Source: Odontocerum albicorne
Lineage: Eukaryota > Arthropoda > Insecta > Trichoptera > Odontoceridae
Assembly (NCBI GenBank): GCA_949825065.1
Contig: OX463841.1
Location: 23,448,916-23,512,915, forward strand
Direction: 5' to 3'
DNA length: 64,000 nucleotides
Within the stretch, counting starts at the first letter, position 1. Each line of letters starts with the position of its first letter. A model generated the notes under the pieces. That model was given only the letters and a program-made list of their open reading frames with translations, ran no database searches and was not told the origin of the DNA. Below, one piece after another: positions 1-64,000 of the stretch. A program made the translations under genes and the position numbers.

Positions 1-50
1 TTTCGAGTTATATTCCCGAAAATGCCCAAAACAAAAAAAATAGGTTCCCA

Positions 51-290
51 GTCTGGTAAAAGAGTACGTCAGGTAACAATAATTTTAATGTGGCGAGTAC
101 ATGTGCAAGTGTTGTAGTCTCAACACGTGCGCTTGTATTGCCAATACTTGGAGTGACGAATCGCGAGTTCCGTGCCTAATTCAAGTGGTTCTAAACCTGA
201 AGGCTCGACCAATGGGTACAAAACTGTTTCCCGGCTACGCGTTTCAATATGTCTGCATTACCAATTTGGATATGTTGAAGGATACCATAC
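51..290 (+). repeat. SINE-like body, copy at window start
   Basis: It matches the body of the SINE at 2390-2640 from TCTGGTAAAAGAGTACGT through GTTGAAGGATACCATACG. The head may be cut by the window edge. A 93-codon frame here is explained by this repeat and is not treated as a gene. Confidence 0.55.
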
Positions 291-1129
291 GAAAGAAAAT
301 GAAGTTAAAAACGCAAAAAAGATGTAAATTCTATCATATTTTCAACGCACATTTTGATAAAAGTTTCCATGTTACTTTGTAGTTATAGGTATGGCTTTCT
401 TATGAAAATACATCACCAGTTTCATGTATGGTAACTATTTCGTTTAATATATTCCTTACAGCTCATAACATATAGGTAGAGAGACTTCTCCAAGTTGTGC
501 ACTGCTCTTTATATTTTAATCTAATATTTATTTATCATAATACGAGTATCCCATTTTCACTCGAGGTATGGTTATCGAGTACCTTATTATTTAAATTTAA
601 AAAAATATTTTATCATACAAAATGAAAATCCGGGTTCATTTATTTTTTGCATAATATACTGTATAATTAATTGGTTTTCAATGCTGCACATTTTTTGTAA
701 TTGTTTGTACGATTTCTTTTATTTTATTTACATCAATTAACTTTAATAATCTTCACAGAAAAATGCGGATGTATTCAATGTTTTATAATATTTTCAAATT
801 CTCAAGTGTTAATCTCATATGCAATACATTAAATTAATTTATTTTGATGAATAATCCGGAATCTGCTCGTTGATTTTATTTCCAAGCATTATGTTCGACA
901 TTTTCTCTTTGTGTGTTCTTTAGTTGGAAAATGTTTTTATTTTTCCTTTAACCGTATCTTTGCATTGGGCATTGCTTCGTCAGTTGAGAATTTTTAAAAA
1001 ACACATTCCAATCTAATAATATAACTAAACCGATACATTCGATTGAAAAAATATGCAGTACTTAACATAAGATGGGGAAAGAAGATTGTGATGGTTTTTC
1101 CACGTCCAAATCAATAAAATTTTGAAACG
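291..1129. other. AT-rich spacer, nothing recognised
   Basis: Very AT-rich, no frame above 60 codons with any signature, no repeat that I can pair, apart from one TACGAGTA at 541. Confidence 0.6.
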
Positions 1130-1262
1130 AAAAGCGTTTATAATATAGTAGACGTTTGGAGGTAGCAGAAGCGAAAGATGTGTGCCAGGATAGAATGCAG
1201 TAGAAATGTATTCTTTTTGCCTATCCCAATTGGGACATGGCGTGATGGTGGTGATGTAAATA
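1130..1262 (+). mobile_element. LINE 3' tail fragment
   Basis: GAGGTAGCAGAAGC...GATGTGTGCCAGGATAGA leads into a tail resembling other LINE ends in the window (CTATCCCAATTGGGACATGG, then CGTGATGGTGGTGATG). Only the extreme 3' end is present, as usual for 5'-truncated LINEs. Confidence 0.6.
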
Positions 1263-1483
1263 TATTATTTTTTTAGCAGATAAAACAAGCAATCGCCATA
1301 ATGTCTCAATTATTCTTCATATTTTATTTTATTTTTTTCTGCATTGTGATCAATCTAGATACTTTATCGTCAAATTACATTTTTTAAACAATTAAAACTT
1401 TATAATCAATTAGTTAGTAAACTTTCATGAAATTCACCCCAATTACAAAATTATCAAAAATTTCGGTGTTTACTTTGTGGAAC

Positions 1484-1690
1484 ATCATATTTAAATATTT
1501 TGTTATTACACTAATTACATTAATTTTTGCGAGACGTGTTTCTATATCATTCATTCTCTTCAGGCAAAGTAAAGAGAGCATCGAGATGTCTGAATACAGC
1601 CTGGAGATAGGAGGTAGAAACACGTGTCACGGGGATTAATGTAATTTGTGAAATAACAAAGTAATTTGTTATTAAATATTCTAAATATAC
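1484..1690. repeat. Imperfect inverted repeat, MITE-like
   Basis: The left arm (about 1484-1548) and right arm (about 1612-1690) are imperfect reverse complements, sharing ATTACATTAAT and ACGTGTTTCTA. The centre holds CTCTTCAGGC...AAAGAG. The right end, ATAACAAAGTAATTTGTTATT, recurs in the palindrome at 2075-2165. Frames on both strands here mirror each other and are not genes. Confidence 0.7.
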
Positions 1691-2074
1691 AACAATTTTA
1701 GTAAATATTTTGAGCTTGAACATTTTTATCTTCATATTTAAAGCTGAATTCCAACTTGACGTTTAAATCTAAAAAATAATAAGAATATTTTGATGTACTC
1801 GTATGTTATATTTATAAAAATAACCCGACCGACAAAACGCATTTGGTTTATTTGACATAAATATATTATTTGTTAAATTCGATTGGGAAAAAAATTCATA
1901 TAAGTCTATAAAAAGTATTTGGATTTATCCTCAATTATTTTATTCTAGTTAAAATGTGGATATGCAAAAATACCTATTTTTGCATATTTATATCTATTTT
2001 ATATATTTTGAGGTATTTGTGTAAATGCAAGAGCAATCTGAAATTTTAGGATCGACTTAAACCATAAAATATTA

Positions 2075-2165
2075 AAAAATAAATTACTTTGTTATTCCAC
2101 TAAATATTGGAATTTTAGTGGACTAATAAGTAGTATAACAAAGTAATTTATTGTTAAATATTCTT
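2075..2165. repeat. Palindrome related to 1484-1690
   Basis: AATAAATTACTTTGTTAT (about 2080) pairs with ATAACAAAGTAATTTATT (about 2137), and inside them CCACTAAA pairs with TTTAGTGG. The outer arm matches the right end of the inverted repeat at 1484-1690, so the two are probably members of one small foldback family. Confidence 0.72.
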
Positions 2166-2267
2166 ATATGGAGTTCCCCAAAGTTAAATTCGAAACCTTT
2201 GGTAAATCACAAACCATTTGATTGGCTGTATTTTTTTCGAGATCTCCTCTTTCGATATTTCAAAACA

Positions 2268-2640
2268 AGTTGAACGACAACCTCCGTGGCCTAGTTGGTA
2301 AGACATTTGTCTTCCACCCGGATGTTTTGGGTTCGATTTTCGATGATAGTAAAAGGAAAATAAGAAAGAGAGACATTTTTTTCTTTTCGTCTGGTAAAAG
2401 AGTTCGTTAGGTAACAATATTTACACGTGCTGAGTACGTGTGCGAGCGTTGTTGCCTCTTCACGTGCAATAGTGTTACAAACACGTGCATTGACGAACTA
2501 CGAATTCCGTGCCCACTTTAGTTAGTGGTTATCGATTACTAGACTGAAGACAATATTGTCTCTCGGCTACACCCTTCAGTATATTTGAATTACCAATTCG
2601 GATGTGTTGAAGGGTATCATACGTAATAAATAAGGTAAAT
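2268..2640 (+). mobile_element. tRNA-derived SINE, second family
   Basis: A tRNA-like head (2277-2347) carries an A box, TGGCCTAGTTGG, and a B box, GGGTTCGATTTTC. It is followed by a body beginning near TCTGGTAAAAGAGTTCG that also occurs, without a clear head, at 51-290 and, diverged, at 34030-34265. Shared body words include AACACGTGC, GACGAA and TTGAAGG(G/A)TA. This looks like a SINE family distinct from the more frequent one. Confidence 0.6.
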
Positions 2641-3099
2641 GCTGTTTTATGACTTGATGGTTTTCACATATAAATATCGATCCCAATAGCCAAACAGCAA
2701 AATGAAGACTACTTATTCGAAATAACAAGAATATAAATAACGGTATATCATGCAGCTGTAAATGTCATATTAAGACCTCATTAAATAATTGTAGTGTTAA
2801 ATACAATACAATACAAATATATTGCTTTCAATAAATCTTTCGGGATTTTTGAGGTCAGTTTATTGAAATACTATTGTTATTCTCTTTTGACGTATGTAAC
2901 GGGATACACTATTTGTAGGATAGGCGATGCGATGCGTATGTTATATGAAAGCTTGAAACCTCAGCCTACAAAGTGGGTCAATTGTAGGTTTTAAAGGTCA
3001 GGATCGAAGCATTCACTTATTATTATAGACTCGGACAAATAAGGAGAATCATGATCGAAGAACCTTATGTTATAGGGTGATATAATAGTTTCATTGGGA

Positions 3100-3500
3100 G
3101 TTATCCTGAAATCTCCTGGTTGGATGTCAAGCGTTTTACCAATTGAACCACGGAGTTCGTTTATTTGTCATTTATTTGTTTTTTTTACTTGACTTTAAAC
3201 GAATATTTTTTTGTAAAATGTCTCATGGAAAAAAAACTTTATTGTATCCAAGATGAGCTGGTTGGTTGGAAGAAATTCTGGATAGCAATAATCCTGCCAG
3301 ATGTACCATGTATAAGAATTTAAACGAATATTTTTTTTGTAAAATCTGTCATGGATAAAAACTGTTAAATATATCCAAGATGAGGTGGTTTGTTGAAAGA
3401 AATTCTGGATAGCAAAAGAATTTTCAACACAGCAATAATCCCGCCAGGTAGTACATGGAATATTACCACGGAAGTGTAATACAATGCAATATAGCATATA
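3100..3500. repeat. SINE fragments, partly duplicated
   Basis: At 3100-3166 there is a - strand tRNA-like head (GTTTTACCAATTGAACCACG is the A box complement). From 3196 a + strand SINE 3' region appears twice (3196-3300 and 3323-3445), each with ATCCAAGATGAG, TGGTT and GAAATTCTGGATAGCA, ending with GAAGTGTAATACAATGCAAT near 3475. The - strand 100-codon frame over it is a shadow. Confidence 0.55.
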
Positions 3501-3639
3501 TATAGAATATTAATAACAGTATATTACGTCAGAAACAGTTTCATTTTTGTAAAAATGACTTGAGACTTTCGTATGCGAATATATATAATATTTTTTCACA
3601 TCACTTCAATTACTTTTATTAGATTATCTTAAAACTGAT

Positions 3640-4270
3640 AAGCTCGGACGGTCGCGTGCGTTATACGTATTCTTCCGTCTAGCGAAGGCGTTGAATACAT
3701 CATGAATTCCTTAATGTGCTTTCATAGATCGCTAATTGAAGGTTTGTGCGAAGCTGTTAAAGAAGTATATATATATAATTATTACCTCACGGGCAATTAA
3801 GTATTCGTTAGCTCTTTCTTGCCTTTACCACGAACGGATTCAGTTGGATGTTATCCATTCATGTTTCCTTCCCATGGTGGAAGATGCCGCCGATTGAAAT
3901 GCCTGCGCAGATAGATGCAACCTTCGTGGCATAATTATTTTATTGTCCGCTGGTCCAGTGTCTTTGTTTCCGTTATTCGCGCCACATTTTCACTTTCGGG
4001 TTTTGGCACTTGACGTAGGCTATATTGCATGCGCACCCATAACTCGTTTTTCGACAGTACGCCGCCGACTCTTGGCAACGGAATGCATCTCATCTCCGAT
4101 TCGTGCGCCCCGAATGTGGGTTTATTGAAGAAAAAAATAGTTGCATGGCAGCTTTCCTCGTCTCCTTTGTTGGTCAACTTGCCTCAAAATGCAATTACTC
4201 TAATCAAATTGCGAAAGTAAATTGCGAACGATTTGCTCTGATTTCTCAAAGCGCTTTCTTTTTGCGCTTG
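3640..4270. other. Balanced-composition segment, no gene found
   Basis: This stretch is less AT-rich than its neighbours and does not match any repeat in the window. Short overlapping frames occur on both strands (60-88 codons) without a domain or splice logic. It could be a conserved non-coding or regulatory segment; nothing in the sequence proves that. Confidence 0.35.
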
Positions 4271-4379
4271 AAATTTAATCTTTGCGATTTGTTTATGACA
4301 TATATTATCATCCTGCAAAACACATTTTAAAGAAAATAGCGACAAAAAAACAAAAACTATTAGTAAATTTGATAATATA

Positions 4380-4575
4380 ATCGACGAGGAAGAAGTAGAA
4401 TGAAAAAACAGTGGAAGAAGAGAGTTGGATAAATCTTAACTGAGGGAAAAGTAAGAAGAGCATTAAAACGAGGTGTATGAATGTTGATGAAGCGAGAGAT
4501 GTGTGATCTGACCTCTCTGCTTGCTTCAAAAGAATCACGGTGTGCTGGCACGTACATATTAATCGTTCAAGCATT
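4380..4575 (+). mobile_element. Possible LINE C-terminal tail
   Basis: The sequence around AAGAGCATTAAAACGAGG, TGTATGAATGTTGATGAAGC and GAGAGATGTGTGATCTGAC resembles the last codons of the RTE-like LINE family seen elsewhere in the window (VRSIKTRRCMNVDEA-like). It is heavily mutated. The 88-codon frame on the opposite strand is a shadow. Confidence 0.4.
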
Positions 4576-5061
4576 CGATTTTATTTCGGATGTTGCTAAA
4601 AGAGAAATATGATTAATCACACAAATCATATATATTTTTTACAAACACTAGGCGCGTATGCTACCTTATAAAAATTCCTGACAGCTTTTAAGAAATCTCG
4701 AGCCAAGACTGTCGAGTTTCCCTGACCGGATAGTATAAGAAGGTGGATAAGTATTCTAATATTTTTTACAAATGACTTAGTATGAAATGATTAAGCTCGT
4801 TATCTAATATTTGAGTTGTATCACATATAGTAAACAAGATCATCTATTAATCATTGGGTAATGCACGCTAGAATTATTTCCTTACTTCAGCATTACTGCT
4901 AGAGTTGATGGTCTAACCTAACTTTATTTTCCATTAGTGGAAGTCTAGTAATTGCATGCCATATGTCATGTTACTTGGAAGTTTACTCAAGATTTTGTGG
5001 GATTGTTAATAACTGTAAATATTATTTGATTATATGTTTAGAACTGGAAGCTTATACATTG

Positions 5062-5282
5062 ACGACCTCTGTAGATTGGTTGGTATGACACCAGTATTCC
5101 AACTTGGGAATTGTGGGTTCGATTCCCGTTGATACCCAGATTTTTACTAAAAAGTTCTAGTCTGGGTTTGATTTAAGGCTTTTTAACACATTTCTGGTTA
5201 GTTGGAAGAGTTACTACTTGACAATAAAATCGCCATGTTTTACTATATGCAACGAAAGTGTAATACAATATAATACATTCGA
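5062..5282 (+). mobile_element. tRNA-derived SINE, main family
   Basis: The tRNA-like head includes GTGGGTTCGATTCCCGTTGA (B box). The body shares TTCTAGTCTGG, TTTAACACATTTCTGGTTAG and TTGGAAGAG, and the tail reads CAACGAAAGTGTAATACAA. It is one of the more complete copies and helps define the family consensus together with the copies at 24601 and 34276. Confidence 0.75.
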
Positions 5283-8200
5283 TTAGAGAGTTGATGTTAA
5301 TTAAGTGAATATTTCGGAGATCTGTAAAAGAGTTGACTACATAAAAGATGAGTGTAATCATTTAAATGTACGAGTATTATAGACTTTTTCAATTGAATAA
5401 TTAGTTTTGGATTAGATTGAGTTTATATAGAGATTAAATAAATATACTTTTACTCGTAAAGTTTTTAAAAATTCATATTCTAGAATATGAGAGGCTAACG
5501 ATAATTGTATTATTTGTAGCCTTTAAATATATAATTCAATACATCATGAGGATTGCTTGATTTGCAAATAAAAGGTAGTACCCCCAAATATTTTCACCTA
5601 AAATTTAGTTGATAACGGTTGAAACTTGTTTCGGTGTTTATTTTCCACAGTAGCTTGCTTTTTATGTAATTTCACCAAAAAACATTGTTCGGTTATCGAC
5701 TATTCGTTCATCTCACTGCTTTAGAAACCAATCACCGAAAGTAATGAAATACATAAATTATCATATTTCTATCCTATAAGACATTTATTTCAACGCTTCT
5801 TCATAAGTTTACAATCTTCACGTTATAGAAGTACAGTTTAATTTTATCCCGGTAGGTTCGTGATATTAATGATAATATTATACAATAGTTTATGAACACG
5901 TTACATTGCCAGCTGAACACATAAACAGTTATCGGACTGAGTTTCTTTGAATAATGCAAAACTGTAGCGTATTGTGTATTATGAGAATATGGATTTGCCG
6001 TGGGATTTGCTGCCATGTCTAATTGGCATTTTTTCCGGATTTTACAGAACACGGAAGTAATATTCCACAGTAATATCATTTTCATTGAAGTAACTCCTTT
6101 TTTAATCGTTTAGCCTTGAACGTAAATCGCCTCCTAAAAATATTAAGTTTGTTTCAAATAATTTCATAATTATTGGTATTTGCATATTACATTGTAGTTA
6201 CGTATACAACGTGCAGTCCCTAATTCGGTTTTAACGACAGATTAATTGGATGATGGTTTGGGAGTATGTTACACTCACGAAGTTATTATGCTTTTTTATA
6301 GTTAGATCCTATCGTTTCTTGGCTTCGTGTCGCGTTTATTTACTTTCAACAATTTTTTTTATCGAATTACAATTTATTTCTACGTGAAAAACGAAGGAAT
6401 CTTATACAATACTTATAAATAACGTTTATTTTTACGTTTAAATAAATCTAAAAGATTATTATTCACCATGCTACAAGTTTTTGTTTATTTACCGGTTTCG
6501 CTCGGCGAGTATCTTCAGAATTTAATTATTCCGAAGGTGCTCGCTAATCGAAACCTTTTAATGGACAAAAAGTTATTGAAATCACATTAAATAAACTTGA
6601 TTTATTTTGTTGTATTATAGAGTTTCATTAAAAAATTTCAGAGAAGAAGCTTTTGTATTTTTTTACTTGAGTTCTGAAAAAGGTTATACTCGTATATTGG
6701 CATTCCAGATATTCTCAAAAATACCAAGTTAATTTTAGAAAAGTGTATTATTTGGAAACTTGTAATTGGGAATTAATTCAATATACTTTTGATTCTTTCA
6801 ATTGCTTTTTATTTCATGCGATTTCAGTTATTAACTGACCCCACGTGCTGTTACCATATTTTTAAATATATATTTTATTCAAAATTCTCTATATTGTCAG
6901 TTCATTGTTATTTTCTAATTTCGATCTTCTTTTTGCGGATCACAAAATATGCAATTAATTGCTGGCCAAAAAGTCAAACTACTGTGGAATTTATATTGAC
7001 CAATTTATATTTTGTGTACAAGTTATAATACGATTCTTTGGCATGTTTAGGCCACCTCTACTACTACCACATTTCACATATGTGATATACTCGTATATTT
7101 CTTCTTTTCTTGTACTTGATGTCTATTATTATGTCACTCTGCCTTTTATAAAGTATATTCATTGTAATTTATTCTCATTTTTGTCGAAATTAACGAACTA
7201 TTTTTTAATACTAAGAATATACTAAACTCGGAAGTCCTGGGTTCATATTATGAACCAGTTAAGAAATAAAAAAATCTCACTGAGCGCATATCACAAATGG
7301 TAGCATTTGATTCATATAATCCATTTGAGTTTAACTGCTAACAAAGCGATACAAAAAACCTTCTGAGATATGAAGACTCATCATATTTTAGATACTCGTA
7401 GTTGGCTTAATCCCACGCCATTTACTTGTTTATTTTATTCATTCTCTTTTTTTACATTATAAGGAAATATAATGGAATAACAAAAGTAACAGTTTAAAAA
7501 TATATATTTCAAATAATCATATGTTCCTCTCCATCCATCATATTTAATTTTTGTGCTTAGATACCGCAGATTGTTGACCGATTCACTAGGAATTCTTGTT
7601 TTTAGTCACTGTTTATCACATGTGTCAATTATATTTTTATAACAAAAAGAACATTAAAAAATCTAGATATAGCTGAGATTTTTACACTTTTTTAATTTAA
7701 TGAACAAAACAATAATAACATGCCTAACAAACATAACCACACTCAAATAGATCTTTGGGAAATGGCGTGATGGTATGTATGCAAATCTTGAAAATATTTG
7801 CTTAGATCAGCAAACATTTTGTACCAACCTTATTGCTAATATTATCCGAGACAATTGTGAGATGGTGGTGGACATTGTGAGATAAGGAAGACAATGGAGA
7901 TGACAATGGCACACGCATATGGAAAGAATTGATAACTCAAAAATAGCACACATTGTAATGCGTGGCAGTTGAATTGGCAACCGACCTCCAGGATGGAAAT
8001 AGCTATTAATCTATGTACTAGGTCACTAGGAGATACCTACCTGATAATTAACATACCAAAGGACTAAGAATGATAGGAAAATATATTTAAAACATTAATA
8101 GAAAAGTAGTTGCCGATGATTATAGTGATATAATAAATATTTCATTTTAAATACGTGACCATAATAAATATATGGCTATCGTAAATGTAGAAAAATAACG

Positions 8201-9779
8201 CTGTCGCATTTTTAAATCTGTGGATTTGTGATAAAATTTTATTTCCTTTGCAAGACGAGATATTTAAAAAAAAATATTGCCTTTATGAAAATTATGGAGT
8301 GAGTGCTGAAATGGTCCGCTTTCTGAAATCAAGATGTCCCCCATCAGAATTTTTATTTCCACGTATTTGATCATAATCAAATTGAAGAATTCTCGGAAGG
8401 TTTTCGTTGTGCGAGCTGTTGGAAATTGAAGGAAAGGATGAGGCACCCGGAATACCAATATCGCGGAAATTATCCTGTCTGCTTAGGTTACATGAATTGA
8501 TTGATTTTGTTGGCTTCGATTATATGGAACAGTGTGTGAAATGTCGGCAATAACCTGCTTTCATTTTAATACACCCATATCTCGCTTTACGGATCCTCTT
8601 TTAACGGAATTTCTTTAGAACGGAATTTAAAAAAAAACAAAAAAAATCGCTTAGCGAAAAAAAACTCGATGTACGAAATATTTTTAAATTAACGATTGAG
8701 ACCGACAAAACACCCGCACCAGAGTAATCTACAGGATTTGTCTCAGAAAATTATAATCGAGTTTCTTCCTAAAAATTCTACACCCATAATGTAGCCAATG
8801 GATTAAGGCGTTTAAATCATATTATTTACGGAGAACTTTTCGTCAACTTACTCGTATTGACGGTACTGATCGGGGAAATTTTTCATTATTTAGAGAATTT
8901 GGGGAGAAATTTAATATCCAGAATGCACTGGATAATATCAATGAGTCGGGGCAAGACATCATGCAACAACATACTCGTATGAATTGTGCATGGAAAAATA
9001 TTTGGCTAAGGATCACAATGGAAGACAATCATCTTGTGTTGTGAATATTTGTATTACATATGTACGAGTATTACATATTATAGAATAAACTACATTGTTT
9101 TTCTTCATGAAACACGTCATGCACATTTAATATGTAATTTATATGGAAAAAATAATTCGATTAACGTACAATTTTCACGGAATGTATTTTTTTCTCTAAA
9201 ACGAGGTATAGGTGTAACTCGGTTGATACGTTTGCACTAGTGTATAGGTGGTTAAGTTGTTGTAATCTTATTAAATATGTTCCCAACACATGATATATCA
9301 TTTTAGAGCTAAACGCGCATTATCATTACCCTTGCTGCTCATTTTGGAATGATTTTTCGGTTACAATCAGATGTTATATATTTGTATTTAAGAAAAAAAA
9401 ACTAAAAAAACCTTTACTTCAAAATGTTTCACACTCCTAATATTACTATATACTATTTTCATATACTCGTATGTTTATATTTACATCTAGATTTGTCCTT
9501 GTTTTAGTTTTTGGGTGTTTATTTTATCATAACATATAATATCGTTATTTCTTTTTTCCAATTGTCATGATACTCGTATAAGTCATCGATACTTAACTTA
9601 TTATGTTAATTATGCAACAAAAGCTGAATATGTGGAATAAATCGCTATAGTATAGAGCAATACATTCACAAGATATATGGATACATGAAAATGTTCATAA
9701 ACATATACAGGTATTTTTGCATTAACCAGGTCGTAGGTACATCTTAGTACGGCTATGGTAAATGCAAAATATTACTTGT
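5283..9779. other. AT-rich spacer rich in TACTCGTA octamers
   Basis: There is no gene, SINE or LINE that I can support across 4.5 kb. Frames reach 94 codons (5801-6085, - strand) but show no domain. Eleven TACGAGTA/TACTCGTA octamers lie here (5369, 5451, 6687, 7088, 7393, 8849, 8972, 9063, 9464, 9571, and a variant near 9936 just beyond), the densest part of the window. Confidence 0.55.
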
Positions 9780-10260
9780 GTTCCTTCACTGTACGTTTTC
9801 TCTTTAAGCCCATATTTATTGTATGCATCTATGATATTTTGATAAATTCTTATATTTTGATAAATAAAAAAAAACGGTTTCAATTTTTTTTGAGAAAATA
9901 ACGCGCATATGTTTATAATGTTATAAAAATATATAAACTCGTATAATAACTTAGCGTTCATACTATAACTGTTTTTTTTTCTCTGTATGTTTTCTCTTTA
10001 AGTTCATATCTTATATTATATACTTGTATGCATCTATTTTATGTTCTCGCATTAAAATATCGTTTTTTTTATTTTTTTATTCGAGAAAATAACACTTAAA
10101 TGTTTATAATGTTATAAAAACATATAAATTCGTAAATGTTTTTAAAAACGATCGTTCATATTAAGTCTTTTTTCTCAGTAGGTTTTCTCTTTAAGTTCGT
10201 ATCTTGTATATGCATCTATGTTATTTTCTTAAATTAAAAAATCGCTTTTGATTTATAGCC
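9780..10260 (+). repeat. 193-bp tandem repeat, about 2.4 units
   Basis: GTTTTCTCTTTAAG recurs at 9795, 9989 and 10182. Between the recurrences the order TATGCATCTAT, a T-rich run, GAGAAAATAAC, GTTTATAATGTTATAAAAA, then CGTTCATA is kept. The units have diverged, so the repeat is old. No reading frame is conserved. Confidence 0.85.
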
Positions 10261-11573
10261 GCTTGTATATATTCGGAATTATTTTTCATGCGCAGAACGG
10301 ACAACAGGGTTCACGTTAGCAAATGGGAAACTAAAGCAGCCGCCAGCTCGTCATCGATCGTTTGTTCGAGATGCTCTGATTCGCGCAACTAATGTGAATC
10401 GAGAAAATGCCCCGAGAAAGATGCACGAATCGGTTAATGTGCAAGTTGGATGAAATTATAGCGTATTCCGTGATAATCACGAGAGCTGTTGACCGAACAT
10501 TGTTCAATTAAGTTTCCAATTGAATCGTTGAGCGATTTTAGAAATGGAAATCATCCACCACGTCTCTGATACCACAAGTATACTGCTTTACACTTGTGGT
10601 ATCAGAGACGTACCAAGGCGCCTATTTAATTTGTTAAAATTGTACTTGTAAAAGTGCACCAAAACGCAATTAAAGGGTCTAATTAGTCAACATAATATGA
10701 TATGAGGATCAAAAACAACTTGAGGACACTAATTATAAGTATAGGACTGTAAAAAACAGTTGTTTATTGGTGTTCTTTGTTTTTCAAAGTAGCGTTAAAA
10801 ATGATCATTTCTAAAAGAATGTTTTGAATAACTTGTTTCTTAGAAAACTTCATTCTGATAAAGAATAAGCAAAAATCTGATTCGTATTAGATGAAACTGC
10901 TAACATTTTTTAGCTACCAGACTACATTTGTTTATAGTATTTAAAAAAAATGACGGCATTTTGACCATTTCAAACCATAAAATTAATATAAATATAATTA
11001 AATTTAGACCAATATTATATTGTATTGTATATTCATGTAAAAATATATAAGTTACTTAAATTCGTTCGTAATATCTTTATATCCTATTTGAATTGAGATA
11101 TTTTATTGTGGCATTCCGTCAAAATGGCACCCATGGTTACTACTTGATTGTACTTGACTGTAGCCCAAATACAGAACTGTGTAGCGGTATCTTTTCTCAT
11201 CCATCTAGTCTATAGTATATGCAACGGTGGTCGGGTGGGATGGTCAGTCATCTTGTAACAATAAACATTAAGTTGTATGCTTTGTTTCACGCTATGCGTA
11301 GCAATCAAATTGTATTGAAGAATGCATAGATTTATGCAGGGAATTATTTCCGGTCAATCAATGCACTTACTTACTTACTGTATTATGTATAATCTGACCA
11401 GACATACTGATATTGAGATATTAATCTTAACGTATGGAAATCAAAATTATCCATATCATTTCATTACATTAATTATTTGTATTATTGTCAATACTCATAT
11501 GTCAGAAGTATATTTAACTCCTACCATCACTTGAATTTGAGGTATTACGAAGGCCAGTGTTAAGATACAAGTG
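10261..11573. other. Spacer before mariner A
   Basis: 10290-10550 is less AT-rich and unique within the window. The perfect hairpin at 10560-10611 follows. The rest is AT-rich with no gene. A 70-codon frame at 11322-11534 has no recognisable content. Confidence 0.5.
10560..10611. repeat. Perfect 20-bp hairpin
   Basis: Arms 10560-10579 and 10592-10611 are exact reverse complements (GTCTCTGATACCACAA in the left arm), with a 12-base loop. The hairpin is isolated: no tandem copies or terminal repeats surround it, and pairing stops at both arm ends. Confidence 0.95.
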
Positions 11574-11575
11574 TA

Positions 11576-12861
11576 CGAGGGTTGCTAATTAAGTTTTGAG
11601 ATATGGCGACACCAGTGTAGATACGTCAAATCTGACATCAGCATCGTAAAGTTTGACGTTTTTAATGGTATACGTGCTCAAAAAGTTTTGTCATACGAGT
11701 GCTATTTGTGTTGTTTACAGTGACTTGAAAAATTCATATTGGCCTAAAATGGGATTAAATCGTGAACATTTTCGTGCAATTATTTTTTATGATTTTCGAC
11801 GTGGACTTACTCAACAAAAGTGTGCCGATCAACTCCCTACGACTTTTGGTGATGAAGCACCATCCCGGGCCACTGTGTTTCGCTGGTTTTCCGAATTCAA
11901 TCGTGGTCGTAATCGCTCCAGGACGAATTTCGTGAAGGTCGTCCAAAATCGGTTGTTGTGCCAGAAAACATCGATGCTGTGCGTGAACTGATATTGCAAG
12001 ATCGTCATGTGACTTATCATGAGATTGAGGCATGTTTGGGCATTAGTTCCACTCGCATACATTCAATATTGTATGACCATTTGGCCGTCAAAAAGATTTG
12101 TTCGTGTTGGATTCTGCATAATTTAACAATAAAAAAAAGACTCGTGTCGATTGGTCCAAAGAAATGTTGAAAAAAATCGATCGCGGTGCTTCAAAAGACG
12201 TCTATAAGATCGTGGCAGACGACGAATCATGGATCTATGCATATGAGCCAGAAACTAAACAGCAGTCAACTGTATGGGTCTTTCAAGACGAGCCAAATCC
12301 AACAAAAGTTGTTCGCGCACGAAGCACTTCGAAGAAAATGATGGCTTGTTTCTTCGGTATAAATGGTCATATCGCAACAGTGCCTTTAGTGAAAAGTCGT
12401 ACGGTCAATTCTGAATGGTACACCACCATTTGTTTGCCAGAAGTGTTCGGAGAAATGAGGAAAACCAACCGCCGAAGACGGATCATTCTCCACCACGACA
12501 ATGCGAGCTCTCACACATCTGCTCAAACAAGTGACTTTTTGAGCACTCAAAACATCGAATTGATGGGTCATCCGCCGTACAGCCCTGATTTGGCACCCAA
12601 TGACTTCTTTTTATTCCCGAACATCAAAAATAAATTGTGAGGTCAACGTTTTTCGACGCCTGAAGAAGCGGTTAATGCGTTCAAAACGCATGTTTTGAAG
12701 TTACCTCATTCGGAGTAAAAAAAGTGCTTCGAAAATTGGTTCAAACGCGTGCAAAAGTGTATTGATCTTCATGGAGATTATTTAAAAAAACAATAAAGCC
12801 ATTTTCGATGATAAATATTTGTTTTTACTTGTCTGTCTCAAAACTTAAGTAGCAACCCTCG
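11576..12861 (+). mobile_element. Mariner A, full-length DD34D mariner
   Basis: This 1286-bp Tc1/mariner element has terminal inverted repeats starting CGAGGGTTGCTA and ending in the reverse complement (CAACCCTCG), flanked by TA duplications at 11574-11575 and 12862-12863. The single transposase gene between them is broken. Mariner B at 28039-29261 is the same family. The terminal four bases, CGAG, are the ones found inside the octamer TACGAGTA scattered through the window. Confidence 0.95.
11749..12796 (+). pseudogene. Mariner A transposase, broken
   Basis: This is a cut-and-paste transposase that would bind the terminal repeats and insert at TA. The ATG at 11749 opens the N-terminal helix-turn-helix region (LNREHFRAIIFYDFRRG, then SRATVFRWFSEF). 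Compared with mariner B, one base is missing near 11912 and four near 12132, so the protein is spread over three frames. The catalytic region is recognisable: DDESWIYAYEPETKQQS (first Asp), HHDNASSHTSA (second Asp) and HPPYSPDLAPND (third Asp). The second-to-third spacing is 34 residues, so DD34D. Two in-frame stops follow, at 12638-12640 and inside the SE*KK motif near 12716. The element cannot supply its own transposase. Confidence 0.92.
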
Positions 12862-13394
12862 TAATTAAAACATAGTCGCAAGTGGAAATTCGTGCAATTT
12901 CAATACACAAGTTTAATAATTGATGTCAATGTGTGCATAAATATGTTATCTTCGTGACTTAATAAAGAAACTTTTTAAAATATAGCTCGTTTATTTGAAT
13001 GTGTCCTTACGGAGTTTTTCAATAAAACTTGCATTTTTTAATCATGCAATGAAGTTCGTTAAATAATTCTCTATTGAACTTAACTAAACCTCGGTCAACT
13101 CTAACAAATGGTCAATATACTCGTATAACATGAATCGCGACTTGATTAATAAGGATAAACAAATTAACGCCATTTTCTCAAATAATTATTTTTTGAGTAA
13201 TTTTTTTACAGAGCTTGTGTAGTTTAACAATAAATTCAATCGTTATAATTTCATTGAAATGTACTTTTATTTTATTGAAATACGAAATACTGATTTTTCA
13301 AATGTGTGCACTGAGAAGTTTACTAGATTACTCCTAAGCGACCAAAGAAGTGGACAAATAATCGATGAGATCTTTTACTCTCTAATGACCTATA

Positions 13395-14235
13395 GTTAAG
13401 CATCTCCAGTAAAAAAGTCACTAGAATAAAGCCAGGGATGATATCTATATACTCTCATGTAGATACCATGAATACGTTTTTTCTGAACTCTATGTAGCAT
13501 GAGGGAATACGTAATCCCTGTTGGAGTCCATATTATAGAACAATAGTCGAAATGATTCCTGACCAAAGATTTGTATAATATTTTGAGAACGTAGGTATCT
13601 GTAAATATTTTGGTTATACGAATTACAAACTCAAACATCTTATTTGCTTTATTGCAGACTGATTTGATTTCCATATCAAATGAAAGATCCGTTACAAATA
13701 TAGTACACCCGAGTTCATTGTTTAATCCATCCAAGATAGTTTTTAATCATTCATAAGATAACGAAAATAAGTAATTTTGCAAATAAAACTTTTGTATTCG
13801 TACTTTTGCAAATGAAACAACAAAACATTTGATACATTAAAGAAGAGTTATTATGGATGCTCTGTTCATATGTACAATTGATGTATTTTTGAAGTTTTCT
13901 ACATTCATCAATGCTCAATAATTTTAGGAACAATGTAAGATTGTAAGTCAAATAGTAAAACATTTTAGCGTGTAGCACTATTTTACACGTAGTTTATAAA
14001 GACACGAAAAACATCGGCCCTAGATTCGATCCCTGGGGAACATCCGTGTTGACATGGAATTGATCGGATATAAATAGTCCGTGTGAAATAAATTGTTTTC
14101 GATTTCGAAAATAGTCAGCGAATTATTTAAAAAATGGTAAGTTACAGCCAAACATGCTTAATTTTTTAAGGAGTATATCATGATTCATTTTATCAAATGA
14201 CTTTGCAAAGTCATTATACGCAGGCCTGAAGTGAA
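13395..14235 (-). pseudogene. LINE reverse transcriptase remnant (CR1/jockey-like)
   Basis: Reading on the - strand, AKSFDKMNHDILLKKLSMFG (reverse-transcriptase palm motif) appears near 14140-14215 and DVPQGSNLGPMFF near 14010-14035. A degraded catalytic box region (LHAKMFYYLT...SIDECRKLQKYI) lies in 13751-13978, where the YADD motif has been lost. The C-terminal stretch LSFDMEIKSVCNKANKMFEFVIRITKIF...LYKSLVRNHFDYCSIIWTP...RVQKK is in 13396-13734. Frames are interrupted. The order and motifs fit a non-LTR retrotransposon; the exact clade is not resolved. Confidence 0.82.
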
Positions 14236-14335
14236 AACCAGATTGGAACCTTTTTTTTTAAATGGGTATAAATGGGAATCGAGTCCGTAACCCTCGAGTT
14301 GGAAGACAGGCGTTTTACTTGTGTATCTCCTTCGT
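14221..14335 (-). mobile_element. SINE fragment, - strand
   Basis: GGCCTGAAGTGAAAACCAGA, a T-run, GGGTATAAATGGGAATCGAG and ACCCTCGAGTTGGAAGACAG match the 5' half of the main SINE family in reverse. It directly adjoins the LINE remnant at 13395-14235. Confidence 0.62.
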
Positions 14336-16524
14336 CTTATTTGAGTATATCGCGTATCAACAGGAATCCAGTTGAAAGACAGGCGTTTTCAAGTTGTTTA
14401 TTTCCAGCGTTTAAAGATCATGTGTTTTCTGCTAAAACAATAATCGCTTTTATCTTTGTTTACTGAAAATGTTATTTATTTTTTGTGAAACTTTAGGAGT
14501 CAAAAAAATTAATTAAATGGACCCGTATTTTGCACCTTACTGTATTATATACGGGCACGTATATGTTTATTCGTCTAAGATTTGGTTCACTATTAAAAAT
14601 TCGAAGTAAGTATCTTTCTATATATTATGTAATACATATGTTCTATTAAAGAATATTGCCAGTCAGACAATACTAGGCATTGAATGAATTTGATACTCTT
14701 CGGCCCAAGACACCGAACTTGGGTATTATAACAAATGCCATATGGACCACAAATGATAATGATGTTTACTTTAACTACAAAACACATTAACGTTTGACTT
14801 GGAAAAACACATTTCCACGCCAAAGTAAATTATAAAAAAAAAGTTAATAAAATAATCTTGTTAAATTAGTCATGTACCACAAACCAGGTTAAAGTTATTT
14901 ATGTTGCTTGAAATAGTCAAACGTGGGAATTGTCTGACAAACACTGGTTAACGGTGTTTTTATTTAGTATTTGCACAGTAGCTTTTTTATCTTTTCCTTC
15001 TGTGTTCAACAGATAATTTCCTACGATATACTATTTAGGAAACACACACTTATCTATTTCCTATTGTCAACTTCTAACCGGTCTATGTAAATACCGTGGT
15101 TAACCTTTAGAAGTGAATGTTGAATAAGTCGAGTCGAAAAAAGTTTTTTTATATTTTTTCACCTCATTAGAGACACTAGATATGGCATATTCAATGCAAG
15201 GCTGTCTCATGTACATTTTTTTCGCATGCCTTTGAACTAGAAAATAATGAATATTTATTGAAATCTCGTTAGAAATCTCAATAAAGATCTTGATTGAATT
15301 AAAAACGGCATGAGTCAAATATTTTCGAAGTCGAAATGTAACATTCTTCCTGCGAAAATGAAAACAGAAATTTAAAAATTTAACAGTAAAATGTTGAAAT
15401 GAGGAAATGTTAATGATTTTCCACATTTAACTAACTGTATTATACCTAATAGTGTACAATTATAAATTATCACAAATATATTATAATAACGTGCTATACA
15501 CGTACGAGTATGTGTTTAAAAACACTTTTTTTTAATTTTATATTTCTGAGCAATAAGGTAGCAAAACATGTTCATTATTAAATAATAATGGATTTTAAGG
15601 TTAAGGAAATCATTGCAACACTTTATTTTTTAAAGTTTGAACTAACTTATTGTATATGTGTAGGTGCATGGCTGCGCGTTGGACTTCTGTGCGGAAGACC
15701 GCCTCTGGTTCGAATCCCGTACTGTGCTACTCCCCTCAAATGACATACACAATTTTTCGTCCAGTATTCGGGAGTATAATAATATCTAGAACTTCGGTCA
15801 TATATATATTCTTTTTAAAAAAAAATCCATTTTCGAACAAAATGTTTTTTAAGTTACATTATTTTATTCCTTTGTATTTGGTTAATTAATAGGTATTCGT
15901 AAATCACCACTAAATTTACAGTCACATATCTGAATTTATTATTCAAAACTCCTCAAGTATTTAGTACTAAAGTAATTTTTTTACACATTTTTACACTCCC
16001 TCCTTTCCTTTAAATTGTTATTGGCACAAATCTTCCTCTTTATGCGATGGAATGCAATTTTCATTTTTAAATCCCAATTATCTCGAAACGATGTAATTTA
16101 GACTTGTGACACTCTTATAACAAAGATGTTATATGTATGCATTAAGCTGGTTATCGTATTGTGAATCAAGATAATGATAATGCACAGAGGAACATAATTG
16201 CTGGTGTTTGCATGGCAAATAAATAATGCGATTCTGGAACAAATCTATCTCATTGTTTTTCAAGGCTATTTTGTTTTGTTCACTATCATAATATCATATG
16301 ATTTTTAAGAAGTCTATTTATCTACTCGATACAATTTTTCCTTTTGTAAATTAGAAGTTTCATTGTTTTCGTTAACTCTTTTTACGATTTTCAATGGTTC
16401 ATAATTTTCATTTATTGGTTTCATTGCGGCATTCGTGTAAAGTGAACTTTTTAGATCATCGTTTTTTTACAAATTTATATATTTTATGTTACCGATTATT
16501 TAGTAACATTTAAAGAAAAGCAAA
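14336..16524. other. AT-rich spacer
   Basis: Apart from the tRNA-like head at 15655-15740 and a TACGAGTA at 15503, I see no gene or repeat. A - strand frame at 15100-15426 (108 codons) shows no domain and is composed of AT-driven residues. Confidence 0.5.
15655..15740 (+). repeat. tRNA-like SINE head, unassigned family
   Basis: GGCTGCGCGTTGGACTTCTG resembles an A box region, and GGTTCGAATCCC is an exact B box. The flanks do not close a proper acceptor stem, so I read it as a SINE head and not a functional tRNA gene. Confidence 0.45.
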
Positions 16525-16945
16525 GCTGGGCTTACAATGTTATATTAGTCCCAACATGAGAATATGCATGCGAAACTTGGACGTGGTAAAAAAGTGATGA
16601 AAGTAACATAAATGCGGTAGAAATGAGAGCGTTGCGCAGAATTTGTGAAGAAATAATGTGTGATAGAATAAGGAATGATCACATAACGAAATAATGCGGA
16701 TTGAAAGAAGATGCAGTGGTTAAGATGTAGAAAGAATGAATTATGAAAATTTACAACAGTAATCCATACGAGTAGTTTGAAAAAAAAAACAAGAAAAGCG
16801 GGGCACGACCAAATTCTGAAAAAGGAAAAGCCTTTATAATAGGCAAGTATGCATGACGATGTGTATGAACCAGACAATGAGAGTGAATCTGTTATCTCTA
16901 CCCACCCCAATAGAGACAAGGTGTGATGATGATGTGATGTATTTG
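16525..16945 (+). mobile_element. LINE 3' end remnant (RTE-like)
   Basis: Translated pieces match the C-terminal tail of an RTE-type reverse-transcriptase protein: ETW-like context, then INAVEMRALRRICEE and DRIRNDHIT, interrupted by stops. The 3' end carries the family tail, CCCACCCCAATAGAGACAAGG then GTGATGATGATG. Related tails occur at 1130-1262, 20265-20310 (- strand) and 24835-24890 (- strand). Confidence 0.72.
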
Positions 16946-17754
16946 AGTAATTTAAAAAAAGCTTATTTTAATTAAAGAAGAAAAAATTCTATTGAAAATC
17001 TATTATTAAACTCTTCTCCATTATTTAACTTTTTGCCCATTTTATGTAAATATTTTAAAAATATTCAAGCATACATTAACATAAGAATTTTAATACGAGT
17101 TTGAAAAATATCTTTTTTGCTAAGTACCGCACTGTAGAAACAATGAATTGAATATGCAAAAAACTATAAAATTGTACAATGTATGAATATATGTTTTATT
17201 ATTTGAACAAATATGTCAAGGACGAGAGATGTTGGTAAGGAGTATGTACTTTAACTTGAGTGAAAGAGCTGGACTGTTAATATTTCTAACGAAACCCGTT
17301 CTCGGTTTCCCCAGTTACAACAGGTTTTAACTTTGTTTATTATGACTTCACCTTTTAAAAGATTGTTTGCTAATTCCAGAAATGTAACCTTGGATCACTT
17401 ATGCCTTCATGACACCATTCAGACATTCCCTTTTATATGCGCTTTTAGCAGCAACAGGTCAAGCATCACGATTTATTGTATGCAAAGTCGTAAATATTTT
17501 TGTCTATAATATGGTAATAATTTATATAGCGTTTATCGTTTGTTTAAATGTATGTGAAGCGATAATTATATATAAGGTACGAGTATAACAAGTGTTTTCA
17601 ATAAAAAAATTAAGGGTAATTTTATTACAATACATATAATTAATTTTACTCTAATTTCTGCAATGACGATGTATATATTGAATTTGCGTTTACTTACCTC
17701 AGGGTCAGGGTCTAGAATACATTTTTGAGACATATTTAGTCTTGGCCGCCAACC

Positions 17755-18350
17755 TGGCATGCTTGGTGATGTCTCGCTGAATTACACCCGCCTTCTTAAT
17801 ATCTCTGAAAGATGGAGTGCATTCGATTTGACGTTTCTTTATAAGATTGTTCACAAAATCTTTGATAGCTCCGATATATTGGTTCATATTGCTTTTCACA
17901 CTACTGCAAAAAACACACGGAATCTTTTACAATTCAAATCTGTCAATTTGCTACCGCCTGCTGCACGTTGTCATTCATCAATCGTGATAATGCAAAGAAT
18001 GGGTAACTTCATGTCTGGTTTGGTAATGTAGATGTTGTTGAGTTCAGGAGGGAACATCTCGGGCTTTTCCTTAATCTTATGTCTTGACTGGTTATTTCAT
18101 TTTAATTCTGTCTTAAAATATTTTTATCAATTTTATTTATTTTGTGTTTTCTTTGGTCGTATTCGAACATCTTTTCCTTTCAATGTCGAACTATACTTGA
18201 GTTTTAGTCCCTCTATATGTATTTGTACTGAATTGTTAATTTATGGAGTTGTTGATATTTTGTCTTATGTTTAATAAATATAATGGTTTGTAAAGTTTAA
18301 GGGCACTTAAGTGCTGTATATATTTTCAATAAATAAATAAATATATAAAA
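17755..18350 (+). pseudogene. LINE reverse transcriptase C-terminus (jockey/CR1-like)
   Basis: A 90-codon frame at 17759-18031 reads LLNISERWSAFDLTFLYKIVHKIFDSSDIL, the Leu/Arg-rich C-terminal domain found after the reverse transcriptase in jockey/CR1-type LINEs (usually RR..DL.FLYK). A 3' untranslated stretch follows, ending in a tail of TCAATAAATAAATAAATA near 18330-18350. The 5' part is truncated near 17755. Confidence 0.7.
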
Positions 18351-18544
18351 TTCAGTATGTTTATTTTAACGCAACCAATTATATAATATAATACTTTTGG
18401 ATGGTTATAATCATGTTGTATTCATTAAAAAATGTTTTTTTTTTGCTCGAGTGCAATAAGTTAGGTAGTTAGAAATAAAATAATAATATTCGAAAGGAGA
18501 CGCGCCAAAAAAAAGGACAATCAAGAAAAACTAATAAAAAAATC

Positions 18545-18996
18545 TGGATACACCCATAGATAGCTCTTGATATAAGCGATTGGTATGCTAACGTATGGCT
18601 TGGAAACGATGACATTAACTGCCAATACCATTCACATACTAAAATGCGCACAACGGTCTATGGAACGACAAATGCTGGGCATACGTCTGATAGACAAAGT
18701 CAGAAATGAAGAAATCAGGTGACTGACTAGGGTTGTCGACATAATGGACCGTGTTGCAGGCATGAACTGGCAGTGGGCGGGTCACGTTGTAAGACAACAA
18801 AATGAAATATGGGCACCCAGAGTCCTGAAATGGAGGCCGTGGGATACGAAAAGACCGATGGGACGGCCCCAGAAGAGGTGGGCTGACGACATTATCCTTA
18901 TCGCCGGTAGAAAATGGACGAGAAAAGCCCAAGACAGGGAAGTGTGGAAGGTTTTAGAAGAGGCCTACATCCAGCAGTGGAGATACGGCTGAAGAA
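18545..18996 (+). pseudogene. LINE C-terminus (RTE-like)
   Basis: The frame at 18744-18992 reads WQWAGHVVRQQNEIW, then VLKWRPWDTKRPMGRPQKRWADDI and AQDREVWKVLEEAYIQQW, the highly characteristic tail of insect endonuclease/reverse-transcriptase LINEs. Upstream, LTYGLETMTL and QRSMERQMLGIRLIDKVRNEEIR are readable with an in-frame stop between. It ends with a short GAA repeat (TGAAGAAGAAGAAG), a typical LINE tail. This is only the 3' 450 bases of the element. Confidence 0.85.
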
Positions 18997-20264
18997 GAAG
19001 AAGTAATATTGGTGAACAACAATAAAAACGACTTAGGTCGTAAGTACTTACTTGGTTGCGCGGTTAATGCTCAGGCGTTTTGTTTAAATGGTTCTAAGTT
19101 CAAATTTCAAACGAGAACTAGTTTTCATATGGTAGCATAAGCGTCTATCCTTTTTTTTATGAATAAGAACTATGTTTTTTCATGTCATTTTTTAACTGTA
19201 AAATGTGAAGAGAGATTAGAAAAACAATTTTTTCAAAGGTTTGAAATATAATTGACTATATCATCATTTTTGAATTTATCAATTTGTTTCAGTACAAACA
19301 TTTGGTAAGCGGAGATTATATTATATGCGAATTGGATAAAATTGATGAAGTTCAGGGTGAATAAAACACATAATCTTGATTTAAAATTTAATGCTCCGTA
19401 GCAAATTTATGATATAATCATTTGGATTGCCACTCGATGGCTATATTACATTATTATTCATAGTATAACCGTTCTTTATATCGTCTCGAGACATCATTTG
19501 GGAGTTTAAATATTATGAAATGAGCCAAATGTATAATACTTATGAAATGTGATATTTTATGTATACGCTTAGGAATTAAATACATTTTATTGGCATATGA
19601 AACTGGGCTTCTAATGATTTTTTGGTGACTTTTTTATAGTGTTTTCAAAGGTCATGAAAGAAAAAAGCTTTGTGTTATTTACATTTGTCGTAACTGTAGA
19701 ACTTGTACTAGAAAAAATATGGAATTTATGTTTGTATATTACTCTATTAATTTTTATACTGTTGAAACCGGTAGGGTTATACCGTTACAAAAAGTGGAAT
19801 AAACAGTGTTTGATAAAACAAATTACAATATTCAATATTAGATTATATGTTTAGTGGGTATGTTTATAAATAAAACAAGCTAAAAGTATTACTTTCATCG
19901 CACTTTGCAGTGTTTATTGAGCTTAAGTTCAAAGTTAAATGTTGTTTCAAAAGGTTAATAGAGCTTTTTTCTGGATAAGTAAGCTGGTGATTTTCAGAGA
20001 TGAAGTCTGAATCGTCAAGTATTTATGAGATATATTTTCTTTTCTAATTTTCCTTATGTACATAATGGGCTTAGTGACTATTTTTATCAAGAAAATCTAT
20101 CATATCTTCCGAGGTTTTTGTTTTTGTTAATCTGCTCTGCTCTGCTCTGCATGTCACGCTTAATTTTATTTCCGATTTTGTTTTATAATAGTTACGTCAT
20201 ATTTTTACGGAACGCTATTTATGGATACGCACAAAATAACTAAAATTCAAGTTCGTACATACAT
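18997..20264. other. AT-rich spacer
   Basis: A worn tRNA-like segment may lie near 19055-19130 (GTTGCGCGGTTAATGCTC, then TGGTTCTAAGTTCAAAT). Otherwise no gene or repeat is seen. Confidence 0.45.
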
Positions 20265-20800
20265 AAAATCACGCCGTGTCTCTGTTGGGATAGGCAGAGA
20301 GGACAGAGTGACATTTTTTCTTCGACATACATATTCTCATACAGGTCTTTAAGTTTATTTTATTCCTTACCTTTTCTTCTTTCAATAACTTGGTCCATCC
20401 ATAATATTAATAATTATAAAATGACAATTTATATAGTGGCGTTTACAGAGCAAACTCTCCTCAAGGCCCCCCCACCTTACTTGAACTTCCTAAATCACGC
20501 TTCCCACTTCACTTCCGCATTATATATTTGTTTTTTCAGCCTTCCATCGTCCATTCTCACATACTCAAACCACAGTCAGATTACTCTTTTTTATTGTATT
20601 TATAACATCAGTCTCTTGTTCACATTTATTCTTAATTGTTTCATTCCGAATACTGCCAAACATTGTCACATCACGTCACGTCACATATATTCTCGTCAGT
20701 GCACGCATTTCTACAGAATTTGTTAACGTTCTTCTCCTACGTCCTCTTTTCACTTCCATACATCAACTTCGACACCAATATATTATACTTCTGAGAACCA
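20265..20800 (-). mobile_element. LINE 3' remnant (RTE-like), - strand
   Basis: On the - strand the family tail is visible: CCTCTCTGCCTATCCCAACA then GAGACACGGCGTGA at 20270-20310. Upstream towards 20800 the composition and spacing match the copy at 24835-25310, but coding frames are badly broken. The 101-codon + strand frame at 20421-20726 is antisense to this remnant. Confidence 0.55.
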
Positions 20801-20939
20801 TCATATTAATAAATTTGGACACTATTCGCTTCTAGTATATTTGTTTTAATAAAAGTTCATAATAATAATAAGGATGTAACCGAGCCAATATGTGTTATTT
20901 ATAAATGATGAAGTAACTAAAACTAGGTTTCGATATAAA

Positions 20940-21660
20940 CAGAAGATTACGAGTATTTGAATTCAGCTCATCGTCCGGTAAAGCCGAGATTACTGATAGG
21001 CCTCACTTTTTATACTCAGCACCGGAATCCGGTTGGTATAGTCCACCGATAAATATGCCAAGACCGACTGACGGTAACACTGAACTTGATGTCGCTGGCA
21101 GAACGGTCTCTTCGGACAGGAATGCGCTCCTACTCTTACATGGGCAATAGGCACAACTCGCTATTGCGTTGCCCGTTTCAATGGATCGCCTCCTAATACC
21201 GTTATGTCTACACTCGATAACAACGGATCCTCATTCAACGCGGATTTGATTATACGCGACAAAAACGGTAAAATTAGATTTAATTATATATTTTTTATTG
21301 AAGAATTAATGTTACAGTTTGTGTTCTTGTGAGTGTAATAAATTTAATCTATTTATCAAATAATAATAATCAAAAGAAATTTAGATGGCAGACTCCTCAA
21401 GGGAGCACTAACTCGGCAATCAAACCCACTCCTATTGAAATATTAAAAATATTGTAAAAACAGAATAAGTGAAACGGATATGGAAGTGACAGATGCGGTC
21501 ATTAGATTAGGTATTTCCCGTATCTGCATATGTTAAAAAAACCTATTTGTTACGAAAACGCAGAAAACTTACCAAGGGAAGAGAATTATAAAAACTTTTC
21601 GCCGATCTTCCGATATGTGACAGTATCTCTTAACTTTGTGAAGTTTTAAAGCCATGCAAG
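20940..21660. other. Unassigned GC-richer segment
   Basis: 20940-21260 is distinctly GC-richer and unique in the window. Translations in all frames contain stops. 21385-21660 has fragments such as a basic RKRRKLTKGREL stretch. It may be an old retroelement (terminal repeat plus start of coding region), but no primer-binding site or paired repeat is visible. Confidence 0.3.
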
Positions 21661-23137
21661 GAGTACTTGAATCATTATATGTATCTTACTATATTTTAAT
21701 AAATGTTTATTTTTTTAATAATAAACACCAAATCAATAAATAAAATCCACTAGGATTGGAATTTCTAATCTTTCGTATAAAAGTTTATAAGTAAACTATA
21801 ATACACATATTCGTTGACTGTTTTTCAAAACTCAATAATTAGACACCCAAAATAATATTGCTGAGGAGAGTATGTTACATAAAAAAGAGTATGTGTAAAA
21901 AAATACACGCCTTTCATCAACCACTGTTTGCAATGCCACACGGTTTAGTTTGTTGTCAGGGTCTTGTTTAAGCAATGATTTCCTTATCCTATTGCGTTAA
22001 GTGGAGAAAGATAATATTTTTTCTTTGTTCTATTTTTACTCGATCAAAAATACGTTCTTTGCTAATACTACAGTGTCATCAGCGTACATTAGTTCACATA
22101 CATTACCGTTCAACAATGATCTGTGGATATCTTTGACACATGAGTCTTTATAACATTGAATAATCAGGGTGACCTTACATATCCTTGCTTCACCCCTTTT
22201 GTAATATTTAACTACTTAGTCAAGGCACCAAGGCCAATCAAAAATAGAAAATGAGAATCGTTGCAAAACATCTATTATTGATTGTGTTTTCTAACTTTCA
22301 CGAGTCGTTTGGGAAATTTACCGATACTGTCATGTACTATACAAGATATGTGTTCCCCGCACATAATGAGGGCTTACTGTTCTGTCGTTCTTAGCTGTTG
22401 ATGTATTCAATCTTGCAGGCCTTGCCGCCACTTTTTATTAAAGACCATCGGCACATATTTATCGTACTATTATGTATGTAGGTTTACTGTTATTTTCGTA
22501 CGAATTCTAACAAATTTTGATTTCACGCTCTGTCTGTTTGATACTTCCTATCTTTTAGATTGATCATCGGATAGTGTAGATTAGTTTGGCGTTCTTTACT
22601 TCTAAAAAGGATGTCTCTTGACCTAGTTTACAAGTACATTTTAAAAATAAATGCCAAAGCGTTATACCGCGTCGTGATTAAAGGTTGTAATAAACAAAAG
22701 ATGGACGCGGACAATTTATGTCATCTGTGAAATATCGGTATCAAACTTCAGGAGTAAACGAATACCGTTGACTGAACAGTTAATTTTTGAGTTATGTACA
22801 TTCATTTTGCAAAATTTCTCTTCACCGTCCGTTATATTTGTTTACATTATTTGCCTTTTTTTAAATATAATTATTACTTTTCAAATAATATTGAACATTT
22901 TTAAATTGTTTGAATTAAGTTTGACCCTTTGCCTTTTTAATGAGCTTTGAATTATCGCTTAGAAAATATACCGTATTTTAAACTTGTTCATGTATTTATG
23001 TACCTATATATGCGGGCATACAAAGTGATGTGACAGTTACAATATTGGTTTTCAACATTTAATGTACAGGAAATTTAGGATTAATTGGACTTAATTATGT
23101 AAAAATAACACAATCCACATTTTACCAGTTCTGAGCT
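21661..23137. other. AT-rich spacer
   Basis: No gene, tRNA-like element or LINE piece that I can support. The 60-codon frame at 22768-22950 is Phe/Leu/Ile-rich and shows no family signature. Confidence 0.5.
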
Positions 23138-23365
23138 GCTTTATATTGTATTACACTTTCATTGTATCCAGTACAACCTGGCGGGATTATTTCCATGTGA
23201 TCTCTTGAAACCAACCATAAAGGTGTTAAAGAGGCCTGAAGTGAAAAGCAGACGGAACCTTTTTTTTATTATTTATTAAATTGGGTTCCAATGTGAATTG
23301 AATCTGTATGTATCCCCCGGGTTGGAAGACATATGTCTTACTTACTCGATTACGAAAGTTGCTTT
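23138..23365 (-). mobile_element. tRNA-derived SINE, main family, - strand
   Basis: Read on the - strand: the tail (TGTATTACACTTTCATTGTA on the + strand), CAACCTGGCGGGATTATTTC, the GAAACCAACCATAAAGGTGT region, then the damaged tRNA-like head near 23290-23350 (CCCCCGGGTTGGAAGACA on the + strand). Confidence 0.72.
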
Positions 23366-23813
23366 TGACGGAATTTAACTATGGTACTCATTTCACGGAT
23401 TGATATTTTACACATATTGGTTGAATTGTGATTTGTTGATATTTCAAATCAATTAAAAACTGGGGATTTGTGGTTTGGATCTTTTTTGCAAATACGCGTT
23501 TAATTTTATGTCCTCATAGTTCCAATATTCGATGAACATATCCGAGTATGTGTAAAAGGATACAACACATTTGGATTTGAAATATCAATTTGTTCATGAA
23601 TCTTTTATGTGCAAATATATCAAGTCAGTGCGATTGTTATGGTTATTGTATGATTTAGTTTTGTCTTAAAAACTGTCATTCCTACCTTTTCTCAAATATC
23701 TCAAAACAGGTAAAGTGTCATTTGTTTATTTTTTCCATATTTTAATCCAATAAATACTTAAATAAGGTCAAATCTTACAAGTTTTCTTGAATTATTGTCT
23801 GTATACATTTCAA

Positions 23814-23869
23814 GTGTTATTTATTCATAAGTGCCTATTTTTAACAACATATTCAAACCGTATCAGTCA
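23814..23869 (+). repeat. Inverted partner of 25922-25981
   Basis: GTGTTATTTATTCATAAGTG, CCTATTTTTAACAACATATT, CAAACC and CGTATCAG occur here and, reverse-complemented, at 25922-25981, where three extra bases lie before CGTATCAG. The two lie about 2 kb apart and face each other; a SINE, a LINE tail and the 99-bp duplication lie between. Confidence 0.82.
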
Positions 23870-24164
23870 AATATTCATATGATATTTACTTACTCGAAAC
23901 CCCATCGTTTGTATCCTGTGTTTGACTTGGCCGGTCCTTCGGTCTAATTTTCGTTGACTTGACGGGATGAACATTTTATAAAGCTATGTATACTATAAAC
24001 TAACAAAACATTCTAAATTCACTGGTCGTTGTAGTATACTCGTATCATATCTATCACTGTTTGTCACCCTAACACAACATCCTTGTGGCACTGAACATTA
24101 CTGTTTTTCTTTCTTAAATAGTCTTTGGAAAAAAATATTCGTGGTTTTTTTTTTCGTTCGATCA

Positions 24165-24490
24165 CATCTTGTTAATGTTTCGTTTCGAGTTGGATAAGGA
24201 GGGTAGTTGTATGGATAGTTGGAAGGCTGGTGTTGATGGTGTTTCTTGCGCGGCGTCTTGGTTGAGACTGAACGCGGGTCATTGCTCGGCCTGCCCACTT
24301 CCCACGTGGGCTGTGCTACACCTGCCCCCGCCCAACCCAAGCTTTGCGGGCCCATTCTTCGCGGTCTTATGGTTTTGAGTTTTGTTTGTTTTTGCATTGC
24401 TCCGTGTCTCACCTTACCGTATTCCTGGTGCATCCGCAAGGTAGCCTTGGACGCGTCTCCGGGTGATGGTGTTGCATGAATGTCCATCGA
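24165..24490. other. Unassigned GC-rich segment with open frames on both strands
   Basis: The segment is GC-richer than its neighbours. The - strand has a 129-codon frame (24487-24098) starting MDIHATPSPGDASKATLRM and rich in Pro, Arg, Lys and Asn; the + strand has shorter frames. No domain is recognisable and no splice context is evident. It could be a repeat leader or an exon of low complexity. Confidence 0.3.
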
Positions 24491-24600
24491 TAATTAGCTG
24501 GCTGTATTATTTAAATTTATTTCGGTTACTTTTGAAACAAATCTCAATAAAATTTTCTTTAAAAGTTGATTTTTATAGTGAATATTTTTCTAATCTACCA

Positions 24601-24818
24601 TATTTTCCCGTGGTTTAGTCGGTATGATACTTGTCTCCCAACTCGGGTGATTGCGGGTTCGATTCCCGTTGAAACCGAGATTTAAAAAAATATTCCAGTC
24701 TGATTTTCACTTTAGGCCTCTTTAACAACTTTCTGGTTGGTTGGAAGATATTGCCACATGGCAATAAGCTTGTCAGGTTGTACTGTATACAAAAAAAGTG
24801 TAATACAACACAATATTT
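24601..24818 (+). mobile_element. tRNA-derived SINE, main family
   Basis: A near-complete copy: A box region CGTGGTTTAGTCGGTATGAT, B box GCGGGTTCGATTCCCGTTGA, body TTCCAGTCTG, TCTGGTTGGTTGGAAGA and GCCACATGGCAATAAG, tail GTGTAATACAACACAATA. It is transcribable in principle by RNA polymerase III through its internal boxes. Confidence 0.78.
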
Positions 24819-24834
24819 TTTTCATACATACGAG

Positions 24835-25310
24835 TATATACCATCACACCATTCCCCTGTTGGGATAACCAGAGAGGACAGACTTTCAAATGACACACCG
24901 CTTCTTCTACATCCATACAACTCCTACGACTTCTCTGACTTTTTACATTCTCTTCTTTCAAAATATCAAGCACTTGGTCCTACCATACTTTCCTTGGGTT
25001 TTCTCTACCACGCCTTCCACTCACATTTGCAGTATATTTGTTTTGTTAGTATTTCTTCATTATTGATCTTACTTAATACATGTGACTTAAGTGCACATTC
25101 ATCCCAGATCACTTCATTCCACTTGACATGAACAATTTAACGTTGCCATTGCATAAATTATCCTTAGTACACGCATCTCCTCAGCAATAATCTTATTCTT
25201 ACGAGTATCGTTCTTGTACGATGCCCAAGTTTTAGTTCCATTCATTAAGGTGGGCACCGACATGTTATTATGTATTGCCATTTTTGCTACTGTTGATTGT
25301 ATCATAGTAT
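24835..25310 (-). pseudogene. LINE C-terminus (RTE-like), - strand
   Basis: The - strand reads GTKTWASYKNDTRKNKIIAEEMRVLRIIYA (25114-25305) and, after a gap, ILKEENVKSQRSRRSCMDVEEAVCH (24773-24973). Both are segments of the RTE-like LINE C-terminal tail. The 3' end carries CTCTCTGGTTATCCCAACAG then GGGAATGGTGTGATGG. The + strand frame at 24751-25131 is a shadow. The 3' tail touches a TACGAGTA octamer at 24829. Confidence 0.7.
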
Positions 25311-25575
25311 AAATAGGCCAAAACCCGTACGACGGTTTTCGTCAAAGAAATAATGCGAGAATTGAATTTTGAATACAAGAGAGTGAGAGAGGAATACTTG
25401 GATTCTCTCCGAAAGTAATTCGAAATTTGAATCTCGGTGGGTCCGTGATACTGAACGAATTTTAAATACCTAGCTAACAATTTTTGAACTGGTGTAAAAG
25501 GAGACGATGTATAAATGATATACAATATATAAAAAAAATTTGCATTTATGAATATATATTTTCATAAATGTAGAA

Positions 25576-25773
25576 TTTGTTTTACTTCCGTGAATATTTC
25601 ACGGGCTGCAACTAGTTTGTAGTTAATCATCATTTACTCAAAACCGAAAACATCTTTCAGAGCGGGTTTTGCATTTTGTTTTACTTCCGTGAATATTTCA
25701 CGGGCTGCAACTAGTTTGTAGTTAATCATCATTTACTCAAAACCGAAAACATCTTTCAGAGCGGGTTTTTCAT
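25576..25773 (+). repeat. 99-bp tandem duplication
   Basis: Two units of 99 bp are almost identical (one difference seen, GGGTTTTGCAT versus GGGTTTTTCAT). Each contains an inverted repeat CCGTGAA-TAT-TTCACGG and ends with CTTTCAGAGCGGG. The near identity marks a recent duplication. Confidence 0.95.
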
Positions 25774-25921
25774 TTTGACGACTCAATTGATACTTTTTAT
25801 GGTGTAGGTTTGGTATTTATTGACGTCATATTTATTTAGGGAAGGATACATTTTGTGCACTTTTTACAGTGTTTTTGATACAAACGATTTGGTTTGGAAT
25901 GAGTAAACATCTGTAAACTTT

Positions 25922-25981
25922 TGGCTGATACGGATGGTTTGAATATGTTGTTAAAAATAGGCACTTGTGAATAAATAACAC
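25922..25981 (-). repeat. Inverted partner of 23814-23869
   Basis: Reverse complement of the sequence at 23814-23869 over about 56 bases with two or three differences. It may be the end of an interspersed repeat, two copies of which lie in opposite orientation. Confidence 0.82.
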
Positions 25982-26359
25982 TTTAAATTTATAGAAATTT
26001 AAGGAATAGAAAAAAGTCTAAAACAAATAAATTGAATGTTTCAATCAAGTGCCATATCAATCCTACAGGTTGTTTGATCTGATTCTAGACACGACCGATA
26101 TTTTGTGGTCAATATTACAAAACCGATCCTGAAAAATGTGTATTTAAATTAACATTTTTTTTAAATTTAGATTTGTGATTTTCTCAAGATTGAAGTAAAA
26201 TGCAAACGACTTGCAGTTATTCCATGAGCAGTTGAGTAATTCTGTTAACTTTTTGGAACCTGCATAGCCAATTTTTTTTATTAAATCATGAAATGCTCGT
26301 ATATCTTACTGTTTATTTTATAATTTTTGGGCGCATTATATGTATGTAGCGATAGGTAA

Positions 26360-26440
26360 GTGTTGGCGGTTGTGGTCTAACAGTTAGCATTCACGCTAAA
26401 GAAGCGATGCGCCTCAGGTTCGATTGCTGGCAGATTTACG
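26360..26440 (+). repeat. tRNA-like SINE head, unassigned family
   Basis: GTTGTGGTCTAACAGTTAGC resembles an A box, and CAGGTTCGATTGCTGGC a B box, 45 bases apart. It lies just upstream of the (TA)n tract at 26543. It may be related to the duplicated head at 56773-56968. Confidence 0.42.
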
Positions 26441-26542
26441 TTCTGACTGTTTTTACTCTTGGACCATTTTTCGTCTGAATTTGTGTTTTTCTGTATCCTA
26501 TATTGATAATCATCAATTTTTATAGCGCTAATAAGCGACACA

Positions 26543-29261
<2,719 letters not shown>

Positions 29262-29489
29262 TATAACTTCTATTAGATTACACCTAACGCTAGTCTTGGA
29301 CGTTAAATCTCCTTGCCATCGGAGCTTTGTGTTTGATCTGTTAAGACTGTGTGCATGCTGAAGTGCAACAATACACGCATAGGCGTTTTCCATCCATATG
29401 GGGTTTGACAATCATATTCAGTTATGAGGGAAATCATCGTATCGTATCGATAGGTTAAAGTTAAGAACTTAGTTTTAATGATACATACA

Positions 29490-30960
29490 TATATATATCA
29501 TCATGCCGCGTCCCTTGCGGAATAGGCTGAGATAAAAGATCTGTTAACTTTTCTATCCAAGCACACAACTTTTGTCTCTTTCACATTCATACATCTCGTC
29601 ATGCACAATCTTCCATTATTCATACTTATCTATTTACTTCCTTTCAAAATCTGGTCCACTTGATCTAGCCACGTTTTCCTCGATCTACCTCTTCTACACA
29701 CACCTTGCACTTCTGACTTGTATACTAGCTTAGTAATTATTTCGTAATTCATTTTATCCACATTCCGAAACCATCTTAAATCTCCTCTTGTTATCTTACT
29801 TAAAACATCCATGTTATCCATGCATTCATTTCTGATGTCTTCCTTCCTTCCTTCCGCCTTTTTTCATACTGTGTCACTACAAAATGCCCTTATTGCACGC
29901 ATCTCATCTCATCTCCACATCATTAATCTTATTTTTATCTTTCTTCTGCCGAGTCCAACTTTCAGTTATATATATACGTCAATGTGGGGTGGGTATCAAC
30001 ACACTATGTATTGGCACGTTTGCTACTTTTGATATAGCGCAGTTGTTTATTACATTTAGTGCTTCGTTTGCGTTCTTCTCTGTCGCTACCCTTCTTTCAA
30101 TGCGTATTTCAACTTGCACATCACACGTTAACATACTGTTCAAATAACAGAACTCCACCTGCTCCAGTTTTTATGTTTACCCATACATCGCACACTATTT
30201 TTACCACCGTTTCTTATAACCATAGTCTTTGATTTTGCTACATTCATTCAAACCTTTTATTGGGAATCTCTCATGCAGATCACTTATTGTATACATGTAT
30301 CATCATGTTGCGTATATCTTAAATCGTCTTTATTTTCATTAAGCATAACCATATCACCAGAAAATAGAAGTCCACATACATTTATTGCACTCGTTCTTAC
30401 ACCTCTCGAATCATCTTTTGATTCGCGCACACATGAATCTATTTATAAATTCAACAACCAAGGTGCCATCACACACCCTTAATTTACGCCTTTAATAATT
30501 TTATACCTCTCAGTAAGTTCTCCACTTACTTATACATGCAGTACTTTCTTCATATAGCGAGGCAATTGCACACACCAATTTATCGTTCATGTCATAATAT
30601 TTCAAAACTTCCTACAATTTATGTATTTTTACTCGATAATACGCTTTCTCGAAGTCTACAAATGCACAAAATACGCTTATCCAAAAAAATCTCAGAGATG
30701 TTCTATAACGAAAAAATCTGGTCCTTGCATATTCGACCACCAACAAAGCAACTAGCGCATCCCATACTTTCGATTGACTTATTCTTCTCTCTCAATCGAA
30801 AACCTAGCATACAGTTTATCTACCACATATAGACTGATAGCTCTGTAGTTATTGCACTCCATTCTAAAGCTCTTACCCTTATACAATGGTATACCGGTTA
30901 CCTTCCTCCAGTCAGAAGGAGTGTATCCAGAGTTCCAACATTTATTTAAAAAATGGTTTT
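29490..30960 (-). pseudogene. Long degenerate LINE reverse-transcriptase remnant (RTE-like)
   Basis: This is about 1.5 kb on the - strand. The 5' part (30960 to 30780) reads CWNSGYTPSDWRKVTGIPLYKGKSF...ECNNYRAISLY...LYARF, the start of an RTE-type reverse-transcriptase domain. Near 30650-30720 are eroded DQIF and FVDFEK-like stretches. The C-terminal tail (29630-29821) reads LRWFRNVDKMNYEIITKLVYKS and RRGRSRKTWLDQVDQILK. The 3' tail near 29500 includes CCGCAAGGGACGCGGCATGATG. Several + strand frames of 70-100 codons here are shadows. Confidence 0.78.
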
Positions 30961-32389
30961 AATAATGTATCATGCCTAATTAATATTGCGATTATTTCAA
31001 ATACGCGTTTATGTTACATATTGTTATTTTTTATCTTTAAAAATAGCCACAACTCATATCCTCTATAAAGTCTATTACACGTTTTATTTGATCTTTTTCA
31101 ATTTGAGATAACTTACTCCATAAAAGACATATGCACATATAAAATGCAACACTGTTTTTGAAAGTTGGCACAAGTCTGTTTTCTATTGAACTACAAATAG
31201 TGGAATTTGCCTCATTTAGTCAAGCGAAGAAAGCCAACGTCACTTCCATCACGTGTTGGCTCCGAATCTACGTAAATTGTGTTATTTTCTTCCCAAACCT
31301 TATTTGCAGACTTTCAGTTTCGAGTCCGGCCAAATATCGTCATTATTGCTTTCGTTGAGCACGACTATTTTATCATTTGTCACAGAATCGCTGAAATTAC
31401 CTACGAAGCAATTGTTGCGCTCTAGATGGCATTTGTATGTAGGATATTCACTTCGTCGCTCGATCACAATGTTAAAGCTTTGAATGTGAACTGCAACAGT
31501 TTATTTTAAATTCAAACCATTTCGTATTGACTCGAAATTATTTTTACTTTGTTAATAATGGCATCTTTTATATTTGTTTCCTTCGTTTTATCTGTATTTT
31601 TTTAAAATCGTGTTGCACAAATATAAATGGTAATAATTGGAAAAAGCTTTAAATTGAACATGGGTTTAGTAACTTTGTAAACATTTTCGGAAAATATGTC
31701 AATGCCTTAATGAAAAATATATCGGAAGTAAATATTAGTAGCAACACCTTTTAGTTGGTTCGTAAGAAAAAACCAAAAAAATAACGACACAAATACAAAC
31801 GTTTGATTCAACTTAATAAAATAATTTGCCTTCAACTTAATAAAATAATTTGCCCAAGTTTTAAAAATTTTTTTATTGTCAAAATTATATATGGTACAAA
31901 TATTTGCCAAAGGCTATACCTGTATACAAATTTATATCTAAACTAATCTTAGTTATATATTGTATTGTATTATAATTATGAACTAACTTAATTTTAATTT
32001 CCTACATGACATTTTATTTTTATTTTTATAATCTTAATATATGATTTTTTAGAATTAGTTAACACCTACATACAACTTATAACTAGCTAATAATTCTTAC
32101 AACTAATTATTTAGCAAGAACAAGTCCACTCGTTGAGGCTACTTGCATTCCATCACATTCACTCAGACCTTGGTCCTCCCAGCTAATACTGTATGTGCTC
32201 GAGAAAGGAGTTCAAAACTCAAGTCGCGAGAAAAATCCTAAATTATTGAAATTTTTCATAGGAACCCTATATTAATTATCAGTATGGAATTGTATTATTT
32301 AAAGCCGGAAATATGAAATATCATATTATTGAACTTGAAATTGATTATTAAATTTCGGATTTCAAATGTTGTTTACTATCATGTCACTT
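30961..32389. other. AT-rich spacer
   Basis: It holds the 24-bp duplication at 31807-31854. Frames of 60-76 codons at 31158-31483 have no recognisable domain. No gene supported. Confidence 0.5.
31807..31854 (+). repeat. 24-bp direct duplication
   Basis: TTCAACTTAATAAAATAATT plus TGCC occurs twice in direct succession, a small recent duplication. Confidence 0.92.
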
Positions 32390-32840
32390 TCCTCTTTTTC
32401 CTTAAAGTTCCTCTCCTTCGGAGATTGGCGATCATAATGGCTATCTTGATCCTTGAGACAGCATCTCTGAACAAAGATATTATGGTACCACAGTACAACA
32501 CTCCCATAAGTTCTTTAACCAGCAGACGCGTCTTCTTCCAACACTTCATCTACTTTGAATTTTCCCCTGCAATATCAGTGGAAGAATTTAATATTTTTTT
32601 CCTAGCATTAACGCATTGTTCAACTTTCTCTTTTTGATGGTTGATAATACGCCTTTTTCCATCCGTTTCAATATTTCATAATTACAGACTTTGTCAACTG
32701 ATTGGATTCTCAGCTTTTTTCGATAACACCACATTTCAAAAGCTTTCATTTTCTTTGTGGTGGTCTGAGTACGTCTACATGCTTCTACACTTTGGAGAAG
32801 TACGGAGAGTATGTAGCAACACAAAATTCGCATGCGTTAT
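32390..32840 (-). pseudogene. LINE C-terminus, second RTE/jockey-like family
   Basis: The - strand reads MKAFEMWCYRKKLRIQSVDKVCNYEILKRMEK (32588-32833), matching the AFEMWCYRR...DRVTNEEVLRRM motif of insect LINE proteins. It continues in a shifted frame through a WLKNL-like region to VSRIKIAIMIANLRRRGTL near 32410-32465, the usual end of that protein. Frame breaks show it is dead. Confidence 0.8.
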
Positions 32841-33092
32841 TCAAGATTGAAATCCGTATTTTATTAAAAGTCATACAAAACTTAATAGCGACCTCGTATC
32901 ATAGTTTGACGTAATTATATGAAAAAAGGATCTGACCAATAAGACAATGCCGTCGTTCTATTACATTTTAAATAAATAATTCCACATAAGCTTATACCAA
33001 GCATTGCGTTGTTTTATCGGTTATCTCAAAATAAGTGAAATGTAGGTGGGGCCTTGTTTTGCATATACAAGTATTATTATTATTACATATAT

Positions 33093-33197
33093 TTTTCGTA
33101 TATGCCCAGTACCATTGGGGTATAGTTTTCGTATATGCCCAGTACCATTGGGGTATAGTTTTCGTATATGCCCAGTACCATTGGGGTATAGTTTTCG
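33093..33197 (+). repeat. 33-bp tandem repeat, 3 units
   Basis: Three identical units of 33 bp carry TTTTCGTATATGCCCAG, TACCATTGGGG and TATAG, followed by the first six bases of a fourth. Exact identity suggests recent amplification. Its period equals that of the minisatellite at 34588, but the sequence is unrelated. Confidence 0.95.
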
Positions 33198-33251
33198 ATC
33201 CCCGATAGTATTTAAATAAAAATCTCAGTTTTTTTCAAAACAGGCATTTTA

Positions 33252-33480
33252 ACATCTTTGTATTACACTTTCGTTGTATATAGTACAATCGGACAGAATT
33301 ATTACCATGTGCCAATCTTCAACCAACCCGAAAAATGTTAAAAAGACCGCATGTTAAAACCAGACAGGAACCCCTTTTTGAAGAAAAAAGGGTTACCAAC
33401 AGAAATTATACCCGCAACCCCCTGGGTCGTAAGATTGCATCTTACCAACTAGCCCACGAAGGTCGTCAACATTTGTTATG
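33252..33480 (-). mobile_element. tRNA-derived SINE, main family, - strand
   Basis: The + strand shows the reverse complement: TTGTATTACACTTTCGTTGT, AACCAACCCGAAAAATGT, AACCAGACAGGAACC, and a head ending in TTACCAACTAGCCCACGAAG. The A box complement is well kept; the B box is damaged. Confidence 0.72.
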
Positions 33481-34029
33481 AAGGTATCGCCACATGGCAA
33501 TAAATTCCCTTTAGTTAGAAATATTTTTCAACCATTCGATAGTTTAGGTATCCTGTTTTTAGACTTTTGTTTATCTCATGGTAGCATTCTCTGTATTTTA
33601 ATTTCCAGGTATAATTTTTGTGGTTCTCAGCAAATAAATTGCTCGATTACAATTAGATTTTTTTCACCCTGGTACTTGTCCGTTGCGGTTCATTTCCTCG
33701 GTTTTATTCGTGCGTGCGATTTTTTTAAATGAAGCCATTTTTCGATTGAGATTTTTGCCGCTTGTTCCATAACTCGATGTCATGGGAAAATATTTCGGAA
33801 TATTTTAATATTGTTAACGGTTGTAAATATTTAAGACGAAAAATAATTTCGTAAGACATGTTATGTGAATGCAGGTAATATATTTTTTAATGAAAATTTT
33901 TTAAGTTATTTGTGTACAAAATATCATCAAATTAATATGAAATTGTCATTTATCATTTTTGAATCATTATCGTGATGTGATTTCATGTATTTTGATGAAG
34001 AGATTTTAAAAACCTAAATTCACATGAAT

Positions 34030-34265
34030 AAAAACATAGTTTGAGGCTATGCACGGGCTAGATATGTTCGAGTGTTTTTGTCTATCCACGTGCTGTAGTA
34101 TTTTCAACACGTACGAAGGCGAACTGTGAGTTGCTTGCTTATTCCAGTAGTTATTAACCTGAAAAATTAATTACTGAGGCCGAGGAAAACATTATCTATC
34201 GGCCACGCTCTTCAAAATGTCAGCACCAATTCAGATATGTTGAGGGGTACTTTACGAATGAATGA
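34030..34265 (+). repeat. SINE-like body, diverged copy
   Basis: This is a third, more diverged copy of the repeat at 51-290 and 2390-2640. It shares CCACGTGCTGTAGTATTTTC-like and TTCAGATATGTTGAGGGGTA segments in the same order. A SINE of the main family follows directly. Confidence 0.5.
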
Positions 34266-34275
34266 AATTATTAAA

Positions 34276-34488
34276 TTGACCTGTCCTTATTGGTAAGACC
34301 CGTGTCTTACCATCTGGGGGTTGCGGGTTCCTGTTGGAATCTAGAATTTTTAAAATGGTTGTTTAGTCGAGTTTTTACTTAAGGACTCTTTAACACCTTT
34401 CTGGTTGGTTGGAAGAGATTTCTATATGGTAATACGACCGCCAGGTTGTATTGTATGCAACGAAAGTGTAATACAATACAATATGATT
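34276..34488 (+). mobile_element. tRNA-derived SINE, main family
   Basis: The head includes CTTATTGGTAAGACCCGTGT, but the B box is damaged (GCGGGTTCCTGTTGG). The body and tail are well preserved: CTTTCTGGTTGGTTGGAAGA, CCGCCAGGTTGTATTG and CAACGAAAGTGTAATACAAT. A 33-bp minisatellite begins about 100 bases downstream. Confidence 0.75.
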
Positions 34489-34587
34489 TATAACAAATTT
34501 TAGTATCTTATGTATTCTCATAAAGAGCGTAGATATAAAAATAAGAAATAAGGAAGTATGTATTATATGCTTAAACGTTATTTTAAA

Positions 34588-34941
34588 ACCGTCTTAGGAT
34601 GTTCATGAAGGGTGCATGAAATCGTTTTAGGATGTTCATGAATGGTGCATGAAACCGTCTTAGGATGTTCATGAAGGGTGCATGAAACCGTCTTAAGATG
34701 TTCATGAAGGGTGCATGAAACTGTTTTAGGATGTTCATGAATGGTGCATGAAACTGTCTTAGGATGTTCATGAAGGGTGCATGAAACCATCTTAGGATGT
34801 TCATGAATGTTGCATGAAACCATCTTAGGATGTTCATGAAGGGTGCATGAAACCGTCTTAGGATGTTCATGAAGGGTGCATGAAACCGTCTTAGGATGTT
34901 CATGAAACCGTCTTAGGATGTTCATGAAGGGTGCATGAAAC
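34588..34941. repeat. 33-bp minisatellite, about 10 units
   Basis: The unit contains CGTCTTAGGATGTTCATGAA and GGGTGCATGAAA, with small variants (GTCTTA/GTTTTA/ATCTTA, AGGG/ATGG/ATGT). One unit near 34885-34915 lacks 11 bases. Because 33 is a multiple of 3, long repetitive frames (106-115 codons) stay open on the - strand; I do not regard them as genes. Confidence 0.95.
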
Positions 34942-35139
34942 GTTTGTCAAGGTTTCAATAAAGAGTATAATAAACTTATAAGATATGATTTCGTTTTATT
35001 TTTTCGAATACCTTTTATTTGGATGTAATGTCGAAATCTGCTAAAATGATGGTTCACTACAGCGTATTGTTGCCAATATTGGTGTATGAGATTGAAACTT
35101 TTGAATTTTTGTTTTCTGCTATACGTTTTTTGTTTTTTA

Positions 35140-35550
35140 ATCTAGATATGCGAGGGTGTGGGCTGGAAGCCCCCCGATGCCCTTGCGGTCGGGCTCGCCC
35201 TACATTGGTGGGGTGTATCTCGGCCGGGGGAATGTTTGTGGGATGAGCCCGGACCTTTTAATGTCTTCTCTCTTGAATGTATTTTTTTTGTCATCTATTT
35301 ATTTTCTGAGTTTTTTCTCTTATTCTACATGGTCAAGGGTGTGGGCTGAAAAACATCTGGTGTCCCCGTGGCTGGGCTCGCCTTATATTGGTGGGGTGTA
35401 TCTTGGCCGGGGGGGTGTTATTAGATGAGCCCAGACCTTTTGATAGCTTCTGTTTTTTTATGTATTCTTTTTTTAATGTGTTCTTGAAATATATCTAAAT
35501 GTATTATGTACATACTATGTTGCTGTCAATAAATCTGTATTTATTTATTA
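35140..35550 (+). mobile_element. LINE 3' untranslated region, tandemly duplicated
   Basis: Two similar blocks of about 190 bp (from 35150 and from 35338) share GGGTGTGGGCTG, GGGCTCGCC, ATTGGTGGGGTGTATCT, GGCCGGGGG, GATGAGCC and GACCTTTT. They are GC-rich relative to the surroundings. The second is followed by TCAATAAATCTGTATTTATT, a polyadenylation-like tail. This resembles the GC-rich 3' untranslated region of R1-type or similar insect LINEs; no coding part remains. The Helitron 3' end abuts it at 35551. Confidence 0.5.
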
Positions 35551-35841
35551 CTAGCTGTACCCAGCCACGCGTTGCTGTGGCTTAGTCTGGTTAAATGGAA
35601 AAGAAAGAAAAGAGAAAGCACACGTTTCTAATATGTTTAATTTCACAATGCTTGTGGGTTTACAATATTTTTGATAAGTCTTTCAGCCACTCTCAGTCTG
35701 TCGCCTTCATCGCCGTGCTCGCAAATGATCGCGTCACTCCAAGAGGTCAATTCACGATATGATTTGAATTCAAATGAAAGATCGATTGCACTGAAAAAGA
35801 AGAAAGAAAGTTATAACAAAAACATATAAAATTGCGAAACA

Positions 35842-36045
35842 TTAAAAAAGGAACTGAATAATATTGTTAAGTTCGTAGATGTCTTTGTTCTTGGCGGCAA
35901 GAAAAGCTCGTTCACTCAGCCAATCATGATTCTTAAAATTGATTTGAATATTGGGAAAGACTTTTTCAACCAATTCTTTTGACATCACTAAATTGCGGAA
36001 GTTATGAGACAGTGAAATTTGTCCTGAGGTCATATCAACAGGCAC
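35842..36045 (-). pseudogene. Helitron helicase C-terminal segment, copy 2
   Basis: This is a near-duplicate of the preceding helicase segment (LVEKVFPNIQ, WLSERAFLAAKNKDI, ELNNIIQ). It has slightly more upstream sequence (TSGQISLSHNFRNLVMSK), which copy 1 lacks. The DNA at 35810-35985 and 36069-36245 is similar throughout, indicating a duplication of about 175 bp within the element. Confidence 0.8.
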
Positions 36046-36102
36046 CTTTCCGTTATAGCAAAAACAGAAAGTTATAGCAAAAACATATAAAATTGTGAAA
36101 CA

Positions 36103-36262
36103 TTAAAAAAGGAACTGAATAATATTGTTAAGTTCGTAGACGTCTTTGTTCTTGGCGGCAAGAATAGCTCGTTCACTCAGCCAATCGTGATTCTTATAAT
36201 TGATTTGAATATAGGGAAATACTTTTTCAACCAATTCTTCTTTTGACGTCACAATCAGTGAT
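36103..36262 (-). pseudogene. Helitron helicase C-terminal segment, copy 1
   Basis: VTSKEELVEKVFPYIQ followed by WLSERAILAAKNKDV and ELNNIIQ matches the late helicase region of Helitron Pif1-like proteins (the ERAILAPKN motif). It lies in the same strand and order as the Rep fragment, immediately after it, so most of the helicase is deleted. A second copy follows about 260 bases further along. Confidence 0.8.
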
Positions 36263-37283
36263 ACAGCAGTGTTTTCGCAAACGCGTAATTTTAACATAAC
36301 GTGAAGAAAGCAGTTAACGTTGTAGAGGGTGGATTCAAGGATATTTGTTGCACATTTGAAGCTGTAAAATAAACGCGTTGTCCATTTTCTAGATGTACTG
36401 CTAAGTGAACAACAGCTGGACTTCGTTCATGTATGGGAAATTAAAGAATTCGCCATACAGCTTCATTGCTGCTTATGTATCTTCCAGCCTGATACTGTGC
36501 GATTTCATCGATATGTATGACCGCATTCCTATCACTTCTTTCTGGTTGCACGCCAAAAACTGCCATGTCGCTGCCTTTATTCACGTACTTACAAATGTAT
36601 TTGATCGATTTAACGGAGTTACAGTATTCCACGTTTATGTGCGCTTTGTATGTTTTTGATAGCAAAGGCGAATATGGAACAACCCAACGGTTGTCAACTC
36701 CGATGTCGCCGTTTCGCATTTGTATGGTTGCTAATTTACCGCTATCTTCTGTTGATCTTCTTCTGTATAAAGGATATCCATCGTTTCCTGTAACTGTGTT
36801 AGATACTAATGCTCAAGGATATCACTTAGAGAATTTTCCGTCTACCATGCATGGTGAATTTGGATTCAGTGTACCGCAAGGTCCATGTATCATATTTTTC
36901 GTCACAACTTCATGCAAATCCTTATCGACGTCGGTATCGGGTATTTCAGCGCATATTACATTGTCGATTTCGTTTGAAGTGATTTTGTTAAAGAGCCAGA
37001 TTAGTATATATGCATGTGGCAATCCTCTCTTTTGTCATTCCACTGAGTACATCCAGCAGCGCACAGACCCAAACACTTCATGTTTTACCATGAAATTCAT
37101 CAGCGATGTCAGCTTCTGTCTGAAAACACGTGCTGTGATGTCATGCCTATCCACAGGCGAATGCCCAGGAAATAAGAGCTGTTGTATATAGTCCCAAGCT
37201 GGATTGCATGTGAATGTAGTGAATAGATCTGGACACCCGTAGTGACGAACATACGCAATTGCATCTTGAGCGTACTCATGCAT
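36255..37283 (-). pseudogene. Helitron Rep domain, broken
   Basis: This is the remnant of the Helitron N-terminal replication initiator (HUH endonuclease) domain. Reading from 37283: DAIAYVRHYGCPDLFTTFTCNP, RVFRQKLTSLMNF, then an in-frame TGA at 37037-37035 where the family has Phe (E*QKRGLPHA). The HUH motif reads PHAYILIW instead of PHAHIL, so the second metal-binding His is Tyr. CMVDGKFSK, GYPLYRRRSTEDSG, RWVVPYSP, IKYICKYVNKGSD and RYISSNEAVWRIL follow in the same frame, with two more stops near 36820. NYAFAKTLLYH near 36255-36290 is the last Rep-like stretch. A 224-codon frame on the + strand across this region is only the antisense shadow. Confidence 0.85.
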
Positions 37284-38565
37284 ATGACATGGACTGCCTG
37301 TCTATGAAGATGGGCAAATCGTTAGTCTTCCAACGTTAGTTGTATTACCGTAATTTACAACTGCATCTCGCAAATGAACATATTCTTCAGAGCGAAGCCT
37401 GGTCTGATTCAAACGGATAAATATCAAACTAATTAAAAAAAATCTCCATTTCGATAGATTTTGAAATATAAACGTAGAGATAAAATTTAATTCTATATAA
37501 AAAAGATACTTTTGATATTCCTACTGACCTCTTTCAGCCACTATCAGCCTGTCGCATACATTCTGTTGAGAACGAAACAGTTCTGAAGCTGCAGAACGCG
37601 ATCCCCGTGCATCGTCAAGTCTGGCTACACGACGTTCTGCTGCTTCCTCGACATTTTGATGAACTAAAGCAGATCAATTGCACTGAAAAAGATCGATTGC
37701 ACTGAAGAAAGAAAGTTATAGCAAAAACATATAAAATTGTGAAACATTAAAAATGAGTGGAATTGTGAAACATTAAGTTATGAGACAATGAAATTCGTCC
37801 TGAGGTCTTATCCACCTACACCTTTCTGTTCCCAATTTCCAGCAATTGATGTGAGAATGTCTCAGCTGATCGATCGTTTTGCAGCTGGACACGCATTTGT
37901 CAAATATTTGTCAAATAGGAGTATTGTTAAGGAAATACAGAGATAATTGGAACTAATTAAATGTTAATCAAATAGAGAGATTATTGGAATTAATTAAATG
38001 TTAAGGAAAGACATTGCAAACATTGCAAACTACGCACGAATTTAATTTGTATGTGACATGTTTGGACGCGTCATTAATGAACAATAAATATCGATTCTAA
38101 TAAATAGCAAATTATTTAGGTAAATACATTACAAAAAACTAACGATAATGATAAATTAATACATTTTGTTACAAATTAGCAAAAAATTGGCAGTTCTTTT
38201 ATGACGTTTGTCAAAAATGTACATACCAACATCACGTTGTCTCTCTGAAGCAAATGATCGCGTCACTCCATGAAGTCAATTCACAATATGATTTGAATTC
38301 AAACGAAAATCAATCAACACAATTCAATTTCACCGCTAATTGAACAGAAAAAAAAAATAAGTTAAAAAAACTAAGTGAAACAGATATTTTTTAGAGGTAC
38401 ATGTCAACTACGCACATTACGGAATGAAAATGGCGGATAAATTAGCGCAGATGGCTCTATACTAAAAAAATTGACGTATTTGAAAATTTTATATTTATTA
38501 TTTAAATATTTAATATTTAATAATTTAATAATTTTATATTTAATATTCAAAATCAAAATGGAACT

Positions 38566-38950
38566 GTCAAAATTTCAAAGCAATGTGAATAACTTTCGGA
38601 GATTGGAGATTTTTAATTAACGAATATTTAGATTTTTATTTATATAGGTATTTAATATTTATTATTTAATATTTAATTATTTAATATTTAATATTAATTC
38701 CGAAACGTCGAAAATGCAATGTGACATAACTGTCAAGTTTAGTTCGTCTGTGTCGCTGCAGGAGGCGCAAACGTTATTTTTTCTGATTTATAAACTTTTT
38801 TACATACTCGTACACCTGTATATAAATAAAAATATATAAACATTTTCGTATACGAATGCAACCTTTTGTCAAAATTTCAAAGCGATCGGTGAAGAACTTT
38901 CGGAGATTAGATATTTTTAATATACGAACATTTACATTTTTATTTATATA
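38566..38950 (+). repeat. AT-rich repeat, two partial copies
   Basis: GTCAAAATTTCAAAGC, then GAACTTTCGGAGATT or a variant, then ATTTTTATTTATATA occurs at 38566-38645 and 38868-38950. Between them lie runs of ATTTAATATTTA. Such 'AAATTTCAAAGCGATCGG' stretches are common in insect interspersed repeats. This may belong to the Helitron's 5' part. Confidence 0.6.
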
Positions 38951-38974
38951 TATTTAAACTTGGAATTAGAAAAC

Positions 38975-39235
38975 GATTGAAAGGAGCCGAGTAAATGCAG
39001 TGGAAATGTGTGTGCCGGAATATAAATACGATGACAAGTGTACGTTGAGGTGGTTAGCATATTGAACGGATTGGTGACGAAAGATTGACTAAAACAATTT
39101 ATTATGCAACGTGAGTGGAAGTTGTGTTCAAGGACGACCGAGAAAAGAATGGTTAGATCAAGTGAATTAATTTTATAAGAAGGAAACATAGAAAGTCAGA
39201 GAAATCTTAGAAAGAAGAGGGCCCTATCCCTTTAA
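38975..39235 (+). mobile_element. LINE C-terminal remnant (RTE-like)
   Basis: Pieces such as TGTACGTTGAGGTGGTTAGC (LRWF-like) and TGACTAAAACAATTTATT (LTKTIY-like), then AGGACGACCGAGAAAAG...GGTTAGATCAAGTG (RGRPRK.WLDQV-like), follow the order of the LINE C-terminus seen at 29630-29821. The tail CCCTATCCCTTTAA ends it. Frames are broken. Confidence 0.55.
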
Positions 39236-39244
39236 TATTATGTA

Positions 39245-39500
39245 TGTATCCATCCATCCATCATGTCGTGTAGTTCATGACAGAGCATCTTGACTTCCAT
39301 GATAGCCTCTGACGACTCCTCTCCATTCATCTGTGCACTCCGCGGTTCGAAGGGTAGTCCTGTTGCGTTTCTCACTTGGCCAGTCTAACGCATTAGGACT
39401 CTTCCTCTTGTGCGTTGTTCTACCATGGTTCTAGTAACCATAAGCCTTTTGAAACTGTTTCCTTGGCCACGAGCAATGTGCCCAAAAAATCGGAAGACAT
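39245..39500 (-). pseudogene. LINE C-terminal remnant, - strand
   Basis: Reading the - strand, fragments in shifting frames give RTLRTAECTDEWRGVVRGYHG, the 'TL..A...DEWR.LV' end of an insect LINE protein, preceded by a TGQVRNATG-like stretch. It ends at a CATC repeat near 39245-39260. It lies tail to tail with the + strand LINE remnant just before it. Confidence 0.5.
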
Positions 39501-40204
39501 ATTATCGACAATCTCTCGGCGATTCTCAGTTTCTCTTCGGGAACGGAGGCGTTTATTCTCATTGCTGTTCATGGAGTTCGTAAGTGTGTATACTAGTATA
39601 ATGCTAAAATGCATATATTTGGTAGAAAATATTTAAAAAATAAGGTTTTTTAATTAATCTATAAGGTTGTAATTTTAAAATAAAGGTTTTGTGATAAGTC
39701 TTGAAATTTTGCAAGCGTGACGGTCCAAATTAATATACTTTAATTACACTTTGTAAATTAAAATTGTAACCAATTTCAGATAAAGAAAGTATTGGATTTA
39801 AGTTAATCATCACAATGTTTTTTAATTTAGTTTTAAATCAAAGTAATAAAAATGATTTCCCCACTTGGTAAGCAATTCTCCCTCCTGTGACAAAGACATT
39901 TTGTTTGAGCCGTGACCATTGAACATTTCTTACGCTTTTGAAGTCAGTACACAAAGAATATCTTGAGTTTTCTGTTCGTTTGGCGTTAAAAATATGTATC
40001 TTTATTAAAAAAATTAGTGATGATTGCACATGAATGGTACAAAATTCATTCCAATATCAGTGTTGGGAATTCAATTATATTGTGAAATCTTAACTGTTCA
40101 AAGCATTATTATTGATAGTTTTATATCTTTGCAAGTGATCAAATCAATGCACATTTATTTGGTTCAATCAGGTGTTAAATTTGATGTATCCTGCGTGAAG
40201 TGGG

Positions 40205-41560
40205 TATTTCATTAAAAATCAATTCCGTGCGGCCGGCGGTGCAGACATGCGATGAAGAGCGAGCGACGAAGACATACCCTGATAAGTATGACCTATTGCT
40301 CCAGTTACAGAGTGCGCGGACATTTGTTGCGTACAGTCTGGTTTCTTCCTCTGCTCGTATTGTATCTCTACAGTTGTTCTGGTTGAATCGCTGAATATAT
40401 CCACGTGAATATTGGACGGAGAGCTGACGCGACTTGCCATCGACACGGATGTACCGGCTGAGGCGGGAAGCAAAAAATATTGATACACCGTGCAACTTGG
40501 GAACGAAGCAACAGATGTAATCGTATCCAAGTAATTGTAATACTTTCTCTAGATGAGTAGAAAGATAACAAATCTTTATATCTTATTATTTATTACAAAA
40601 AGAATGCAGTACAAAATTAAATAGAACGGACGATAATAATGCAGACTAGTTATAGTACCTTAGGCTGAGTTATACGTTTGTTGTGGTTATATTAATATAA
40701 TGCAAAGTTACACTTGAATTTTGACTAGAATATCCTTAGGCAAAGTTACACTTTAATTGTTGCTAAAATAATCTAATGCGAAGTTACACTTTAATTTGGA
40801 CTATAATAATCAAAGGCAAAGTTACACTTTAATTGTGGCTTCAGTAATCTAAGACAAAGTTACACCTTAATTGTGGTTAAATATTTTTGTCAAGTATTAA
40901 CCACAACATTGTACATCCTATCTGATGGATGGAGTGCAACAAGGAAAAAAAATCTATTTATACATTGTTTATTGAACATGAAAGCAAACTGAAAATGTTA
41001 ACATTTCTCGGATATGAGAGCATTATTCGCTTAGGTCCCCCTTTTTATGCATTTGACCGCGTGGATTATTGTGCGCACAACCCCATACACAAGAACTCAA
41101 GAAGGAAGAAAAATCTATTTATACGTTGTTTATTGAATTGAACATTAAAGTAAAGTGAAAATCATAGTATGTCGGACGTATGCGTCACGTAGATTAGTCC
41201 ATTTTATTTATGTATATTACCTGTAGACATTTAAAAAAATCGTTGCGCGTAATATTGTTGTATTGTTATAAAACGTCCCTAAATATGGTCCTCGCGTCCC
41301 TGCGTGCGATGAACTAGCGCAGAATGACTCCACAAGGGGTCCGATCGGGGTGCTTGCGATATGCGACGGACTAAACATAAGGACGCAAAATTGACCAAAT
41401 ATATTCTCGTCTTCTGAAACGTCATACTGTGTTTTTATTTCTACCGGTCAACGAGAAATACCTTCTCTTCACCCAGCTCTTCACCGAGACTCATTGAAGT
41501 CACGTCGGAATCTTCGAGGATTGAACGGCAACCATCCACCTGTTCTAGTATTTTTTATGG
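40205..41560. other. Unassigned segment with GC-richer blocks
   Basis: 40205-40540 and 41270-41560 are less AT-rich than the surroundings; between them lie the 41-bp repeat and a 50-base sequence occurring twice (40945-40985 and 41100-41145, sharing AAAATCTATTTATAC and TTGTTTATTGAA). Two overlapping - strand frames (40175-40495 and 40219-40530, 106 and 103 codons) are in different frames with no known domain. Possibly a worn retroelement. Confidence 0.3.
40695..40885 (+). repeat. About 41-bp tandem repeat, 5 units
   Basis: Five diverged units each contain GCAAAGTTACACTTTAATT or a close variant, then a G/T-rich stretch and AATCTAA. It is a degenerate minisatellite with no coding frame. Confidence 0.88.
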
Positions 41561-41562
41561 GT

Positions 41563-41660
41563 ACACAGAGAAAGTTATGCTAGTCAAAATGATGGGTTTT
41601 CAAAATTATTACACATAGAAAGTTATGCTCGTCAAAATGATGGGTTTTCAATATTATTCG
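41563..41660 (+). repeat. About 49-bp tandem duplication
   Basis: Two units share GAGAAAGTTATGCTAGTC or TAGAAAGTTATGCTCGTC and AAAATGATGGGTTTTCAA, differing at a few bases. No gene is seen. Confidence 0.9.
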
Positions 41661-42784
41661 TTTTATTCATATATGTTAAAATGTATTGTTTCATTATATT
41701 AATAATAAAAATGTATGTTCGAAGAGTTTCACGACTGTTTTCTACTAGTTTAAAATATTTTTTTGGAGTTGTTGCTGTGTTGAGTTGACTTCAATGATGG
41801 ACTTCAATGATCCACTAAACATGTACTTTACTTCTAGTCTTGTACTGGTACAAAAACATTTTTATAATATAAAAAAATCTGAATAAATTTATAATTTAAC
41901 TTGGGCCTTTGATATGACATAAAATATATTGTTTTAGAAATAAAAAATATCACAAAATATTTGACATAACCTAAAAGACAAAAGCTCGTATGACGTGATG
42001 CAATATTCCATACAATTTATTTTGTTGACAGCTTGAATTTCATTCATTGATTACATAAAAATATGTAAATATTTGAGGTCAACATCGATCGTGGGTAAAA
42101 TAAATAAATAAATATTAGCGCATACTCTTAATTTTCAGTAATTGATTGAGATGAAGACATACCAATTTCTTAATCTAATTCGATATTATTTTTCTTCCAC
42201 TGTTCAACAAATGTACGTTTGTACAAATTTAGTTCACAATATGTTTGCTGAAAAATGTTAACACTCCGAGTTTCGGTTTGGCGGAGTAAATTTGAGGATA
42301 CTTAAACAATTCGATACAAAGTACTGTTGACCAATGAGTACTTCTTCAAGAGCTTTTACGGAAATAGGGTAATTTCACGTTTTTTTTACAGTAAAATAAA
42401 ACCATGAAATATTTTTTTTTCTACCAGTAAAATCAATTTGAATAATTAATTTTCAAATATAGTACTTATCGGAATACTCATTTGCGCGCCCTTAAACTTA
42501 TGACGTAACAACTTTCGACAAAATTTGATTATATAACCACGTTCGATTTATGTATGTTACATACACGCTCGCGTTATCAGTAATAGTTAATCCGTTTTTA
42601 ATTGTGTTTACTTAAAGGATGCATTACAAGTACAAATATTAAAATGTAGGGTTCAAATTTTGACAGCGTATCCAAAACTATCGGGAAATTGTTGCTCGAG
42701 TGTGCATCCTCTAAGATGCTCCATTTAAGATGCGACGTAAGATCGCTTGAGCAAATCGATAAATCGACCGCGCCGGGTCTACTA

Positions 42785-44069
42785 GTTAGTCAAAACGTTT
42801 TGAAAGCGGAAATGAAAATACATTTTCTTGGAGGGAAATCACTTTTATTGCTCAGTATAGTCTCCCATAAGATCAATACACTTGGTCCAACGATCTTCCA
42901 ACTTTGTTGTCCCATCACGGAAGTGACTTTCTGGAAGGCCTGCAAAATACTCCTCTACGACGGCTATAACCTCTTCGTTTGATGAAAAATGCTTTCCACG
43001 AAGGAATTTTTTGAGGTGTGAGAACAGCCAGAAGTCAGAGGGAGCTAAATCTGGCGAATAGGGTGGATGCTGCAACAATTCGTTCCCCAATTCACTGATT
43101 TTCGCGATGGTTTTTTGAGCTGTGTGAGCAGGTGCATTGTCTTGATGAAAAATGATTTTTTTCTTCTGCAAACCGGGTCTTTTTTCACAATTTTTTTCAT
43201 CCAACTGGTCCAAAAGGTCACAATAATAATCAGAGTTGATTGTCTTACCAGTTTGGAGATATTCTATCAATAAAATTCCTTTTGCATCTCAAAAAACTGA
43301 CGCTAACACCTTCTTGGCCGATTTCTGGACACGAACTCGCTTCGGAGCCAAAGTGCCTGGTTCACACCACTCCTTAGCCTCTTGTTTTGATTCAGGATCA
43401 TGGTGGTAGACCCAAATCTCATCCATAGTGATGAATCGACGCAGAAAATCCTTTTTATCTTTTCGAAATCGCTCCAAATGTTGGCCAGAAAGTCGCATTC
43501 GAACGTGTTTTTGTTGCATTGTTAGCAAATGCGGCACCCATTGTGCACACGGTTTTTTGAAACCCAAAACTTCAGCCAAAATATGCCATGTTGTTCCATG
43601 TGAGATGCCTATGGTGTCAGCTATCACATCCACAGTCGATCGATGATCTTTCAAAACCATATCCTGTATTTTCGCTATGATTTCTGGTGTTGATGCACTT
43701 TTTGGACGTCCTGAGCGTGGATCGTCTTCAACGCTTGTACGGCCACGCTTAAACTCCAAAACCGATCGGTGAACGGTTGGAAATGAAGGAGAAAACTCCT
43801 TTAATACTTTCACCATCTTTGCATGGATCTCAGTAGCCGATAAACCTTCCAAAACAAAGAATTTAATCACTGCACGATATTCGGATTTTTCCATTGTTAA
43901 AAAATACACTGACACGTCAACTTCAAATGGCTTGTAAACAAAGAATGAATCGACAGATCGAAATGAAATTTTGAGTACGTTCTTATGAAAGATGAAATAT
44001 TAAAATGGCGTAGAAATTTTGGTTTTCTACTGCTCCATAGATGTCGCTTTCAAAACTTTTTGACTAACC
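42785..44069 (-). mobile_element. Mariner C, different family, nearly intact
   Basis: This 1285-bp mariner on the - strand has terminal repeats around GTTAGTCAAAA...GTTTTGAAAGCG and TA on each side (42783-42784 and 44070-44071). The left end lacks one G relative to the right end. Its termini and protein differ clearly from those of mariners A and B, so it entered independently. Its near-intact frame suggests a relatively recent insertion. Confidence 0.93.
42845..43894 (-). pseudogene. Mariner C transposase with one nonsense codon
   Basis: This is a DD34D transposase of about 349 residues, the usual mariner length, starting MEKSEYRAVIKFF. Order: N-terminal helix-turn-helix (SATEIHAKM, SFPTVHRSVLEFKRG), SGRPKSASTPE linker, a second DNA-binding helix region (GISHGTTWHILAE), VPHLLT, first catalytic Asp in TMDEIWVYHHDPESKQ, second Asp in FHQDNAPAHTA, third in HPPYSPDLAPSDFWLF (34 residues apart), and a C-terminal CIDLMGDYTEQ. 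The frame is continuous except for TGA at 43291-43289, where the family normally has Trp (VF*DAKG), a one-base change from TGG. I see no frameshift. Confidence 0.92.
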
Positions 44070-44159
44070 TATTATGTTATCTGATAAGTGGCTAAGTATT
44101 GTGGTTGAACCATCATTAAGAATGCATAAATTGTTATACTCGTAGTCCACAAATTCAAA

Positions 44160-44450
44160 TATGGATTTTTCCCCTGTATTCAAGTCAGCACTACCCCACG
44201 AAATAGAATGAGCATTAAACTCTCCCATAAAAATGTGGTATGTAGATGGGAGATGCGAGATTATTGAAGTTAAGAAATTAATATCTGATGTAAAGTGAGG
44301 CGCACAACAAACAGATACAAAATATATACCATTGATCAGAGCTGCTACGATTTGAACAGAAGAGGTGAAGGTATAACAATTTCTGTGAACGGAATAGAAG
44401 AATGAATAGCAATAATAGCTCCACCTTTACCATCTACTATAGGTGATCAC
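44160..44450 (-). pseudogene. LINE apurinic endonuclease domain fragment
   Basis: The - strand reads VDGKGGAIIAIHSSIPFTEIVIPS, a stop and frame change, then INGIYFVSVCCAPHF and HIFMGEFNAHSISWGS. The last segment matches the GDFNAH..WGS motif of the LINE APE endonuclease, with the key Asp replaced by Glu. Only the endonuclease part is present, with no reverse transcriptase beside it. Confidence 0.7.
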
Positions 44451-46417
44451 TACGTAAACAAGTATATACGAGTATTTCCTATATTTGTTTAATATCAAGC
44501 TACCGACCATCAATGATGGAGATGGAGAGCCTTGGAAGTATAATTATTTTGCACTATTACCAAATATGGAGGAAGAGCTGAAAAATGATATAAAATATTT
44601 TCGTATTCTGAACGAAAAGAACCCTCCGACGATGGGGGAAGTGGTGATGTGGTGATAGCGGACTCTCGGGTCCCGCACAGTGTCTTCGTGTTTTGCCAAC
44701 TTGGAGCCTTCCTTGATCGGCGCAATATCTGGCGGTTTATTTTTCTTTATTATACGAACCAATATATACGAAAAAACCAACAAAAATATTCACAAAATTA
44801 TTTCACCGTTTGCAAAAAATATAATTGTTGAAAAACAACGGAGTTTATTCACCTCAAATTAGTATAAGTCACCAATATTTATACTTAAAATGACAAAAAA
44901 AATAAACAAGTCACCAGTATTTATTTAAACTTGACAACAATAAAAATAAAACAAAAAATCATAAATAGAATATTAACTAAATACTCCTATATAAATATTA
45001 AAATAAAGTAAGGTCATTAGCTTCGAGACAAAACAAAACAGAATGAAAATATGAGATTCAAATACTCGTTACTAATAATAAATGCAACATGACGCAAACG
45101 ATTTATTTAAAAGAAAAAATATATATTTAAAAAAATCAGTAAGATACTCGAGACAAACATACATAGGTATCATTTCCTTTTCATCAACATCTACTGTATC
45201 TACCTTGCGTCGCCCAAATACCCTCTTCAGGGTGAGTGGTAGAAGCGGCAGCGGTGATTAGTGTGTAAAAACAAGTATTCAAGTGAAAAATGTGCATTTC
45301 GAATGTTTTGCTCATTGTTAACTAGTGCTCTTATTCTATTCTAAACCAAGCGTTTCTATTTTGCTACGAAACATGGTTTTAAAAAAAAACCGATCGATTG
45401 AGTAAAATTGTATTGTACAAACAGCTGCTATATTTTAAACGAATATAGCGGTAAAATGCTACATTGAGAATGATCGATGCGATCTATTTTTGCGTGTTTT
45501 ATATGGAATCAATTATTGGGCTGAATGAAATAAACGATACATACGGGAAAACAATTATTCGAGCAACGCTCGATCGAGATTTCACTGTAATTAGATTGGA
45601 AATAAAAATATTATATTTAATAAATAATTTACTTCGAAATTGATTTCTCTGTCTATTAGGTACTAACCGATTGTCAGCGTTATAAAACGGTTCCCAAAAA
45701 ATTCTCACATATCTAAATTAAGATGCCTCTGCTTTTCGACTGTTATAAAAATATAAATCTGTTAAACCCTTGTAATTGATTCATAATTGTGTGGACCCGT
45801 TACACTCGCGATCACTTTATTACCATAAATGGTTATGTGAACAGTTACACAATTCACACGTCCTACATTGTTGGTTGTTAGCACTTACTCGCGGCATCTT
45901 CGAGGGAAATTGTATACTAAGGCCCGGTTTTTTGACCAAACATCAGCTAATTAACATTTTCGTTGCATTTTGTTCGCACACCATTTTTCATCTTACGAGT
46001 ATTATCTAATAAACATTTATATTTTTTTTTCTTTACATGCTGTGACATATATAATTATGTTAGATTTATTTCTCTCGTGAGACTCGTGCTTTTACTTTGA
46101 TCGTTTACCTATAACTTTTAAAATATTATCTGCTATAAATTTGGTATAAATTAGTAGATTAATAATTTTCTGCTGAGTTTTCACTATACATACCAGTTTA
46201 GGTTTGGATTTTTTGTTATGCGATATAAAAATATTTATAATTAATTATATTTAGGTTTAAATGGAAAGATGAATTAAAGAGTACAAGTACACTGTAAAAA
46301 ATAACCCACCATTTTGTGTAATGAAAAACTGCCTCACTAGGCACTTTCCTGAATAAATAATTAAATTTATTTTCCTTAATGCTGAAACTTTCAGTTGAAA
46401 CATTTTGTATTTATATC
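44451..46417. other. AT-rich spacer, presumably Rab3GAP1 intron
   Basis: No repeat family recognised. If upstream exons of Rab3GAP1 lie further left or outside the window, this DNA is intronic. Frames up to 79 codons carry no Rab3GAP-like sequence. Confidence 0.4.
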
Positions 46418-46590
46418 CTTACACATGCTTACTTACGAATTCCATGTTATCTATTCTATTCTATATATTGTACAATTCTGAACGCATCACAGATTCACTG
46501 TGTATTTATTGTACATCCTCACACATGCTTACGAATCTCATGGTATCTATTTTATATACAATTATTAACGCATTACAGATTCATTAATCT
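46418..46590 (+). repeat. About 100-bp imperfect tandem duplication
   Basis: CACACATGCTTAC, CATGTTATCTATT (CATGGTATCTATT in the second copy), GTACAATT and CGCATCACAGATTCA recur about 100 bases apart with deletions. It lies just upstream of the Rab3GAP1 terminal exon, within the presumed intron. Confidence 0.8.
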
Positions 46591-46762
46591 CATTAATATC
46601 ATGTCCAAGGAACTCGTCATTACACCCTCAATATCCACATCGATAATTTACTCATATGCTACTCATATATTACTCATGTGGAGACTTCTTAAAGCTTATT
46701 TCTCGTCCTATCGAAGAGTCACCTTGTAACATTGTAATTCAATATATTTTCGTTTGTTCCAG

Positions 46763-48038
46763 GGTCATCGATGGTTTCCCAAACTCACGCACGTGTCTTC
46801 TGCACCAGAAATTACAAATGTTAAATGTTTGTATCGATAGAAGGAAAGCTCGCGATGCCACTGCTGTAACAAATGACAATGCTGTGCAGGAGACCTCTTC
46901 GGAATCCGAAGACGAATTTTTCGAATGCAGCGATGATGGGAATGGGAGTGATTCTGCACAAGAATACAGAAGACATTCCCTTTGGAATCGTCCTGTTGGG
47001 AGGCTCGCTAAATTTGGCAATCAAAGATTGCTCGAATCCGGTGATCAGATGTATATTCCCGTTACTCAAGAGCCCGTCCCTAAGACAGAGGACCAATTAG
47101 AACAAGACGCTGAGGTTATGTTGACGTTGGAGACTGGGCCGAATCGATCCGAAACTATTGCAAGAATAATGAGCGCATCTCTTTTGTCGGACATGGAATC
47201 TTTCAAGGCTGCTAATCCCGGCGCTATATTCGAAGATTTCATTCGTTGGTACTCTCCGCGAGATTGGATCGAAGAGGACGAAACTAATTCTGATGGACAG
47301 AAAAAAGGGCATCTCAGTGCACGTATGCTCATCCCCGACAATATGTGGATAGATGTATGGAAATCGGCAAAACCGGTGCCCGCTAAACGACAAAGAAGAC
47401 TTTTCGATGACACAAAGGAAGCAGAAAAAATATTGCATTTCTTTGAATCACGAAGCGTTGCTCAAATAGTCGAACTGCTACTTCCATCGTTAACACAAGC
47501 GGTTATCGAGAAGTTGGGACAAGAGTGTGAAAACAAACCAGAACTTCTTCATTTAGATGCGCTTTTTGATCGTTTGAAGACTTGCGCTACTAAGTTGACT
47601 CGCGAGAGGGCCGACGCTGAGAAGTACAGGACTTTAGCCGACCAGATGTATAAAATCGAAGTGCTTATAGCTCGCTTAATTTCTATAAAATTAAAACTGG
47701 AGTATTCTAGCGAAACATCTTTACTCGATGATGCAAAAAAGTTTGTAAGTGAGTTGCTTATCGACGGTGAGGCAGATGTACCTGGGGGTTCCAGAGGACA
47801 GGTGGGAACGAAGGTTATTTCTTTATTCCGGGGGGCAATAGAGGATCGCTCTTCAGGGACGCCGGCCCCGCGGGAAAGCTTCTTCCCGGCGCCGGTGGAG
47901 AAGGAATTTGTATTGAGAGTGATGGCTTCTCGCCCTTCAGCATCATCCGCCCCTTCTCTTCAATTTATGAGAGCTGTTCTAAAACACAACTCTTTAAGAA
48001 TTTTAGGTGCATTCACTGAAGATACAACTTTTGCTTAA
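46763..48038 (+). CDS. Rab3GAP1: Rab3 GTPase-activating protein catalytic subunit, terminal exon
   Basis: This is the C-terminal part of the Rab3GAP catalytic subunit, about 424 residues. In known homologues this protein pairs with Rab3GAP2, stimulates GTP hydrolysis on Rab3 and acts as an exchange factor for Rab18 at membranes. Family landmarks read in order: LLHQKLQMLNVCI near the start, an acidic Ser/Glu/Asp linker, YIPVTQEPVP, LLSDMESFKAANPG, FIRWYSPRDWIEE, the basic-acidic RQRRLFDD stretch and the C-terminal LGAFTEDTTFA. The catalytic arginine reported as R728 in the human protein probably lies in or near RQRRLFDD, which is intact. The exon opens after a pyrimidine-rich tract ending in AG at 46761-46762, with two bases of the first codon coming from the previous exon. 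The open frame upstream of 46763 is intron. The stop is TAA at 48036-48038. There are no internal stops or frameshifts. The N-terminal half must lie on exons that I could not find upstream. Confidence 0.9.
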
Positions 48039-48423
48039 AATCAAATTTGAATACGCTTATTTTTAAACTCTTAAAATACAAATTTCCTCTTTCTATAGTA
48101 CGAGTATATACACAGTTGGTATAGAAGTTGTCAAAGAAACTTATGGATCTATCATCGATATGGAAAACTAAATATTTTTTTACTAAAATATTGAACTTTG
48201 TTATTGAATCATGTTTCAAACTGAAAAATTATTTTTAATCACCGTTTTGGAATTGATTCCGTGTTACTAATCATTTTTGGTGTCTAATAATTATTTCATA
48301 CCTACGAGTATACTATATATAACTTACGAACTCCTTTAACATGAGTTGAACGAAATGACAATATTCTACGAGTATCTTTACAGATTTTTGGTAATAATTT
48401 TTTTACTTATCGTCAAATGTTTT

Positions 48424-49243
<820 letters not shown>

Positions 49244-50679
49244 TTTATAAAAATAACTATTTATAGTTGAGGTTCTTTAAATAAAATTATATATAATATT
49301 AAAAAAAACAGCATTGTATGTTTTAGTAATTTCAACCCTTTTTAAGTTACTAAAGGTTTAGTTAGTTACTTGTCCTCTTTTCACTTAGTATTACACATTA
49401 AAAACTCTATTTTGCTAAACTAGGCCCTCTTTTATAAAAAGTTTCCCCTTAGGTAAGCAATACCATCTATGTTCTGCTTTTATTTCTTTCGTATATGTTG
49501 TTAATACTTGTTAAAAGGTAAATTAAATATACTATGAAAATTCATTCAACTTGGCTTATTGACTAAAGGCCTCACTAAATACAAAATACTAATTTCTTAC
49601 CTTAAAATTTAGTGATTTATTTTCAGAATCGGATCTGATACGCTACAAACTTTAAAGTGAGATAATAAAACCACGTGACTCCCTTATTTGTATGAAATTC
49701 AACTTTTAATCTTATTATCTTTACAAAACAAATATTGGGATTTAATATTTGGTGTTTAGTGTTTCTGAATCTGAAATGTGCATTTTTCATGAATTTTGAA
49801 AAATATATATTTTGTGACAATCGGAATGATCATATAACATATATTAATCGTCAGTTTAGGGAAGTTCAAATACTGATCCATATAATTTATTTATTTTACA
49901 TTTGATACCTGTTTAACCCAATTATATCAAATAACTTAAAAAAAATGATTAAAATGTCTAAATATAACATAATGACAACAGGAACTTTGTTACTCATGCT
50001 TCACAGTGAAATGAATCCGAGTTTATTAAAGAGTTCTCCGAGTTTATTAAGAAATTTGTCCATCGAGATATGGAAGATATCGATATTGGATGATTCATTC
50101 CACCATGTCATTCGGTGGTGCCCTTGATAACTTTACATACTTCGTCAATAAGGACATGGTATCGTGCAAGTTGTCTAATTGTACATTCATTTCTTGAATA
50201 ACTATAGATCTAGCGGAATATTATGGAAAGCACAAGATAGATTTTGTTGAAAATTTAGAGCCATCTCGAGAAAAATAAGGTTTAAGGTTTTACAAGAATT
50301 ATCATACTGAGCATTGATCTGTATTCATAGATCCTTAGAAAACAACAAAAAATAAAGTAAGTGTATTGTTGGTTTATTTCCTAGATAATATTTTTATCTT
50401 TGCGTTTTTAGCTTCGTTAATTTTTGGTAAAAATGTAATATATTGTAGATATCCAACAATGTAAAATTATCAACGTATGAGTAACCCAATAAAAATTGTC
50501 ATGAGAATAAAGTTCTATGTTGCATGATGTGTAAAATGGTTTTTCGAGTGATTAACGGAACTGAAATAAAAATTGCATTGCTCAAGTAATCCAACGACTT
50601 GCGATAGATTGGTTACACGAAAGAAAAATAAAATGAGTAGTCGCAAATAAGAGAGATCAATCTATTACACGAGTGGGAA
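49244..50679. other. AT-rich spacer
   Basis: Nothing recognisable apart from short frames of 60-65 codons without domains. It lies downstream of Rab3GAP1. Confidence 0.5.
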
Positions 50680-50748
50680 ATTGATTGCGAGTAGCCGGAG
50701 AAATTGATTGCGAGTAGCCGGAGAAATTGATTGCGAGTAGCCGGAGAA
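50680..50748 (+). repeat. 23-bp tandem repeat, 3 units
   Basis: TTGATTGCGAGTAGCCGGAG recurs at 50681, 50704 and 50727. The three units are identical, followed by GAAAATATTG. Confidence 0.93.
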
Positions 50749-51521
50749 AATATTGAATGGGAAATATTTGTGGAGAAAAGCAACCCTCTTCATTGCAAGT
50801 TATAGAAATAAGTAGTTTGTAAAAAGTAAATAAACTGATAAAAAGATGACGTGTGATTAACTTTTTCATCCAATTTCTTAGCCACTATAAATTGGACAGA
50901 AACGAATGAAAACTCTTGTTGATATAAAACGTTTATGAATTTACTTGACATTTTCAATTATGTGACTTCTTTTTCTTCCTGGCACTGTCCCAACTCATTG
51001 CCTAGGTAGGCTGTTGGGGTCCGCTCTTCTCGTTCTCAGGCTGTATATTCTTTGGTTCTGGGTGTCGCTTTTATCTAGGTCGTTTCTCTGCAGGATTTTG
51101 GAGCATTGAGTCATCATATGACTAATCCACTAATTATAGAGATAAGTTGAAAAAAGTAAAAACAGAAGTGGAAAAGATGGGGTAGATCTAATCTCTTACA
51201 TTTGTTAGAACGCTTATGTCAGGTGACCTTCCGCAGCCTGGATGCTGGGTCGGTGTAGTTGTGGAGGGAAACTGCGGAGCTGAAGAAATAATACAATTGA
51301 TTCTACTTGGGATAAAAAAAACAAAATGAATTCAAAATTTTAACGACTTGAAAGTACATCCAAGTATAATATAACATAAAAGGCGCCAACTACACATCTA
51401 TCATCTCAGTTAAACGACTTTACAGGAGAGTGTTGATAAGATTTTATGTACATTGAAATGACCGTTATTAAAAATATGTATCGATTTATTTTTTATTTAT
51501 TTATTTTTGAGATACTACTAT
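50749..51521. other. Spacer with possible LINE tail
   Basis: 50955-51130 contains CTTCCTGGCACTGTCCCAAC and other non-AT-rich words reminiscent of a - strand LINE tail, but no coding motif can be read. CCGCAGCCTGGATGCTGGGT near 51235 resembles CCGCAGTCTGGGTGCTGG near 52259, a short similarity at the edge of the CpG-rich island. Confidence 0.35.
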
Positions 51522-51715
51522 ATTGTATTAGGTTTATTACACTTTCGTTGTATACAGCAACCTGTTGGGCTTATTGGTAATCTTTTAAATAATCAGAAAA
51601 ATATTTGTGGTAATCGGACTGGACCCTTTTATAAAAAAATGGGTACTAGCGGAAATCGAACACCAAAACCACCGGGCTGCAAGTCAGACATCTTACTAGA
51701 ATTATACAGAACAAT
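51522..51715 (-). mobile_element. tRNA-derived SINE, main family, - strand
   Basis: TTTATTACACTTTCGTTGTA (tail complement), a shortened middle, then GGGTACTAGCGGAAATCGAA and CCACCGGGCTGCAAGTCAGA (head complement). A second - strand copy follows within 40 bases. Confidence 0.65.
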
Positions 51716-51754
51716 TATATAAACGTCTTATACAGAATAACCCGGTTAGCTTTT

Positions 51755-51930
51755 AACTTGCCTGTTAACCAATCCGAAAGATATTAGAGGCCTTACGTGA
51801 TAATCAGAATGGAACCCCCCCCCCCTTTTTTTTTTTTTTTTTTAAGAATGGGTATAAACGGGAATCGAACCTGCAACCCCCGGGTTTAAAGTCAGTGGTT
51901 TTGCCAACTAGGTCAATGAGACATTAACAA
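51755..51930 (-). mobile_element. tRNA-derived SINE, 5' half, - strand
   Basis: It contains ACCAATCCGAAAGATATTAG, GATAATCAGAATGGAACC, a C-run followed by a long T-run near 51815-51842, GGGTATAAACGGGAATCGAA (B box complement) and GCCAACTAGGTCAATGAGAC (A box complement). The 3' tail is missing. Confidence 0.65.
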
Positions 51931-52289
51931 TCTCATGAGCAAATATAGTATGTTAACATAAGATAATTTTAACACTTTAACTAAGGTAAAAATAGCTTGA
52001 TTTTTCCACAAATTATGTGTTGTAAGTTGATATTTTTTTCGTGGTATATTTCGTATAAACTCGAGGACAATTTCGAAAACAATAATAACTCATTTTCACC
52101 CAAAACTGAAATGATGCGCTTTACACAAAAATATATTTCCTATAATCACTTTTGTAATAAAAAAATAAGCACTATTTGAAAAAAAAATAAAAATTCATGT
52201 GAAGGGAGCAGTGATGCTAAATCTCTCGCGAGGTATTGGAATGCTATCTTGTCACCCACCGCAGTCTGGGTGCTGGATAGTGTATGGTA

Positions 52290-52515
52290 GATGCGTGCGG
52301 TCAGTAAGTCAGTGAGGCGGCGAGTGCCGGAGCGGAGCGGCTGAGGTGAGCCGGCCGCCACGGGCACGGCACCGGCACCGGCACCGGCAACGAAGCGGTG
52401 CGCGGCGCGGCGCTGCCTAGTGTTGTTTGTGGCAGATCTCGGGTTGCCAAGGCGACGCCGGACGGCGCCAGGTCGATGTTCCCGGGCGTCGCGCGCCTGC
52501 GCCCGCCTCACGGGC
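52290..52515. promoter_or_regulatory. CpG-rich island, candidate promoter
   Basis: This GC- and CpG-rich block in AT-rich DNA contains a short GGCACC tandem run near 52369-52387. On the + strand TCAGT at 52301 resembles an initiator, and CTGAG|GTGAG at 52341-52350 resembles a splice donor, which would define a tiny untranslated first exon. On the - strand a 121-codon open frame crosses it with Arg/Ala/Gly-rich composition and no recognisable domain. It is probably regulatory or 5' untranslated sequence, with strand undecided. Confidence 0.35.
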
Positions 52516-52726
52516 GGAGTCGGGAAACTGCCAGCGATTCGCGTATTATTTTAGAAATGCTGCCATCGCCATAATTTATGCTGAAAAAGTATTTGATTTT
52601 GAATAAAAGTATTGGCAATAGCACGTTAAACGTTCTATAATAGCAAAATTTCATCCTAAATATTAAAGATTTCGTTAGTATGAATGTTCTTACATACGAC
52701 TGAAATGTTGTTCCACACTTCATAAT

Positions 52727-52940
52727 TTTGTATTATATTATATTACATCTTCGTTGTTTACATTACAATCTGGGTGGTTTATGTGATAAAACCTTCCAAC
52801 CAACCAGAAATATATTATAGAGGCATTAAGTGAAAACCAGACTGGATTTTTTTTTATAAATCTGGGTCAACGGAAATCTAAAAAAAACTTTCTGATTGGA
52901 ATATGAACGTCTCATCAACTATGCCACGGAAAATTTTGCT
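52727..52940 (-). mobile_element. tRNA-derived SINE, main family, - strand
   Basis: The + strand reads ATTACATCTTCGTTGTTTAC, CCTTCCAACCAACCAGAAAT, GTGAAAACCAGACTGG, a T-run, and GGGTCAACGGAAATC, then ATCAACTATGCCACGG. It is diverged at the B box. This is the third - strand SINE within 1.5 kb. Confidence 0.68.
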
Positions 52941-53224
52941 AAATGAACCAAAAGTTCTGATCGTAAAAATAATAATCCAGTTTTACGATAATCGGGTATA
53001 AATTTCAAATGATTATGAAGGAAACTGCTCCAATATTCTTGTACATATTAAAAACTCTTTTTGATACTTATTTTACAGGATTCTGATAAAGTATCCCATG
53101 TAAAAGAGCATTGTTAGCCATATTGTGCATGAAAAAATTTATGCTTGTGTTTGTATTTTGAGTCCAAGTCCTTAAATTCCAGAATGTACAGTCTTGACAG
53201 ATCAAACCCAAAGTTTTAAAAAAC

Positions 53225-54440
53225 AAATTCCGTCGCCTAGTTGAAAATTGACATGTCTCTTGACTCAGGGGCTACAGATTTGATTTTGTGCGGTCTGAAG
53301 CTTCTGTAGGTTTTTTTCCTGTGAGCGTCCATGTCTCACAGCCAAACGTAAGTACTGAGAGAATACACTGGCGGTAAACCTTAAGTTTCAAAGATATTGG
53401 GAGGTCACTTTTGACAATATTCAAACGTCCAAATGAGCTCCAAGCTAGTTATATCCATCGTGATATTTCCAAAAGAAATAAGTTGACCCATATACACGTA
53501 TTCTTGAACAAGTTCCAGCTACTTCACATCTACAATTATTGGTTTTGGGGCCGCAAAGCTGTTCATCATATATTTGGTTTGTGATATGTTCATTTTTAAA
53601 TCATTTTGTTTACTGACCTCTACCAATTTCTGTAGTTGGTGCTGAAGATCATTCGGGTATTGTGAGAATATAACAATATTGTCTGCAAATCTCAAACAGT
53701 TCAGGTATTTTCCATCAATCAGTAATCCCTCATTGTCCCATTTCAGTTTACTAAAGGCATATTTAAGTGTAGCTGTGAATAATTTTGAGGAAATAGTATC
53801 GCATTGACGGAACTCCTTTACTTGTTTGGAAGGTTTCAGAAAATTTGGGAATATGCATAGCTGGTTGCTTCCTTATACTCGTAGATGATATTGAACAACT
53901 TAATGTATGCCTTTTCGATGCCTTGTGTTTTTAGAACCTCTAGTTTGACAGATTTTTTTACTGAGTCAAAGGCATTTTCGTAGTCTACAAAGACTAGGTA
54001 TAGAGAGAATGAATTCCTATTCTTCATAGCATTCTTTAATTTTCCGCAACACTTGAATATGATCTATGGTACTGGTACCGTTCCTGAATTCAGCTTCTTT
54101 ACGTGACTGGTTCGTGTTGAAGTTGTCGAGAGCAGCTTAGTTAAGATCTTAAATGGTTTGTACAGAGTAGGTAACAAGCTCATCAGACGGTAGTTCTTAA
54201 GACCCCCTGATCGCCTTTCTTATGGAAAAGTATTAGGGTTGCATATTTCAAAATTTTCGGAATGCTTTTTTCCAGAAGTCACTTGTTGATGGTATCCATT
54301 TCTCTACCCATTTGTTTTAGGACATCGATGGACAAACCGTCAGTGCCAGTAGCCTTTTCGGATTTCATACCTTTGATATGTGAATCTGATTTCATCTGTA
54401 AGATCTTTGGAATATTTTCGTCCTTCGTTGTTTCGAGATC
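53225..54440 (-). pseudogene. LINE reverse transcriptase remnant (RTE-like)
   Basis: On the - strand, from 54400: MKSEKATGTDGLSIDVLKQMGREM, then LYLVFVDYENAFDSVKKS (palm motif A), a region with EFRQCDTISSKLFTATLKYAF, and CLRFADNIVIFSQYPNDLQ. The catalytic FADD has become FADN. LVEVSKQNDLKMN, GRLNIVKSDLPISLKLKVYRQCILSVLTFGCETWTL and a Lys-rich end follow. The order is complete but stops and frameshifts break it. A six-base insertion (CGAGTA) inside the IIY/KEATS stretch at 53876-53883 matches the TACTCGTA octamer. A GTAT microsatellite lies beyond its 5' side. Confidence 0.85.
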
Positions 54441-54445
54441 TAAGT

Positions 54446-54623
54446 TTTGTATGTATGTATGTATGTATGTATGTATATATGTATGTATGTATATATGTAT
54501 GTATGTATGTATGTATATATGTATGTATGTACTCGTATGTATGATATGTACTCGTATGTATGTGTGTGTATATGTGTATGTGTGTATGTCTGTATGTATG
54601 ATATTTATGTATGTATATGTATA
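54446..54623 (+). repeat. (GTAT)n microsatellite with two CTCGTA insertions
   Basis: GTAT repeats are interrupted twice by TACTCGTA (54530-54537 and 54549-54556). Removing CTCGTA at each place restores GTAT repeats. The tract lies between a LINE remnant and the long-inverted-repeat element at 54624. Confidence 0.93.
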
Positions 54624-55597
54624 CAGGGTGTCCTGGAACTCGATGTCAAGCCGGTATTGAGGAAAAGACTAGCTTATGACGGTTCAGAATTTAAAAAAAT
54701 TCTTCCAAAAACCTTACACTTTTAGAGTTATAGGCATATTTTTGAAAAATGTGAAAGTAGTTACTCTGCGCCAAATGTTTATATGTTGTGACTACAAATT
54801 ACCATATTTTATGATTTTCATGGTTGTATCGCTATTCTAGATAGCCCTGCTATTAGTCGGAGTCCGATATAAAACAAAAAAAATCTGCATGTTCGAAAAA
54901 AAATTGTTTTGCTCCGATCATAAAAATTAATCTTTTATAAATTACTGTATTTAATGATGACACTTTTCAATGTAGCGTCACTACTTGTCTCATATTAACT
55001 TACGTCGAATGGTAACTATCTGTCTCACTCTAGTTCATGTCAAATGGTAACACTAGCTGTCTTACTCTAACTCGTTCATGCGCTGTATCGTTTGTCTCGC
55101 TCAAACTTATTGAATTTGATCTTTGATTATTGAATTTATATTTTAAAATTATTTTTAAAGGAGTATTAGGTATCTATTGAGCCATTTTGTAATCCTGACT
55201 AAACAGGCCATCTTTTGATGTAACTTGCCAGGTTAGCGTAGTATATTATTTTTACAGTATGATGAGTTAAAGTTAGCTGATAAAAAAGATTAATTTTTAT
55301 GATCGGACAAAAATATTTTTTTTTTCGAACATGCAGATTTTTTTTGTTTTATATCGGACTCCGAATAATATCAAGGTTATCTAGGATTGCGATACAACCA
55401 TGAAAATCATAAAATATGGCAATTTGTAGTCAGAGCAAATAAACATTTGGCGTAGAGTTGCTATTTTCACAATTTTCAAAAAAATGCCTATAACTTAAAA
55501 AGTATAAGGCTTTTGCAAGATTTTTTTAAAACTCTGAACCGTCATAAGCTGGCCTTTTCCTTGATACTGGCTTGACATCAAGTTACAGGACACCCTG
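54624..55597. mobile_element. Long-inverted-repeat element, 974 bp
   Basis: The element starts CAGGGTGTCC and ends GGACACCCTG, with TA on each side (54622-54623 and 55598-55599). The two arms, about 320 bases each (54624-54945 and about 55275-55597), are imperfect inverted copies of one another, sharing for example TGCATGTTCGAAAA and its complement, and the GTCATAAGCT / AGCTTATGAC region. The central 330 bases have no reading frame. TA duplication and a non-coding foldback structure suggest a non-autonomous Tc1/mariner-type element. It sits at the edge of a GTAT microsatellite. Confidence 0.85.
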
Positions 55598-55656
55598 TAT
55601 GTATATGTCTGTTAAAATATAAGAGTATATATAGGCTACAGAAAAACTCAAATATA

Positions 55657-56786
55657 TTGGGTGTTATCATACTCGTACGTTGTGTTCGTTTTTTTTTTCA
55701 ATTTAAAAATGAGCACCAATAGTAAAACAAAATGGTAAATGTTATACGTCATTCTAAAGAAAATGTTCTGCTCTACAAGATGCTGTGTTTGCTTTTACGT
55801 TACATGTATTATTTTATTCGATTACAAGCCTTCAAAATAGAATGTAACGTAGACGAAAATGAGCATTTTCGACACCTCCTTCTGTTCGCATTTAATCGAG
55901 GAAATAAAGCTGCAAAAGCTGCTCGCGATATTTGCGAAGTGTACGGTGAAGATGCTATGAATGAAAGACAGCTCGTCAATGGTTTTTCCGTTTCAAAGAC
56001 GGTAATTTCGACGTGAAAGACATGGAGCGTTCCGGACGACTAGTGGACTTCGATGAGGACTGCTTAAACCATATTATTCATGAAGATCCCCTTCAAAAAT
56101 TTTTCATCACCATTTTCAAACCATTTTTCATCACCAGTAATGATGCGGTAAAGGAACCTTTGCTTGTTGCCATGCGTAGCTCGATGACGCGTGAGCAAAC
56201 CAGCAGAAATTGTCGAACGTCGATTTTTGCTGTTTTCACTCAAAACACGTGGAACCCAAGCGTCGAACTTCTGGACTTTTCCCATTGATTTAAGATAGCG
56301 GTATTCAGCCATGTGACTACAATTCATCTCCTCAGCCAACTCTACGGTGGTTTGAAGGAGATCTTCATGAATAATATGGTTTAAGCGGTCTTCGTCGAAG
56401 TCCACTGGTCGTCCGGAACGCTCCATGTCATTCAGGTCGAAATTACCGTCGTTGAAACACAAAAACCATCGACGAGCTGTCCTTTCATCCATAGCATCTT
56501 CACCGTACACTTCACAAATATCGCGAGCAGCTTTGGCAGCTTTATTCCCTCGATTGAACGCGAACAGAAGGAGGTTTCGAAAATGCTCACTTTAGTCTAC
56601 TTGACATTCCATTTTGAAGCCTTGCAATCAAATAAAATAATATATGTAACGTAAAAGCAAACACAATATCTTGTAGAGCAGAAAATTTTATTTTGAATGA
56701 CGTATAACATTTACCAGTTTGTTTTACTTTTGGTGCTCATCTTTAAATTGAAAAAAAAAACGGACACAACTTATGTTAACACCTAA
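55657..56786. mobile_element. Palindromic mariner with two 5' ends
   Basis: This 1130-bp structure is flanked by TA on both sides (55655-55656 and 56787-56788). Both termini are the same 5' mariner end: GGTGTTA...GTTGTGTYCG, then a T-run, then GAGCACCAA. The right arm (56786 back to about 56098) reads on the - strand from the terminal repeat through the transposase N-terminus to the first catalytic motif (ITGDEKW). The left arm (55657 to about 56097) is an inverted copy of the first 400-odd bases of the same 5' half. No 3' half is present. The protein family differs from mariners A, B and C. The left arm has a one-base deletion that shifts its frame, and a CTCGTA insertion within its terminal repeat. 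Confidence 0.88.
56064..56510 (-). pseudogene. Mariner D transposase N-terminal fragment
   Basis: The open frame of the right arm encodes a mariner N-terminal region: VYGEDAMDERTARRWF (helix-turn-helix), DMERSGRPVDFDEDRL linker, LLQTTVELAEEMNCSHM (second helix region), WVPRVLSE, and ITGDEKW with the first catalytic Asp. It then runs through a local repeat (GGTGATGAAAAAT twice) into the inverted left arm. The second and third catalytic Asp are absent, so it cannot be active. More 5' coding sequence (AFNRGNKAAKAARDI) lies upstream in the same arm. Confidence 0.85.
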
Positions 56787-56968
56787 TAATATAGTGTAAG
56801 ATTAAAATCTGGAACCAGGTATCGAACATGGGGCCCCCACTTGCTGTATGTGAACGCTAGATCACCATCAATGTTAACACCTAATAATATAGTGTAAGAT
56901 TAAAATCTGGGACCAGGTATCGAACATGGGGCCCCCACTTGCTGTATGTGAACGCTAGATCACCATCA
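56773..56968 (-). repeat. 98-bp tandem duplication containing a tRNA-like head
   Basis: There are two units of 98 bp (starting at 56773 and 56871), differing by one base that I can see (GGAACC versus GGGACC). Each holds a - strand tRNA-like segment: A box side TGGTGATCTAGCGTTCAC and B box side TGTTCGATACCTGG. The first unit begins inside the last 14 bases of the palindromic mariner, so the duplication happened after that insertion. Confidence 0.8.
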
Positions 56969-57136
56969 ATGACAAATAAATATTTTTATAATAAATTGGT
57001 ATTTATTTTCTTTTATATTTAATTTACTTCTTCAAGAACCCAAATTTCATGTTAGTAAAATTCAACTTGTAAATAAGCATGGACAATGTCATGAAGTTAA
57101 CGGACGCTAAACGATATTGGTTTAAGTTTCATACAT

Positions 57137-57345
57137 ATGATAAACCCTAGATCAGGTGTGCGCAACGCCAGCTGCGCCCCCTCGGGGCGAAGCGCCCTGC
57201 CCGGGGCGCGAGGCGGCGCTCGGCGTCAGTCCAGTGTCGCGTTCCGCGGCCGACGTCGCTTCAACCCCGCGCTGAGCGTCGCGCCGATCCGTCGTCAGCG
57301 CGCGCGAGCAATCGCGAACTGTTCTCCCGTGCATCCACTCGCGTT
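57137..57345 (+). promoter_or_regulatory. CpG-rich island, candidate promoter
   Basis: About 200 bases are rich in G, C and CpG, in sharp contrast to the AT-rich surroundings. Inside, near 57224, is TCAGTC, which matches the arthropod initiator consensus TCAGTY. A short open frame and splice donor follow within 300 bases on the + strand. Open frames of 60-90 codons exist here on both strands, as expected for any GC-rich stretch, and I do not treat them as genes. The promoter role is inferred. It could instead be a GC-rich repeat fragment. Confidence 0.4.
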
Positions 57346-57438
57346 AGGTACCTATAATATATATGTACACAGCTACATAGCTCGTAGCCCACCTGCCCGA
57401 GATATGTAACGCTGCACAGTGGTTTAACTTGCGTGAAA

Positions 57439-57527
57439 ATGTGCCATACTCATTTGGAAATCAATTCGGATTATATTTTATCACTGAGGATCAAGCGACA
57501 AGTCATACTTCAGGAGGACAATCGGAG
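57439..57527 (+). CDS. Candidate first coding exon, unknown protein
   Basis: An ATG at 57439 opens 29 codons (beginning MCHTHLEINSDYILSL) that run to a strong splice donor, AG followed by GTGAGA, at 57527/57528, leaving two bases of a split codon. It lies about 215 bases downstream of an initiator-like TCAGTC in a CpG-rich island, so it could be the first coding exon of a + strand gene whose next exon lies in or beyond the remaining 6 kb. I do not recognise the peptide. A chance ATG-plus-donor combination is possible. Confidence 0.25.
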
Positions 57528-60244
57528 GTGAGATTTATAATATTTTAAATATGTATGAATATGTGTTTGAGATAAATGAGAAATCATAAATGGAAAACTT
57601 ATATATTTTAAGAAATTACTATCAATTTTTAAACATAAACAACAATATATTTTTCAACAGAACACAATTGAAAATCAAAAGAAAGATAAAGCAGTTTGTA
57701 TGTTGTTTTTGAAAATAATTTTGTCGTTGTATTTCGTGCGCACTTGCTTACAAGGTAATTGAAATTCATTGTTATTAATCGAAAGGATTTTTGAAAGTCA
57801 AATACGGGTAAAGTGAGTGTATTAAGATTTCGAATAAATGGAAATGTTACGAGGTTAATCGGATAGTTCAATACGCTACCTCTGTTTCCAATGCTAATTC
57901 TCGTATCTCTCTTCTAGAATTCCAAGTTATCGTGAACATCTGTCTCCATCTTAAGAAGAAAAATGATCCTCTTAATCTGGAGGTATCGCGCTCGGCAGAA
58001 GCAAAATTATATTTTCATTTTCGTTCTAATGAAAACCTTCGAATATTGGCAGTGCAATAAATCTTGACATTATTTTGCGATATGCTGGCGGCACGTTTCT
58101 GTATGTTATGTTTTCATATCTCATAACAATTTAGGCTTGAGAAAAACAACCAAGTTTACCTTCTAAACTTCACAGTTTCGTTCAATTTATAAACAAATTT
58201 CCGCTCATGAAATTATCTAAAATATGTAACTTAAGTCGCAAACCTATTTAAATAAACAATCTCTACATTAAAAATATAATTCATAAAATTATATATCAAT
58301 ATTAAATTATCTTTAAATTTACAAATGATTCTTAAACATTTTTTAATTGTTTAGCCTGTGTGATCAGCTTTAAGTGAGACTTTTTATCAGTAATATATGA
58401 AAACACAAAGTAACAGAACCAATTAAAAACAAATAATGAATTTCCCCCTATACGATCAATGTATATTGAGTAACTCTATTAAATTTGATTAATTTTAGGA
58501 AGATCAGCAGGCTGTAAATCAAACATTAAAAAAATCTCTAGATTAATTGAATGTTTGTCGTACGTTTCCAACTTATTTGAAGTAAAGTCATATTCATTTT
58601 GAAAATATATTAAATTTTACAAAAAACACTCACTCTCTCATACTCCCGACGTAGTACAATTAAAAACTTGAAAAAATAAGTAAATCATAAACGTTGAAAA
58701 TGATGAAGAAAGAAAATATAGAAAGTGAAACAGAAAAGTGACAATCTTTTCAGCTTCATGTTTTAGTTATCAACCGCTGACGTGTTTTGATTTTAAGTTT
58801 CACTTGTCGCGAGTTCTGAATTGAATAATGCCGACCACACTCTATTGTTTATTGTAAACGGATGAAAAACGAGTTATTATTTTATGGCACCTATTGATTA
58901 GAATAATGTATTATTGCATTTGTATTAATAGACACCAATTCCAGGATTATGGGCAGCGATAATTATAGCTTTGACCTCAAAGTAAATGCGTCATGTATAT
59001 CGATTAGTATACATTGTTAATTTATAGGAGAAATCTAAGTGATATTAAATGTCGTCATAATTTAAGAAATTTTATAGCCCTTGTTAGTAAAAATTAAGAA
59101 TTGGGTCAATTTCAACTTTCTGCATTCAAAAAGGTAATTATGATATTTTATGCGTCATAAAGTAGGAAGTAGAAACATTCTCGGTAATATAATTTTATTT
59201 TTGCATTGGTTTTCAAAAATTAATATTTTCTATTGTACAACTTAAAACAAAACCATTTCAGAAAGATGATATTTTTTATTTTATTTGCTGTCATTTGGTA
59301 ATTAAATTCAATCAAGTAGTATATATTTAAATTAATTAATTTGAAAAATATTCACAGGGTCACATTTTTTCAAAGCATCCGCGAGGTATGTTTATTCAGA
59401 TATACAGAGGGAATCTTTTTACAAAAGGAAAATTATGAATATTTTGAAAAATAATTTAACAACAAACCGATGGTTTGATATCTTAATTTTTAAAATTATT
59501 TTCATGATAATCGTAATTTGTAAGATATCCCAAAATATGATTTTAATATTTTCAGATCCTTTATTTTCTACCTATACAACCTTTCCATTTACACCAATCA
59601 TTTCAAGTTGTCACGTAGTATGTGATGGTGATGCTTTAATCTCAGAATCTAATTTACTTGTTTTTTTTATTTAACCCTTTCGTGCGAATATACCTGGCGG
59701 ACTTAATGCTTTAAAGCAGTTTCTTTTAATTAACCAGCTCTTGTTTGATGATTATTATTGGAATCCATGACCATGTTTTTGACCTAGTGTAGTGGAGAAA
59801 AAATAAAATAAAACTCAAGTAAAATAGGGATTAGAAGGGGAATCGTATGAGAGTTTAGGACGAGGAATATTTAGATATGAATAATGCTTCTAAGTTTATG
59901 TTTAAATATCGATACGGAAGAAGCACATCTGATTGAGCCAGGATGATCGTTGCAAACTCGAGCCGAGTGAACTAGAAAATACTCGTATGATGTCTAAAAT
60001 GACGTGTGATGTGTTGGTACATAAATTATTCTGCTGTTACCAGATTGGAGGGAAAGTCTGTGCTAACACACCAATTTTTTTTTTCACAGATACTGAGAAC
60101 AGCTTGGATTATTCAACACTCCAAGGAGGAATTGACTGAACATAGAGATGTCTTTATAGTATTTAAATAGTAATTTGCAGAATAAGAAGCGTAATTATTA
60201 AGTTGAATATTTGGTAAAAGTTTATGTCATTGACGAAATATTGA
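57528..60244. other. AT-rich spacer, possibly intron
   Basis: If the donor at 57527 is real, this begins an intron. No downstream acceptor-exon pair is convincing. Near 60090-60135 TTTTTTTTTTTCACAG precedes a short frame ending STLQGGID and TGA; it resembles an acceptor and a last exon, but is too short to trust. Confidence 0.3.
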
Positions 60245-60450
60245 TTACACAAATTCACAATGCAAGCATGAGTAGGAGTCGTGGGAGAGGACGACTCGCA
60301 ACTGAGAAAGTATGGTTGGTCTAAGTGAATGAAATTTTTAAAAAGGAATGGTAAGGAGGAATATAAACTAAAGTAATTTTATGAAAAGATGTATGAGTGT
60401 GGAGGAGGCGCAGGAAGTGTTAAAAGATATAACAAGGATCTCTGTTTGCT
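60245..60450 (+). mobile_element. LINE C-terminal tail remnant (RTE-like)
   Basis: The sequence reads RGRGRLATEKVWLV*VNEIFKKEW, then a KDVSVEEAQEVLKDIT-like stretch near 60385-60425. These are eroded forms of the RGRPRK.W.DQV and CM.VEEA segments of the local LINE family. No other part of the element is present. Confidence 0.5.
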
Positions 60451-61167
60451 TTTCAGTCCTGTCTTCAATTACCATCAACTCGACGGTGCCTTTTATCGGG
60501 TTAATTTGAGCCATATTTAATTTATTGTTCCCCATAAAAAGTTGATTAAATTTTGTTTTCTAAATAACAGCTCAAATGTTTGATATTCCTGTTAATTGTT
60601 ATTTTTTGTGAAAATGAAGAGGTTTGTTAACCCTAATTAGACACAGTTTAACTGAAGTACATAATAACTCGTAACATTTTCGGTGTTGTAATGTTCATTT
60701 GAAATTGATAGAGAGAGGACAAAGCTTGCATATTAATTGTTAGTATGTTAAGTAGTAAACTGCGCCGGCGTTTAGTTCGATGCAATCATTAATTAAACTG
60801 AATTACTTCGAGAACTTTATTGTGTAAATCTTGCAGAGATGGCAATTACTTGAAAATATCAAAAATCATAATTCAGATTTCACACTGAGTTACAGATATA
60901 AAACTCTATAATTTTTAATATTGTTGGGTTCCACTAGATTTCATGATAATTTTTTGAAGAATACATATTTTAATGCTTTGATACCATTTAAAAAAATATC
61001 CTTCATGAATTCATATATCAATGATATTCACTCATCACTGGAAATAAAATGTCATTTTACAGTTGAAAAATATTCCTGTTTATATTTCTCCATACATTTA
61101 ATAAATGCCAAAATGTTCGATTTATTAATTTCTAACGAACGTTTGTGTTCAAGATACTGTTTCTAAC
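60451..61167. other. AT-rich spacer
   Basis: No gene or repeat family seen. An 81-codon frame at 60921-61166 has no domain. Confidence 0.5.
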
Positions 61168-61372
61168 TTTTATTTAGAATTACAAACATGCCCCTTATGG
61201 AGAAGGCAGAGAGAACATTTTTATTTATAATTACAAACATGCCCCTTATGGAGAAGGCAGAGAGAACATTTTTATTTAGAATTACAAACATGCCCCTTAT
61301 GGAGAAGGCAGAGAGAACACTTTTATTTAGATTTACAAACATGCCCCTTATGGAGAAGGCAGAGAGAACATT
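61168..61372 (+). repeat. 51-bp tandem repeat, 4 units
   Basis: Four units of 51 bp contain AATTACAAACATGCCCC and TTATGGAGAAGGCAGAG. The period is a multiple of 3, and one frame (61188-61412) gives a 17-residue repeat starting MPLMEKAERT, with few changes between units. A gene is not supported: there is no domain or splice context, and the frame starts inside the repeat. Confidence 0.93.
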
Positions 61373-62304
61373 TTTAATTTATGGAAGTTTCGCAATTGTT
61401 GTATTGGCTTAATACAGTACTAAGTGCACCGTGATCTTGTAACACATTGTTAAATATATTTTTTTTATCTTATCGTCACTCGAAAACTTACTTCCCAGAT
61501 AGCGAAATTCCTCGACTTGCTATATCCTTTCAATGTTCAATTATACATTACAAACATTAATATTATAAAGGCCACAAACATACAACAATACAAAAAATAT
61601 AGGATTGCTTATAAGAATTAAAAAAGTATTTTAGAATATATTATTTTTTGGGTACACATTAGTTGACATTTCAAATAAGTTCTAAAATATGGTATATGTT
61701 TCCCTTTTATTTTTCAAAATATTTATTTCACTTTCAAAATAGGCGAATAATTTGTTCGAAATGAGTAACATTTTTTGAAAAAAGATGTTTAATATAGTAA
61801 GTGTGTTATATACTACACAAGTATTTGTGTTAAAATATTATACTTGATTATAATGTACTCGGTAGATATAATTTGCCTGCTTTAAATTTACCTGATAACT
61901 ATTTTAATTCTATTTTTATATGAATTTTAGAAGGTTAAGGATGGATTTTTTAATATATAATTTTGGGATCGTATTTTTGAAATAAAGCAACATCATGTAA
62001 AGCAACATCGTGGAATACACAAATATTGTATGAAAATATTGTACCTCGAGTTAATACTACGAGAATCACAATGATTCATCTGTGCACATTTTATGCAAAA
62101 ATCAATTAAGCCTGAGAACTGTTGTTCAATTACTCATATATCTATTTCACACTAAAAACATTTAATTTGCGGTGTTCTTTAAATATAAGTTTCGACTTAA
62201 AATGTAAGTAAAGTTTAAAGCTTACGGCTAAACAGTATTTCAAACATAGCGAATGTGAATGATATAAGCTTAACTCAAATATTGCACTGATTTAAAAAAA
62301 ATAA
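61373..62304. other. AT-rich spacer
   Basis: No gene or repeat seen between the 51-bp tandem repeat and the interleaved inverted repeats. Confidence 0.5.
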
Positions 62305-62370
62305 ACCACGATTTTTTGTAGATACCAGCTTGTATAGTATCTACAAAAAATCGTGGTATACAACTGGTAT
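62305..62370. repeat. Interleaved inverted repeats
   Basis: A perfect 21-base inverted repeat (62305-62325 with 62337-62357) has an 11-base loop. A second inverted repeat (62322-62336 with 62357-62370, one base missing) crosses it, because its left arm uses the end of the first arm and the loop. The order is X-Y-X'-Y', as in an H-type pseudoknot. Confidence 0.9.
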
Positions 62371-62472
62371 TAAAATTTGTCGGGAGTTGTTGATTCACAA
62401 GGTATTTGAAATTTGAATATTCATATTTTTGTTTGATTATGATTTTACAAAATTATTACTTGTACAATAAAA

Positions 62473-62615
62473 TGAATGGTTGAAGTAAAATAGGCACTAA
62501 GTACAAAAAATATCTAAGTGTGCATTTTCATTCTATATGACATATACTCGTAGAACGAAACTGCATACTTAGTTTTTTTTTTTGGTACTAGTGCCTATTT
62601 TACTTCAACCATTCA
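62473..62615. mobile_element. Short inverted-repeat element (MITE-like)
   Basis: A perfect 27-base inverted repeat (62473-62499 and 62589-62615) includes GGTTGAAGTAAAATAGGCAC. It extends inward imperfectly through GTAC and A/T runs, with about 90 bases between the arms. A TACTCGTA octamer lies in the interior (62545-62552). Target duplication is not clear. Non-coding. Confidence 0.7.
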
Positions 62616-63239
62616 AATATCTGCCATGTTTTTCATTTTTGGCTTTATTTTATGTGAAATAAGAAAAACTGTGAAAATAACCTATTTTGAAACAGTAAGC
62701 GAAATACTGTAGTACAATTTTCAAAACGCAAGATGTGTTTGTCAAATATATACAAATTGTAATAATAGTGTTTTCGAGCTTGGCATATACATTTCATATT
62801 ATGTTAATATGAAAATCCCAATAATACCATATAACATATTTTGTATTTGGAGTTGCATGGTTATACATCGAACCATTTTGCAGGTCAGAGAATTCCTCTC
62901 AAATTGTTTGAAACGTGGAATTCCATCCCTCTTCAACTTAAAAGTGACATTTTGACGTACTGTCAGGCATAAATATAAATGAAAATAAACGAATTAAAAA
63001 GAATCACAGAAAAATATCGCTGAAATGTGAAAATAAAGGAATAAAACGGCCAAAAAATAATTTTGATGTAATGCTTGTACGAGTATATTTGGTATATTTT
63101 TTATACGAAGTTTCAGAAGGTGAATAATCTAGGATATTTTTGTCCTTATATTTTTTATTTTCACAATACATCATTTCAAATTTACATCGTTTTAATGGAA
63201 AAGCGAACCATAGGGCATAAGTACATAACAATGTTCCGA

Positions 63240-63460
63240 TGACGACGAATTCTGCGTCCTGTTTGGTAAGACGGTTACATGTTCGATTCTCGTTGGTACT
63301 CAGATTTTTTTTAAATGGTTCCAGACAGGTTTTCATTCAAGGCTTGTTTAACACTTTTTTGATTAGCTTAAAGAGATAATCACGTGGTAATAAGTCCGCT
63401 AGGTTGTATATACGAGTATTACATACAATGAAAGTGTTGTACAATACAATGCGAAAACCC
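63240..63460 (+). mobile_element. tRNA-derived SINE, main family, with octamer insertion
   Basis: Head with GTTTGGTAAGACGG and ATGTTCGATTCTCGTTGG, body with TTCCAGACAGG and GTTTAACACTTTTTTGAT, tail with CAATGAAAGTG. Between GGTTGTATA and TTACATACAA the copy carries TACGAGTA (63411-63418), absent from the same place in the copies at 5245, 24775 and 34445. Confidence 0.72.
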
Positions 63461-63771
63461 TCTTTTTTGTGGATACACAGAACCGTTTCACTCGGCAATG
63501 CCTATGACGAACTGGTCTCATTTCTTAACCACAAATATCATATGTTTGCCCGAAACACTTAAACATTCAGTGTAAACATTCATACTTTACACCAGCACAA
63601 AATCCTAAAAATGAAAATCATTATTTTACATAAAAAATGGCGTTTTTAGTGTGTCAAATAAACCCATTGATAAGATACAATTGCCAGATTTTTCAAAATA
63701 CACTTGTTTTATTTTTTATAACGAGGCAAAGCGACGCTTTGTGTCGCAGGTATAAAATATTTCTATTATAC

Positions 63772-63820
63772 TAATGACAAATTAATACATCTTGTTACAA
63801 ATTAGCAAAAATGTGGCAGT
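63772..63820 (+). repeat. Repeat shared with the Helitron region
   Basis: About 49 bases (AATTAATACATCTTGTTACA, then AATTAGCAAAAATGTGGCAG) match 38146-38194 with a few changes. Just upstream, 63725-63745 holds a short palindrome, CAAAGCG-A-CGCTTTG. It may be a second, mostly eroded copy of the non-coding part of the Helitron. Confidence 0.6.
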
Positions 63821-64000
63821 TTGTTAAAATCAAATAATATTTGGCGACGTTGGTCAAAAGTCACTACGTTAGTCTGCATTGGCTAGGGATGGGGTATTCG
63901 ATAATTGGATTTTCGATTTTTTTATACCTAAAATTAAATGTTCGTAATTAGTATTAATTCATAGTGGATCTTGTCATATTTAAAAATAGATACAAATCAT

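What the first reader, a model, noticed from the sequence alone, without database searches (positions are those of the whole stretch)
541..63418. TACGAGTA octamers look like mass excision footprints of the mariner A/B family
By eye I find 35 exact TACGAGTA or TACTCGTA sites; base composition alone predicts roughly 2-3 (assuming about 33-34% each A and T), and the CpG inside should make them rarer still. The octamer parses as TA + CGAG + TA. Mariners A and B begin CGAG, end CTCG and are bordered by TA, so excision leaving four terminal bases of either end, then joining, gives exactly TACGAGTA or TACTCGTA. Tc1/mariner excision is known to leave the TA duplication plus a few terminal bases; about 3 is usual for Mos1, so 4 would be a variation. 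CGAG overhangs from both ends would pair at their outer bases, a reason for a uniform scar. If right, the genome has been peppered by insertion and loss of this family at about one scar per 2 kb, each adding 6 bp.
Basis: partly seen in the sequence, partly recalled or inferred. Interest (0 to 1): 0.88.

Follow-up and report, generated by a model that had tools for sequence, protein, structure and literature searches.

The report
Hundreds of thousands of transposon scars
A short eight-letter word sprinkled through this caddisfly's genome appears to be the scar left when a small jumping gene cut itself out, and the scars seem to outnumber the jumping genes of this kind that remain.

Summary
The word is common genome-wide: 381,502 copies in 1.287 Gb, about 14 times a 3rd-order Markov expectation in a 267-kb sample (106 vs 7.3). 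The host is the caddisfly Odontocerum albicorne.

Where a non-tandem paralogue of at least 80% identity exists (4 of 106 sampled octamers), 4 of 4 show the octamer as an exact 6-bp insertion at a single TA; other TAnnnnTA words show this in 1 of 292 site-outcomes. One weak pair (71-73%) shares an octamer. Among scars of 1-8 terminal bases only the 4-base form is enriched.

The link to mariners A/B alone is not supported. Several mariner families here end in CGAG; family C (about 950 bp, three sampled copies 96-97% alike, 9,700 right ends) is commoner and looks younger. Scars outnumber counted exact-match ends about 15-fold.

Most likely these are 4-bp excision footprints of CGAG-ended mariners, accumulated over time. 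The kind is known; its density and uniformity are, as far as my searches reach, unreported.

The parts
541..548 (+). octamer TACGAGTA (scar)
   Evidence: exact match
1796..1803 (-). octamer (TACTCGTA on +)
   Evidence: exact match
5369..5376 (+). octamer
   Evidence: exact match
5451..5458 (-). octamer
   Evidence: exact match
6687..6694 (-). octamer
   Evidence: exact match
7088..7095 (-). octamer
   Evidence: exact match
7393..7400 (-). octamer
   Evidence: exact match
8849..8856 (-). octamer
   Evidence: exact match
8972..8979 (-). octamer
   Evidence: exact match
9063..9070 (+). octamer
   Evidence: exact match
9464..9471 (-). octamer
   Evidence: exact match
9571..9578 (-). octamer
   Evidence: exact match
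11574..12863 (+). mariner A with its TA duplications; CGAGGG ends, frame broken
   Evidence: 28/30 matched ends, inverted repeat, translation with many stops
13118..13125 (-). octamer
   Evidence: exact match
15503..15510 (+). octamer
   Evidence: exact match
16767..16774 (+). octamer
   Evidence: exact match
17578..17585 (+). octamer
   Evidence: exact match
20948..20955 (+). octamer
   Evidence: exact match
24037..24044 (-). octamer
   Evidence: exact match
24829..24836 (+). octamer; a weak paralogue (L015:4460, 71-73% identity) shares the octamer, other weak paralogues do not
25200..25207 (+). octamer; weak paralogue at 29910-30033 (66% identity) lacks 6 bp here
28037..29263 (-). mariner B with its TA duplications; 330-aa open frame with no match to the N-terminal HTH_48 domain
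   Evidence: 28/30 matched ends; Mos1/SETMAR homology; Pfam; 83% to an unnamed mariner-type protein, 77% to a Harpegnathos saltator protein
38805..38812 (-). octamer
   Evidence: exact match
44137..44144 (-). octamer
   Evidence: exact match
44467..44474 (+). octamer
   Evidence: exact match
45994..46001 (+). octamer
   Evidence: exact match
48099..48106 (+). octamer
   Evidence: exact match
48303..48310 (+). octamer
   Evidence: exact match
48367..48374 (+). octamer
   Evidence: exact match
53876..53883 (-). octamer
   Evidence: exact match
54530..54537 (-). octamer inside a TGTA-type simple repeat; may not be a scar
54549..54556 (-). octamer inside a TGTA-type simple repeat; may not be a scar
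55670..55677 (-). octamer at the outer part of one arm of a long inverted repeat; the other arm (56672-56788) and L012 lack the 6 bp
59980..59987 (-). octamer
   Evidence: exact match
62545..62552 (-). octamer
   Evidence: exact match
63078..63085 (+). octamer
   Evidence: exact match
63411..63418 (+). octamer; most weak paralogues lack about 10 bp here

Best explanation
Each octamer is mostly the footprint of a past insertion and excision of a mariner transposon whose ends read CGAG...CTCG. The element inserts at a TA and duplicates it. On leaving, four terminal bases of one end stay behind, so the site becomes TA-CGAG-TA: 6 bp longer than before. SHOWN: where good paralogues exist, the octamer is a 6-bp insertion at one TA; its inner bases equal the terminal four bases of several mariner families present here; of TA-bounded remnants of 1-8 terminal bases only the 4-base form is enriched; octamers are thinner in younger repeats. 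INFERRED: that transposase nicks four bases inside each end and leaves CGAG overhangs; that the two overhangs pair by their outer C:G and G:C bases and the inner G.A mismatches are then resolved to one strand, which would make the scar uniform; and that most scars come from the commoner CGAG families (C above all) rather than from A/B. Because cut-and-paste elements can leave a scar each time they move, scars can outnumber surviving elements many-fold.
For: Paralogue test with control: 4 of 4 octamer sites with a non-tandem paralogue of >=80% identity (L010:9763, L018:5343, L029:1845, window:55670; 7 of 7 alignments) show an exact 6-bp gap, against 1 of 292 site-outcomes for other TAnnnnTA words and 0 of 201 for A/T-only ones (Fisher p 1.6e-8 on 4/4 vs 1/292). 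In the looser search 8 of 14 octamers with any alignment show a 6-bp gap in at least one paralogue. No shared octamer in any alignment bin from 75 to 100% identity. Of 44 insertions of 4-12 bp between >=80% paralogues, 11 are 6 bp long and 4 of those are the octamer. In minisatellite L025 the last unit has bare TA where the other five have the octamer. Remnant lengths (A/B ends): TACGTA 86/84 expected, TACGATA 19/28, TACGAGTA 78/5.1, TACGAGGTA 1/1.1. CGAG-ended mariners bordered by TA: A/B, C and a third family. Octamer flanks are richer in A before and T after than TA sites in general (51% and 68% vs 38% and 40%). Octamer density rises with age of the host sequence: observed/expected 0 (0 vs 2.7) in repeats >=95% alike, then 0.34, 0.49, 0.77, and 1.21 in unique sequence. 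In print: Tc1/mariner footprints of 2-4 bp (PMC7913693, passage).
Against: Only four sites pass the strict paralogue test. At >=70% identity three more octamers gave other gap patterns; in the looser search 5 of 14 octamers, all with paralogues under 75%, showed no clean gap and one showed a 10-bp gap. One weak pair (window:24829 and L015:4460, 71-73%) shares the octamer. Three-base overhangs are stated for Sleeping Beauty and mariner (PMC7827188, passages); a uniform 4-base scar is at the edge of the known range. 30 of 100 listed family-C right ends are CTAT and 10 are CTAG, yet scars of those ends are not enriched (TAATAGTA 18/16.8, TACTAGTA 8/7.5). Flanks are asymmetric about the octamer (22 with A only on the left vs 40 with T only on the right, p=0.03), which random resolution of identical ends would not give. 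Few decayed octamers are seen (one-mismatch shell 181 vs 184 expected), although scars built up over 5-10% divergence should leave some. No intact transposase was shown, and no transposition was observed.
Confidence: 0.85

Rival explanations
1. The scars come from mariners A/B alone.
For: A/B have CGAG at both ends bordered by TA; 1,702 exact ends remain.
Against: Four copies are 88-92% alike and short-framed in 3 of 4. Family C and a third family share CGAG ends and are commoner, and the three C copies sampled are more alike (96-97%).
Confidence: 0.1
2. The octamer is a functional motif (protein-binding site or architectural signal) spread and kept by selection.
For: One exact word, no excess of one-mismatch neighbours, present throughout the genome; one weak paralogue pair shares it.
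Against: In good paralogues it appears as a unique 6-bp insertion absent from relatives, which selection on a word does not predict. It is thinner in young repeats. Variant octamers occur inside arrays.
Confidence: 0.05
3. A different TA-inserting element, now rare or lost, with CGAG ends made the scars.
For: Scars far outnumber the counted CGAG-ended mariner ends. Scars of the CTAT/CTAG-ended C subfamilies are missing.
Against: Three CGAG-ended mariner families are present, with from 1,702 to many thousands of exact ends each group, so no missing donor is needed.
Confidence: 0.12
4. Germline elements are cut out of somatic DNA in each generation, as ciliates do with IESs, so the assembly of a whole insect shows fresh scars.
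For: Uniform scar with few decayed forms; far more scars than element ends.
Against: Octamers amplified and mutated inside tandem arrays behave as heritable DNA; density rises with host-sequence age; a mariner copy appears to sit in the TA of a scar (L043); thousands of element ends remain in the assembly.
Confidence: 0.03

Closest known systems
Tc1/mariner excision footprints (Mos1, Sleeping Beauty, ZB)
   Same: TA duplication plus a few terminal bases left after cut-and-paste; 2-4 bp range reported (PMC7913693, passage).
   Different: Here one enriched 4-base form in hundreds of thousands of copies; a three-base offset is given for SB and mariner (PMC7827188, passages).
vertumnana-type mariners such as Rhodnius Rpmar10
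   Same: Rpmar10 ends CGAGGGGCACTACTTATATTTTGAGCC... (PMC4678618 table passage), close to A/B ends CGAGGGTTGCTACTTAAGTTTTGAGA.
   Different: That text holds no occurrence of footprint or excision. Subfamily placement of A/B rests on end resemblance only; no tree was built.
Rhodnius Rpmar33
   Same: End CGAGGCATGTCCAGAAAGTAAGTGTA is near-identical to the family C end CGAGGCATATCCAGAAAGTAAGTGTA.
   Different: 8 copies listed there; thousands of ends here.
Ciliate IES/MITE excision (Paramecium, Blepharisma; starts of abstracts in listings only)
   Same: Very many excision events by transposase-derived machinery (TA-bounded in Paramecium, recalled).
   Different: No sign of somatic-only excision here; scars look heritable and keep 4 extra bases.

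Membership tests
Tc1/mariner excision footprint | TA on both sides of the residual bases | tested here: met
   TA+CGAG+TA; words with either TA altered are not enriched
Tc1/mariner excision footprint | Residual bases equal the terminal bases of a TA-inserting element in the genome | tested here: met
   CGAG ends of A/B, C and a third family
Tc1/mariner excision footprint | Unoccupied relatives of the site have a single TA (insert of 6 bp) | tested here: met
   4 of 4 sites at >=80% identity, control 1 of 292; weaker paralogues mixed (8 of 14) and one weak pair shares the octamer
Tc1/mariner excision footprint | Length in the known 2-4 bp range | tested here: met
   4 bp; range from PMC7913693
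Tc1/mariner excision footprint | Made by transposase-dependent excision | not testable with these tools
   needs an excision assay
Footprint of mariner A/B specifically | Source element identifiable as A/B and not another CGAG family | tested here: inconclusive
   other CGAG families commoner, C more homogeneous
mariner (DD34D) for elements A/B | Mos1-type transposase, TA duplications, short terminal inverted repeats | tested here: met
   Mos1 8e-23; ends 28/30 matched with TA; DD34D spacing counted by eye, no call computed it
Programmed somatic elimination (IES-like) | Sequence present in germline, absent in soma | not testable with these tools
   indirect evidence against:

The most novel reading that the evidence does not exclude
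The scars are renewed by excision in each generation: CGAG-bounded elements persist in the germline and are cut out of somatic DNA of this insect by a mariner-type transposase that leaves a 4-base scar, an animal counterpart of ciliate IES excision.
Probability: 0.03. Interest if true: 0.97.

Novelty: new variant of a known kind. Interest (0 to 1): 0.68.

Why it matters
Excision footprints are usually studied one by one in assays. If some 350,000 heritable scars of one type can be read from a single assembly, they form a fossil record of how often mariners moved, independent of how many copies survive. They would give rates of excision, target preference and repair outcome in nature, and would show that cut-and-paste elements can add a dense layer of 6-bp insertions to a genome, too short for repeat annotation to see. 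The same count could be run in any genome with CGAG-ended mariners, such as Rhodnius.

Tried and rejected
Octamer as part of a longer repeat: flanks show no common sequence beyond a weak ATA/TAT preference. Octamer causing tandem arrays: 1 of 60 arrays of period 15 or more in the 267-kb sample holds it, about what density predicts; the arrays L023-L026 were picked because they hold it. Two-ended scars: TACGAGnCTCGTA occurs at 42 places in the genome (21 for the reversed control), so these are rare. Family C as a purely asymmetric CGAG/CTAG donor with a single G.A mismatch: drawn from one copy, then dropped because CTAG right ends are only 1,129 and 55 of 100 listed right ends are CGAG. Decay dating by one-mismatch neighbours: only bounds mean age to a few per cent, because control words scatter by 12-18%. 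Planned genome counts of flank bases, of one-mismatch words and of empty sites at L010:9763 were sent but not answered (and later); counts of alternative scars were never sent. The 10-base gaps at window:63411 and other weak paralogues were not counted as support. Left out of the sample counts: L002-L008 (overlapping neighbours of L001 or each other), L023-L026, L033, L034 and the element ends L035-L054.
Full report
OBSERVATION. The window holds exactly 35 octamers (16 TACGAGTA, 19 TACTCGTA), the first at 541 and the last ending at 63418. In 207 kb (window, 14 arbitrarily placed 10-kb stretches and the 3-kb locus L001) only TATATATA and ATATATAT have a higher z-score against a 3rd-order Markov chain (92 vs 5.4). 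In 267 kb, with one 1-kb array masked, the count is 106 vs 7.3. That larger sample adds five arbitrary stretches and L027, which I placed in the octamer-rich start of C1; the 19 arbitrary stretches alone hold 70 octamers in 190 kb, 14 of them in one array. The genome count is 381,502, against 30,151 for the reversed word. Scaling by the Markov ratio, roughly 350,000 are in excess of chance; 15 of 120 sampled octamers were flagged as lying in tandem context. CpG is not depleted (o/e 1.14).

HOST. COX1 from the 16,572-base mitochondrial contig is 93% identical to Psilotreta (Odontoceridae). Assembly span, mitochondrial length and the chromosome lengths seen match Odontocerum albicorne iiOdoAlbi1 (PMC11112305: search listing and passages). 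The window lies on C7, 55.89 Mb, which that paper's table lists as chromosome 4.

INSERTION TEST. I aligned paralogues within the sample. Of 106 octamers, four have a non-tandem paralogue of >=80% identity with good flanks, and all four (seven alignments) show an exact 6-bp gap: L010:9763, L018:5343, L029:1845 and window:55670. For TAnnnnTA words not purely A/T in the middle, a 6-bp gap occurs in 1 of 292 site-outcomes (1 of 460 alignments); for A/T-only middles in 0 of 201. At >=70% identity: 4 gap6 and 3 other-gap outcomes for octamers, 2 of 439 and 1 of 268 for the two control classes. A looser search of 105 non-tandem octamers gave alignments for 14: 8 show a 6-bp gap in at least one paralogue, one a 10-bp gap, and 5, all under 75% identity, no clean gap (my reading). 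No octamer is shared in alignments of 75% identity or more, but one weak pair (window:24829 and L015:4460, 71-73%) does share it. Among all 44 insertions of 4-12 bp between >=80% paralogues, the octamer makes up 4 of the 11 six-base ones. At window:55670 the paralogues are L012 and the other arm of the same inverted repeat. In minisatellite L025, five units hold the octamer and the last holds TA. The octamer is therefore, where it can be judged well, a 6-bp insertion at TA.

REMNANT LENGTH. Of TA + n terminal bases of A/B + TA for n = 1 to 8, only n = 4 is enriched; counts for n = 5 to 8 are 0 or 1. The longer remnants of family C were not counted. The two-ended form TACGAGnCTCGTA is rare (42 places).

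DONORS. Mariners A and B in the window begin TACGAGGG and have matched ends. B's transposase frame is homologous to Mos1; its best relative is an unnamed protein at 83%, and named insect proteins follow from 77% (120 best listed). Four A/B copies compared are 88-92% alike; the longest open frame is 330 aa in B and 117-172 aa in the other three. A/B ends number 1,702 exact. Other CGAG-ended families occur: 11,086 ends match TACGAGGSWYATCCAGAAA, about 70 of the 100 listed being CATATCC type (family C) and 29 the TCATCC type or close to it. Three family C copies, aligned in part, are 96-97% alike. Its right end matches TAnnnnGCGTATCCAGAAA 9,700 times; of 100 listed, 55 are CGAG, 30 CTAT, 10 CTAG and 5 others. 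TACGAGGG occurs 25,124 times (reversed control 11,981). Scars thus outnumber the counted exact-match ends (1,702 + 11,086 + 9,700) about 15-fold; diverged ends were missed, so the true ratio is lower. I cannot say which family made which scar.

AGE. One-mismatch neighbours show no excess (181 vs 184; control words 0.95 +/- 0.12 and 1.03 +/- 0.18 of expectation), which limits mean scar age to a few per cent divergence. Density per suitable TA rises with age of the host sequence: 0 of 2.7 expected at >=95%, 3 of 8.8 at 90-95%, 3 of 6.1 at 80-90%, 12 of 15.5 below 80%, 88 of 72.9 in unique sequence (target weights come from the same octamers). Counts are small, and avoidance of repeats by mariners could add to the trend. 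The two results pull slightly apart: accumulation over 5-10% divergence should leave more decayed scars than seen.

MECHANISM. Known: Tc1/mariner excision leaves TA plus 2-4 bases (PMC7913693, passage), with three-base 3' overhangs for SB and mariner (PMC7827188, passages). Inferred here: a four-base offset; overhangs CGAG/CGAG pairing at outer C:G and G:C; resolution of the G.A mismatches to one strand. Unexplained: flank asymmetry and absence of scars from CTAT/CTAG right ends.

NOVELTY. Searches for footprints of this kind (listings of 12-15 papers each) and for TACGAGTA with transpos- (26 papers, 15 listed, none on this by title) showed no report. The library holds only open-licence papers. 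The Trichoptera genome-size paper (passages) reports abundant LINEs (>312 Mb in this species) and DNA transposons; its main text has no occurrence of mariner, footprint or excision. The kind, an excision footprint, is known; the number and uniformity are new to my knowledge.

The shared octamer, the no-gap cases, the A/T-only control, the non-random loci and the caveat that the 15-fold ratio is an upper figure were added; confidence was lowered from 0.86 to 0.85 for the shared pair.

Noticed in passing
window 46647-48038 (+): Open frame encoding the Rab3GAP catalytic subunit C-terminal part (Pfam 1.8e-60); three octamers lie within 350 bp after it, none inside.
   Followed up: no
window 26967-28038: About 1.07-kb TGTATA/TATATA simple-repeat array directly abutting mariner B.
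   Followed up: no
window 42785-44068: Another mariner-type element with two separate frames (HTH_48, Transposase_1, DDE_3) and GTTAGTCAAAACGTTTTGAAAGCG arms, not CGAG-ended.
   Followed up: partly
window 55676-56773 and 54615-55606: Two elements with very long inverted repeats (289-292 bp arms), one holding a Mos1-type HTH domain.
   Followed up: no
L043 (C1 about 36.009 Mb): An A/B mariner appears to be inserted in the right-hand TA of an existing TACTCGTA octamer.
   Followed up: no
L013:5006: The only control 6-bp gap at >=80%: TACTGATA where the paralogue has TA; TACTGATA is mildly enriched (17 vs 11.2) and could be a scar of another TA element.
   Followed up: no
family C right ends, genome-wide: Terminal tetramer is CGAG, CTAT or CTAG (55, 30 and 10 of 100 listed), while only CGAG scars are enriched.
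   Followed up: partly
106 octamers in the 267-kb sample: Right flank T (68%) is stronger than left flank A (51%) relative to the CGAG strand (p=0.03); the cause is unknown.
   Followed up: partly
C9:43.235 Mb, C43:7.673 Mb, C21:21.797 Mb, C28:15.923 Mb: Nuclear COX1-like fragments, probably mitochondrial insertions.
   Followed up: no
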